In this document: piece by piece, positions 1 through 64,000 of the stretch
Layout: every line of letters begins with the position of its first letter
How positions within the stretch are numbered: position 1 is the stretch's first letter
Assembly: GCA_034509925.1 (NCBI GenBank)
Contig: CM067536.1
Span: 770,001-834,000, forward strand
DNA length: 64,000 nt
DNA from: Hirudinaria manillensis
Taxonomy: Eukaryota; Annelida; Clitellata; Hirudinida; Hirudinidae
Direction: 5' to 3'
Notes under the pieces: generated by a model
What the model was told of the DNA's origin: nothing
The model's input: only the letters and a program-made list of their open reading frames with translations
Database searches by the model: none
Translations under genes and position numbers: made by a program

Positions 1-120
1 AATTTTTATTTATGGCTCAACAAACAGTTGTCCTATTTGTGTTTTTTAAATATTTTTTTCTAGTTAATAAATCATTTCTTATAAATACGGTCGCTTGCAT
101 CGACTTAAAAAATCCAATGT

Positions 121-182
121 TTTGAGACGACCCCTTGTATATTTCGATATTCATACACCCAGCACTGTGCATAAGTATAAAA
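121..182 (+). promoter_or_regulatory. Promoter of gene 1: shared motif plus TATA box
   Basis: TTTGAGACGACCCCT lies at 121-135 and TATAAAA at 176-182. The same pair recurs in front of the other array genes at similar spacing. Because the TATA box ends only 2 bases before the ATG at 185, that ATG probably lies upstream of the transcription start. Confidence 0.7.
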
Positions 183-184
183 CG

Positions 185-2282
185 ATGGTTTCATTTGGAA
201 AATCACTTTTCTATGTCTCAATGACAATGTATTTCATATTAGCTAATTATTTTTTATTGGCGCAAGTTTGCTACTTTACTTTACCATTGCTATCGTCGAG
301 CATTCCACGTAAGTGAAATCATATAAGTTGGAATTTCAGAAAATAATTCAAATTTGTTTCTGCTAAAGTTAACCAATTAATAATTACTAACTTATAAATT
401 ATATTTTTTTGGTCAAATATAAAATTCGCAATAAATAAATAATGTATTACGTAATAATGTTTAATGTAATATACCTCTTTGAAGTGAAAACTGAGGAATA
501 CTGCCATTCTGATATATTTGCTCCGAGATGCGACCGAAACCAAATACTGGTTATTGAAAGCGCTATTTACGGTCGCAAGAAATTTGGAAGATGTCTTTTG
601 GATGAGGAAGATCCATCAGAGGGAAATCACGATGATCCGAGATTTATTGGGTGCTACAGTGATGTGAAAAGCCTAATACTGCCTAAATGCTTTGGGAAAC
701 GAGAGTGTGACTTGAGAATCGTTGAAATAAAAATCAGCACTTCTTGCTATAAATACCTAAAACTCTACCTCGAGGTCAGCTATTCATGCATAACAGGTTC
801 GTATTATTATATAATTATTATATAAGTATTAAAGCCAATAAATCCATTTAAATGGTGGTTTTTTTCTTAATAATTTCTTCAGAGTTCTTTACGAAAATTT
901 TTGAGACTCAACCAAAGTAAATGAGCTAACTAAAAATTATTTATATTTAATTTCATCAAATTTTCAGTAGCCCAACCAAACAACCATTGCACCATGAGTG
1001 CATCTCAGGAAAGGCAGTACTTGTTTGGCCCTCATAAATCTTCTTGTGGCTCACAAAGTCATCCTTGGCTAATTGAAACATAAGCGGGACAAAGACTTTC
1101 ACTGAGTGGAATAACTTTCATAAGCAACAGATCCTCATTATCAGAATCTTCTTCCTGCAAAATATACGGACAAGTTTTGGACAAAACCTCTGGAAATTCT
1201 AAAACACCGATTTGTTTGAGATTTGACCAGCAAGAAACACAGATTTATAACTCCAGGTCAAACCAAGTGGAAGTTTATTTCACTGAAGACACTTCCAAGG
1301 ATATAGGAAACTTTTTGATTTCTATTGAAGGTTCGAACGTAATGTTTCTAATGGATTGAATTTAAGAATTCTTCAGCTGTAAATGGTTTATTTTAAAATA
1401 CATAATAGGTTACATACAAAAACATGTAATTTAATTTTGACGATTAATATCGTCATATTTAACAGCCACAGGATGTTCTGATCTGATTCCTCCAGCTGAT
1501 GCCTGGTTGAAGAGAACTGAGAACGAGGCCACCATCGGATGTTATTCCACTCGACTCAGATGGCAACTTAAATGTCAAGGACAGCGTTGGGTCGGCGTCA
1601 TTGGAAACTGTAGCTATGGTGATTGAAACCCAAATTCGTTGAACGTGCAACTATTTTATGGATGTTAATATTAAATTCCGTCGTTTCATGACAGGACATT
1701 CAATGGAGCACGTTATGGAAGTTGAATATGGAGAAGTTAAACAAGCAGACCAAAAACGTATTGCAACTCGCATCATTTTCAACAAAAATAAATTTATTAT
1801 GATTCCAAAATTGAAATAATTTTTATCGATTGTAGTGGCAGCCATTTTCATGATTGTCGTTGTTGGATTTGTCCTCTGCCTCCTCATTGGGTGTGTAGGA
1901 GTCGTCTGTTTGAAGAGGTTAAAAGTTAATTTAGCTACTTTTGTATGCACTTTAATCTTTCATATTTAATAAATATAACAAACCTTATTATTTGATCCAA
2001 TATTTCACATATTAATTTATAATATTTTTTGATAAATAATTACATTTATCTAGATATTATGCTCTCAATAAGCTGAAAAGCCTGAAGCAGATGAATGGAT
2101 TCATGAATGCCAATCAGCATCTTTATAATGCCGAGTCAATGCTACCTACAAAATTTACTGTGGATTCGAATGAACTTGGAAACTCGAAAATCGATTTACC
2201 ACAGAATGGGACCCTGATAAATATTGATTCAACGCAGTATTTTGAACTTGATCAAAGTCTCGTAGCAAAAGAAGTCGTCTAA
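185..2282 (+). pseudogene. Array gene 1: SUEL/CUB-like/CCP-like receptor with an in-frame stop
   Basis: Exons: 185-308, 485-796, 968-1330, 1466-1618, 1695-1757, 1836-1917, 2054-2282 (442 codons if the stop is ignored). Signal exon, lectin-like domain (about residues 42-145, AIYGRK), CUB-like domain (146-266), CCP-like module (267-317, SDLIPPADAWLKR), stalk, TM (339-365), tail ending QYFELDQSLVAKEVV. In the CUB-like exon the position equivalent to Leu in IEALTGQ of its relatives is TAA (1081-1083), which would cut the protein before the TM segment. All other exons and splice sites are open, so this may be a young pseudogene, a null allele or a sequence error. ATG 221 or 227 is a likelier start than 185 because TATA is at 176. 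An AATAAA signal follows the stop near 2286. Confidence 0.75.
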
Positions 2283-2357
2283 AAATAAATAAAGAAATAA
2301 GTGAAAAAATCTTGAAATAACTGCCATGACATGTTCGAGTTCAAAACCTCACTGTTA

Positions 2358-2372
2358 CATAAATCGACCCTC
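2358..2372 (+). promoter_or_regulatory. Degenerate copy of the shared promoter motif before gene 2
   Basis: ATCGACCCTCA-type sequence matches only the core of the array motif (CGACCC) about 200 bp before the gene 2 ATG, and no clear TATA box follows. It is the poorest match in the window and may be chance or a decayed site, which would fit different regulation of the phosphatase gene. Confidence 0.3.
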
Positions 2373-2567
2373 AAAATCGAATTTCGTTGTACGAGAAAAA
2401 ATTTGTGATCCATTAAAGGGATTAGCCCCGATAGATTTCGTTTCATTACCATTGCATGCAGTAGCGCAACTAAACATAACCTGACATTCAACATACATAT
2501 TAGCAACACTTAAATATCCCGGCACTCGACAGCGAAAAGAACATTGTTTAACTTCTTATCTCTGAAT

Positions 2568-5500
2568 ATGTTTAGAACGATTTTCGTCGTGGTATTACTT
2601 TTGTTTGGAACGTCACCAACAACTTCATATTTCACAGGTTTGATATCATTCAAAATTGTACGGCACTTTTGAAAATTTATAAAACGTTTCAAATGATTAA
2701 CAAAACTTTAAAATCAATAAGGAGAATACTGTCTGTATGAAGTCTTCCAGCCGAGTTGCCCGACCTATGAAGCTGTTGTCATAACCCAAGCACGGTTTGG
2801 TCGAATGAAATTTGGCAAATGCATAGAAAAAAACCTGAGATTTGAGTTACTTTTAACGAATCCTCAATATCTCGGATGCTTCGTTGATGTTACGAAGGAT
2901 CTTAATGATCGATGCATTGCTAGAAAAAACTGCACGGTTAAAGTGATAGATTTAAGTGTGGAAAAAAAAGCTCCCTGTTCTGAACATCTTGTGATGTACC
3001 TTGAAGTGGAATACAAATGTTTACCAAGTAAATAATTGTTTATTCATTCAATTTGTAAGAAAGTTGCTGATCTGTGCGACATTAAATTACTGTTAGCAAT
3101 CGATGCTTAACCTGCATAAGCCTTAATTTTAATTAAGTTGTTCAAGAAAACCGACAATGTTTGGTATCACTCAGTACAAATAACGTTCAATATCTGATGG
3201 AGAGAAACGTGAAATCAGAAGAAAAATTCTGCGGTACTCAGAAGCAGCCCTGGAACGTGGAAGCATTGAAAGGTCAAACTATAAAGGTCACCAGACTCAG
3301 ACAGACTTTAGAGGAAAATATTTCAAAGTCCATTGAGAAATCGTCATGGAGCTGTACAGAGAGTTCTATAGAAGGCCACGTCTACGATTCAGAAGCAAAG
3401 ACTAAAATTGCTATTTGTAAAGAAAGGTTTCATTATAATTCAAATTCGAATCAATTGGATATCGTTTTAGCACCAAAATATGAAGAAACAATACTCATAA
3501 GACTGGAAGGTTTAAATATTTATTTTTCTTATAAATATTCAATTAATATTTCAAAAACGGTATTTAAAAAAGGCCTGATTTGGCAATTGCTTAGCCACAG
3601 GATGTTCTGATCTGATTCCTCCAGCTGATGCCTGGTTGAAGAGAACTGAGAACGAGGCCATTATCGGATGTTATTCCACTCTAATCAGTTGGCAACTCCA
3701 ATGCCAAGGACAACGCTGGGTCGGCGTCATTGGAAACTGTAGTCACTGTTAGCGTCATTCAGAACAAACGTTATCATTACTAATTACTGCTGTTTATATT
3801 TCAAAGTTTCAAGTAGTAGCCATCTATCCGTAACAACTCTCATGACTCCCGTGACAAACGCCCATAAAGGTAAATATATATAATATTTGTAGAATTACTA
3901 ATAATCTGATTTTAGAAACACGTCTAATTTAAAATCAATTTGCAATAAATGTTAGTCATTATGATTGACAAATTTTGAGGCGCTGCAGAAGAGCTTGAAT
4001 TTTCTAAAAGATCAATGAAGATCAACAAAGATAAATAAGTACATAAATAAATAAATAAAAATAAGTCAAGGATGAGCAATACAGTGCGTGTCATAAGGTT
4101 GGGACAGGGGCTAAAGTTTTACATTTTGTCTAGTTTTCTGAAAATCCGTAGCGTGTAATTGCCCAAAGTTTCAATTATTTCATGCCTCTATTCTCACTTA
4201 ATAAAATTTCAATATGTTTGTGAAGCATAATTTGAATATGAATGACACTACTTGGAAAAATCCCTTTGATGTTGTTTAGAGGCGTTTCAAAGATTAAGGA
4301 TGGTGTCTCTTCCTGTGCAGGAAATAGCATTTTATTACATGGACCACTACTAGTGGCTATTATAATAAGGTTATATATATGAAGGGTAATGTTAAATAAT
4401 TATTTGATTAAATAAAAAAATGCTAGTTAAGCTTATTATAATTGGATTCTTGTTGAAATGGAGAAAGGACAAATTAAGGTATTAAATGGGCTAAATAAAG
4501 TCATTTTCTGAAATTTCAAAAGTGTCTAAATGTTCCAGAAATGTTCTCAGATGATTTTTAAAGGATCCAGATAGTTATAGAACCACCTAAGTATAAGAAA
4601 GACCTCGAACACTGGATCATCGTCAAAAGAGACTTCTTGTTCGTGAAGCTTGCAAGGGAGAATTCTCTTCAACGGGGCTTGAAAAAAAGTTGAAATTGAA
4701 TTTAAACAAGTCTCCAATATGTAGATACCTTCGAAGAAGCCGATTTTTAAAGTATAGAAAGCGCCAGTAGAAGACATTCTTGACAAAACATCACAAAAGG
4801 ATTTGATTGAATTGGCTCGAAGAGATGATGAGTTTGAATGTGATTTGGAGCATTACAATTTTTCAGTTGAGAAACATTTTAAGTTTGACAGTCCATATGG
4901 GTCCAAATGTTATTGGCATAATGTCAGAAGTCCCTAAAATCACTCTTTGAAAAGAAATTTTGGAGGTCATTGTTGGGCTGCCATTTCTTCTCTTGATTCA
5001 TCAGATGTGGTGGTCTTAAAGGGGAAACAAAATTGCTCAGAATGTGTTTAAATTATAAAAAAAATACCTCCTATGCCTATACATTAGATTTAAAATGGAT
5101 AAGGTTATCTTTTAACAAAATAATGGTTCCATCCACATCTCAATACCAAAAAAGGTTATTTTCCAGAAGAAGAATCTATGTCTTAAAGTGGTCTGATTCG
5201 ACTTCCGGCCCAAATTCCTACTGAAAATGTGTTGGGATTCCTCAATAATCAAGTATATTCTAATGTTATGCAAAAACCTAGCACTTTGAATTGCAAAAAA
5301 TGTCTGAGCGAGGAGATGATAAAGTTGGACAATAAGAGGCTGAAACTCTTGTTGAAATCAATGAAAGATCGAGTTCAGGAAGTATTTCAAAAAAAAGAAT
5401 GACAAAACACATTGTCAGCTTTATTTATTTTAGATTTTAAACGTTTGTTTCAACCGCAAAAATAAAGATTTTTGCTTTCATATGAGGTTCACCGACTTTC

Positions 5501-8500
5501 ACTTTTTATCATATTTCCAGTTTTTTGCTTAAATTACAAAATATAGTTGCCCAAAATCACTGAAATTAATATCTCCCAGTAGCTAATGAACATCTATGTA
5601 TCATATAAATAAATGGTTTATATATGACTTTTATAAACAAAATTATGGCTAAAAAACGTGGGTGTCCCAACCTTATGACACGCACTGTATATAGGCCCTC
5701 AAGTTTTAATTGCACACAAGCAAAATGTGAAACCCATGTCAGTAGAATTTCTAGAAGGCAATAATAAGCTTGCATAAAAAACAATTGGTTCTATGAAATA
5801 TACCAACGCACTCAGCATAGTACAGGTGGAACCAGAAATATCGCCAAAGCCGAGGGAGATTTAGAGATAAATTACTCCGATAAATTTTAAAGTATTAACA
5901 TAAATACTGTGAGTTTTTACCAGATCATTATTATATTATATTATTATAGTGTTTAAAACAAAGTTTAATTTGTAGATCTTCCAATGGAATTCAATGTCCT
6001 CCTTGTTGTGGTTGCAGTAGGAATTATCATTGTATCCTGCTTAATTCTTGTGACATTTTATTGTTATCTGAAAAGGTGAGCTCTGACCGATGCCTTGCAT
6101 TTCAAGTTTCTCAATTGTAAAATGAATTTATTTCCAGGAAGAAAATCCGCATGAGAACCTCAAATACTCAAACAATGCGAGAAAGTCCAAGTTTGTCACC
6201 AAACATTAATTTAATCGATTAATTATGAACGATTAAATGTTTTAATGTTTGTTAATTCGAAAATTACTGAATCTGCAATTATTACATCCACAGGGTAGTT
6301 AATTAAGGTAATAAAAATAAAACTGTAACTTTCGCTTTGTGAAGTTCCACTATGATTATAATTATATAAATTTGAATTCTTAGCCATAGCTTATAAATTA
6401 TTAACTGATAATTATTGCTCAAACACTTACGACAGACATCTCGGCTCCGAAAACTTACACCAAGTTAATAAAGAGAGGCCTCGAAATGAAATACTTCCCA
6501 GCATACGTACTTGAAAAGGAGCACGTATTTCCAGAGAGATTTAAAGTAAATTATAATTTGATGCAATATTATCATACTGTAATAACCCGGGGTCCTCAAA
6601 CCAATTATGGAAGGTCAGGTTTATTGAAAGTGTTCAGATGGCTTGGAAGATGTACAATGCTTAATTGTCTAAGTCTTGGAATCTGTTGTATCTCACTCTC
6701 GCTGAACTTTTCGAGATAACTCTATTTGTCGAGATTCATAACAAAAGACCCTGAACATATAATTTTAATTATTCTTCAATTATCTGGATCCAGGGATCCA
6801 ACAATACAATTAGTTTTATTTCACATTGCTTTATGCAGTCCTTGCCAGAAATTGACGTTTCGAAAGAGCTGGCTCAAGTTGAATCGAAAGCAAACAGATA
6901 CAAAAATATAGTTCCTTGTAAGTTAATTTTTCTTTAAAACCATTCTAGTCTCAATATTAAAGAAAATTATGATGTTTACTTTCGTACCAAATTGGTGATC
7001 ATATTGTAATGACCCGGGGTCCTCAAACTAATTATGGTAGGTCAGGTTTATTATACACTTTAAGTGTTCAGATGGCTTGGAAGATATTCAAGGCCTAATT
7101 GTCTGGGTCTTGGAATCTGCCAATTCTCTCAATATTATCACTTAGCTATTTAACAATCAACAAATTTCGAAATAATTGTTCAGATGAGGATAACAGGGTT
7201 AAGCTGAAAATTCCTGAGAGTGAAGGCACAGATTACATAAATGCAAGTTATATAGAGGTATATTACCCATTCTAACTATCGATTTATTAAAATTTTCAGT
7301 ATGTTATTTTATTAAATGCCTATATTTGTAGCGTGTTATCGATATTTTCATTTCTGTTAATAGGTTGTTATTATGTTGTTTATTTTTTTATATTTACTTG
7401 TTATTATTTATATTTATTTGTATATTGCATATATTTATTAACTTTTTTATTTCTTTAACATCTGAAGAATGTTTTGGATACAACACTGATAGCCACACAA
7501 GGTCAGTTGATGATGTTTTACAAATATCGCTCAAATTAAGATTTGAACAATTGTTAGTAATGATTTTATAAAGTAATCCATATCTTAGAAGAACATATGG
7601 CTAACATTATTTAAAAAATTAATAAAACAATATATTTAAATGCTTTAAGTCCTTTACTATGGTTCGGATGAGATAAATGCACTTTGATAAATAAATGTTT
7701 TCATGTTGAAAACCAACCATTTTCTCGAAAGGTCCAACCAAAGAAAGCATCGAAAGTTTTTGGAAAATGATTTGGCAGGAAAATGTCGGAATAATTGTAC
7801 AGTTGTGTAACTTTGTCGAACTGACAAAAGTACGATATTATTTTATATTTTAAATGTTTATTGGAAATAATCCACGGTCGAAGTTTTTGGTATATAAAGA
7901 CCTTTCAATATTTTCAATGTTTCATGATTAATAACACCCAATATTTTTTTGTGTTGTGTTTATTAATTTAAATACGAAACTTATTTAAAATGATTTATAT
8001 CGATAATTAATTAGGTTAAATGTGAGGAATATTGGCCATCAGTTGGCAGCACTTGTTATGGGGACATTGAGATAACAAACCAGTATTGCTGTCAATGGCC
8101 TGAATATAAAGTTACCCAATTGATTCTGGAAAAGGTTATTCTAAAGCAAATGATTTGTTTTTCTCTCTAATCTCCTACCTGGTAATTATTAGTTATATTT
8201 ATATTAATTATTTTGAAAAGAAGGATGTTGGCAGCAGTCTATCAGTGATCCACTTCCACTACACAAATTGGCCAGACCATGGTACGCCTGAAAATACTCC
8301 ATATTTTCTGGAATTTAACAGACATTTCAGGAAAATTTACGAAATTTGCCGTTTACTGTGTTATGGAGTCGTCGTTCACAGCAGGTAATAAAGTAAAAAT
8401 AATAATAATATTTGTATTTTCAATTGCAAATAGACTTTCTTAATCTAAAGTATTACAAATATATGGTATGAACGATTTTACAATAATTTTTGACAACTCT

Positions 8501-10492
8501 CTGAAGAATACAATTATATACAATCAATATCAGATATAATTATGCCACTCATTGCGAACATAATCGTTCAAGAACTCGCGGGATTGACTCAAAACATAAA
8601 TGTCCCACAATTATTTTCTTTTGAAAAAGTGCGGGAATAGGAAGAACTGGTACCTTCATAGCCATTACGGATCTTATTACAAGAGGTTTGGCAGGAGAGC
8701 CAATTAGTGTCTCAAAATGCGTGGACGAACTTAGAAGAAGCAGAATGAAAATGGTTGAGAATGAGGTTAAAGTTTCGCATTTGGTGTCACGAAAATCCTC
8801 ATTGATTCATCATTGATTTATTTGATGCCTGGTGATTTCATATTATATTTTAGACATTTATCGTAAATGAATTGAATTCAAGGCACTGCTAATTTATCAA
8901 AGATTATTTCTTCGTCTGGTTATTTAAGCTGAAGTTAAATAAGAATTTGCGAATTGTGTGATTTTAGGACCAGTACCACTTCATATATGAATGTTTGGTA
9001 GACGAGACGATTTTGGGAGAGTTGAATTTCTGTTCTCAAGATTTTCTTTTCATTACGATGGAGGAGGAAATATTTAAGAAGAGATTGAGGAATCAATATG
9101 AAGTACATTAGAAAATATATTTCCAAATAATTTAAAAACAAATGCGCAATTTGAATATAAATTATATTATATATCTATGTTATTAATTTATTAAATCAGC
9201 GTCTATAACACTAACAATATAACACTATACAAAACATTTAAATATTAATTAATCCTTTATTTGATTGAAAATATTACAGCGCCTTCAGACACTTCTGAAT
9301 TCAGAATTTACCGGCGAGATGAATATCATTCAAGTATTTAAATTATTTTATAATATGAAATAAATGTTAAAATATAAAATGTATTTTAATTATTAAATTG
9401 GCTAATTAAATTATTTTTATTCCAGTTAGTGACCAGCTCATACAGGTTTCACATGATTCGAAGTGGAACCAGAGAGGAATTTTGGGCTGAATTACCGCAA
9501 GAATGTGATTTGGTTATTGTTTTGAACGAAAGACAGGTAATATTTATTAACTCATTAATTTGATTTATTAAAAGCGGTTTTTAACAAAATAATTCGTTAA
9601 AGAATCTCGTTCACAGGAATATTTTCAAGATTTCAAGCTTCCAGTAGAAACAGGAAAGAATGTGATAACGTTCTTGGATCAAACAGATTCAACTGATATA
9701 AAATTGATTAATCTTTTTATATCCGAAAAAGACAATTTAGACGCCGAGGAAAGACCCAAGATTAATTTATTTTACGTGAGAAATTAAAATTAAAATACTT
9801 GTGGTGGATATATTTAAGACATAACCATTATGATCGTGTTTAGGAAAACTCTGAAGATCATGTAAAGTCGGAAAATAAGCAAATCACTTTAGTTTTTGTC
9901 CAAACAAACGAAAATATGGATTTCATCTACGGTACCTTCATTAAGCTGTTCAGAATGTTGAAGCCAAATTCTTTGACTTCTTTGTTTTGCTCGTAAGTTT
10001 GAAATAATATGATTGGATAAAAACGAAATCTCGGCATTTGTAGCATAATTATATAATAAAACCATTTTTTTTGTATTTATACAGAGATGAGAATATGGCA
10101 GGAATTTTTATGACGTTCTGCAACATTTTAAGCCAACTGATGGTTCGAGATGAAGTAGCTATTTTTCAAAATATCCTGGAAATACAATGCAATGGCTATC
10201 GTTACGGTCTTAGTTTGGTGAGTGTTCTAATTAGGCAAGAACTCAAAGGAAGCTGGTTTCACTTTCAACCAATTTCTAAAACAAATGTACAAATGAAAAA
10301 ATGAAATAGACCGATAGCTTATTATATAATTAAATGTAATTTAATATTATCTGCTAACACCACTTTTAATTATCGTGTCTAAAAAAAATTATTTTGAAAT
10401 TGTTTATGAAATTTGATGTTCAGGAGGACTATGAAAAGTTACATCAATTGGTCTTTGAATATCTCCACGATGAAACAAATAAACGTTTTTGA
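2568..10492 (+). CDS. Array gene 2: receptor-type tyrosine phosphatase with SUEL/CUB-like/CCP-like ectodomain; D1 is a Cys-to-Ser pseudophosphatase
   Basis: Twenty-two exons, about 910 residues: 2568-2637, 2722-3027, 3147-3509, 3595-3747, 3807-3869, 5976-6075 (TM), 6138-6190, 6436-6545, 6839-6917, 7184-7257, 7468-7501, 7732-7829, 8015-8134, 8221-8384, 8630-8765, 8968-9102, 9280-9333, 9426-9536, 9617-9775, 9844-9992, 10085-10217, 10424-10492. All junction phases agree. Signal peptide, lectin-like domain (about 24-125, ARFGRM), CUB-like (126-246), CCP-like (247-297), TM (about 325-350), then D1 (about 385-704) and D2 (705-910). D1 keeps ANRYKNIVP, DYINASYIE, LIATQGPT, NWPDHGTP and GIGRTG, but the nucleophile is serine: HSSAGIGRTG, codon AGC at 8380-8382. 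D2 has a reduced domain whose P-loop (SDENMAGIF) lacks the arginine. Both domains should be inactive; binding of phosphotyrosine tails is inference. The exon 7 donor (6190 or 6184) is weak; without it the frame stops at 6220-6222, giving a short tail. Confidence 0.85.
4082..5687 (+). mobile_element. Tc1/mariner-type DNA transposon in intron 5 of gene 2
   Basis: A 1,606-bp element with perfect 25-bp terminal inverted repeats starting CAGTGCGTGTCATAAGGTTG, flanked by TA on both sides (4080-4081 and 5688-5689), the Tc1/mariner target site duplication. It lies between the ectodomain exons and the TM exon of gene 2, in the same orientation, and does not touch a splice site. It makes this intron about 2.1 kb, far longer than the matching intron in other array genes. 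Confidence 0.93.
4440..5405 (+). pseudogene. Decayed Tc1-like transposase
   Basis: Translated pieces in several frames match Tc1-family transposases: ERPRTLDHRQKRLLVRE near 4595-4650, FDSPYGSKCYWHNVRSP near 4884-4935, then KRNFGGHCWAAISS, a QNNGSIH segment in place of the family's QDNAP-H motif near 5115, and a DSTSGPNS-like stretch near 5200 equivalent to the family's SPDLNPIE motif. Stops and frameshifts separate the pieces, so the copy cannot make transposase. Confidence 0.8.
6571..6685 (+). repeat. Intronic direct repeat, copy 1
   Basis: About 115 bp, with landmarks ACCCGGGGTCCTCAAA, AATTATGG, GGTCAGGTTTATT, GTTCAGATGGCTTGGAAGAT and GTCTTGGAATCTG. It is repeated in the next intron of gene 2 (6999-7120), so two related copies bracket the small exon 6839-6917. 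It has no coding features; it may be a short dispersed repeat. Confidence 0.8.
6999..7120 (+). repeat. Intronic direct repeat, copy 2
   Basis: Second copy of the repeat at 6571-6685, same orientation, with a short insertion (TACACTTTAA-like) after GGTTTATT and scattered substitutions. It lies in the intron between exons 6839-6917 and 7184-7257. Confidence 0.8.
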
Positions 10493-10955
10493 CTATTTTT
10501 TACTATTAATTTGATTATGTTGAAGAATATGTAAGAATTCCATTTCATTCATTTTATGTTCATTCTTAGTTATAAGTTTATTTAGTACATTTGATATCTT
10601 TTGCATTAGGGTTATTAACTTTGCGTTGCTAATTTATGTTGCCATGGTATATTTATTTTTCATTACAAATTTTGTGATCAGTTTCTTAGTTGTTCCGATT
10701 TTTTATATTTTTTTTTAAAGTCAACTTTTCAGTCTTTTTAAAATTAAAAATGTTTTAAACCTGCCTAATAAACTGATGATAAAGTGTTTTGTTCAAAGAA
10801 ATTATTGACTCCAGAAGTTGTACTTAATTTATGTTGTTAATTAATAACTCGAGTTCTTAATTTCAATTGTAATGTAAAGGGGTTGTTACAATTTTATTAC
10901 GTAAAAGTAGTATGAAATCCAAAACGTTCAATTTTGTTGAACAAATTACTCGTCA
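10493..10955. other. Intergenic stretch after gene 2
   Basis: About 460 bp of AT-rich DNA between the gene 2 stop and the gene 3 promoter motif. It probably holds the gene 2 3' UTR. I see no further gene or repeat here. Confidence 0.6.
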
Positions 10956-11020
10956 TTTGAGTCGACCCCTCAAATATTTTACATCCCATATTTACATATT
11001 CCTACACTTCAACTATAAAT
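10956..11020 (+). promoter_or_regulatory. Promoter of gene 3
   Basis: TTTGAGTCGACCCCT at 10956-10970 and TATAAAT at 11014-11020. Confidence 0.75.
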
Positions 11021-11045
11021 GCCTTTAACACTGCTTTCCATTTAG

Positions 11046-12970
11046 ATGTTCAAAATGGTTAAACCTTCATTCTTAATGGTCTTCTTGGTAATTTTGTACT
11101 TGTTCGCAATAAAAGGTGATGATAATGATTCGCCATATATTTTGGAAGTTGAAGTAAATTCATCTGAAAGTAAAACGTTAAACACTTTGGTGGCAATATA
11201 TTTTATAACAGTTTCATAAAATCTAGGCAACGAAGAAGAATTCTGCATATCGGAGATTTTTAACCCAAGATGTTCAGGTCCAGATGAAGTGATTGTAATA
11301 CAAGAGGCACACTTTGGTCGTAAGAGCATTGGAAGGTGCCTGAAAGATGAAGAGGTCATGGATGGAATTAATGTTGAAGATAAAAGGTTTTTGGGTTGCT
11401 ATAGTGACGTTAAACACCTCGTGAGTCCAAAATGCTCTGGAAAGACATTCTGTGAAGTTAGAGTGGCAGAACTGCCTGCTCCGAAGCAATGTTTCAATTT
11501 GTTGCGTTCCTATCTCGGAGTTTCATTCAAATGTATCAAAAGTAAGATATTAAAAATAAAATCATTTATTTTTTTACCAGATTTAAATTTCCTCATCATC
11601 TTTTAAGAAGAATTTAAGCTAAGCTCTAATTTGCTATTCCGTTAATTTTGTATTAAATTTTCAGTGGTTCAAAGCAATCGTCAATGTTTAATCAACCTGA
11701 TTGATTCAGAGCCTCAACATTTATTTCTCAAATACAATGCAAATAGTTGCGGATCGATTGGTCATCTCTGGACAATCGAGGCGCTAACAGGACAAAGAAT
11801 TCAGTCAACCTTGCTTGACTTTTCCAAATCAACTGAAAATGGTCAAGACCGTTTATGGCATCAGAGACCATGTTATGCTAAGCTGGGTCACATTTATGAT
11901 AGAATTTCTAACGATAATATTACCCTTTGTGCTCCACGCCATAACAATTCAACTCTGTTGTTCGTTCATCAGTCAAAATCGAACACTCTTGAAATTGGCT
12001 TTGAAGCTTTCCTGAAAGGAGATTCGCAAGAATTTTATGTAATCAAACTTCAAGGTTGGACTTATATATTCTTAAACTAAATCGCCCGAGACATCTGCCT
12101 TAGCTGAGCGATTGGCAATTTATATTATCCTTGTAATTGAGATGAAGCTGTATCTTTAGCCACAGGATGTTCTGATCTGATTCCTCCAGCTGATGCCTGG
12201 TTGAAGAGAACTGAGAACGAGGCCACCATCGGATGTTATTCCACTCGACTCAGATGGCAACTCAAATGTCAAGGACAACGTTGGATCGGCGTCATTGGAA
12301 ACTGTAGTTATGGTATATCAGTCGACCAAACATAATTCGTGAATAATAACATGAATTTCATGTTTTCTTATAACTTCTTTGATTCGCTTTCAGGGCATGA
12401 ACTAACTGAATACCAAGGGAATGAAGAAAAGGTACTGCCGAAAAACAAGAATGACCAAAGTAATGTTAAATTATCGTGTTTATGAATTTTAAAAAATTAA
12501 TCTAGTGATTCTTTTAAATTTCTAGCTGTAGCAATAATAACCATCGGAATGTGCGGTGTCGTGGCGTCATTTTTAATCGCTTGTATCGGTATGATTTGCA
12601 TAAAAAAGTGAGTTTGTTCCACAATTCTACTTTCCGCAGATATTAATTTATTTTTCTGTTTCAAAACATTTTACATTTGGTCTTTACTGTTTTGTTAGAT
12701 TCCAATATTATATTTAATCTTTCATTCAGATATCACACAATTTCTAAGGAAAAATCAGTACATCTGAGAATGGCAAACTCTGCTTACAATAACGGAACTC
12801 TGCCTATTCTAGCAAATAAATTTTCAAATCATGATGTCAAGAACAATTTTCAGGAAGAAAGACAAATGAATGGAACGATTTTGCCAAATGATTATCAGCA
12901 GCAGTACTACGAATTGGACCAAGCATTTGTCAGCAAAGATTCAATTGGACAAAATGATGCGGACATTTAG
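11046..12970 (+). CDS. Array gene 3: SUEL/CUB-like/CCP-like receptor, subfamily A
   Basis: Exons 11046-11169, 11227-11541, 11665-12054, 12160-12312, 12394-12459, 12526-12607, 12730-12970; 456 residues. The first donor could instead be at 11115 (438 residues); both are phase 1, and the longer form leaves a 57-bp intron. Lectin-like domain about 42-146 (EAHFGRKSIGRC, with phenylalanine in the YGR position), CUB-like 147-276 (CGSIGHLWTIEALTGQ), CCP-like 277-327, stalk, TM 350-376 (ending CIGMICIKK), tail 377-456. The tail has SAYNNGTLP, a possible pYxN SH2 site, and a C-terminal QYYELDQ (Y-x-x-L). Its closest relatives are genes 4 and 5. Confidence 0.87.
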
Positions 12971-13103
12971 ACGCATTATTAATTTTTTAAAACTAATGTT
13001 ATTTTTCTATACTTCGAAAATAATAATATTAAAATTTGCAAATGGAACATGGTCAAAAATCTATTTTTATTTCAATTTACTCTTTAATCTGTAAGGAACA
13101 CAT

Positions 13104-13158
13104 TTTGAGTCGACCCCCAAATTAAATATTCATGTGTTACATCTTTCCTCGTATAAAT
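13104..13158 (+). promoter_or_regulatory. Promoter of gene 4
   Basis: TTTGAGTCGACCCCC at 13104-13118 and TATAAAT at 13152-13158. Confidence 0.75.
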
Positions 13159-13194
13159 AAGTTGACGTTCAAATGCATTGGTCAATGCTTCAAA

Positions 13195-14151
13195 ATGTTT
13201 AAAGTTCCTTATCTTGTGATGTTGATAAACGTTTACTTTTGTTTAGTTACAGGTTAAATTTTGATTCTTAATTTTGCCTGAGATGGTAATAAAAAAACTT
13301 GAAAAACAACTTGGTCTATATCTGCATTTAAAAAAAAAATCGTAAATTTAGGAACTGAAGAAGAATATTGTATATCGGAAATATTTCAACCAAGATGTTC
13401 AGGTCCAGATGAGGTGATTGTGATCCAGGATGCCCATTTTGGTCGCAAACATATTGGAAGATGTCTCAAAGATGAACAGACGATGGAGCTAATTAATGCT
13501 GAAGATAAACGATTTTTAGGATGCTATAGCGATGTCAAACACCTCGTGAGTCCAAAATGTTCTGGAAGAACAACTTGCGAAGTAAGAGTGGTAGAATTAC
13601 CTCCTCCCGCGACGTGTTTCAATTTTCTTCGTTTTTATCTCGGAGTTTCGTTCAGATGCATTAGAAGTTAGTGTGACTACTATTTATATATTAAACTAAA
13701 AATTAACACACGTCATTGTAGTAATTCAATTTTTTTAATATCATAACGTGGTTATTACAAGTGATTCAGAACAACCGTCAGTGTCTCGTCAACCTGGTTG
13801 ATTCCGAAGCGCAATACCTGCTCATGAAATACGAAGCAAATAATTGTGGTTCATCGGGTCATCCATGGGCTATTGAGGCATTAACAGGACAAAGAATTCA
13901 AGCCACTTTGATAGATTTTTCAAAACCTACTGGAAATGATCACGATCAACTATTAAATCATAGACAATGTTTTGCTAGACTTGGTCACATATACGATAGA
14001 ATCTCAAACAGTAATGTTACCCTATGCACTCCTCGTGGCCATAACTCTAGTTTTCTGTTCAGTCATCAATCTAAGTCGAATGCTCTTGAAATTGGTTTTG
14101 AAACTTCTGTTAAAGGAGACTCTCTTGGATTTTATGCTATTAAGCTTCAAG
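13195..14151 (+). CDS. Array gene 4, ectodomain exons 1-3
   Basis: Part of gene 4 (13195-15040), listed apart because exon 3 belongs to a conversion tract. Exons 13195-13252 (signal MFKVPYLVMLINVYF), 13352-13666 (lectin-like, DAHFGRKHIGRC), 13762-14151 (CUB-like, CGSSGHPWAIEALTGQ). The exon 3 protein is identical to that of gene 5 while exon 2 of the two genes differs. Confidence 0.85.
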
Positions 14152-15040
14152 GTTAGAATTTTATCTTAATTACATCTTTGATTTATAATTTTAAAAAATA
14201 AAATTAAACCTTTAATTTAGCCACAGGATGTTCTGATCTGATTCCTCCAGCTGATGCCTGGTTGAAAAGAACTGAGAACGAGGCCACCATCGGATGTTAT
14301 TCCACTCGACTCAGATGGCAACTTAAATGTCAAGGACAGCGTTGGATCGGCGTCATTGGAAACTGTAGCTATGGTATAAAAGTTGTCTGGATAATGAAGA
14401 AAATCTTGGTTCATTTTTAAAGCTTGTTATCCGATTTTAGGGCACGAAATACATGAATATCAGGGTAATGAAGAAAAAGTTGCATCGAAAAGCCAGGGTG
14501 ATCAAAGTAATTAACTAAATTTACATGTTGTTATTACGCATTATATTTATATATATATATATTTTTTAAAATCTCTAGCTGTAGCAATAATAACCATCGG
14601 AATGTGTGGTGTGGTGGCCTCATTCCTAATCGCTTGCATCGGTATGATTTGCATAAAAAAGTGAGTAAAATTCGAAAACAATAGAAATGATCACTTAAAA
14701 TATTTTTTGTTTTAAACATGCAATTTTGTTTTGGTTTTTCAACCCGTAATCTGTTAGTCAGATTTGATGCAATTATTTGCAATTATATTTTTTGGTCAGA
14801 TATCATACCATATCCAAGGCTAGGTCAGTGCACTTGAAAATGGCTAATTCCGTTTACAATAATGGGACTCTGCCCATTCTAACCAACAAAGTTTCGAATC
14901 ACGATGACAAGGATAATTTTCAGGAAGGAAGACAAATGAATGGAACAATATTACCAAATGATTACCAGCAGCAGTATTACGAATTGGACCAAGCGTTTGT
15001 CGGCAAAGGACCAGTTGGACAAAATGATGCAGAAATTTAA
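13195..15040 (+). CDS. Array gene 4: SUEL/CUB-like/CCP-like receptor, subfamily A
   Basis: Exons 13195-13252, 13352-13666, 13762-14151, 14221-14373, 14441-14506, 14579-14660, 14800-15040; 434 residues. Signal 1-19, lectin-like 20-124, CUB-like 125-254, CCP-like 255-305, stalk (GHEIHEYQGNEEKVASKSQ) 306-327, TM 328-354, tail 355-434. The tail contains SVYNNGTLP and ends with QYYELDQAFVGKG plus 10 residues. The 241-nt last exon has the same length as in gene 3. Confidence 0.88.
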
Positions 15041-15162
15041 GAGCATTAAGAAAACACGTTTTCAAATTTATTTAAATCAAATAAAATATTTACAATGATT
15101 TGGATTTTAATTTAATTTGTTTTGATTTCTTAATGATATTGAGATTTGCGGAACTACCTCAT

Positions 15163-15177
15163 TTTGAGTCAACCCCT
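15163..15177 (+). promoter_or_regulatory. Shared promoter motif of gene 5
   Basis: TTTGAGTCAACCCCT at 15163-15177, one change from consensus. No standard TATA box; a GTATAGTATATG stretch near 15211 may serve. Confidence 0.65.
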
Positions 15178-15259
15178 TATATCATTTATTAATGTATTAC
15201 TCCGCCTATAGCGTATAGTATATGGTTTTAGGTTCCAAAACAATGTTTAGTCTTTTAAA

Positions 15260-17182
15260 ATGCTTGGAAAGTTTCAGTTTTTCATACTGATAAACATTTA
15301 CGTTTTTAAGGCTACAGGTAACTGTAAATTTTAGCATTTAATGACAATTTATAACAAGCCTAATAAATTAGTCAATTTGAAAGAAAAATGTGCCTTTACG
15401 TGATAATTTAGGAAATGAAGAAGAGTTTTGTATATCGGAAGTGTTTCAACCGAGATGCTCAGGTCCAGATGAGGTGATTGTGATCCAAGATGCCCATTTT
15501 GGTCGCAAGCACATTGGAAGATGTCTCAAAGATGAACAAACAATGGAGGCAATTAATGAAGACAAGCGATTTCTAGGATGCTACAGCGATGTTAAACATT
15601 TCGTGAGTCCAAAATGTTCTGGAAGAACATCTTGCGAAGTAAGAGTGGCAGAATTGCCTCCGCCCGAGACTTGTTTCAATTTCCTTCGATCCTATCTTGG
15701 AGTTTCGTTCAGATGCCTCAGAAGTGAGTATTGATGCGTTGACATTGATCAGCAGATTTTAATTAATTGCGTATATTAAAAATATAATGTGGATTGATTT
15801 GTTCGCATTTTTCATCGAGATTTTAAATAAATAAGCGGAACTGATTCGTTGCAATAAAAACTAAATTGCTAGAAACAGTTAACCAAGTGTTGCATGGTTT
15901 TTAAAAACACTAGCCATTCCATTATAATAGTATATAGTGTATTATAGTGATACAGAACAACCGTCAGTGTCTCGTCAACCTGGTTGATTCCGAAGCGCAA
16001 TACCTGCTCATGAAATACGAAGCAAATAATTGTGGTTCATCGGGTCATCCATGGGCTATTGAGGCATTAACAGGACAAAGAATTCAAGCCACTTTGATAG
16101 ATTTTTCAAAACCTACTGGAAATGATCACGATCAACTATTAAATCATAGACAATGTTTTGCTAGACTAGGTCACATATACGATAGAATCTCAAACAGTAA
16201 TGTTACCCTATGCACTCCTCGTGGCCATAACTCTAGTTTTCTGTTCAGTCATCAATCTAAGTCGAATGCTCTTGAAATTGGTTTTGAAACTTCTGTTAAA
16301 GGAGACTCTCTTGGATTTTATGCTATTAAGCTTCAAGGTTAGAATTTTATCTCAATTACATCTTTGATTTATAATTTTAAAAAATAAAATTAAACCTTTA
16401 ATTTAGCCACAGGATGTTCTGATCTGATTCCTCCAGCTGATGCCTGGTTGAAAAGAACTGAGAACGAGGCCACCATCGGATGTTATTCCACTCGACTCAG
16501 ATGGCAACTCAAATGTCAAGGTCAACGTTGGATCGGCGTCATTGGAAACTGTAGCTATGGTAGAATAGCCTTTTTAACTGAAAAATGTGTTGTTTAGAGA
16601 AACATCTATGTTTTAGGACACCAGCCAATTGATTATCAAGAGACTGAAGACAAATTAGTAACGAAACGCAAGGGTGATCAAAGTAATGATATACAATTAG
16701 GCAAAGCATTTAGTTTATAGAAATTAAAATATCTTTTAATTTTTGAATAATCGGAAATAATCCTTCAAAAATGTCAATTCACAGCTGTAGCTATAATAAC
16801 TATAGGGATGTGCGGATTAGTGGCTTCCTTTCTAATTGCCTGCGTTGGTATGATTTGCATAAAAAAGTGAGTTCCATTACATGGCCCCTACAAACATGTT
16901 ATTATTTTTTTTATAGTACATGTTACATAACTTGATGTAATACATCTTTCCAGGTATCATACAATTTCCAAAGAAAAGTCAGTGCATTTGAAGATGGGGA
17001 ACTCCGTTTACAATAACGGAACGCTACCAATTCTGACAAATAAAGTCACTAAAGACAATTTTTCCAAGATTTCCAACAGCTGCCAAGTTAATGGTTCAAT
17101 TCTGCCAGATGACTATCAGCAATATTATGACCTGGATCAGGCGTACATTACAAAGGTCACCGCTGGTCAAAACGAAGACTAA
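15260..17182 (+). CDS. Array gene 5: SUEL/CUB-like/CCP-like receptor, subfamily A
   Basis: Exons 15260-15317, 15412-15723, 15948-16337, 16407-16559, 16617-16682, 16785-16866, 16954-17182; 429 residues. An ATG at 15243 runs into a stop after 15 codons, so 15260 (MLGKFQFFILINIYVF) is the start; its 58-nt signal exon equals that of gene 4. Lectin-like 20-123 (DAHFGRKHIGRC), CUB-like 124-253, CCP-like 254-304, TM 327-353. Exon 3, intron 3 and exon 4 are almost base-identical to gene 4; introns 2 and 4 are not. The tail carries SVYNNGTLP and QYYDLDQ. Confidence 0.88.
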
Positions 17183-17460
17183 CTTATTTGATTTAATTTT
17201 ATTTTGATAACATGGAAATGGTTTTAATATAAAAGGAAACATTTGTTCGGAGTTGAATAACCATTAGGTTGATTATTTTAGTGGTGTGGAATTGAAAAAT
17301 AGATTTTGTTAAAATCACAAACGTATTAAAATCAAAACTATTACAAAAAAAATATTGTTTTAAAATTTTTTTGCTTTTATAATAAAAAAACTGGTCTATA
17401 AAATTAGTTTAAATTGATTATTTTATCGTTTCATGAAAATGTGGTCCTAACTTACTTTGA

Positions 17461-17513
17461 TTTGAGACGACCCCTCAACAAACATTGTATCCTTGCGACA
17501 ATTTGTATATAAA
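17461..17513 (+). promoter_or_regulatory. Promoter of gene 6
   Basis: TTTGAGACGACCCCT at 17461-17475, a perfect consensus, and TATATAAA at 17506-17513. The DNA between the gene 5 stop (17182) and this motif is AT-rich and shows nothing else. Confidence 0.78.
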
Positions 17514-17534
17514 TTCCTGACGACAGGCGATACA

Positions 17535-19338
17535 ATGGAAATGATGAGCTTAATTCTATTACTGTGCACTGTATGTGTTACTCTAAGTGAAACTAGATTA
17601 GCTAGAGATGGTATTCATATAACTTTTATTAACTTATGTATTTTACTATAATATATTCCTGCTTATATTTCTAAACAGAACTTCAACATGAAGAATATTG
17701 CAACTCAGAAGTCTTCAGACCATCTTGCAACGATGGTGAAATAATTATAATCGTTGAGGCCCATTTTGGCAGAAAGCAGATCGGAAGATGTCTCCGGGAT
17801 GATGAGGGTTTGACAGAAACTAATCTCAAGGATGAAAGATATTTAGGATGCTATAACGACGTGAAAACTGGTCTTGCCTCAAAGTGCTCTGGAAAGACCA
17901 GTTGCGAAGTTAGAGTTGCAGAACTTTCTTCTCCCAAGTCCTGTTACAACTATTTAAAGTCGTATCTCGGAGTCGTTTACAGGTGCATTAAAAGTAGGTA
18001 CTTTGATTCGTTATTGGCTTTATACAGTTTTGTATTTGTTTTCTTTCAATTCTTTCATATTTATTTCATGATTTAGTAACCCAGGGTGACAAAAACTGCG
18101 CCATCAATTTGAATGGACATCAAACTCAATACCTACCTCTGGGAATGTTGATTTCAAAAAATGGCTGTGGGAATCATTTTAAACCGTGGATCGTTGAAAC
18201 TTTGAAAGGCCAAAAGATATCGACGACTCTTGAAGATTTTTCTGTTCTTGAAATAAACAGAACCGATCGGAACAGAAATTGGCCGACATTGCGCACTTGC
18301 AATGAAAAACTTGGATACATTGCAGAGAGATCAGAAAACACAAACATAACCATTTGCATTAATGAAGAAAATATCAATGCTCAACCATTTTATTTCCTTT
18401 CAAAATCGAATCTCATTGAAGTCGTGACTATCAGGGATGTTAAGGAAAAAATACTTGCTCTGAAGATGGAAGGTATGGAACACTGATGAATAGATATAAA
18501 AGTTACAAAACATTTTTCCTTCAAAAATTTATAAAAAAAAAACATATCCTCAATGTTTAACATTACTTACACTTGATAGTCGTAGGATGTTCTGATCTGA
18601 TTCCTCCAGCTGATGCCTGGTTGAAGAGAACTGAGAACGAGGCCACCATTGGATGTTATTCCACTCGACTCAGATGGCAACTCAAATGTCAAGGACAACG
18701 TTGGATCGGCGTCATTGGAAACTGTAGTTACGGTATAATCTAAGTTACTATAGGTATTGAAAACGTGAGAACTAATAAGCATGAAACTCTCGAATTGATA
18801 AGGACAAAAAGCTCAAGGCATCCTCATAGAAAAGATTTCTGCTGCAAAGTCACCGGAGGAAAGCAATCAAAGTGAGTTATTATTAATTACCAATTAATTA
18901 AATGAATAACTTAAATTTTAGGATAAATTCTCTCTAATAACAATTGTAGTGATCGCAATAGTTACGATTGCCATGTGTGGCTTGGTGGTGTCGGCATTAA
19001 TAGCTTGCGTCGGATTAGTATTAATAAAAAGGTTAGTAATCTTTAATTATAAATATTTTCCTAATCATATTTTTTTAATATTAAATTTTATTCCCTACAA
19101 TTCATACTTCTCCATTTGGCTCTGCATACAATTTAAACTTGACTTTCAAAGATATCACTCCCTCAAAAAGGCAGGAATAATGAAAAGACGTCTCGAGAGC
19201 GTTAACGAGAATGGCATCAATTACAACAATGGAACGATGCCGAATTTATTGAATTATGAAACAAAAATGAAAAATTCCCAATATTACGAACTGGATAAAA
19301 CTATTATTGATGCCAAAATAATATCCGATGGCGTTTAA
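17535..19338 (+). CDS. Array gene 6: SUEL/CUB-like/CCP-like receptor, subfamily A
   Basis: Exons 17535-17610, 17679-17993, 18077-18472, 18580-18732, 18818-18871, 18950-19031, 19152-19338; 420 residues, the shortest intact member. Signal MEMMSLILLLCTVCV, lectin-like 26-130 (EAHFGRKQIGRC), CUB-like 131-262 (CGNHFKPWIVETLKGQ), CCP-like 263-313 of the A type, short 18-residue stalk, TM 332-358, tail 359-420 with INYNNGTMP and QYYELDK. It is the last A-type gene; the next gene has the B-type CCP exon. Confidence 0.87.
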
Positions 19339-19479
19339 TGAATGTGGTTGATTTTGGGATTTAGTTGTGTTTTTCATAATAAAAATACATTTTTATATTT
19401 TAATCTGAGTGTTTAATGCGGTATATACTGATGAAATAAAATTACTTTGAAATTCTGTCGAAAACATGTTCAACCTCAA

Positions 19480-19550
19480 TTTGAGACAGCCCCTCTTGTG
19501 TTGATAAACATGTTACCATTTCCGAATTAATGCGCTTCATTCAGTATAAA
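19480..19550 (+). promoter_or_regulatory. Promoter of gene 7
   Basis: TTTGAGACAGCCCCT at 19480-19494 and TATAAA at 19545-19550. Confidence 0.72.
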
Positions 19551-19598
19551 ATGCGAACCGCTTCTGAAAAATCTTCACATTATTAAAGTGTAGTAAAA

Positions 19599-21620
19599 AT
19601 GGTCAAATTTTGTATAACATTAGCTTACATATTGTACACTTCTTTAAGTACTATTATGGAAATAGGAGCGGATGAATTAACAGATAATGGTTAGCAATTC
19701 GGCATTTTGGAGAATTATTAATTAAATATTAATTAAAACTTAAATGAACTTAAAAAGCAGGAAATGAATATTGTCAGTTTGAAACCTTCAATCCAAAATG
19801 CTCTTCAAACGAAGTCGTAATGATTGAGAAAGCAGTGTTCGGTCGTATGAAAAAAGGCAAATGTATAACTGAAGAAGAGATAAAGACATCGGGGTCGTTC
19901 ATTCACGATCCTAAATATTTCGGCTGTTCGGTTGATGTTACAAGCGTTCTCCATGACAGATGTTCATTCAAGTCGGAATGTAACGTAAAAGTGTCAGATC
20001 CGGAATTAAAGAAGACAAATCCTTGCTTGATGGGGCTTATTCTACATCTGGAAGCTGATTTCAGATGCCTTTCAGGTATATCTAAATTTCTTAAGGAATA
20101 ACTCGAAGAATAACTATAACTCGAGAACACATTAACTTTCTTTGCTTTAATGTTTGGCATGACTTTATTCTTTTCTTTTAATCCATCTTTTTAAATTTCA
20201 GTATTCCAAACAGAAACTTCACACTGTCACCATTCGGTACCATCAAAACCAAAGTATTTTCTGTCGGAATCTTTTAAAAATAAAAATTGCGGAACCGCAA
20301 ACAGCCCCTGGATAATGGAAGTCCCAAAAGGTCAGAGATTAACAGCGGAAATCACGGAAGATCAAAAAAAGAGTTGCGAACATATGGACATCATTCTTAA
20401 CGATGAATCGAGTAGAAAGAATTTTTCGATCTGCGAAAGGAGTTACCAAATTCCAGATGGACTGAGTAATTCGTTCAAATCCTCTAGCAATGTCGTGAAA
20501 ATGTTCTTGAAACATTTCGATGCCGACTTGAAAATGTTTTTGATAAAATTTCAAGGTATAACATTTAAAATATTTAAATTTGTTCAAAATTATTTTCATT
20601 CTATATTAATTTCTTTCCCAACTTATTTTTTAAACATTAGGCATGATTGTCTAACTAGTAAGAAACATGAGACAACATTTTAATGTAGCTGATGGCTGTC
20701 TGGACATAATACCACCTGAGGATACATGGCTGAAGAGAACGAACGATGACATTGTTATCGGATGTTATTCATCCAAACAAACATGGTATCTGAGATGCGA
20801 GAATGGACAGTGGACGGGCAGCATAGGAAACTGCTCCCAGTCCCAAAGTATTATATTCAAAATTGTTTCTTGTTGTTTTTGCCTAAATTTAAATGATATA
20901 AATTTATTAATTACGCCAATTTCTAGTTCAGTCAAAAGAAATGGAATCAGATGTCAAAGTGGAGAGAAAAGACATTATGCCAAGACATAAACAGAGTAAT
21001 TTTGAAATACTTCAAAATGTAAAACATTAATAGACCTCTCTGATGCAATTTTTATTTACAGTCTTGGCAATTGTCAGCATATTCGGCATGGGAATTGTAA
21101 TTTGTTCTCTCATCATTTGTGTCGGAGCAGTTTGTGCTCGAAGGTTAGCACTTATTAAATGATTGAATATTTATTTATCTATTTATTTATTTATTTATTA
21201 TAAATACCGGCACTGGCGTATTCCATATAAGCATATCTCAATCACTAGACGAGAGCCACTTCAATTACGATATAAAAACTTAAATACTTTTCAGCCATAA
21301 TTTCGCCGATTATATAAAACAGCGTCTTCACTAGGTTTCAATAAAGAAAAATGCTGAAGTTTCAGATAGTTTAAGTAAGTTCGTATCGACTTGATGTCGA
21401 CAGATACTCACTGAAAAAGAAAGGTCAGTTGAAACTCTCCATCAATGCTTACGAACAATCCTACAACCATCGGACCTACCAACCCGATTTTCACGAACAT
21501 TTCCCTACCAATCAGATTGACAAAACTCTTCCGAGAGAATCCAATCCTGGTCTTTTGTCCAATGAAGACGATAAAACTTATTTTGTTTTGGAAGAAGACA
21601 AAAATGTCGTCAATGATTAG
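19599..21620 (+). CDS. Array gene 7: SUEL/CUB-like/CCP-like receptor, subfamily B
   Basis: Exons 19599-19689, 19761-20075, 20202-20555, 20689-20847, 20927-20995, 21062-21143, 21404-21620; 428 residues. Signal MVKFCITLAYILYTSL, lectin-like 31-135 (AVFGRMKKGKC), CUB-like 136-253 (CGTANSPWIMEVPKGQ), CCP-like 254-306 (DIIPPEDTWLKRTNDD), stalk ending MPRHKQS, TM 330-356 (CSLIICVGAVCARR), tail 357-428 with SINAYEQSY and KTYFVLEEDK near the end. Its CCP exon is nearly identical in bases to those of genes 21 and 24-26, more than 30 kb away. Confidence 0.87.
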
Positions 21621-21854
21621 AGTTGGGCTAATGAACAATCGATTTAATAATTTTTTTTTTTAAGTTAATGTAATTTTTTTTTAAATTTACATTATTAATT
21701 CAATTACAAACTAAACTTGTCGATTGTCACATTCTTCATAAAATTACGAATTTTGACGTAATTTTTTTAGTATTATAATCTTTTAATAATTTCAATCTTT
21801 AAAAATTGAATGGAATGGACATCTTTAAAAATTGTTTGCCCGAGTTTCTATCAA

Positions 21855-21927
21855 TTTGAGACGACCCCCGAAATTTGCAAAAGCCGTTAATATTAAAATA
21901 TGCATGAGATGTCAGTGGTACATAAAA
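21855..21927 (+). promoter_or_regulatory. Promoter of gene 8
   Basis: TTTGAGACGACCCCC at 21855-21869 and a CATAAAA box at 21921-21927. The 235 bp between the gene 7 stop and the motif is AT-rich with T-runs and nothing else recognisable. Confidence 0.7.
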
Positions 21928-21990
21928 GACTCTTAAATACAATGGGCTTTTAGTGTTTCTTGAAGTTTTACATGGTTTACATCTAAAGAT

Positions 21991-24182
21991 ATGGCTAGCA
22001 TTGTGGTTGGAGCTTATTGTATCTTTCTCATTATTGTTAAGTTTCTGCTTGGTTGTGCGACACTTATTGAAGGAAATGAAAATAATGAAGTTGGATCAAG
22101 AGGTTAGTTTTTAAAATATCAGGCCCGAGATGAATTCAAAATTATTCTAACATTTTAAATCTTCAAATGCTACTTCTAATGAATTTAAACAAATGTTTGA
22201 AACTATATTTGTACATTTTAATCGTCCAAGAGGGTGAACATTGCCAGTTCGAAACGTTCAGTCCAAAATGTTCGTCAAATGAAGTCATCCTCATAGAAAT
22301 GGCGTTGTATGGGCGCATGAAAAAAGGAAAATGCATATCCGAGGAAGAAATCAAGGCCTCTGGTGCCTTAGTACACGATCCAAAATTCTTTGGTTGTTCG
22401 GTGGACGTTACAGACAAATTGTACGACATGTGTTCTTTTAAGAGAGAATGCAGTGTGAAGGTGTATGATCCAGAATTGAAGAAGACCAATCCATGTATGC
22501 CCACTTTAAATCTTCACCTGGAAGCAAAATATAATTGTCTTTCAGGTAACAGATAACTTCAATTGTAATTTGTTTTAAACACAGCCATATTGTTTAACAA
22601 ATTCATACCTGGTAATTAAAATTCAAAGATAATTTATCTCTACATTCTAAACCATTTATTTTTTAGAAAAAAAATTACTATACAAAAAAATCTTTTTTTT
22701 TTACAGTTTACCAGACTGATAATCTAAACTGCCTGTTTCATGCCACTTCGAGTTCAAAATATTTGACATCAGAATCACTGATCGAAAAACATTGCGGGTC
22801 CCCTTGGATTCTTGAAGCACCAAAGGGTCAGAAAATAAACGTAGAATTCGTAGAAAGGCAAGGACGTCGTTCGTGCTACGATCTTGGAATCGTACTGCAA
22901 GACACATCTACAGGAAAGAACCAATCACTGTGTGGTGACAGTTACATGCCAGAGTCCAATAAAATTGTGAAATCATTTTCAAATACAATGAAAATGTTCG
23001 TCGCTCAGCCTGTTGATGCCATGAACAAGTTCGTCCTCAGAATAAAAGGTTATTGAGTTTAGTATAGGTTTTGAAAAGCATTACAAATTGACCTTTATTA
23101 ATATTTTATTGACGTACGTTAATAAGTCATATTACATATAATTTAAAAGTTGAATTTCATGCCATAAGCTGATGGTTGTCTGGACATAATACCACCTGAG
23201 GATACATGGCTGAAGAGAACGAACGATGACATTGTTATCGGATGTTATTCGTCCAAACAAACCTGGTATCTGAGATGCGAGAATGGACAGTGGACGGGCA
23301 GCATAGGAAACTGTTCGCAACAAAGCGGTATTTATTAATGATTTGTAATATTAATAAAATTTTCATCGTTTTATTTATATTTTTTTATTCAGTCAATTCT
23401 GTTGCTAAAGAGAATGAAGAATCGCTGGAGAAATTAAAGGGTAAAGAAATTATGCCCAAACATCAACAAAGTTAGTTTTTAATTATTAATTAATTAATGC
23501 ATGAAATTTTTATTTTTATAAGTCTTACAACATCGTCCATTTCTCAGAGTTGCGATTGCATTTCTGAAAATAAAGTTTAAATTTATAATTTGAAGAGTTA
23601 CATTCATCATATCTGTTTTCAGTTCTAGCAATTGTTAGTATCTTCGGCATGGGAGTGGTCGTCTGTTCAATTATCATTTGTGTTGGAGCAGTTTGTGCGA
23701 GAAGGTAATTAATTGGAATATATTTGAAAATTGGAAAACTTTAGGCGAAAGAATAAAAATTATTAAAATATTTTTTTGTTTTTTTGTTTGCACAATATGG
23801 CATTAAAAAGGTTTTCTGAAGGCTCGCTACTTTTAGAATATTATCCATATTGTTGTTAGTGCATTTATGATAATATAATTTTACTAGATGAACAAGGACA
23901 CAAGACAGAGAACGTAACTGTAATTCAAGATTAAATCAGTTTAAAAATGAATGATCAAACTGATATTTCAGATATTCTCTGACGAAAAAAGGAGGCCAAC
24001 TGAAACTTTCATTGAATGCTTACGAGCAGGCTTACAATCACCACACCTATCAGCCAGATGCTACCGATGATTTTAGAATGAACTGCAACATCTCTTCGGA
24101 TGGAGAAGTGAAGACAAACCACTTGATGGGAAATGATCAAACATATTTTGTGCTGGAAGATGAAAAAGAAATGGAGAAATAA
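21991..24182 (+). CDS. Array gene 8: SUEL/CUB-like/CCP-like receptor, subfamily B
   Basis: Exons 21991-22102, 22231-22545, 22707-23048, 23169-23327, 23393-23470, 23623-23704, 23972-24182; 432 residues. Signal peptide MASIVVGAYCIFLIIVKF, lectin-like 38-142 (ALYGRMKKGKC), CUB-like 143-256, the shortest CUB-like exon of the array (342 nt), starting at KHCGSPWILEAPKGQ, CCP-like 257-309, stalk ending MPKHQQS, TM 336-362 (CSIIICVGAVCARR), tail with SLNAYEQAYNHHTY and QTYFVLEDEK. Gene 7 is its closest relative by lectin domain and tail. Confidence 0.88.
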
Positions 24183-24398
24183 AAATCTCCGAAACCTTAG
24201 AATCCTTAAATCAGAGATGAATTCTTTGTTTAAAAGTGGAATATTTGATAAGTAAATAAATGATACCGATAACGATAAAAGATTTGAATTCGTACATATA
24301 ATTTAATGGTTGTGTTTTGTATAATAAATAGCTATTACTTTGTTTTTAATGTTTAAAAAAATTGTCATAGAATTCTTGTCTTTGGGAAATTATCGCAA

Positions 24399-24463
24399 TT
24401 TGAGATTTTCCCTCGGTGTGGAGGGTGATTGTCTTCTTACGCCCCAACAATTCAGGTATATAA
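24399..24463 (+). promoter_or_regulatory. Promoter of gene 9 (diverged motif)
   Basis: TTTGAGATTTTCCCT at 24399-24413 keeps both ends of the consensus but has lost the CGAC core; TATATAA at 24457-24463. Confidence 0.5.
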
Positions 24464-24534
24464 GTGTTTGCGTCAATAGCAACATATATATGGTTGCTTT
24501 TTATTATACCTCAGAATTAATCTTTGAACTGAGG

Positions 24535-26418
24535 ATGAAATTGGCATTGATAATTTCGAATTTGTTTTTAATATCTGACATATATTTAGTCCAAGCCATG
24601 GACCACGACGCTAAAGGTTTATAAAATTTCATGCACTTATAACGTGAAAATCATAAAAGAAATCACAAGCTTTCTTTTTCCCTAGAAATCGAATTTTGTC
24701 AATTGGAATTTTTCAATCCTAAATGTTTGTCTGGCCAGCTGATACTCGTCGAATCTGCAAAATATGGCCGCATGAATATCGGCAAATGTATTAAAGAACA
24801 GGAATTGCTATCTTCACTTCAAGGAGATACGAAATTTTTCGGATGTCAATCTGATGTAACGTCCATTTTACACGAGAAATGTTCCTTCAGACAAGAATGT
24901 AAGGTCGAAGTTAGAGACAATCAACTCAACCAGACCACTCCTTGTTATTCGTGGACAAAATCTCACCTGTCCGTGTCGTATAGATGTTTGAATGGTAACT
25001 ATCTGCTTTGTGAGATTAACATTAAAAATGTCTTGCAGATTTTGTAAATCTATCTTCTAAATTTTTGTTATTTGAGTATTAACTCCGGTTTCAAGGATAA
25101 AATTAATTGTTTATGCAGTTTTTCAGACCGATGGAACCGACTGTCGTGTTATGGTATCCGATAAGGAGACACACCTTCTTATTGATGGAAGCAAAACTTC
25201 CAAGTGCGGTGACAGGAATCATCCCTGGCTGGTCGAAGCGCACAAAGGTCAGACAATTCGAGTAACCCAACTCAGTTTCTCTTCAACGGATGCTCAGAAG
25301 CCTCTAGTTTGTTCTGGAGTTGGAGTCTTAATAGTTGATCATAGTACAAAGAACAACTTGACGATTTGTCAAGAAGAAAAGTTGCTGAACGCGAAATCAG
25401 GGATTTTGCAAGAAAGTAGATCGTTCAAGTCAAAGAAGGGATTCCTTAAAATATTCAGACTTACAAATTTTGATGACCAACAAAATGGAAACTCTCCTTC
25501 GCAGCTTCTACTAAGAATCGAAGGCAAAAATTTAATTGTTTAACGTTTAAGAATAATTTCTAATTTAAAGTTTTGACAAAAACATTTTGCTTTGAATACT
25601 GTAGCTGATGGATGTATGGACATAATACCACCAGAAGACACGTGGTTGAAGAGAACCAATGATGACATTGTTGTAGGATGTTATTCATCCAAACAAACCT
25701 GGTATCTTCGCTGTGAGAATGGCCACTGGTCGGGCTCAATGGGGAACTGTTCTCAAATTGGTAAGTTGTATCTTTTCAACTTGTATTTCGCGAAATAAAT
25801 CAAATTTATTTTAGATTCAAAAGCAAAAGTGCTCAGTGAGAATGTCGATCAGAATAAACCAGATGTGATAATGATGTCTGAAGAAAGCCAAAGTTGGTAT
25901 TTATGTATTGCTTAAAGCGATATATATTTTATTATTGCAAATTTATATATAGTTTAATGCAACGTTACTTTCTGGCTTTTCAGTTCTAATCATTTTCGCA
26001 ATTGCTGCATTTGGAGTGGTGGTTTGCTTGCTCATCATTTGCTGTGGATTTCTGCTGATAAAAAGGTTTCTTGAAATTAATAAATGAAATTATACTTTTT
26101 ACGATACCAGTTATACAAATAAAAAAAATTCAAGATTATTACAGATAAAACACATTTTTGCGTTACATTTAATGAAGTATGTATTAAAAAAAATATTTTC
26201 CAAATTCCAGGTACAAAGAAGGAGCGAAATTTAACCCTACTATGTTGGAAAGTTACTACAGAAAGGAAAGCCAACAGACACACCAGCAACAAAGCCATCC
26301 TTATTCATATGCGACTGTCAACAATACCATGACAGTCGATAAAAGAGACAAAGAAGCAATCGGAGAAAATGGCGAAGATAAATATTATGTGCTGGAAGAG
26401 ACTCTTCAAAATAAATAA
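24535..26418 (+). CDS. Array gene 9: SUEL/CUB-like/CCP-like receptor, subfamily B, with a probable GC-AG intron
   Basis: Exons 24535-24616, 24686-24994, 25119-25523, 25605-25760, 25815-25892, 25984-26065, 26211-26418; 439 residues. Lectin-like 28-130 (AKYGRMNIGKC), CUB-like 131-265 (CGDRNHPWLVEAHKGQ), CCP-like 266-317, stalk ending MSEESQS, TM 344-370 (CLLIICCGFLLIKR). The tail is unusually rich in Gln/His/Ser and has several tyrosines (MLESYYRKES, HPYSYATVNN); it ends DKYYVLEETLQNK. Exon 3 must end at GAAG with donor GC (25524-25525), since no GT donor fits the frame there. Gene 11 is the closest relative by CUB-like exon. Confidence 0.84.
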
Positions 26419-26486
26419 TAGTGAATCTCATGATACAAAAGCAGAAAAATCGCTTTTAAAAATTTTATCGTCTTGAATTATGACTA

Positions 26487-26554
26487 TTTGATACGACCCC
26501 TCTGTTAATGTAAGGTGGTATTAATACGCGATGTCAAAGACTATGTTTATAAAA
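26487..26554 (+). promoter_or_regulatory. Promoter of gene 10
   Basis: TTTGATACGACCCCT at 26487-26501 (the GATAC variant also seen at genes 19 and 22) and TATAAAA at 26548-26554. Confidence 0.73.
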
Positions 26555-26617
26555 GCTCGTGGATTTTGCTAAGTCTATGTGTGATTCGTGAATTTAGCAT
26601 TTTAGAATTGATTAAAC

Positions 26618-28536
26618 ATGTTTATTGTGGTATTCGTGATTATCAGCATTTACATCTGCCCTAACAGCGGTTCAGCAGGTACGATTAGTAATTTTGGTTA
26701 TTTAGTTCAAGAATGTAGAAATAATTCTTCAATCGTTTTCAAGAATTCGGAACCGAGTTTTGCCAACTTGAAACATTCGATCCAAAATGTCCCTCGAATG
26801 AAGTCATTCAAGTTGAGAAGGCCTTACTAGGACGAATGAGAGAGGGAAAGTGCATAACAGAAGAAGAGGTCAGAAGTTTCGGATCCTTGATACACGATAA
26901 GAAATACTTCCATTGTTCAGTGGACGTTTCGGAAATGATTCGTAACAGATGCTCGTTTCGACAAGAATGCAAGGTTCCAGTGTCCGATGAAAGCTTGAAA
27001 AGGATGAATCCTTGTGGCCCAGGATTATTTCTTAATCTGGAAGTCAAATACAAGTGCTTACCGGGTAAAATCAAGTGGTTAATTGATCTGAACCTTTAGT
27101 TTTTAATTTGTGTTTGGCAGATCCAATTAGTGCATTCCATGTTAAATATATATATAGTTTAATTATTTCATACATTTATGTCTAGTTTTCCAGGCAGACA
27201 GATCGGACTGTCGTCTCCAGGTTTTCCAGGAGCCAAAGTATTTCTTGTTTGAATCATTCCAGAGTAAAACATGCGGTAAACACAACAATCCGTGGCTACT
27301 CGAGGTTTCGAAGGGCCAGAAAATATCGGTGGCCATTGTTGGAGATGGTCCACAAAACGATGGAGATGAAAACGGCTATTGCGAGAGTCTTGGTCTTATT
27401 GTACAGGATGGATATGGCGGATCGAATTCCTCTTTGTGCAAACGAGGATTTCAAAACGAACGTTCGAGGAAGTCCAAGAGTTTGTACACGTCGAGTCAAA
27501 ATATTGTCAGAGTTTACGTTACTGATGACAGCGTATCGGAGAAAAAACTGGCACTAAAACTACAAGGTAGGAAACTTTGAATTGCTTTTGAACGAAAATC
27601 TATCAATCACTGATTAAAATAAGAGCAAGAAATTCCATATTTATTTAAATATATTATTTACTATTTTATTATAAATTTAATTTTTTTAAATTTATTTTTA
27701 TTTTATCAGCTGAAGGATGCTTGGACATAATTCCACCAGAAGATACTTGGCTGAAAAGAACGAACGATGACATTGTGTTGGGATGTTACAACTCTAAACA
27801 GACCTGGTATCTCAGATGTGAACAAAGGCAGTGGGTCGGTGCCATTGGAAACTGTTCACTGCAAAAAGGTGAATTACTAATTACTAATTTTGTCTTTTAT
27901 TTAAATATTGATTCAATTAATCACGGTAGACTTAGTTTTAGCAATGCTCTTATTAACAATTTATTCCACAATATTTTTGGTTCCGTTTCGTAACTCCACT
28001 CCATCTTCAGCCTCTCATCAAATCAGCGCCGAAAATGCAGATGCAGAAGATGTTGAATTGAGAAAGACAATGCCAAAACATCAACAAAGTAATTCATTAA
28101 TCAATTTAAATAATAGCACCGATAAATATGAAAGTGAATTGTTTTCATCATAGTTTTGGCCATTGTATCCATTTCTGGAGTTGGAGTTGTTATTTGCTCA
28201 TTGATCGTTTGCTTTGGAGCCCTTTTCGCTAGAAGGTAATGCTTAAAATATATTACGAATTTGGAATTAAATTATGCTGTTAAATGTTAAAGATTTTATT
28301 AATGATTTGTTTTATAAAACAGATATTCTTTATCGGATAAAGGCAAGCCTTTAAAATTTGCCAACCAAAGTCTCTCCTATGACAATGGGCCATACCATCA
28401 ACATACCTACAACACAGGTGGTCAGTCAGCTAACAATTCTGGATATGAATCTGAAAGGCTAAAGAACGGATATCCTAGCAATATAGAAAACAATCAGACA
28501 TATTTTGTGCTGGAAGATGAAATTGACAATAAATAG
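26618..28536 (+). CDS. Array gene 10: SUEL/CUB-like/CCP-like receptor, subfamily B
   Basis: Exons 26618-26678, 26744-27064, 27186-27566, 27710-27868, 28011-28088, 28154-28235, 28323-28536; 431 residues. Signal MFIVVFVIISIYICP, lectin-like 21-127 (ALLGRMREGKC: the aromatic residue of the YGR motif is leucine, the only such case among the genes read here), CUB-like 128-254 (CGKHNNPWLLEVSKGQ), CCP-like 255-307, stalk ending MPKHQQS, TM 334-360 (CSLIVCFGALFARR), tail with GPYHQHTYN and QTYFVLEDE. Confidence 0.87.
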
Positions 28537-28677
28537 CTATTTACCGTGCTAAATGTTATATTTTATTTATGACTTCATTATTGAAAAAGAATTTCAAAAA
28601 ATAAAAACTTTCGCTCCATTACATTGTTTCTTAACAAATTGTTTCTTAGGAACAATTCGCTAATAGAAAGCTAGTCT

Positions 28678-28692
28678 TTTGAGCCGACCCCG
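28678..28692 (+). promoter_or_regulatory. Shared promoter motif of gene 11
   Basis: TTTGAGCCGACCCCG at 28678-28692, two changes from consensus. No standard TATA box; TTATTTAAG near 28756 is a candidate. Confidence 0.6.
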
Positions 28693-28805
28693 TCTTTATT
28701 TCTAATGTATTCACTTTATTATTAATTTAGTCTTCATGCGCTTCAGCGAAAGCCTTATTTAAGCCATCACTTTGTGTGATTCAAAAAAAAAATTAGTTTT
28801 CTGCT

Positions 28806-30764
28806 ATGTTCAAAACTATGTATCTCACTTTGTTGAGAATATGTTTACTATTTTTTGGAATTCGAGCTGATTACATTGATGAGACTACATCGACATCAGG
28901 TGAATTGATCATAACTTCTTAGATGTTTAGAATGCCTGCATTATATTTTGTATAATGGATAAAATTAATAATATTCTTTCTATCAATAGAGGAAGAGTTC
29001 TGTTTAAATGAATTTTTTAACCCTCGCTGTCCACAAGGAGAACTGATTTTAATCGAGTCTGCCAAATACGGCCGGATGAACATTGGCAAATGTATCAAAG
29101 AACAAGAACTAATTTCGATGGGAGCAAGTAGCAAGGATCAAAAATATTTCGGATGCTACACCGACGTAACTGCCATCTTGCACAAAAAATGTTCGTTCAA
29201 GACGGGATGCAGTATTGAAGTCAAAGATAGAGAATTGAATCACACGACGTCGTGTCATTCCTGGGTGAAATCCCATCTGAAGGTCAACCACCAGTGTTTG
29301 AACGGTAAGGAAGAATCAAAAATATTTGCAAGAATCAAAGTTTCCTTAAATTAATTTTCACTTTTAAACTCTTATTTTTCCAGCCATTCAGAACGACGAC
29401 GGTTGCAGAATTCTGGCTTCCCAAAAACCCATGCATCTCATCCTTGGAGGATCATCGCCCGACAATTGTGGCACCAGAAACAATCCGTGGATTGCCGAAG
29501 CATTCAAAGGACAAAAGATTAAAATCAGTCAACTCAGATTTTCCCACAATTCCCAACAGCATCCATTGGTTTGCTCGGGAATAGGAGTAACATTAACCGA
29601 TAGAAAGGCCAACAAAAACGTCACAATTTGTCAAGACCGTCCTACAAACTTTGGAGAATTAGAAGTGAATCATGTTTATTCATCCAAAGGTGGGGCTGTG
29701 GAAATCACTAACTTTCAGGCAAGCGATGGAACTAAGACGGACGAAATACCAAACAGATTGGTATTAAAAATAGAAGGTGATGCAATGCCGTTAATAGGAT
29801 TACTAGTGTAATTTATACGAAATGTTTTTTTTTTTATAAAATGGAACCAACTTATACCATTTAGTCGATGGATGTACTGACATCATACCACCGGAAGACA
29901 AGTGGTTGAAAAGGACAAACGATGAGATTGTCATCGGATGTTACTCTTCCAAGCAGACATGGTTCCTAAGATGTGAACACGGAAAGTGGACGGGAACTTT
30001 TGGAAATTGTTCCGGTAAGCACCCCGAGTCTTCCAGAATTCTTGCTATGTTGCTATGTTTGCTTATTTTAAGAATCAAATTTCTCCCTATTTTCTTTTAG
30101 TAATTCTGTTTTATATAATCAATTATTAATTATTTGTCATTTGCATTTTATGATTTTAAACAGATAGAAACTCAGACCTTATGAGGGACAATGTAAAAAT
30201 TGGAAAACCAAATCCTGTTGTTGGGATGTCTGAAGAAAATCAGGGTCGTTAGACGTTATTATAACTAAATTACAATTCTTATCAAGTATTTCAACCATTT
30301 TGTATTTGTAACATTTTAAATTCCGTAGTGCTGGTCATAATTGCAATAAGCGCTTTTGGTCTTGTGATCTGTCTTCTGATAATGTGCTGTGGAGCGATGA
30401 TTGTCAAAAGGTAACGATATTATTTCAATTGATAAATTAATTTTTTAAACTAATTTTTACGTATCATTCAATTTATATTGGGTTTATTCAGTCTATTTAT
30501 AATTCATTTATATTTCAACATAATTTCAATTACGTATTAATTATTTCAAGATTTAAAAATGAAAAACCACTCAATCTAATGGGAAGAGAGAGTTACTACG
30601 CTAAAGATGTCACAAACATGCAGTCCCACTACGGTCCAATGGCTTACTCAACTTTAAATGGTCAAAACTCTACTAAAGTTGCAGACAAACAAAACAATGA
30701 AACTGATGAACAGAAATATTTTATTCTGGATGAAAATATGATTGAAAAATCAAATCAAAACTGA
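28806..30764 (+). CDS. Array gene 11: SUEL/CUB-like/CCP-like receptor, subfamily B
   Basis: Exons 28806-28899, 28990-29304, 29384-29776, 29865-30014, 30164-30244, 30329-30410, 30551-30764; 442 residues. Signal MFKTMYLTLLRICLLFFGI, lectin-like 32-136 (AKYGRMNIGKC), CUB-like 137-267 (CGTRNNPWIAEAFKGQ), CCP-like 268-317 with DIIPPEDKWLKR, stalk ending MSEENQ, TM 345-371 (CLLIMCCGAMIVKR), tail 372-442 with QKYFILDENM. It resembles gene 9 in the lectin and CUB-like exons and in stalk sequence. Confidence 0.87.
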
Positions 30765-30816
30765 AACAATTCGAATCGTACACGCGATTAATTTGATGAC
30801 ATTGAAATTAATCTTT

Positions 30817-30873
30817 TTTGAGTCGATCCCTCGTGATTGTGTATCGTTGCTCGATGTTTGTTGCTTACATAAA
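30817..30873 (+). promoter_or_regulatory. Promoter of gene 12
   Basis: TTTGAGTCGATCCCT at 30817-30831 and a CATAAA box at 30868-30873. Confidence 0.65.
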
Positions 30874-30913
30874 CCTTGACTACAAATGATGGCCTGTGTT
30901 AGATACAATTTAA

Positions 30914-32893
30914 ATGAAGAGTGTTTTCAAGATGTGCTTTGTAATAATTTGCTTGGCAGTGATTTTTAATAAGGTCTTTGTCGATTCAACAGATATATTT
31001 GGTGATGTCTCAACAGGTACGTTAAATTAATGTGTGCTTTTTTGTTATTTCATTACGTATAACATTCGTTCATGGGTGTTTATTTAGTTTTAACGTCAAA
31101 AACAATTTATTTTGCTGTTGATAGGTGGCGAATACTGCCAGTTCGAGAACTTTAATCCGAAATGTCCAGCAAACAGCGTAGTTCTTGTTACAAAGGCACT
31201 TTTTGGCAGAATGCGACTAGGACGATGCATAACGGAAAAAGATGTCAGGGGTTTTGGAAATCTGATCCATGATCAGAAATACTTGGGCTGCCATGTTGAT
31301 GTTCAAGATTTGATCAACGATTGGTGCTCAATGAAAAGTGAATGTCTTATCAAAATTCCGGATACCAGATTAACGGACTTGGAACCATGTCTGCCGGGTC
31401 TGATTATGCACTTGGAAGCAGAGCACACTTGTGTTCCAGGTAATTTATTTTGGATTCGATATAAATTTCAAACAAAACTGTATCGCTAAATAAACTAAAT
31501 AAATAAAAAGTGCTAATTTGAAACTATTCCAAACATGCTTTTCACGCCAGTTTACAACACAGAAGGAAGTTCTTGCACTTTACCGGTATTTCATAACGGA
31601 AAATATCTTTTGAGCGAAAACTTAAAAACCAGGAAATGTGGAACTTTACAAGACCCTTGGATTTTAGAAGCCATGAAAGGACAAAAAATAGTAGTGAAGT
31701 ACGTTAACTTCGGAGACAAAAAAGATTCATCTCCTTGCGATGATGCCAGTGTTGGTTTCCAAGATGGAAATGGAAATATCAATTCGACGCTCTGCAAAAA
31801 CAACTGGTATAAGGAGGAGGGAGTTCAAAGAGAACTATCACCATTCAAATCCGTATCCAATATCGTTAAAATGTTTATGACTGGACCAAATTCATCAAAG
31901 AATAAATTTGCTCTGCAAATTGAGGGTACATTTTACTGAAATACTTCTATTTACTTAATACCATTTAATAATGTAAAGTACTTCTAATTCAAACTGCATT
32001 CTCAATATTTCAGCCGAAGGATGCTTGGATATAATACCACCAGAAGACACTTGGCTAAGAAGGACAAACGACGACATCGTCCTGGGTTGTTACTCTTCGA
32101 AACAGACGTGGTATCTTCGCTGTGAAAATAATCAGTGGAATGGAGTCATAGGAAACTGTTCTCATTTGGGTTGCAACTTTATAGCCATAGCTCTAACAAT
32201 TTTAATCATACCTTAGATTATATTTAAAAAATTTTAAAATTATATTCCAACTAATTCTTTGAAAATTAATCAATTGTTGATTTACAGACCAAACTCACTC
32301 AGAGAAGAAAACTGATGAAGATCTTAAACGAGAGAAAATGATTATGTCCAAACCTCACCAGGGTAATTTTTGATTATTTCAATAAAATGCTTACCTTCAC
32401 ATTTCACAAAAGATTTACTGAATTTTGTAATGTTTTACAATTTCAGTCTTGGCTATCGTGGCCATATTTGGAATGGGAGTGGTCATTTGTTCAGCCATTG
32501 TCTGCATCGGAGCTGTTTGCGCCCGAAGGTTTACATAATTTTTCGAGGCATATCTTAATCACGAAATTTTGGTACTATAAAAGAATAATTTTAATAACTT
32601 TAAATATCACTTTAATATTTTTTGTACCTTAACTTAAAAGAAAACAACAAACTATTCACAGATACAAAATGGCCACAAAAGTCAAAGGATTTGATACTAA
32701 AGGACAGAGTTTAATGCTGCCAGAGAACGCTTACAATCAACACACTTATAGTTCAAATTATGAATTTAAGGCAGGTGGATATAACAATGGAACAATTAGT
32801 ACAGGAAAGAACAACCTAATTCAAAATGGATCGACTGACAAAGAGCAGACATATTTCGTGCTGGAAGATGATCAAACAATGGCCGTCAAATAA
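30914..32893 (+). CDS. Array gene 12: SUEL/CUB-like/CCP-like receptor, subfamily B
   Basis: Exons 30914-31016, 31125-31439, 31551-31925, 32014-32169, 32288-32362, 32447-32528, 32662-32893; 445 residues. Signal MKSVFKMCFVIICLAVIF, lectin-like 35-139 (ALFGRMRLGRC), CUB-like 140-264 (CGTLQDPWILEAMKGQ), CCP-like 265-316, stalk ending MSKPHQ, TM 342-368 (CSAIVCIGAVCARR), tail with NAYNQHTY, GGYNNGTI and QTYFVLEDDQTMAVK. From exon 2 to exon 7 it is a near copy of gene 14, but the promoter and signal exon of the two are unrelated. Confidence 0.88.
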
Positions 32894-32990
32894 TTTCTTT
32901 AAAATAAAAATTACAATATTGTTAGATAATTAAAAAATTGAAATTTTGTTTTACGTTCTGAAATTTGAAATTTGGAACAAATCTAGATAA

Positions 32991-33063
32991 ATTGAGACGA
33001 CCCCTTGAGTTATGTTCGCTCATTTCCCATTCAAGATTACTACACCGAAACTCGAATATAAAA
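32991..33063 (+). promoter_or_regulatory. Promoter of gene 13
   Basis: ATTGAGACGACCCCT at 32991-33005 and TATAAAA at 33057-33063. About 90 bp around it is nearly the same as the gene 15 promoter. Confidence 0.75.
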
Positions 33064-33116
33064 GTGTGAAAAGTCACGATCATGTAGAGACGAGTTGCAA
33101 CCTTCAATATGTAATC

Positions 33117-34997
33117 ATGCCTTATGATTTTAAATGCTTGATCATTTTATTCGTAAGAATTGCTGTTGTTAGTACAACTCTTGACATCGTTAACCAGAAC
33201 AAAGGTAAAACATTTTCCTGCTAAACATTTTATGGTTACTGTCTGTCTTGACAGTTTAAACAATTCTTTAAGAATATTGTCAATGGGAAACATTTGAAGC
33301 GAAATGTTCAAGAAGCGAACTGATATTGATTGAGGAAGCAAGATATGGTCGAATGAACATTGGCAAGTGTATCACTCAAAAGGAAATAACAAACTTGGGA
33401 AACTTAGGGCAATATTTTGGTTGCTACAAAGATGTTACAAATCTATTACATAAGAAATGTTCACTCAAAAGTGAGTGCAAAGTGGGCATTCCAAATGCTG
33501 ATTTGGATCTCACAAACCCATGCTTCTCCGGTTTGAAATCTTATTTGATGGCGAGCTATAAATGTATTGACGGTTAGTCACGGTTACTTTTAATATTTTC
33601 TCTATGTACATAGTTTTATAATTTTTAATGAGATATAAGATATATCTTTATCTGATGTCTTCGTAATCTCAAACATTCCAAATTTTTTTTTATGAACAGC
33701 TATTGAAACGGAAGAGAGTTGCAGGATAATCGTCACTCAGCGTCCAAAATACATAGCATCCACCTACAGTGGTCAATGTGGTAGCAGTGAACAGCCTTGG
33801 ATAGTAGAGGTTTCACGAGGGCAGAACATAAAAACGTCGATATCTCTTCTCAATAAAACAGAACGTATTGATTCAAATATGAAATGCGATTTTGCGATTG
33901 GATACGTCAGAGAAATCGATAGAAACGCAAAGAGAAATGTTTCAATTTGTTCAGATGGTTTCTTGGTCAGTATAGAATCGTCAAGGAGATACCAGAAGCA
34001 CAGAGAACTATTATCTAAGAGTAGCCTTCTAGAAATGGTTTTAACAAAAAGTTTCTCGGAAGAATTGGATTTTAATTCAATGTTTCTAATCGGTATAGAA
34101 GGTTAGTCAGCTATTATTTGAGAAAATGAAGAATACATAAATGCCATTGTTATTTAGCTTATGGATGCGTTGACATCATACCTCCTGAAGATGCATGGTT
34201 GAAAAGAAACAGTGATGACATCGTGATAGGATGTTATTCATCCAAGCAGACGTGGTACCTTCGTTGCGAGGATGGTAAATGGACGGGATCCATTGGAAAC
34301 TGCTCGGTTAAGATGCATGGTTTGAAATTATTTATTTTATTTACTTTATTATTTCCTCATGAAAATTTTATTTTGGGATTATGGTAGCTTTAGAACCAGA
34401 TCCTTTGTTGACAACGAAAGGTTACAACAGCGAAATTAGTGAGGAGCAACAAAGTAAGTCTCTTTGCTTTCAAAGCTGTAACATAATATTCCGTTGCTGT
34501 ATAATTACAAAATTATTAATACTATATATTATTCTTAATAATTTCAGTCATTTTATTTGTTTCCATTTGTGCTTTCGGTGTCGTAATATGTCTGATCATC
34601 GTTTGCATTGGAGCCATTTGCATTAAGAGGTGAAACATTTTTTACTTTCAAATCTAGCATTCTTATTTAGTAGTATATATTATATGCAAAATATGTGTTT
34701 ATTACAATTTCAATATATTTCCGAAAATATTGATTATTGTAAATTATTTCTGGTAATCATGATAGATATTCTTGGAAATCTGGAGCAACCAGCATCTATA
34801 ACAAGCAACCCATATACTACCCAAACACTCAGTACTCAATCAATCATCAGACACTTTCTGATGATCAACAGAAATCCCTGAATAAATTTGTAAATAACGA
34901 ATGTTTTCAAGTAAATGGAGAAAATGGTCAACTAATGCAAGAAAAGTCCGAAGAAAATAAATACTTTGTTCTCGAAGATGACATGTTTCCTAAATAA
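33117..34997 (+). CDS. Array gene 13: SUEL/CUB-like/CCP-like receptor, subfamily B
   Basis: Exons 33117-33204, 33273-33572, 33700-34101, 34158-34319, 34388-34453, 34548-34629, 34766-34997; 443 residues. Lectin-like 30-129 (ARYGRMNIGKC) lacks three residues (nine bases) that gene 15 has before QYFGCY. CUB-like 130-263 (CGSSEQPWIVEVSRGQ), CCP-like 264-317 (DIIPPEDAWLKRNSDD), stalk ending EEQQS, TM 340-366 (CLIIVCIGAICIKR), tail with ATSIYNKQPIYY and NKYFVLEDDMFPK. Exons 3-7 match gene 15 almost base for base. Confidence 0.88.
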
Positions 34998-35099
34998 ACT
35001 GTTTTAATTTTTGTTCTTGAAAATTAAAATCACAAGTTGATTGTCATATGAAGGAGTATAAGCAATTGTTAGTTTGGGACTTAATTTAGAAATACACCA

Positions 35100-35163
35100 T
35101 TTGAGTCGACCCCTTAATCAGCTTTGTAAAGCGCGCAAGAATATTTTATCAAAACATATAAAA
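35100..35163 (+). promoter_or_regulatory. Promoter of gene 14
   Basis: TTTGAGTCGACCCCT at 35100-35114 and TATAAAA at 35157-35163. The motif and the following sequence (AATCAGCTTTGTAA...GCGCGCAAGAATATTT) match genes 16 and 17, not gene 12. Confidence 0.77.
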
Positions 35164-35222
35164 CCTCCGCTAAACACAACCGAATTGCTATTTATGTTAT
35201 TAAAGCTCGGTTGAAATTTTAA

Positions 35223-37096
35223 ATGGATTATATCTTAAAGATCTCGATTTTATTCATTATAACGATTTCCGTTCGAGAAACACTTTCAGAAACAGATGTC
35301 ATAGAAGTCGATAGTAAGTTTTATATATTTCTGATTATAATATAAATGTTACGCTGAGAGGGAAATTATGTAGCCTCAGTGTTAAATTTAAAGTCTTATT
35401 CTTAAAGCCATAGATAAATCCAATGTTTCAAGTAGACTTTTTTTACATTCGAAAAATATTTAGGTGGCGAATATTGCCAATTTGAAAACTTTGACCCCAA
35501 ATGTCCATCAAACACCGTCGTTCTTGTTACAAAGGCACTTTTTGGCAGAATGCAACAAGGCCGATGCATAACAGAAAAAGAAGTCAGGAGTTTTGGGAAT
35601 TTAATTCATGATCAGAAATACTTGGGTTGCCGTGTTGATGTCAAAGATTTGATCAACGATTGGTGCTCAATGAGAAGTGAATGTCTTGCCAAAGTTTCCG
35701 ATACCAGGTTGACAGATTTAGAACCATGTCAGCCGGGTTTAAACATGCATTTAGAAACTGAATACACGTGTGTGCCAGGTAATGTTTTGGATATTAGTGG
35801 TTTTAATATAATTTTCAAAGAACTACAATTATTTTTTATCGTTCCAAACATTTTTTCTTGCTAGTTTACAGTACTGAAGCCAGTTCTTGCACTTTGCCAG
35901 TGTTTCACAATAGAAAATATCTTTTGAGTGAAAGCTTAAAAAATAGAAAATGCGGAACTTTACAAGACCCCTGGATTTTAGAAGCCATGAAAGGACAAAA
36001 AATAGTAGTGAAATATGTTAACTTCGGAGACAAAAAAGATTCATCTCCTTGCGATGATGCCAGTGTTGTTTTCCAAGATGGAAATGGAAATATCAATTCG
36101 ACACTCTGCAAAAACAACTGGTACAAGGAGGAGGGAGTTCAAAGAGAACTATCACCATTCAAATCCCTCTCCAATGTCGTCAAAATATTTGTGACTGACC
36201 TAAATTTACCAAAAAATAAATTTGCTCTGCAAATTGAAGGTACGTTTTACTGAAACACTTCTCTTTATTTAATACTATTTTAAAGTTCTAAGTACTTGTA
36301 ATTCAAACTGCATTTTCAATATCTCAGCCGAAGGATGCTTGGATATCATCCCACCAGAAGACACTTGGCTAAGAAGGACAAACGACGATATCGTCCTGGG
36401 TTGTTACTCTTCCAAACAGACGTGGTATCTTCGCTGTGAAAATAATCAGTGGAATGGAGTTATAGGAAACTGTTCTCATTTGGGTTAAATCTTTAATAAT
36501 TGCCGTAAAACATTAAAATTTTGAAAATAAAGACATCAAAAGAAATGCTATAGAAATTTAACGACCGCTGATTTACAGACCAAACTCCTTCCGAGAAAAT
36601 TGATGAAGATCTTAAACGGGAAAAAATGATTATGTCCAAATCTCACCAGGGTAGTTTTTTTAGTTAATTTTAAAAAAAATATTTAATGGATTTTTTCAAT
36701 TTCAGTCTTGGCTATCGTGGCCATATTTGGAATGGGAGTGGTCATTTGTTCAGCCATTGTCTGCATTGGAGCTGTCTGCGCCAGAAGGTCAATAATTTTA
36801 GAACTAATAACTTCAAGCGCATTTCAGATAGGTAATTTAATAAATAACAAATATTAATTTACAGATACAAATTGGCCACAAAAGTCAAGGCCTTTGATTC
36901 CAAAGGACATGGTTTAATGCTACCAGAGAACGCTTACAATCAACACACTTACAGTTCAAATTATGAATTTAAAGCAGGTGGATATAACAATGGAACTATT
37001 GGCGATGGAAAGAACAATTTTATTCAGAATGGATCAACTGATAAAGAGCAGACATATTTTGTGCTGGAAGACGATCAAACAATGGCTGTCAAATAA
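35223..37096 (+). CDS. Array gene 14: mosaic receptor (5' end of gene 16/17 type, body of gene 12 type)
   Basis: Exons 35223-35313, 35464-35778, 35865-36239, 36328-36483, 36579-36650, 36706-36787, 36865-37096; 440 residues. The signal exon (MDYILKISILFIITISV, then RETLSETDVIE) matches gene 17. From exon 2 on it is a close copy of gene 12: lectin-like 31-135 (ALFGRMQQGRC), CUB-like 136-260, CCP-like 261-312, stalk, TM 337-363, tail ending QTYFVLEDDQTMAVK. The switch lies in intron 1 (35314-35463). Confidence 0.88.
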
Positions 37097-37221
37097 TTAT
37101 TATCTATTTTATAAAAACATTTAAAACACTTATAGATAATTAGAAAATTGAAATTTTGTTTTTACATTAATGTTTTGGCCTTGCCGTTTTGGGATTTGTA
37201 ATTTGGAACAAATCTAGATAA

Positions 37222-37294
37222 ATTGAGACGACCCCTTGAGTTATGTTCGCTCATTTCAAATTCAAGATTACTACACCGAAACTCGAATATAAAA
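37222..37294 (+). promoter_or_regulatory. Promoter of gene 15
   Basis: ATTGAGACGACCCCT at 37222-37236 and TATAAAA at 37288-37294; duplicate of the gene 13 promoter. Confidence 0.75.
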
Positions 37295-37347
37295 ATGGAT
37301 AAACTTGTGATCATGAACAGTCGAGTTGCAAACACTGATATGTAATC

Positions 37348-39202
37348 ATGCTTTTTGATTTGAAATGCTTGGTCATTTTATTCGTAGGAATTGTTCTTGT
37401 CAGTGCCACGTTTAATATCGTGAAACAGAACAAAGGTGGGATTTTTTCAAATTTACGATTTTGACCTTTTTTAAATTACAGCTTAACGATACCCTAAGAA
37501 TATTGCCAATTGGAGGCATTTGAAGCGAAATGCTCAAGAAACGAACTGATATTGATTGAGGAAGCGAGATATGGTCGAATGAGTATTGGTAAATGTATCA
37601 CTCAAAAGGAAATAACAAGCTTGGGAAACTTGGGACATGATCTGCAATATTTTGGTTGCTATAAAGATGTTACGAATATATTACATAAAAAATGTTCACT
37701 CAAAAGTGAGTGCCAAGTTGGTATTCCAAATGCAGACTTAGACCTCACCAATCCTTGTTTTTCTGGAATGAAATCTTACCTGATGGCGAGCTATAAATGC
37801 ATTGACGGTAGGTTAAATATTTTGTTATTTTAATAATCAACGTAGTTTTGAATAATATAGAATAACTATCATCTTTGATACCTTAAAAAGTACAATGTTT
37901 TTATGTACAGCTATTGAATCGGAAGAAAGTTGCAGAATAATCGTCACTCAGCGTCCAAAATACATAGCATCCACCTACAGTGGTCAATGTGGTAGCAGTG
38001 AACAGCCTTGGATAGTAGAGGTTTCACGAGGGCAGAACATAAAAACGTCGATATCATTCCTTAATAAAACAGAACGTATTGATTCAAATATGAAATGCTA
38101 TTCTGTGATTGGATACGTCAGAGAAATCGATAGAAACGCAAAGAGAAATGTTTCAATTTGTTCAGATGGTTTCTTGGTCAGTATAGAATCGTCAAGGAGA
38201 TACCAGAAGCACAGAGAACTATTATCTAAGAGTAGCCTTCTAGAAATGGTTTTGACAAAAAGTTTCTCGGAAGAATTGGATTTTAATTCAATGTTTCTAA
38301 TCGGTATAGAAGGTTAGTCAGCTATTATTTGAGAAAATCAAGAATACATAAATGCCGTTGTTATTTAGCTTATGGATGCGTTGACATCATACCTCCTGAA
38401 GATGCATGGTTGAAAAGAAACAGTGATGACATCGTGATAGGATGTTATTCATCCAAGCAGACGTGGTACCTTCGTTGCGAGGATGGTAAATGGACGGGAT
38501 CCATTGGAAACTGCTCGGTTAAAATGCACGGTTTGAAATTATTTATTTTATTAACTTTATTATTTCCTAATGTAAACTACATTTTGGCATCATGAAAGCT
38601 TTAGAGCCAGATCCTTTGTTGACAACGAAAGGTTACAACAGCGAAATTAGTGAGGAGCAACAAAGTAAGTCTCTTTGCTTTTAAAGCTGTAATATAATAT
38701 TCTGTTGCTTTATAATTAGAAAAATATTATTAAAACCTTTAATAATTTCAGTCATTTTATTTGTTTCTATTTGTGCTCTCGGTGTCGTAATATGTCTGAT
38801 CATCGTTTGCATTGGAGCCATTTGCATTAAGAGGTGAAACATTTTCAACTTTACAAACTAATAGTATTGAGTGGCATATATTATATGTAAGATATGTGTA
38901 TATTACAATTTCATCGTACTATTTCCAGTAAATAATGATTGTTGCAAATTAATTCTCGTAATCGTGATAGATATTCTTGGAAATCTGGAGCAACCAGCAT
39001 CTATAACAAGCAACCCATATACTACCCAAACACTCAGTACTCAATCAATCATCAGACACTTTCTGATGATCAGCAGAAATCCCTGAATAAATTTGCAAAT
39101 AACGAATGTTTTCAAGTAAATGGAGAAAATGGTCAACTAATGCAAGAGAAGTCCGAAGAAAATAAATACTTTGTTCTCGAAGATGACATGTTTCCTAAAT
39201 AA
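37348..39202 (+). CDS. Array gene 15: SUEL/CUB-like/CCP-like receptor, subfamily B (duplicate of gene 13)
   Basis: Exons 37348-37435, 37499-37807, 37911-38312, 38369-38530, 38599-38664, 38752-38833, 38971-39202; 446 residues. Signal MLFDLKCLVILFVGIVLV, lectin-like 30-132 (ARYGRMSIGKC), CUB-like 133-266, CCP-like 267-320, TM 343-369, tail NKYFVLEDDMFPK. Exon 3 differs from gene 13 at only a few bases. The CCP exon ends 12 nt beyond the GNCS of subfamily A members, at a donor after AAAATGCACG. Confidence 0.88.
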
Positions 39203-39305
39203 ATACTTTTTTATTTTATGTAAATTAAAATTATAAATTGTGTATTGTTAAAGAAATTCCTTTTTTTAAATCGTTGATTTTAATCTAAGCATGAAAGTTT
39301 GGCAT

Positions 39306-39368
39306 ATTGAGTCGACCCCTTAATCAGCTTGGTAATGCGCGCAAGAATATTTATTGAAAATATATAAA
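39306..39368 (+). promoter_or_regulatory. Promoter of gene 16
   Basis: ATTGAGTCGACCCCT at 39306-39320 and TATATAAA at 39361-39368. Confidence 0.76.
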
Positions 39369-39428
39369 TGCTCCTGCAAACGCAACCCAACTGCTATTCG
39401 TGTTATTAGTATAGAATTGGGGTTTTAA

Positions 39429-41370
39429 ATGGATTGTATTTTAAAGAGCTGGATTGCATTCATTTTAACGCTTTGCGTTCGAGAAACACTTGAAGAAGAT
39501 TTACTAGAAGTTATCAGTAAGTTTGTCGTTGGAGATTATTACAAAAATATTAAAGTTATCGATAAAATAATAGTAATACAATGCATAACAATTATATTTC
39601 TTACGGGACCTGCTCAAATGATCTGAAATTGGCTTCTTTAAGCTCTAGATACATGCAATGGAGATGTTTTTAAGCCGACTTGTTCAAATGCAAGGGAAAC
39701 TCTGCTTATGGTATCAGCCAGTTACGGGCGCATGGGAATTGGAAAATGTATTACTAAGAAAGAAGTTGGAATGCTTGTACAGGATTCTAAATATTTTGGA
39801 TGTTCAACTGACGTTCTCAGATTTCTCCACGACAAATGTTCTTTGAAGCAATCTTGTGAGGTAAAAATCCCTGACGATGACTTGGACACCACAGAACCTT
39901 GTTTTCCAGGTCTAAAACTTTACCTTCATGCTGAATATAGGTGCATCAAAGGTAGGAATTTAATAATATTGAATAATGAAATTATATTCAAGCATAACTT
40001 GAAAGGATTTGTCATTCAGTTATCGACCAAGAACAAAACTGCCGGCTACAAGTTCATTCAACGCCACAATACCTGACCACAGCTACCATTTTTAAACTTT
40101 CGAGTTGTGGCAAGAAAAATAATCCGTGGTTATTCGAGGCTCAAAGAGGACAGAAAATCAGACTGGTCCTGGAAATGACGCAAAGTGGAATGGCTTGCGA
40201 TGAAGATATTGGTCTCGTTGTGGACAAATCTTATGGAAGCATGAAAAATGCTACTATTTGTTTGAATGGATTTGCAGGATCCCCTCTTGTTTTGGATGTT
40301 AATCGTGGTAGAGAGCAAAAGAATACCTTTCTTTCCACTGGAAGCGTCGTTGAAATTACATTTAGCGGGGACTTTGTGAAATCTCGCGAAAACTCATCGT
40401 CACCACCTATGATTTTGATGAAAATTGAAAGTATAGGACAAGAAATCGAGCTATCTTATATTGTTGTAAAATAAGTACTATTACATTTATTGCACATTTT
40501 CCAGGTGACGGGTGTCTGGACATAATACCTCCTGAAGATGCATGGTTGAAGAGGACAAACGACGACATCGTAATCGGATGTTATTCATCCAAACAGACCT
40601 GGTATCTTCGCTGCGAATATAGAAAGTGGATTGGAACCATTGGCAACTGTTCACCGTCTAAACACATAAGTAAGCATGTGTTTTTTAGTATAATTTTTAA
40701 TATGAATCTGTTTGACATATGCTTTAATCTTGTCACCAAATCCTTATTTCAAGACTCGGATGTTGAGGATTCGATGTCAAAAGTAGAACAAAAAATTGAA
40801 ATCAATGAAGATCAACAGAGTAAGTTACTTCAACTGCCAAACTAGTACTTAATACTTAATTTGTAAAATGTAAAATTAATAGAATACATATTTGATTTTG
40901 CATCTTAAATCAATTTTACTTCGTCACAATGATTTTCATGATTTTCTTTTCGCAGTTATCCTTTTTGTTGCTATTTGTGCTTTTGGAGTGGTCATATGTT
41001 TGGTCATCGTATGCATCGGAGCCATTTGCATTAAAAGGTGAAAAATTCCCAACAATTTTTAGATCGGACATAAGGTGTTTTGTATATCAATTTTTGTAAT
41101 TAATGGTTATTTCTAACTACTTCTTACAATCTTGATAGATATTCTTGGAAATCTGGAGCAACCAGCATCTACAACAAGCAGCCCATATACTACCCAAACA
41201 CTCAGTACTCAATCAATCATCAGACACTTTCTGATGATAAACAGAAATCCCTGAATAAATTTGCAAATAACGATTGTTTTCAAGTAAATGGAGAAAATGG
41301 TCAACTAATGCAAGAAAAGTCTGAAGAAAATAATTACTTTGTTCTCGAAGATGACATGTTTCCTAAATAA
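39429..41370 (+). CDS. Array gene 16: mosaic receptor (body of gene 17 type, tail of gene 13/15 type)
   Basis: Exons 39429-39516, 39649-39951, 40020-40430, 40505-40669, 40754-40819, 40956-41037, 41139-41370; 448 residues. Signal MDCILKSWIAFILTLCV, lectin-like 30-130 (ASYGRMGIGKC), CUB-like 131-267 (CGKKNNPWLFEAQRGQ), CCP-like 268-322, stalk NEDQQS, TM 345-371, tail 372-448 with ATSIYNKQPIYY and NNYFVLEDDMFPK. Exons 2-6 pair with gene 17, but the 232-nt tail exon is almost the same as in genes 13 and 15. Confidence 0.88.
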
Positions 41371-41466
41371 ATATTTTTTTATTATATGGAAAATATTATC
41401 ATAAAATGTGGATTGTCGAATATTTTTTAAGTCGTTGATTTTAGTCTTAGCGTGATAGTTCGTCAC

Positions 41467-41530
41467 ATTGAGTCGACCCCTTAATCAGCTTGTTAATGCG
41501 CGCAAGAATATTTGTTCAAAACATATAAAT
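41467..41530 (+). promoter_or_regulatory. Promoter of gene 17
   Basis: ATTGAGTCGACCCCT at 41467-41481 and TATAAAT at 41524-41530; near duplicate of the gene 16 promoter. Confidence 0.76.
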
Positions 41531-41581
41531 GTCCTTATAAATGCAACCGAACGTTTTATTATAGCTATATTGAAGTTTTCA

Positions 41582-43496
41582 ATGGATTGTGTTTTAAAGA
41601 TTTGGATTTTAATTATCATTTCCGTTTGCGTTCGAAAAACGCTTTCAGAAACAGATGTGATAGAAATCATTAGTAAGTTGTTGTTAAAAATTACTTTTAA
41701 AAATAAGAGTTATAATAAAATGATGTGGCCTACACTAAAAGAATATATAATTGGATTCTTTAAGCTTTAAATACCTGTACTGGAGATGTATTCAGACCGG
41801 CTTGCCCAAATTCGAGAGATACTCTATTGATGCTATCTGCCAGTTATGGGCGTATGGAAATCGGAAAATGTATTACTAAGAAAGAAGTTGGAATGCTTGT
41901 ACAGGATTCTAAATATTTTTGATGTTCAAGTGACGTCCTCAGATTTCTCCATGATAAATGTTCTTTGAAACAATCCTGTGACGTGAGAATCCCTGACGAT
42001 GACTTGGACACCACAGAACCTTGTTTTCCAGGTCTAAAACTTTACCTTCACGCTGAATATAGGTGCATCAAAGGTAGGAATTTAATAATATTGATCAATG
42101 AAATTATATTCAAGCATAACTTGAAAGGATTTGTCATTCAGTTATCGACCAAGAACAAAACTGCCGGCTTCAAGTTCATTCAACGCCACAATACCTGACC
42201 ACAGCTACCATTTTTAAACTTTCAAGTTGTGGCGAGAAAAATAATCCGTGGTTGTTCGAGGCTCAAAGAGGACAGAAAATCAGACTGGTCCTGGAAATGA
42301 TGCAAAGTGGAATGACTTGCGATGAAGATATTGGTCTAGTTGTGGACAAATCTTATGGAAGCATGAAAAATGCTACTATTTGTTTGAATGGATTTGCAGG
42401 ATCATCTCTTGTTTTGGATGTTAATCAAAGGGGTAGAGACGAAAAGAATACCTTTCTTTCCACTGGAAGCGTTGTTGAAGTTACGTTTAGCGAGGATTTT
42501 GTTAAATCTCGCGAGAAATCATCGTCACCACCTATGATTTTGATGAAAATTGAAAGTAAATGGCAAGATATCGAGCCATTTTATGTTGTAAAATAATTAC
42601 TGTTACAATTATTGCACGTTTTCCAGGTGACGGGTGTCTGGACATAATACCTCCTGAAGATGCATGGTTGAAGAGGACAAACGACGACATCGTAATCGGA
42701 TGTTATTCATCCAAACAGACCTGGTATCTTCGCTGCGAAAATAGAAAGTGGATAGGAACCATTGGCAACTGTTCACTGCCTAAATACATAAGTAAGCATG
42801 TGTTTTTAAGTATAATTTTTAATATGAATCTGTTTGACATATGCTTTAATCTTGTCACCAAATCCTTATTTCTAGACTCGGATGTTGAGGATTCGATGCC
42901 AAAAGTGGAACAAAAAATTGAAATCAATGAAGATCAACAGAGTAAGTTACTGCAACTGTCAAACTGCTGTTTGACAAAAATAGTTAATTAGTAAAATACT
43001 AAAATAATATTATTTAGTCTTTATTTTTGCAACATTAATCAATTTTATTTCGGCGCAATGTTTTTCATGATTTTCTTTTGGCAGTTATCCTCTTTGTTGC
43101 TATCTGTGCTCTTGGTGTAGTCATATGTTTGGTCATCGTATGCATCGGAGCCATTTGCATTAAAAGGTGAACATTGGAATATTATTCTATCATTAAATGA
43201 TTTAACTTATTTTATTTGTGTTTATAATATCACAATTTTTAATAATTTAAATTAAAAATTCTGATTACAAATTTACTTCGTTCAGGTACAATTTGAAATC
43301 GGCATCCACCAGCATCTATGACAAACAACCCACTTATTACCAGACTGGACAATATAGTTTGAATCATCGAACTCTTTTGGACAATCAATCAAAGTCTCTC
43401 TGCAACTATCAGGAACCAACCAATTCAGATCCCATGAACGATCAGCACATAAGTGAAAAGTCTGAAGAAAACAAATATTTTATTCTTGAGAATTAA
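41582..43496 (+). pseudogene. Array gene 17: receptor copy with nonsense codon and altered splice acceptor
   Basis: Exons 41582-41672, 41765-42073, 42142-42555, 42627-42791, 42876-42941, 43085-43166, 43286-43496 (446 codons if the stop is ignored). In the lectin-like exon, where every other member has F-G-C, the glycine codon GGA is TGA (41920-41922), ending the protein inside the domain. The acceptor used by gene 16 (CTCTAG) is CTTTAA here; an AG six bases upstream keeps the frame. All later exons are open, with CUB-like, CCP-like, TM (CLVIVCIGAICIKR) and a tail different from genes 13-16 (ASTSIYDKQPTYYQTGQY, ending NKYFILEN). This suggests recent inactivation. Confidence 0.8.
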
Positions 43497-43768
43497 TTGT
43501 GGTTAACCAAATTTTTTTCATGATCGATCCAATCGATTATAAAGGAATCGTAAATAAATTGTTTTATTTGCAAACGATATGAACTGGACTATCATCGGTC
43601 ATTGAGTATTTTTCGTTGCATGTTTTCAGGCAATGTTTTGATTGTGGTTTTGCGATGTTTTTATGTCATAGAAAAGAGTGTTATTATTGTATTAAAATAA
43701 AATAATTTCATCTACTCCTAAGATAATGTTGGAAAATAAACGAAACCGTTACTACAAAATATCTTTAA
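43497..43768. other. Intergenic stretch after gene 17
   Basis: About 270 bp of AT-rich sequence with AATAAA-type signals near 43553 and 43700. No gene, repeat or RNA is visible. Confidence 0.55.
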
Positions 43769-43832
43769 TTTGAGACCACCCCTCATTATTAATTTATTCG
43801 CGCGCATTCAAACATTTGTTAGTGGTATAAAA
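43769..43832 (+). promoter_or_regulatory. Promoter of gene 18
   Basis: TTTGAGACCACCCCT at 43769-43783 and TATAAAA at 43826-43832. Confidence 0.74.
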
Positions 43833-43901
43833 ACAAGAAGAGATGTCTAGAATAGAAAATAACTTGATTCCTCTGCTGAACTTTTAAGAAAATCATTCTT
43901 G

Positions 43902-46023
43902 ATGAAGTTAAGAGTTTTTGTGCTTTTGGCTTTTCAAGTAATGGCTTTTGATCATCGCAGCTCTTGCGAATCAGCGTTTGTACTGGAGAGTAAAGGTAAG
44001 TTTTTAAATTATAAATTTTAATCGATAATAACTTGGTGAATGTTTAATCTTTGTTTGGTAGTCGAAGAGAGTTGCACTGGAGAAAGTTTTCAGCCATTAT
44101 GTTCTGGCAATAGAGATGTCATTTTGATGATGTCAGCTATGTATGGACGAATGAAAGTTGGCAAGTGCATTACGAGTGAAGAGGTGACCGGCTTAGGGCA
44201 CGATCCAAAATACTTTGGGTGTTCGAGTGATGTTTTGAAGGAAATTCACAAGAAATGTTCATTAAAACCAACTTGTGAAATTAAAATACCGGATGCCGAC
44301 ATGGATAAAAGTAAACCTTGCTTTCCAGGTCTGAAATTGTACCTACAGTCCGAGTATACATGCATAAACGGTAAATTTCTTCTCATAATGAGAGATTAAA
44401 TAGCTTTCACTTTTTTAATAATATATATTATTATATTTCTAACATTTGCAAAATTTTGCGTCATATTGAAATATTTGCCTTATATGTGATTAAGTTTTAA
44501 ATTTATTTTTGCAAAATACATTTCTTTTTGCTCCAATACCAAGATATTAAAAGTTGTATCCATGTTTCAGTCGTCGATCAAGATCAAAATTGTCGAATCC
44601 AAGCTTCAACGACACCAAAATATTTAACCACCTTTGGGTTGTTAAACAGCTCAAAATGTGGATCCAATCATAGTCCTTGGATAATAGAAGCTACAAAAGG
44701 ACAGAAAATAAAACTCACCTCAGATGCTCTTGTAACTTCAAAAACATCATTTGACGCTTCCATGAAGGTGTGTAGCGGAGAGATTGGATTCATCATTGAA
44801 AGAACCTACAAGCCAAGCAGGAATGTCACTGTTTGTTCCAATGGCTTAATGATGACATCATTTCAAAACGACATTTCCGAAAACTTTGGACGACAACAAA
44901 ACGTGTTTACATCCAGCAGTAGTCTGGTGGAGATGACATTTAAACAAAGCAGAGGAAATATTTTAAAACATGACAAAGATGAAGCCATGACTCTAGTGAA
45001 AATAGAAGGTGAGGACTTTAAAACACCATAAATCTAACTATGAAACTATGAAACTTTCTTAAATTTCTCCATTTTTGGCTCCAATGACATCCATTACTAT
45101 TGAAACCAATTAGCCGACGGTTGTACTGACATCATACCTCCAGAAGATTCTTGGTTGAAGCGAACGAACGATGAAATTGTGGTCGGATGTTATGCTTCCA
45201 AGCAGACTTGGTATCTCAGATGCGAGGATAGAAAATGGATCGGCGTCGTTGGCAACTGTTCACATGGTTATATCGGTAGGTAAATTTTCAATTCATTTAA
45301 ATCATAATTTAAACTAATGTTGTTTTGTGACTCATTAATTAGTCTCGAAAATTTAAGATTGAAAAGTTGCATTACAAAATTTCAGAAGGAAACGTTAAAA
45401 ATATGGTAAATGGTGTTGAAAATCCATCAAAGGTTACGAAGGAACACCAAAGTAAGTCAAGTAAATTATCTCCAGTAATGGTGGTATAGTATTGAAATAG
45501 TACAGGCTTATAAATAATTTTGCTTAATGTTTATAAATAATGTTATTTGAGCTCAATAGAAGAATTATGTTTTCCCCAACAGTTTTGATGTTTGCAGCCA
45601 TTTGTGGACTCGGTCTGGTCATATGCATGGTCATAGTTTGCTTTGGATTCATTTGCATGAAAAAGTAAATGCCTTTAATATTTTTTATTCAAACCTTAGA
45701 AATGTTATGATATTATTTAAAATATAATTTATTTAAAAACATTAATTACTAATATGAAGCTAATTCTTTTGGTACATTCCAATAGTTGTAGCGAGCGCAT
45801 AATTGATTGTAGGTTTACAACCAAACAAAAAAATCTCAGCGTTTACAACGGCATCTACAACGGACATTATTCCATGAACGGTCAAATTCCACAAGACACT
45901 CAAAATAGGAAAACTGCTTTTCCAACCATCCGCCATGATGCAATCGATGAATCTTTTGTAGCGGGAGAGAAAACAGACGAAAATAAATATTTTATTCTAG
46001 AAGACCAGAATAAATTAAATTGA
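43902..46023 (+). CDS. Array gene 18: SUEL/CUB-like/CCP-like receptor, subfamily B
   Basis: Exons 43902-43995, 44062-44370, 44571-45008, 45114-45275, 45386-45451, 45583-45664, 45813-46023; 453 residues. Signal MKLRVFVLLAFQVMAF, lectin-like 32-134 (AMYGRMKVGKC), CUB-like 135-280, the longest CUB-like exon (438 nt; CGSNHSPWIIEATKGQ), CCP-like 281-334 with DIIPPEDSWLKR, stalk ending KEHQS, TM 357-383 (CMVIVCFGFICMKK), tail with SVYNGIYNGHYS and NKYFILEDQNKLN. The CCP exon could also end earlier at CATG|GT (45264-45265); the GTAGGT donor at 45276 is stronger. A decayed copy of its last exon lies at 52672-52952. Confidence 0.86.
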
Positions 46024-46095
46024 GTTCTGTGTCATTCGATTTATGTTTTGAACTTTTTAGATTCGAAATTGGCTTGGATTTTGTATTTTTGACAT

Positions 46096-46170
46096 TTTGA
46101 TACGACCCCTTAGTGTTTCCTAATGTTGAGCGTATGAATACGTTATGTAATGATAACTTTTCAATATAAA
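46096..46170 (+). promoter_or_regulatory. Promoter of gene 19
   Basis: TTTGATACGACCCCT at 46096-46110 and TATAAA at 46165-46170. Confidence 0.75.
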
Positions 46171-46227
46171 GGCTAGCCCTTTGCAGTGTTAGACAACTTT
46201 TTATTAGATGTGTAACTTGGATTAATA

Positions 46228-48084
46228 ATGGTTGGCTCATATTTGCTTTATATTTTTCCCGTTTTCTTCTTAAAAACAGTTCTACTGCAAGAAGGTTAGG
46301 ATTTGTTAATAATTCTTAATTTTAATAAAATTTTTAAATTAATTTTATAGTTTCTGGTTCTTATAATATTTTTTTTGATATTAATTTTGGTCTCAGAATT
46401 TTGTCAGTATGAAACATTCCAGCCGAAATGTCCAAGTACAAATGAGGTCGTACTGATGACATCTGCTACATATGGACGTATGGAGGTTGGAAAATGTATT
46501 ACACAGGAAGAAGTTTCAGGTATTCATGGAGAAAATCCAGAATATTTCGGTTGCAAGAGCAATGTTCTAGAACTACTGCATAACAAATGTTCATTGAAAC
46601 CTTCTTGTGAAATCAAGGTTCCCAACGCTGATTTAGACAAAACAAAGCCATGTTTTCCTGGTTTGAGGTTTTATTTGCAGGCGGCTTATACTTGCATTGC
46701 TGGTAAATGAGAGGGCTTTTAAATTATAAATTTTCGTAAATCTGCAACGCAAAAATTATTTCAGTCGTCGACCACGACTCAAATTGCATGATACAAGCAT
46801 CCACAACGATTTCAAAGCACCTCACACTAAAAGGAATCTTGAACAATACGAACTGTGGCACCAAAAGCAGACCTTGGATCATAGAGGCGTCCAGAGGTCA
46901 AAAAGTGCAAGCATCGTTTGTCAACTTAAAGAACAAAAAAGATCAGCCGTTAAAGTCGAGCTGTGGCTATGAAATTGGAACCTTCAATGAAAGGAGTTCA
47001 ACGGGCATAAAGAACGTTACTTTATGTAGTGGTGGAAAATTCCATTCACCTCTGAGAAACTCGGCTCAATCGATATCCGACGATGGATTGATGCTCACTT
47101 CAACCGGAAGCGTTCTAGAGTTGATTGTTGGTTCCCAGTTAAAGGATTACCTGGCCAACGAAAGATCTTACATTGGAATGCTTCTTAAAATCGAGGGTAA
47201 CATTGCATATAATGTAATACCTTTTTAAATTATACATGATTATAATTCTGCTGTTTTATGTCTAATTCCAATAGCTGATGGGTGTCTGGACATCATACCT
47301 CCAGAGGATACGTGGTTGAAGAGAAACGGTGATGATATCGTCATCGGATGTTATTCTTCTAAGCAGACGTGGTACCTTAGATGCGAAAGCAAGAGATGGA
47401 GCGGAACAATTGGCAACTGTTCTGCCATAAATAGTAAATTTTATTAGTACTAAAATTGATTTTACTAGTAACAAATTACTTGTAAATAAATTGTTTAAAT
47501 TTTAAAACCAATTTAAAGACGAAGTGAAGGAGAATAGCGAGATTCAAAAGCTCGACGAAATTCCAAAAGAACACATGAACGAGGAACAGCAAAGTAAATG
47601 AATTTTGACTTTTAAAATGTAAAAATTACCAAACAATTAATTAATTATGTAATTTATTTGTACTTTTAGTATTAATCATAGTGGCCATTTGTGGCGTAGG
47701 ATTGGTCATATGCTCTGCAATCATATGCGTGGGAGCAGTTTGTCTCAAAAGGTAAATTTTAATTTAATTGTTTTTTGTTTAATTTCTAAAAAGTAAAGAA
47801 CTCCTAACAAACTTTTTCTAATTTCTAATTTGATTCAATTTTAACGCTCAGTTTTATTTTTCTAAAGGTTGACAAGAAAGAGATTGGCTGACAATCTCTA
47901 TGTAAAGCAACCCATTTACTACCCAACAGTAAATGGGGAATCATTGTCCAAAGCAATTCATTCTGGTTCCTATAGCAACCAGGAGAACAAGGCTTTGGAG
48001 CCATCTGTCGGATACGAAGGAAACATGGATTACAACAACAAAGAAAATAATTATTTCATCCTGGAAGGAGCAGAAACAAACTAA
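46228..48084 (+). CDS. Array gene 19: SUEL/CUB-like/CCP-like receptor, subfamily B
   Basis: Exons 46228-46294, 46397-46702, 46765-47196, 47275-47433, 47519-47593, 47670-47751, 47868-48084; 445 residues. Signal MVGSYLLYIFPVFFL, lectin-like 23-124 (ATYGRMEVGKC), CUB-like 125-268 (CGTKSRPWIIEASRGQ), CCP-like 269-321 with DTWLKRNGDD, stalk ending EEQQS, TM 347-373 (CSAIICVGAVCLKR), tail ending NNYFILEGAETN. The duplicate gene 22 has almost the same CUB-like exon but a more diverged lectin exon. Confidence 0.88.
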
Positions 48085-48292
48085 TATATTAACTGTTTAT
48101 GTTTTCACAACATTTGAAACTCAGACAGTAAAGAAAGTGAATGTAGAAATAAACTAATTTTAAATATTTACAAGTTTGTATAAATATAAGCATCTTGATA
48201 AAATGGAAACAGTAATTAATAAGTTTTGATTATATTTGTAATTGAGTAAAAATAAATTGATGTAAAGTAACGATCCATAAAATTTGTCGCAT

Positions 48293-48340
48293 TTTGAGAC
48301 ATCCCCTCGCATAACCTATTGAATCTCTGGCTTATATAAG
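48293..48340 (+). promoter_or_regulatory. Promoter of gene 20
   Basis: TTTGAGACATCCCCT at 48293-48307 and TATATAAG at 48333-48340. The 200 bp between the gene 19 stop and the motif is AT-rich and shows nothing else. Confidence 0.73.
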
Positions 48341-48443
48341 ACGTTGCTTTTAAATTGGAAAACATTATTTGATGCGGGCCTTCGTAGCAAAAGCGATTTA
48401 AATTCGTCTTTAAACTTATAAAAAAAAATTTACCTAATCAACT

Positions 48444-50407
48444 ATGGCGTTCATTATTTTCTTGCGAATAGCATTTATCAATGCTTTTGCAAGTCTAGTT
48501 CTGTTCCAGTTGTCAGACTGCGATTATTTAGAAAATTTGGAAGGTGAGATTAACATTTTGCGGAATTTTGATTTATTTATTTATTAAACACTTGTTCAAC
48601 CGTACTCGATTTAAGAGTTCTCTTGATTTAAAGAAATTGCTTCACTGGTTTATAATGTTTAAATAGTTGTTTATTCTAATGATATATAATTTTAGGAGCA
48701 AATCGTGAAGAGCTGTGCATTCAGGAGACATTCAAACCAAGTTGTCCACAGGGTGACGTCGTGTTTGTGAGCGAAGCAAAATATGGAAGGATGAACATTG
48801 GAAAATGTCTCAGCGAAAAGGAGCTGGAAACGTTCGGTCCATTCAACAAGGATCCAAGATACGTTGGATGCTTTGATGAAGTCTCACAGACTATAAATGA
48901 CAAGTGCTCGTTTAAGAATAACTGTGAAATGAGAGTTTACGACCTCCTAGATAACAGAAGGTTGCTTGAAAGCAATGCCTGCCTCCCAGGATTGGTAAAA
49001 TATTTAGAGGTTCAATATAGCTGTCTCTCAGGTAATATTTTCTACAAATTGGTCAAATATTATTATTGAAAAAATTAGTATAACGATCCTCCCAATAAGA
49101 ACGCTTATTGCAATGGCACTTACAATCATTTAATAGAATTTATTTAAACTTATATAATGTCTTTGTAGTTCTTGGATCAAATGGAATTGAGAATTGCAAA
49201 GTAACACTGCCAGGGAAGACGACGCATCTGAATCCGAATATCGTAACCAATCAGTGCAAATCCATGGGAAATGGTTTATTGATTGAGGCTCCAAAAGGCC
49301 AAAGAATCAAATTCACAATCTTTCATCGCAGCAAATTTGCTAACGACAAATCTGAGAACTGGCCAACAGGTCGAGCAAGTTGCGGCTCACTGATGGCTGA
49401 CATTAAGGACATCGTCGGCAAAACAAATGCAACCGTGTGTCAGAATGGATTTTTAATCACGGATTCAAAAAATCAGGGTCAAAATTTCAAGCAGATTTTT
49501 CAGACTAAAAGCCATTTAGCTGAAATAGTCTTGCTTCCTACTGATGAGACAGGAAATAATTACTTGTTGCGTTTGGAAGGTTTTTAAAATACATTATCAA
49601 GAAGGAGTTCAATATATTAAAGGATTGTCCTTTCAGTTGAAGGCTGTTTGGACATTATACCTCCTGAGGATACTTGGTTGAAAAGGACCAACGATGATAT
49701 CGTCCTGGGATGTTATTCTTCGAAAAAGACGTGGTATCTTCGTTGTGAGGGTGGAAAGTGGAGTGGAACCATTGGAAACTGTTCTCAACATTCTCAAAAT
49801 TTGGGTTTAAACATTTAAATTTTAATGATTTCATAAACCAAGTTCTTGAATTTTGAAATTGACTTACTTAAAACTTAATTTGAAGGTTCAACCTTACAAG
49901 AAAATGATGGTGACGAAACTATAAAAAGTGGGAAAATAACAATGTCCGAAAATAGTCAAAGTACTGTTTACTGCCTTTAGCTATTTTTAAATATTAGGAT
50001 TTATTTAAATTTATCAAATATTTATCTCAACAGTTCTCATCATAATCGCCATCTGTGGATTTGGTTTAGTAGTCTGCTTTGTTATTGTATGCTTAGGAAT
50101 GATATGTTTGAACAGGTAGAAAGGAGAAAACTTTTGTTCTGTAGCTATTTGTAAATTTATTGAATCACAATTGTGAATGCTTAGATTTAAAAGGAAGGAT
50201 GTTCCAATTGCTGACGAGAAAATACCAGGATCAATGCACTACTCCACTTACTGTGCAAATCCAAACTTCAATGGAACAGTCAGACCTTTTAATCCCACAA
50301 ATCTTAATCAGTTTCCTCAATTGGATGAGTCTGCAGATCAGGAAAGATACCAAGTTTTGGACAAGGATGAAGTTGCAAAGGAGTCATCGCTTCTCGCAGA
50401 TTATTAA
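48444..50407 (+). CDS. Array gene 20: SUEL/CUB-like/CCP-like receptor, subfamily B
   Basis: Exons 48444-48543, 48696-49031, 49169-49579, 49637-49804, 49886-49960, 50034-50115, 50185-50407; 464 residues, the longest short-tailed member together with gene 23. Lectin-like 34-145 (AKYGRMNIGKC) has a longer loop before the last cysteines (LLDNRRLLESNACLPG). CUB-like 146-282 (GNGLLIEAPKGQ; the usual CG-x-PW is replaced by CKSMGNGL), CCP-like 283-338 with a QHSQNLG extension, TM 364-390, which ends CLGMICLNR instead of K/R-K/R, tail ending ERYQVLDKDEVAKESSLLADY. Confidence 0.87.
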
Positions 50408-50533
50408 CAATTAAACTGAAAAATGTTTAATAAAATTTCGAAATAGATATTATTGTCTGATGTGTTATACATTTTAAAAATTTAGTGATTATTAAATGTC
50501 CTCAGTCATGATCCTGATAATAAAGTTGTTCAT

Positions 50534-50548
50534 TTTGAGACCTTCCCT
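50534..50548 (+). promoter_or_regulatory. Shared promoter motif of gene 21 (diverged)
   Basis: TTTGAGACCTTCCCT at 50534-50548 keeps TTTGAGA and CCCT. A TATATATT stretch near 50602 is the best TATA candidate. Confidence 0.55.
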
Positions 50549-50691
50549 TTCAAATGCTTAGCGTAGCGTTTCGCTCGACATAATGAAGATGGTACCGTGG
50601 GTATATATTGAGAAATTTTGTGGATACTGTATGTTGAAGAGAATCCTTTGTTTGAAAAGCATAAAAATTATTTCAAGAATTGAGCATCAAT

Positions 50692-52637
50692 ATGCTTAGG
50701 TACATCTTGCTATACTTTGTCGTCAATGATTTGCTTTGCGTCAATTCTGAAACAACGACAGGTTTGATTTAGACCATTGTCTTGCGAAATGTTTTTTTTC
50801 CAAATAACTAATTAATACAAAACGAAAGCAGAACTTTGTCTTTGGGAGGTGTTTAAGCCGGAATGTGGAACAAATGAAATAGTTTTTATAAACGATGCAA
50901 GATATGGAAGAATGAATATTGGAAAATGTTTATCAAAATCTGATGTCGAAGCTCTCGGCCCTCAGAGCCAAGATCCCCGAAGCTTTGGTTGTTATGACGA
51001 CGTTACTGGGTTTTTGAACAAAAGATGCTTTGATGAAAAGCAATGTGAAGTCAGAGTGGCAGATATGGAGCAGCTGAAACACTCCTCGTGCATACCCGGA
51101 CTGAAAATGTATTTGTTGGTGGCTTACATCTGTTTGCCTGGTAAGATTGCATTACTCATACATGGAAATATTGAATTACAAAATACCGGAAATACTACAG
51201 TAAGGTTCAAGTTAAAAGATAAACTCGTTTTAAAACAGTTGTTTACAAAGATTTCTAATAAATGGAATGTAATTAGTAATTTTTAAATGAGTGATGACTT
51301 AAATATTGGATTATTTATTCACTAATATATTTATTTACTGACTATTCTGCAGTACTTCATCAGTCAGATAGTTGCCACATGTTTCTATCGTCATCCCCAA
51401 AGTACTCATCAATTTCAATCATGAAAAATATGTCATGCCTCAGCACAGGTGATCCGCTCTTAATGGAAGTCCCAAAAGGACAAAGAGTTAAACTTACTTA
51501 TAATGTCATCGGTAAAAACCAACACTTGGAACGGAGTGACTGCAAACAAGAACTTGGTTTGATAGTTTTGAAGAAATCCAACATCAACGTAACTATATGT
51601 GAAACGGGATTTTATACCCCTAAAAGTCCATCAAATATTCAGCAAAGCTTTACATCTGACGGCAATGCTATACATTTATTTATATATCGATTGAAACACT
51701 ACGAAAATGTTCTATTGGAAATGAAAGGTAAGCAACCAATATCCATCACCCGTTACGTGTTCCTCTACATTATATAAAAATTTACATTAAAAAACAGTGT
51801 TACATTGTTTTAAAACAATCAATGCTTTACATGCTGATCATACGCTACTTGGTGATATATTTTCACTCAATCAGCTGAAGGATGTCTGGATATAATACCG
51901 CCTGAGGATACATGGCTGAAGAGAACGAACGATGACATTGTTATCGGATGTTATTCATCCAAACAAACATGGTATCTGAGATGCGAGAATGGACAATGGA
52001 CAGGCGTTATTGGCAATTGTTCCAATCCAGATTCATTTATTACCAGAAAAGGTGATTTTGATATTTGATATTACTATTGTGCCATATTAATCTTAACTAA
52101 TTCTACACAAGACAACTATGAAAATAATGAAGGTGTTACAAATTTGAAGCTAAACATGTCCGCAAGTTACCAAAGTTGGTATTAATATCTGCTGGCCTTT
52201 ATCCACTTGTCTAATTTGATAACGACCAATTTTATTTTAGCCTTGATCATAATTTCAATATGCGGATTTGGTTTGGTGACTTGTTTGGCGATTGTTTGTC
52301 TGGGATTCGTCTACCTAAAAAAGTAATAAAAACATTACAAATGAAAATGATATTATAAATTTTTGTTTTTACAAATCAGTAATATTTTAAATTTATTTTT
52401 AGGATGAAAATAAAGGAAGCCAAAAAGGATGGATACATGATGGGGCCAAACTTGTATGGCAATTCTACTTATGGCCAAGTTAACCGCTATCCAGATAGCA
52501 ATGGTTTCAATGCCCAAACTCTATTTTCATCAACTTTTAATAAAATCCCACATTCCGATAACGGAGCAACTGAAGATGAAAGATATCAAGTATTGGACAG
52601 AGACGAAGTTGCCAAGGAATGCCCTGCTTTTGCATAA
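50692..52637 (+). CDS. Array gene 21: SUEL/CUB-like/CCP-like receptor, subfamily B
   Basis: Exons 50692-50761, 50832-51140, 51353-51727, 51875-52051, 52112-52174, 52241-52322, 52403-52637; 436 residues. Signal MLRYILLYFVVNDLL, lectin-like 24-126 (ARYGRMNIGKC), CUB-like 127-251 (LSTGDPLLMEVPKGQ), CCP-like 252-310 with a NPDSFITRK extension, TM 332-358 (CLAIVCLGFVYLKK, where the last TM cysteine is Tyr), tail 359-436 ending ERYQVLDRDEVAKECPAFA. Confidence 0.88.
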
Positions 52638-52671
52638 ATATGATTCGTTTCAAATTTATAATTGGAACGTT

Positions 52672-52952
52672 ATTTATTTTTATTCTAACCTTAGAAATGT
52701 TATGATATTATTTAAATTATAATTTATTTATAAACATTAATTACTAATATGAAGCTGATTATGACTCTCATTAAATATTTTGGTATATTCCATTAGTGGT
52801 AGGGAGCGCATAATTAATTGTAAGTATACAAGCAAACAAAAAAATCTCAGCGTTTATAGCGGCAATAGATGCAATAGATGAATCTTTTGCAGCGGGAGAG
52901 AAAGCAAACAAAAATAAATATTTTATTCTAGAAGACCAGATTGAATTAAAAT
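52672..52952 (+). pseudogene. Decayed copy of the gene 18 tail exon at the duplication join
   Basis: The sequence follows intron 6 and exon 7 of gene 18 (from about 45690): the landmarks CCTTAGAAATGTTATGATAT, GGAGCGCATAATT and AAAAAATCTCAGCGTTTA are shared. The acceptor TGTAG|G has become TGTAAG, the middle of the exon is deleted, and the reading frame is broken, though AAATATTTTATTCTAGAAGA still encodes the KYFILED end. No upstream receptor exons are present. It marks the left end of the second three-gene block. Confidence 0.9.
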
Positions 52953-53026
52953 GAAATCCATGTCGTCCGATTGATGTTTTGAACTTTTTAGATTCCAAAT
53001 TGACTTGGATTAGGCATTTTTGATAT

Positions 53027-53100
53027 TTTGATACGACCCCTTAGTGTTTCCTAATGTGCAGCGTATGAATACGTTATGTGATGATAACTTTTAATATAAA
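53027..53100 (+). promoter_or_regulatory. Promoter of gene 22
   Basis: TTTGATACGACCCCT at 53027-53041 and TATAAA at 53095-53100; duplicate of the gene 19 promoter. Confidence 0.75.
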
Positions 53101-53157
53101 GGCTCGCTCTTGGCAGTGTTAGACGAATTTTTATTAGATGTGTAACTTGGATTAATA

Positions 53158-55066
53158 ATGGTTGGCTCATATTTGCTTTATATTTTTCCCGTTTTCTTTT
53201 TGAAACCAGTTCTAATGCATGAAGGTTACGATTTCTTAAAAGTTCTTAATTTTAACAAGATTTTTAAATGAATTTTTTAGTTTCTGGTTCTTATAACATT
53301 TCTTTTGGTATTAATTTTGGTCTCAGAATTTTGTCAGTTGGAAACTTTCCAGCCGAAATGCCAGGGTACAAACGAAGTCGTACTGATGACATCTGGAACG
53401 TACGGGCGTATGGAGGTTGGGAAATGTATAACACAAGAAGAACTTTCTGGTAGTTACAGAGATGACCCAAAATATTTCGGTTGTAAGAGCGACGTTCTAG
53501 AGTTATTGCATAACAAATGTTCGTTGAAACCCACTTGTGAAATCAAGATACCGAATGCTGACTTGGACAAGACAAAACCCTGCCTCCCAGGTCTAAGGTC
53601 TTACTTGCAAGTGGCATTCACATGCATCGCTGGTAATTATAACTTATTTTATGTGTTAACTTTTAAAAACTATTTTGACTTTTAAAATTTTTTTAACTTT
53701 TAAATTGATAAACTTACTAAGCAGTGAAAAACCAACACTTTTAGTTGTCGACCACGACTCAAATTGCATGATTCAAGCATCCACAACGATTTCAAAGCAC
53801 CTCACCCTAAAAGGAATCTTGAACAATACGAACTGTGGCACCAAAAGCAGACCGTGGATCATAGAGGCGTCCAGAGGTCAGAAAGTGCAAGCATCGTTTG
53901 TCAACTTAAAGAACAAAAAAGATCAGCCGTTACAGTCGAGCTGTGGCTATGAAATTGGTACCTTCAGTGAAAGGAGTTCAACGGGCATAAAGAACGTTAC
54001 TTTATGTAGTGGTGGAAAATTCCATTCACCTCTGAGAAACTCGGCTCAATCGATATCCGACGATGGATTGATGATCACTTCAACCGGAAGCGTTCTAGAG
54101 TTGATTGTTGGTTCCCAGTTAAAGGATTATCTGGCCAACGAAAGATCTTACATTGGAATGCTTCTTAAAATCGAGGGTAACATTGCATATAATGTAATAC
54201 TTTTTTTAAATTATACATGATTATAATTCTGCTGTTTTATGTCTAATTCCAATAGCTGATGGGTGTCTGGACATCATACCTCCAGAGGATACGTGGTTGA
54301 AGAGAAACGGTGATGACATCGTCATCGGATGTTATTCTTCTAAGCAGACGTGGTACCTTAGATGCGAAAACAAGAGGTGGAGCGGAACAATTGGCAACTG
54401 TTCTGCCATAAATAGTAAATTTTATTACTACTAAAATTGATTTTACTAGTAATAAATTACTCATAAATAAATTGTTTAAATTTTAAAACCAATTTAAAGA
54501 CGAAGTGAAGGAAAATGGCGAGATTCAAAAGCTCGACGAAATTCCAAGAGAACACATGAACGAGGAACAGCAAAGTAAACTAAATTTGATTTTTAAAATG
54601 TAAAAATTACCCAACAACAATTAATTAATTATGTAATTTATTTGTACTTTTAGTATTAATCATAGTGGCCATTTGTGGCGTAGGATTGGTCATATGCTCT
54701 GCAATCATATGCGTGGGAGCAGTTTGTCTCAAAAGGTAAATTTTAATTTAATTGGTTTTTTTTTAATTTCTAAAAAGTAAAGAACTCCTCACAAATTTTG
54801 TCATTTCTAATTTGATTCAATCTTAACGCTCAGTTTTATTTTTCTAAAGGTTGACAAGAAAAAGATTGGCTGACAATCTCTATATAAAGCAACCCATTTA
54901 CTACCCAACAGTAAATGGGGAATCATTGTCCAAAGCAATTCATTCTGGTTCCTATGGCAACCAGGAGAACAAGGCTTTGGACACATCTGTCGGATACGAA
55001 GGAAACATGGATTACAACAACAAAGAAAATAATTATTTCATCCTAGAAGGAGCAGATACAAACTAA
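53158..55066 (+). CDS. Array gene 22: SUEL/CUB-like/CCP-like receptor (duplicate of gene 19)
   Basis: Exons 53158-53224, 53327-53632, 53745-54176, 54256-54414, 54500-54574, 54654-54735, 54850-55066; 445 residues, exon lengths all equal to gene 19. Lectin-like 23-124 (GTYGRMEVGKC) has several replacements against gene 19 (for example SGSYRDDPKYFGC for SGIHGENPEYFGC). CUB-like exon and CCP exon are nearly identical to gene 19. Tail ends NNYFILEGADTN. Confidence 0.88.
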
Positions 55067-55278
55067 AATATTAACTGTTTATGTTTTCAAAACATTTGAA
55101 ACTAAGACTGTAAAGAAAGCGAATGTAGAAATAAACCAATTTTAAATATTTACAAGTTTGTATAAATATAAGCATCTTGATAAAAATGGAAACAGTAAAT
55201 ATTAAGTTTTGAATATATTTCTACTTGTTGAATAAAAATAAACTGATGCAAAGTAACGCTCCACAAAATTTGTCCCTT

Positions 55279-55334
55279 TTTGAGACATCCCCTCGCATAA
55301 CAAATTGGAATATTAAACCTCTGGCTTATATAAG
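55279..55334 (+). promoter_or_regulatory. Promoter of gene 23
   Basis: TTTGAGACATCCCCT at 55279-55293 and TATATAAG at 55327-55334. The stretch from the gene 22 stop to here is AT-rich with no other feature. Confidence 0.73.
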
Positions 55335-55437
55335 ACGTTGCGTTTAAATTGGAAAGCATTATTTGACGCGGGTCTTCGAAGCAAAAGTGATTTAAATTCG
55401 TCTATAACCTTATAAAAAAATTTTTACCTAATCAGAT

Positions 55438-57387
55438 ATGGGGTTCACTATTTTCTTGCGAATAGCATTTATCAATGCTTTTGCAAGTCTAGTTCTATTG
55501 CAGTTGTCAGACTGCGATTATTTAGAAAATTTGGAAGGTGAGATTAAATAACAGTTATGCGAAAGTTTTATTTAATACTTTATTAATTAATTGTTAAATC
55601 GTACTCGATTTAAGAGTTCTCTTGATAAAAAAAATTGCTTCACTGGTTTATAATGTTTAAATAGTTATATATTCTAAAGTTAAATAATTATAGGAACAAA
55701 TCGTGAAGAGCTATGCATTCAAGAGACATTCAAGCCAAGTTGTCCACAGGGTGACGTTGTGTTTGTGAGCGAAGCAAAATATGGAAGGATGAACATTGGA
55801 AAATGTCTCAGCGAGAAGGAACTGGAAACGTTCGGTCCATTCAATAAGGATCCAAGATACGTTGGATGCTTTGATGAAGTCTCACAGATGTTGAATGACA
55901 AATGTTCGTTCAAGAATGACTGCATTATAAAAGTCAGCGATTTGCAGACAGATGCCAGATTGCTCGAAAGCACTGTCTGTTTTCCAGGATTGATTAAGTA
56001 TTTAGAGGTACAATACAGCTGCCTCTCAGGTAATTTTTGATTGTTTTCGTCAAATAAAAAAATTTAAAGATAGAAACATTGAATATTGGCTTACTAGGAG
56101 AAAGAATTTCGAGGTTATTTGATTTGATTGAAAATGTCTTTTTCAGTTCTTGGATCAAACGGAATTGAAAATTGCAAAGTAACACTGCCAAGGAAGACGA
56201 CGCATCTGAATCCGAATATAGTAACCAATCAGTGCAAATCCATGGGAAATGGTTTATTGATTGAGGCTCCAAAAGGCCAAAGAATCAAATTCACAATCTT
56301 TCATCGCAGCAAATTTGCTAATGAAAAATCTGAGAACTGGCCAGCAGGTCGAGCAAGTTGCGGCTCACTGATGGCAGACATTAAGGACATCGTCGGCAAA
56401 ACAAATGCAACCGTGTGTCAGAATGGATTTTTAATCACGGATTCAAAAAATCAGGGTCAAAATTTCAAGACAATTTTTCAGACTAAAAGCCATTTAGCTG
56501 AAATAGTCTTGCTTCCGACTGATGAGACTGGAAATAATTACTTGTTGCGTTTGGAAGGTTTTTAAAATACATTATCACGAAGGAGTTCAATATTTTAAAG
56601 GAGTGTCCTTTCAGTTGAAGGTTGTTTGGACATTATACCCCCTGAGGATACTTGGTTGAAAAGGACAAACGATGATATCGTCCTGGGATGTTATTCTTCG
56701 AAAAAGACGTGGTATCTTCGTTGTGAGGGTGGAAAGTGGAGTGGAACCATTGGAAACTGTTCTCAACATTCTCAAAATTTGGGTTTAAACATTTAAATTT
56801 TAATGATTTCATAAACCGAGTTCTTGAATTTTTGAAATTGACTTACTTAAAACTTGATTTGAAGATTCAACTTTACTAGAAAATGATGGTGACGAAACGA
56901 TAAAAAGTGGGAAAATAACAATGTCTGAAAATAGTCAAAGTACTGTTTATTGCCTTTAGTTACTTTTAAAAATTAAAATTTATTTAAATTTATCAAACTT
57001 TTATTTCAACAGTTCTCATCATAATCGTCATCTGTGGATTTGGTTTAATAGTCTGCTTTGTTATAGTATGCTTAGGAATGATATGTTTGAAGAGGTAGAA
57101 AGGAGAAAATTTGTGTTCTGTAGTTATTTGTAAATTTTCTTGAATCACATTTGTGAATTTTTAGATTTAAAAGGAAGGATGTTCCAATCGCTGACGAGAA
57201 AATACCAGGATCAATGCACTACTCCACTTATTGTGCAAATCCAAACTTCAATGGAACAGTCAGACCTTTTAATCCCACAAATCTTAATCAGTTTCCCCAA
57301 TTGGATGAGTCTGCAGATCAGGAAAGATATCAAGTATTGGACAAGGATGAAGTTGCAAAGGAGTCTTCGCTTCTTGCCGATTACTAA
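55438..57387 (+). CDS. Array gene 23: SUEL/CUB-like/CCP-like receptor (duplicate of gene 20)
   Basis: Exons 55438-55537, 55694-56029, 56147-56557, 56615-56782, 56865-56939, 57013-57094, 57165-57387; 464 residues, all exon lengths as in gene 20. The first half of the lectin-like domain (AKYGRMNIGKC) is almost the same as gene 20, while the second half (after the FDEVSQ segment) is clearly changed, for example DLQTDARLLESTVC against DLLDNRRLLESNAC. TM ends CLGMICLKR. The tail keeps ERYQVLDKDEVAKESSLLADY (57324-57384). Confidence 0.87.
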
Positions 57388-57525
57388 TAATTAATGTGAC
57401 AAATCTCTAATAAAATGTTTGACGTGTTAAAGTTTATGAGATACTTTAAATTTTTTGACGCTTTAACAATCAAGGGATTATTGCAAATCCTGCCAAAATA
57501 TAAACTCGGAAGCTAAATTACCCAA

Positions 57526-57541
57526 TTTGAGACAGTCCCCT
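57526..57541 (+). promoter_or_regulatory. Shared promoter motif of gene 24 (one-base insertion)
   Basis: TTTGAGACAGTCCCCT at 57526-57541 has one extra base relative to the consensus. TATATATT near 57593 is the likely TATA element. Confidence 0.6.
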
Positions 57542-57687
57542 ACAATTATGGATCGTAGTGATTTGTTTAGGATGTTCAAGTAATTTGGGCAGTATATATT
57601 AAAAGATTTTTCAGATTCAGAATGTTTAAGGTTGTCGAAGCTTACAGCACAATCTTTAGTTTAACTTCTACAAATCAGTCGATGAGT

Positions 57688-59574
57688 ATGTTTAGGTTCA
57701 TCTTGTTATACTTAATTGGTAACAGTTTGCGCTGCACCGATTCTGAAATATCTAAAGGTTAGACTTAATTACATTTTGGTCTTATGCACTGGGTAACATT
57801 GTCCATTTATCTGTAAAGTGTTATTTAATGTCACAAACGAATTACACAGAACTTTGTCTCTGGGATGTTTTTAAACCAGAATGCACTCCAAACGAAGTAG
57901 TTTTTGTGAATGATGCGAAATATGGGAGAATGAATATCGGGAAATGTTTGTCAAAATCCGATCTTGATACTCTTGGCCCTCAAAGTCAAGATCCTCGATA
58001 CTTTGGTTGTTACGATGATGTTACAGGTTTTTTGAATAAGAAGTGTTCTAATGAGAAACACTGCGAGCTCAAAGTTGTTGATCTGGAGAAAATGAAATAC
58101 TCATCATGTATTCCTGTATTGAAGATGCATTTAACTGTTAAATACGTCTGCTTACCTGGTAAGTGCACATTAATGATATGCTAAGTCAGGAACAATGAGG
58201 TTTATTTTCTTATATGTTTAGTGGAATTTTGTAATGTTAACTTTATTTCTTATTAACGTATAGCCTAACAAAATAATTCATCTTGCAGTACTTCATCAGT
58301 CTGACAGCTGTCATGTTTTTCTCTCATCCTCTGCAAAATACTTACCAATTTCAACCGCACAAAATATGTCTTGCATCAGCACAGCCACTCCGATTTTGAT
58401 TGAAGTTGCAAAAGGACAAAGAATTAAGCTTAGTCACAAAGCTCTTGATAAAAACCAATTCATGGAACGGAATGACTGCAAACAAGAACTTGGTTTGATA
58501 GTTTTGAAGAAATCCAACATCAACGTAACTATATGTGAAACGGGATTTTACACCCCTAAAAGTCCATCAAATATTCAACAAAGCTTTACATCTGACGACA
58601 ATGCTATACATTTATTTATATATCGATTGAAACACTACAAAAATGTTCTATTGGAAATGAAAGGTAAGCAACCAATATCCATCACCCGTTACGTGTTCCT
58701 CTACATTATATAAAAATTTACATTATAAACAGTGTTAAGTTGTTTTGAAGCATTCAATGCTTTACATGCTGATCATACGCCACTTGGTGATATATTACAC
58801 CATTTTCAATCAGCTGAAGGATGTCTGGACATAATACCACCTGAGGATACATGGCTGAAGAGAACGAACGATGACATTGTTATCGGATGTTATTCATCCA
58901 AACAAACCTGGTATCTGAGATGCGAGAATGGACAGTGGACAGGCGTTATTGGCAATTGTTCCAATCCAGATTCATTTATTACCAAAAAAGGTGACTTTGA
59001 TATTTGATATTAGTAATGAGGCATATTAACCTTAACTAATTCTACACAAGACAACTATGAAAATAATGAAGGTGTTACAAATTTGAAGCTAAATATGTCT
59101 GCAAGTCACCAAAGTTGGTATTAATATCTACTGGTCTTTATTCACTTGTCTAATTTGATAATGACCAATTTTATTTTAGCCTTGATCATAATTTCAATAT
59201 GCGGATTTGGTTTGGTGACTTGTTTGGCGATTGTTTGTCTGGGATTCGTCTACCTAAAAAAGTAATAAAAACATTACAAATGAAAATGATATTATAAATT
59301 TTTGTTTCTACAAATCAGTAATATTTTAAATTTATTTAGGATGAAAATAAAGGAAGCCAAAAAGGATGGATACGTGATTGGGCCAAACTTGTATGGCAAT
59401 TCCACTTATGGCCAAGTTAACCGCTATCCCGATAGCAATGGTTTCAATGGCCAAACTCTATTTTCATCAACTTTTAATAAACTCCCACATTCCGATAATG
59501 GATCAACTGAAGCTGAAAGATATCAAGTATTGGACAGAGACGAAGTTGCCAAGGAATGCCCTGCTTTTGCATAA
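57688..59574 (+). CDS. Array gene 24: SUEL/CUB-like/CCP-like receptor (duplicate of gene 21)
   Basis: Exons 57688-57757, 57850-58158, 58289-58663, 58814-58990, 59051-59113, 59180-59261, 59340-59574; 436 residues, exon lengths as in gene 21. An in-frame ATG at 57682 would add two residues. Lectin-like 24-126 (AKYGRMNIGKC), CUB-like 127-251 (first half diverged from gene 21, second half nearly identical), CCP-like 252-310, TM 332-358, tail ending ERYQVLDRDEVAKECPAFA. Confidence 0.88.
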
Positions 59575-59812
59575 ATAAGAATCGTTTCAACTTTCTAATT
59601 GGAAAGTTAATTTTTTTATTTAATTTCTGATTAAAAATAAAAACCAATGACTGTTTTGCGGTGCTTTCTTTGTTCGAATTTTTTTTAAATGGCGTAGGAA
59701 TTTTAAACTCATAATTAAATTTGTGTAGTTGTTATCCTAAAAGTTTATATTAATGGATTTTCTTGTCATTATATTTATTAACATACGTGGTTTTTTCTAT
59801 ATTTTGAAACTT

Positions 59813-59878
59813 TTTGAGACAACCCCTCGAAATTTCAGAGCGTAAGATTACCTCGCTCCATGTCGGTCTAATATAAAT
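59813..59878 (+). promoter_or_regulatory. Promoter of gene 25
   Basis: TTTGAGACAACCCCT at 59813-59827 and TATAAAT at 59872-59878. The 240 bp between the gene 24 stop and the motif is AT-rich and featureless. Confidence 0.75.
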
Positions 59879-59979
59879 TTGCAAAGACCCACTCTAGATA
59901 ATCGAAATAAGTGTTTCTAGCATCTAGTAATTTGTTTTTTAAAGCGTTGCAATATAGCATATAACTCACAAGTTAAATT

Positions 59980-61913
59980 ATGCTTTCTGCCATTGTTTTA
60001 ACAACCGTTGTCTGCTTTTTAAATGCAGGATCTGCTAAAGGTTACAATTGCAATTTAAACATACAGTTACAAATATTAAATAGTTACATTTTAAACTATT
60101 ATATTGACTTCTGAAGTTATTCACAAATTGACATTTACATAGATATGTTGGCTGAAATATGTCTCTGGGAAGCCTTCAAACCCGAATGTTCTTCCAGTGA
60201 GGTGGTGTTTGTGGATGATGCAAAATACGGACGGATGAGAATAGGAAAATGTCTGTCGCAATCTGAAATCGATTCCTTCGGACCCCAAAGCATGGACCAC
60301 AAAGTCCTTGGCTGCTATCACGATGTTACAGCGGTTGTTAGCAGGAACTGTTCTCTCGAAAGACAATGTGAGCTGAGATTGGGAGTTCTTGAACAACTAA
60401 AAAATACTGAATGCTCGCCAGGATTGAAAATGCATCTCGAAGTCAAATATTTCTGTCTACCAGGTTATAATGGCTAATAAATTAATTTGAAATACTTTTT
60501 ATGAAATACGTGGCTTTTTTTATGAATAGTTCTTGATCAATTCACAACTGAGTGTCAGATTTTCCTGACTGGAACTCCAAAGTATTTATCAATCACACCA
60601 AGGAATAACATTATATGCGGAACTGACGCTAACCCCTTAGTGATAGAAGTCTCGAAAGGACAGCGCATCAGTCTCACTGTGAAACCATTGAAAGAAAGTG
60701 AAACTTTGGAAAGACGGGAATGCCAGAAACGGATTGGCACCATAATCGATGGAAAACGTCAAGACAATGCTACTATTTGTGACAATGGAATTTATAATCC
60801 AAGCAAGCATTCCTATGTGACTAACGGTTACATATCTAAAGAAAATCATATAGGTGTGATATTTAACAGATTCGAAAACAATTACAAAGTGCTACTTGAG
60901 ATGAAAGGTCAGTGAAATAACTGTAATAAATATTGACATAGCAATTATTAAGACTAGTAATATTCATAATAGTCATTACAATGGCGAATTTATAAAAAAA
61001 AAACTATATCTGTAGCCCAGTAAGCCATGTTGGAAATTTGGTAAGTTTCCTTGTTAACTACAATAAAAAAAAATTATGTATTATTGCCATTAACCAATTC
61101 TAAAATATATATAAAGATAAGTTGTTATTATCTATTCGTGTAGCTGATGGTTGTCTGGACATAATACCACCTGAGGATACATGGCTGAAGAGAACGAACG
61201 ATGACATTGTTATCGGATGTTATTCATCCAAACAAACTTGGTATCTGAGATGCGAGAATGGACATTGGACAGGCGTTATTGGCAATTGCTCCAATCCAGA
61301 TTCATTTATTACACGAAAAGGTAATTTATATATTTAATATTAATTCGTTAGTAATATGTCATTGGTATGAATGATATTTTAGGCAATAGCTATGAAAATA
61401 ATGAAGACATTACAAATTTGAAATTAAAGATGTCCGAAAGTCACCAAAGTTAGTACTATAACGTGCATATGGATACTAAACCATTTTGCAAGCCTAGTAA
61501 TGACCAATATTATTTCAGCCTTGATAATAATTTCCATCTGTGGATTTGGATTGGTGACTTGTTTAGCAATCGTTTGTCTGGGATTCGTCTACTTAAAAAA
61601 GTAATGAAATTCATAATAATTAATATGTGACTCCAAAATCTCCAAACAATTTTCGAAAATCATTAAATTTGTTTCTAGGATGAAAATAAAAGAAGCTAAA
61701 AAGGATGGGTGCATGATGGGGCCAAATTTGTACGGCAATTCTACTTATGGCCATGTTAACCGCTATCCAGACAGCAATGGTTTAAATGGACAAACTTTAT
61801 TTTCATCAACTTTTAATAAACTTCCACGTTCTGACAATGGCGGAACTGTTGATGACAGATATCAAGTATTGGACAAAGATGAAGTTGCCAAAGAATGTCC
61901 TGCTTTTGCATGA
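59980..61913 (+). CDS. Array gene 25: SUEL/CUB-like/CCP-like receptor, subfamily B
   Basis: Exons 59980-60040, 60143-60463, 60530-60907, 61144-61320, 61383-61448, 61519-61600, 61679-61913; 439 residues. Signal MLSAIVLTTVVCFLNAG, lectin-like 21-127 (AKYGRMRIGKC), CUB-like 128-253 (CGTDANPLVIEVSKGQ), CCP-like 254-312, TM 335-361, tail ending DRYQVLDKDEVAKECPAFA. The 236-bp intron 3 is longer than usual, as in gene 26. Exons 4-7 are close to gene 24, exons 1-3 to gene 26. Confidence 0.88.
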
Positions 61914-62140
61914 AGTGTAATTCATTTTAATTTTCATGCCGCAACAATGCTTTTATTTCATGGCTGGTTTAAAATGAAATCCAATAACCGTGTTGCGCTG
62001 TGTTTTTTGGATTTTTCTTGAAATGTTGGATATTTCTATGTTATAATAAACTTTTTAATTGTCTGCATTCTAAAGATTATAGATTAATTCTTTTTTACTG
62101 TGTTTATGAAATTACGAGTTTATTTTATGTTTTGGGACTT

Positions 62141-62201
62141 TTTGAGACGTCCCCTCAAAATTTCAATGCGTAAGATTATCTTACTTTATCCAATATAAAT
62201 G
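62141..62201 (+). promoter_or_regulatory. Promoter of gene 26
   Basis: TTTGAGACGTCCCCT at 62141-62155 and TATAAAT at 62195-62201. The stretch from the gene 25 stop to here shows nothing else. Confidence 0.75.
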
Positions 62202-62311
62202 TGGGAAGAAACACCCTAGACCACCATAATACGTGTTGTTGGATCTAATTTCCGTTAGTTGCCATAGTCTCCCTTTTAAAATATTGAACATATAAAATAT
62301 ATGCCGAAATA

Positions 62312-63998
62312 ATGTTTGCTGCCATTATTTTAACAATCCTTGTAAGCTTTTTAAATTCAGGGGCCACTAAAGGTTATAATTACATTTAAAATATTTAAAT
62401 TTCAATTACATTTAAAATATTTTAATGATAATCAAAATTTAAATCGATTAATTTCTGTGTAGAGCTGTCGGCCGAATTATGCCTTTGGGAAGTTTTTAAA
62501 CCAGAATGTTCATCAAATGAAGTGGTGTTTGTGGAAGATGCAAAATATGGAAGGATGAGAATAGGAAAATGTCTGTCACAATCTGAAATCGATTCTTTCG
62601 GAACTCAAAGCATGGATCACAAAGTTCTTGGGTGCTATCATGACGTCACAGCAGTTGTTAGCAGAAATTGTTCCCTGGAAAGACGATGTGATCTAAAAGT
62701 TTCAAATCTTGAGCAGCTGAAAAATGTTGAATGCTCGCCAGGACTGAAAATGCATCTCGAAGTTAAATATTCCTGCTTACCAGGTTTTCAATCATTAATC
62801 AAATCTAAAATCGTAATTTCTTAGTGAAACTCATTGTGAAGTTTTAATTATAGTTAACGTAGTAAAATATGCTTAGTAGCTTATTTACTAGACAATGACA
62901 TTCTCTTCCTGAAGTTATTGATCAATTCACAACTGGCTGCCAAACTTTTCTGACTGGATCATCAAAGTATTTATCAATAACACCACGAAGTGCTGTTCTC
63001 TGCGGAACTGACGCTAACCCCTTATTGGTAGAAGTCTCGAAAGGACAACGCATTAGTCTCAATGTGAAACCATTGAAAGAAAGTGAAACTTTGGAAAGAC
63101 GGGAATGCCAGAAACAGATTGGCACCATAATCGATGGAAAACGTCAAGACAATGCTACCATTTGTGACAATGGAATTTATAATCCAAGCAAGCGTTCTTA
63201 TGTGACTAACGGTTACATATCTAGAGAAAATCATATAGGTGTGATATTTAACAGATTCGAAAACAGTTACAAAGTGCTACTTGAGATGAAAGGTCAGTGA
63301 AATAACCATAATAAATATTTAACTAGCAATTACTAAGACTAGTAATATTCATAATAGTCACTACAAAAGCGAATTTATAAAAAATGTATTAGATAGCCTA
63401 CTAGGCCATGTTGGAAATTTGATAAGTTTCCTTGTTAACTATAATAAAAAAAATTAACCATTAAAAAATTAACCAATTCTAATGCAAAACATATACAAAT
63501 AAGTTGATATTATCCATTCTTGTAGCTGATGGTTGTCTGGACATAATACCACCTGAGGATACATGGCTGAAGAGAACGAACGATGACATTGTTATCGGAT
63601 GTTATTCATCCAAACAAACCTGGTATCTGAGATGCGAGAATGGACAATGGACAGGCGTTATTGGAAATTGTTCCAATCCAGACTCATTTATTACAAGATC
63701 AGGTAATTAAAATGTTTTTAATAGGAGGGATTTGTTGAATTTCGAATGTGTAAACTAGTAATTATTTATAACTGATATTTTTAAAAGGCAATTATGAAAA
63801 TAATGAAGGTGTTACCAATTTGAAATTAAACATGTCCGCAAGTCACCAAAGTTTGTATTAATTCTTATTGGTCTCCGTCAATTTAACTAACCTGATGATT
63901 CCCAATTTTATTTTAGCCCTAATCATAATTTCAATCTGTGGATTTGGTTTGGTGACTTGCTTGGCAATTGTCTGTCTGGGGTTCGTCTACCTAAAGAG
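62312..63998 (+). CDS. Array gene 26: SUEL/CUB-like/CCP-like receptor, cut by the window edge
   Basis: Exons 62312-62372, 62463-62783, 62915-63292, 63526-63702, 63788-63850, 63917-63998; the tail exon lies beyond the window. Exon lengths 1-4 equal gene 25, and 2.3-2.4 kb separates matching exons. Signal MFAAIILTILVSFLNSG, lectin-like AKYGRMRIGKC, CUB-like CGTDANPLLVEVSKGQ, CCP-like with NPDSFITRSG, TM exon of 82 nt ending CLGFVYLKR with a GT donor at the last two bases, so the array continues to the right. Confidence 0.87.
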
Positions 63999-64000
63999 GT

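Follow-up and report, generated by a model that had tools for sequence, protein, structure and literature searches.

The 64,000-nucleotide stretch of Hirudinaria manillensis DNA examined in this study (the window) probably lies midway in a cluster of about 47 single-pass membrane receptor genes that arose by local duplication. Judging from their predicted domains, these genes most likely encode recognition receptors with variable SUEL and CUB-like domains, a common membrane-proximal CCP-like module and one tyrosine motif, and this explanation as a whole is considered probable. In the window, iterated exon HMMs identified SUEL, CUB-like and CCP-like exons, 26 of each. They follow the order SUEL-CUB-CCP and make up 26 genes arranged head to tail on the forward strand, as the initial annotation had described. 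The SUEL exons start 2.03-2.50 kb apart, with 8.5 kb between genes 2 and 3, in line with the annotated spacing of about 2-2.4 kb with gene 2 apart, and the annotated limits of 185 and 63998 agree with the first exon (185-308) and the last TM exon (63917-63998). The window cuts a longer array of 121 kb (C11:747-869 kb) that comprises 46 forward-strand genes plus one inverted copy. A tunicate source of the DNA was considered and dropped, given that a GH6 search had no match (by itself no proof of absence) and that mitochondrial AGR codons fit Ser when aligned to mammalian-type COX1. SUEL, CUB-like and CCP-like exons are found in order in all 46 array genes, including all 26 in the window, and the exon set per gene consists of signal, SUEL, CUB-like, CCP-like, stalk, TM and tail exons. 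The annotation gave each gene the full series from signal peptide to tail; genes 1 and 17 contain in-frame stops, however, and gene 2 has no normal tail. The model of g41, elsewhere in the array, also contains an in-frame stop. The features of the window are as follows:

120..135, forward strand: shared 16-bp promoter element TTTTGAGACGACCCCT, upstream of g11
185..2282, forward strand: g11 (annotated gene 1), probable pseudogene; exons 185-308, 485-796, 968-1330, 1472-1618, TM 1836-1917, tail 2054-2282; model without stalk exon; in-frame TAG in exon 3 (CUB exon split)
2568..3869, forward strand: g12 (annotated gene 2), 5' half; signal exon, SUEL 2722-3027, CUB-like 3147-3509, CCP-like 3601-3747, stalk 3807-3869
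5976..10500, forward strand: g12, 3' half; possible TM exon 5976-6075, then receptor tyrosine phosphatase exons
11046..12970, forward strand: g13, seven exons, CCP type I, tail motif YYELD
12166..12312, forward strand: CCP exon of g13, type I example, 147 nt; median 96% identity among type I; flanking introns without ungapped similarity
13195..15040, forward strand: g14, CCP type I
15260..17182, forward strand: g15, CCP type I
17535..19338, forward strand: g16, CCP type I; end of left block
19599..21620, forward strand: g17, CCP type II; start of middle block
21991..24182, forward strand: g18, array gene
24490..26418, forward strand: g19 (annotated gene 9), exon 3 apparently with a GC donor at about 25523
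26618..28536, forward strand: g20, array gene
28806..30764, forward strand: g21, array gene
30914..32893, forward strand: g22, pair of g24
33117..34997, forward strand: g23, pair of g25
35223..37096, forward strand: g24, array gene, pair of g22
37348..39202, forward strand: g25, array gene, pair of g23
39429..41370, forward strand: g26, array gene
41582..43496, forward strand: g27 (annotated gene 17), in-frame TGA in SUEL exon (exon 2), probable pseudogene
43902..46023, forward strand: g28, array gene
46228..48084, forward strand: g29, exon 3 end probably 47196, not 47130 as first modelled
48444..50407, forward strand: g30, array gene
50692..52637, forward strand: g31, array gene
53158..55066, forward strand: g32, exon 3 end probably 54176
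55438..57387, forward strand: g33, array gene
57682..59574, forward strand: g34, array gene
59980..61913, forward strand: g35, array gene
62312..63998, forward strand: g36, cut at window edge; tail exon 64078-64312 outside

Borders of the signal, SUEL, CUB and CCP exons were sought in phase 1 only, following the initial annotation, so the phases of these four exons are consistent with the annotated series (1,1,1,1,1,2) rather than independently found. The stalk, TM and tail phases were left free, and this part of the series was recovered as 1,1,2 in 24 of the 26 window genes (18 exactly and six with an extra spurious exon; the exceptions are genes 1 and 2) and in 40 of the 46 array genes. TM segments and signal peptides were assigned by hydropathy only. 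Automatic 3' models consist of exactly stalk, TM and tail in 27 of the 46 genes; the other 19 (g1, g2, g6-g9, g11, g12, g15, g17, g21, g24, g26, g27, g37, g41-g43 and g46) lack an exon or have a split or spurious one, and tails were therefore counted on open frames. The E1 model of g4 is wrong (it overlaps the tail of g3), g39 has no E1 model, and exon 3 of g29 and g32 probably lacks its last 66 nt both in the models and in alignment A1, as judged by a better donor site.

The interpretation of these genes as a lineage-expanded cluster is well supported by the SUEL tree, where a single clade, set against nine dispersed relatives, takes in 45 array genes together with the inverted copy and three of the four satellites (support 0.865; the tree omits g27 and one satellite and was rooted on one chosen dispersed gene). 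Within the array, the block g29-31 is duplicated as g32-34, g22/g24 and g23/g25 form pairs, and g12 is the sister of g43 (window +83774). The SUEL-CUB-CCP architecture extends beyond the array to dispersed loci of the same genome, as 24 of 39 dispersed CCP-type matches are preceded on their strand by a SUEL match no more than 20 kb away (hand count). The family had been annotated as undescribed, and this stands to the extent that no description of the receptor combination was found among the matches listed in targeted full-text literature searches, and that the matches listed for SUEL combined with CUB and RPTP were all unrelated.

The SUEL label was confirmed by Pfam. Both window exons scanned individually matched SUEL_Lectin (PF02140; cut-off 31.4 bits, scores 35.8 and 36.8), and a genome scan with this profile listed 25 of the 26 window exons, 22 over the cut-off and three below, with that of g14 absent. 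By profile, the array SUEL exon matches the structures of CSL2, the rhamnose-binding lectin (RBL) 5h4s and latrophilin, and 44 of 45 array SUEL exons retain the family motif [YF]GR. However, RBLs and latrophilin have tandem SUEL domains or a GPCR, whereas the array proteins combine one SUEL with a CUB-like domain, a CCP-like domain and a single TM; EVA-1 is also among the SUEL domain proteins. In 5h4s, a solved rhamnose-binding lectin, Glu directly follows the first Cys of SUEL. This Glu, together with DPC and GT-x-K, makes up what we take to be the canonical rhamnose-contact residues. It is present in two of nine dispersed relatives (L004 and L025) and in none of 45 array exons, and neither DPC nor GT-x-K occurs in any of 25 array SUEL rows. 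Because the Glu is missing throughout, sugar binding by the array SUEL domains may have been lost.

Compared to the SUEL domain, the other two extracellular labels fared less well. Pfam CUB matched none of the four CUB-like window exons tried, and the annotated CUB likeness is supported only through a dispersed paralogue, L004 on C6, which matches the array CUB model (E 4.8e-17) and passes Pfam CUB (22.9 versus 21.4 bits). The CCP/Sushi label was not confirmed: the array CCP-like exons tried had no Pfam Sushi match, and L004 remained below the cut-off (E 0.055, 14.3 versus 20.7 bits). Four Cys and a Trp before the last Cys are invariant in 18 rows of the CCP-like exon (alignment A2). Searched by profile, neither the CUB-like nor the CCP-like exons matched a solved structure, and NCBIfam returned nothing meaningful.

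The type I CCP exon is approximately 96% identical in DNA (median) across 22 genes, and its identity is above that of SUEL in 230 of 231 type I pairs. At conserved residues, type I genes share the same codon at a frequency of 0.92 in CCP but only 0.44 in SUEL, 0.45 in CUB, 0.38 in TM and 0.51 in the tail, and in the left block pS is 0.125 for CCP compared to 0.815 for SUEL and 0.765 for CUB (91 pairs), 0.783 for TM (78) and 0.806 for the tail (45); these identity and pS statistics draw on 45 SUEL, 43 CUB, 46 CCP, 42 TM and 31 tail exons of the 46 genes. Outside the exon, ungapped identity drops to about 0.3, and the edges coincide with the exon borders save for about 10 nt of the preceding intron (ungapped profile of the 20 of 22 type I genes with a 147-nt exon model). 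Since this near-identity ends at the exon borders while neighbouring exons are saturated at synonymous sites, the CCP exon of these 22 genes seemingly underwent exon-limited gene conversion. A breakpoint falls within g4, where 15 differences all lie in the first 55 of 138 nt and the remaining 83 nt are clean, a pattern reached in 0 of 20000 shuffles (five genes were tested in this way, and the four besides g4 gave P of 0.06-0.71). The array would thus be an example of homogenisation restricted to one 147-nt exon beside freely diverging exons.

It is very improbable that the exon was not converted and that its synonymous sites are instead constrained by an RNA function. The sharp identity edges would fit such a constraint, as would the GC3 of type I CCP, which is not raised (0.421 compared to 0.409 in SUEL). 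However, changes are concentrated at one end of the g4 exon, type II exons of the same array have a pS of 0.76, and the SUEL tree does not join the left and right type I genes. A rise in GC3 would be expected under biased conversion, and GC-biased conversion is thus not supported by this test. It is also unlikely that the genes encode gamete or epithelial surface proteins expanded by drift, with CCP homogenised simply as a still-similar conversion template. The SUEL domain was first known from egg lectins, type I CCP conversion has no distance effect (0.975, 0.970 and 0.9725), and selection for diversity left no visible sign (see below), all of which would agree with this reading; the type II CCP protein, however, is conserved (0.81) without homogenisation, and a tail motif is shared by nearly all genes.

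This motif, Y-[FYQ]-x-L-[DE], lies near the C-terminus of 45 of the 46 array tails (open frames; 2 of 46 in antisense), in tails with a median identity of 0.21 (31 tails compared), and its retention speaks for a signalling or sorting role. In 43 of 45 genuine rows (a spurious g12 row was left out), an acidic residue precedes the Tyr by no more than eight positions. hemITAM receptors carry a single cytoplasmic YxxL with upstream acidic residues; in the array tails the motif is not always single, as they contain 34 other Y-x-x-[LIV] words. 

With the membrane-next part apparently near-identical by copying in many of the genes while the outer parts differ, the array looks like a recognition system. 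The SUEL and CUB-like outer domains, much varied between genes, would meet ligands or partner cells, while the CCP-like module would stay alike through gene conversion in 22 genes and purifying selection in the others, perhaps for pairing with a common partner or, in cis, with fellow members of the array. Y-x-x-L-[DE] might then pass a signal via an SH2 protein once phosphorylated, or drive AP-2 endocytosis. Immune or epithelial cells would most probably use the receptors for recognition, with the gamete surface and cell identity or adhesion as alternatives. NK-complex, KIR/LILR and Botryllus fester clusters likewise consist of clustered single-pass recognition receptors with short tails bearing tyrosine motifs, but have other ectodomains.

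More specifically, the array may encode innate immune receptors for microbial or parasite ligands on coelomocytes or gut, signalling through YxxL via Syk like hemITAM receptors, a reading we hold to be possible but somewhat short of probable. It would account for the lectin-type and CUB-like domains, the large local copy number and the acidic residues upstream of the Tyr, and SUEL lectins of the annelid Olavius are counted among pattern recognition proteins in one study (PMC5117596). However, the rhamnose contacts are absent, and among the exon pairs compared (10 for SUEL, 11 for CUB) there was no case of dN exceeding dS (pairwise averages are insensitive, and dS was saturated in three SUEL pairs and one CUB pair).

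The array promoters share a 16-bp element, found on the sense strand in 42 of 46 and antisense in two, although the matrix was built from 24 of the counted sites and the motif was first found by a post-hoc word scan. The exact word CGACCCC occurs in 24 of 45 array promoters but in none of 92 control stretches, and the promoter word has 38 occurrences elsewhere in the genome. Such an element could put the whole set under one regulator. It also recalls clustered protocadherins, which resemble the array in that the genes lie in tandem, each has a promoter of its own bearing a shared element in fixed orientation, and the ectodomain is varied in its outer but homogenised in its inner part (PMC7811963, PMC1852091). 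By analogy, each cell would pick a few promoters, the outer domains would confer specificity, and the homogenised CCP would pair promiscuously in cis, an identity or adhesion system that is quite unlikely here. The array layout and the diversified outer exons beside a homogenised membrane-proximal one would fit, and fugu protocadherins offer a parallel in the homogenisation by conversion of the 3' part of variable exons (PMC1852091). In contrast, each array gene has seven small exons instead of one large exon and its own tail instead of constant 3' exons, homogenised CCP is found in only 22 of 46 genes, GC3 is raised in fugu but not in the leech array, and Pfam scans of the SUEL, CUB-like, CCP-like and tail exons revealed no cadherin repeats.

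It is improbable, yet worth stating, that the roughly 47 tandem receptors form an invertebrate, non-cadherin counterpart of clustered protocadherins that gives leech neurons or coelomocytes individual surface codes. If so, each gene would have its own promoter with the common element, variable SUEL/CUB domains would provide specificity, and interchangeable CCP modules, held constant by exon-limited conversion, would allow promiscuous cis pairing. Nerve wiring and regeneration have long been studied in leeches, and little is known of recognition receptors in annelids. With its compact 121 kb, a motif common to the promoters, another common to the tails and a natural experiment in exon conversion, the array would make receptor choice, cis pairing and ligand binding testable.

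One gene departs from the recognition-receptor plan. Array genes do not generally end in phosphatase domains, a possibility ruled out by the short motif-bearing tails of 45 of 46 genes, but g12 has RPTP exons in place of a normal tail, 3' of its SUEL/CUB/CCP/stalk half. A transposon-like stretch lies within the g12 region at 4.0-5.7 kb; the two pieces of it that were tried had no Pfam match. The g12 pieces between 6495 and 8768 are collinear with exons of L028, which, like L029, is a receptor tyrosine phosphatase locus of the same genome, and further D2-like pieces were recognised by eye to about 10.5 kb. L028 differs from g12 in having EGF-like repeats (judged by eye from the Cys pattern; Pfam E 0.061) and, instead of SUEL, an F5/8C-like stretch (27.4 bits versus a cut-off of 28.2). 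Predicted from these exon pieces, g12 is a possible receptor/phosphatase chimera. The joined pieces match Y_phosphatase with 79 bits, and the putative catalytic motif across 8384/8630 reads HSSAGIGRTG compared to HCSAG in two paralogues, which, by best splice sites, places Ser at the position of the catalytic Cys and leaves a PTP domain without that residue.

The window belongs to a 148.4-Mb genome of 23 contigs; the published assembly of Hirudinaria manillensis, the buffalo leech, has 13 chromosomes of 14.76-8.30 Mb (147.43 Mb in all), nine small scaffolds and a mitochondrial genome, which make 23 records (PMC10671345). Iterated exon models seeded from the window recovered 46 genes (g1-g46) on the + strand at C11:747,727-862,209, C11 being the contig that contains the window (C11:770001-834000). 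Twenty-six of these (g11-g36) lie inside the window, the number given by the initial annotation, and all 46 have the order SUEL, CUB-like, CCP-like exon. Beyond the + strand array are one inverted copy at C11 868 kb and four SUEL exons (satellites) at 1.01-1.03 Mb. In splice models of the array genes, the signal exon precedes the three domain exons, which are followed by a short stalk exon, by a TM exon that is often 82 nt long and finally by the tail exon. Of the intron phases first proposed (1,1,1,1,1,2), the last three were found without forcing in 24 of the 26 window genes and 40 of the 46 array genes; for the first four exons, phase 1 was imposed in modelling, and their borders are to that extent only consistent with the proposal. 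With in-frame stops in g11 and g27 and an atypical g12, 23 of the 26 window genes appear intact by these models, g19 only with the following donor:

25523, + strand: end of exon 3 of g19, apparent GC donor, GAAG/GCAAAA

A frame ending NKYFILEDQIELK at window position 52814, between g31 and g32, is a tail-motif relic left by a further, lost gene.

The domain assignments of the initial annotation fared unequally in profile searches. Twenty-two of the 26 window SUEL exons pass Pfam SUEL, with three just below the cut-off and one absent from the matches listed, and solved structures of rhamnose-binding lectins and latrophilins are matched by array SUEL. Pfam CUB was not reached by the four CUB-like exons of the array that were tried, and this assignment held only through L004, a dispersed paralogue on contig C6 whose CUB region fits Pfam CUB as well as the array model. 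Sushi was not borne out, its one match (in L004) being weak and below the cut-off; in the CCP-like module, four Cys are invariant, as is a Trp that precedes the last of them. Based on these Pfam outcomes, the L004 matches and the Cys/Trp pattern, we regard SUEL as firm, CUB as likely and CCP as plausible from sequence. The canonical sugar-contact motifs of SUEL lectins include Glu after the first Cys, DPC and GT-x-K. Neither DPC nor GT-x-K occurs in any of the 25 array SUEL rows checked, while [YF]GR is retained in 44 of 45 SUEL exons. All 45 exons follow their first Cys with one of Q, L, I, N, T, F, Y and H (Glu in 0/45), whereas Glu is present there in two of nine dispersed relatives.

A CCP exon query found 90 genomic places, comprising 47 in the array including the inverted copy, three in the satellites, one relic (837 kb) and 39 dispersed places, 24 of which have a SUEL match in the same orientation no more than 20 kb upstream (hand count). 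A SUEL tree was built from 45 array genes and the inverted copy, together with three satellites and nine dispersed relatives; in it, the array and satellites form one clade (support 0.865) that adjoins L025, a dispersed gene on contig C5. Together, this clade and the dispersed SUEL/CCP loci indicate that the array is a local radiation inside an older dispersed family, and the lineage-expanded cluster originally proposed is well supported. A second SUEL cluster, at C4:9.93-10.06 Mb, has the domain divided between exons near profile position 45, compared with the one-exon SUEL of the array.

Two classes of CCP exon were distinguished, type I (g1-g16, g38-g43) and type II (g17-g37, g44-g46). Among left-block type I pairs, synonymous difference (pS) is 0.125 in the CCP exon (protein identity 96%) and 0.765-0.815 in SUEL, CUB, TM and tail, and the same codon is used at conserved residues in 9010/9797 type I CCP comparisons versus 4565/10310 for SUEL. 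Ungapped identity falls to about 0.3 outside the type I exon; at its edges, it is 0.84 over the last ~10 nt of the preceding intron, 0.71 in the exon's last bin and 0.45 over the first 10 nt beyond. Similarity is flat with distance (left 0.975, right 0.970, between blocks 0.9725, with g4 and g12 left out), and left and right type I genes are not joined in the SUEL tree. In g4, all 15 differences fall within the first 55 of 138 nt, followed by 83 identical nt (0/20000 shuffles); no such break appeared in four other genes given the same test (P 0.06-0.71). Our reading of the type I pattern is gene conversion restricted to a single exon, probably for want of remaining homology in the introns. GC3 is not raised in type I CCP, which counts against conversion. 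For type II exons, protein identity of 0.81 with a pS of 0.76 suggests that purifying selection is enough.

Exons other than CCP are mosaic too, as recent block duplicates show. Between g29-31 and g32-34 (window 46200-52700 versus 53130-59640), CUB-to-tail exons are 0.86-1.00 identical, SUEL 0.75-0.85 and the intron after SUEL 0.53-0.68. Among the g22-g25 pairs (window 30900-34997 versus 35210-39202), g23/g25 shows the same contrast, with SUEL and the following intron more diverged than CUB to tail, while g22/g24 is not clean, its other introns being equally diverged; the excess is clear in four of five duplicate gene pairs.

Tail identity has a median of 0.21 (31 genes), yet in 45 of 46 genes a tail frame carries Y-[FYQ]-x-L-[DE] close to its stop (antisense control 2/46), the exception being g12. 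A 16-bp element, TTTTGAGACGACCCCT, is located about 65-172 bp 5' of the modelled ATG on the sense strand of 42 of 46 genes and on the opposite strand in two; its matrix was built from 24 of the 42 promoter sites, and one further copy lies at a possible true start of g4. The core CGACCCC occurs in 24/45 upstream stretches versus 0/92 control stretches. Genome-wide, TTGAKNCGACCCC has 63 matches (reversed pattern, 3), 25 of them within this 122-kb region, including one on the minus strand ahead of the inverted gene; the 38 outside the array suggest a regulator that serves elsewhere as well.

Judging from this anatomy, diverse outer domains would recognise a ligand or partner, the membrane-next module would be common to members, one tyrosine motif could feed into signalling through SH2 or sorting through AP-2, and a common regulator might serve all array genes. 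This would liken the array to clustered protocadherins in working principle, not membership; these have a promoter CSE and EC6 in cis dimers (PMC7811963), and in fugu the 3' part of variable exons undergoes conversion (PMC1852091). No SUEL (0/10) or CUB (0/11) exon pair has dN above dS, and an arms race is thus not supported by these pairs, yet is compatible with them. Among the full-text matches listed, from a collection with few subscription papers, none described a receptor family of SUEL-CUB-CCP type or the array itself. The word "lectin" is absent from the main text, as far as available, of two leech genome papers (PMC10087013, PMC10671345), and a rotifer lectin paper calls the role of lophotrochozoan SUEL lectins "elusive" (PMC8878817).

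The atypical g12 (window 2568-10500) has its sister, g43, 81 kb away (SUEL 0.95, CUB 0.96), of whose TM and tail no trace was found in window 3740-11000 (blastn and tblastx, E 1e-3). Downstream of its array ectodomain exons, g12 continues with exons that are collinear with those of a receptor phosphatase located at C11:3.39 Mb, and a possible TM exon was traced to neither g43 nor the phosphatase:

5976-6075, + strand: possible TM exon of g12

Only splicing at a weak donor (6190) would spare the next exon a stop near 6222. Joined at the best splice sites (8384/8630), the catalytic motif is HSSAGIGRTG, with Ser replacing the catalytic Cys; L028 and L029, receptor tyrosine phosphatases of the same genome, have HCSAG. 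g12 may be either a chimeric receptor whose phosphatase is dead or a fusion in decay. A transposon-like insertion with broken frames lies at window 4000-5700, between the stalk and possible TM exon (no Pfam match in the two pieces tried), and introns of the phosphatase part hold two repeat copies (CCCGGGGTCCTCAAAC...) at window 6580-6700 and 7008-7130. PTP (PF00102) exons, with at least 173 genome matches, cluster at C11:1.77-3.44 Mb, C4:10.31-10.46 Mb and C13:4.48-5.57 Mb, forming a large receptor phosphatase expansion; in L028, the phosphatase part is preceded by an F5/8C-like stretch and by EGF-like repeats.

The mitochondrial contig reads TGA as Trp and AGR as Ser, and its order cox1-N-cox2-D-atp8-cox3 (tRNAs by eye) is one that we take to be annelid-like. 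A COX1 copy scoring equal to mitochondrial COX1 lies on a chromosome-sized contig (C9:3026446-3027786) and is either a recent nuclear insertion or an assembly artefact.
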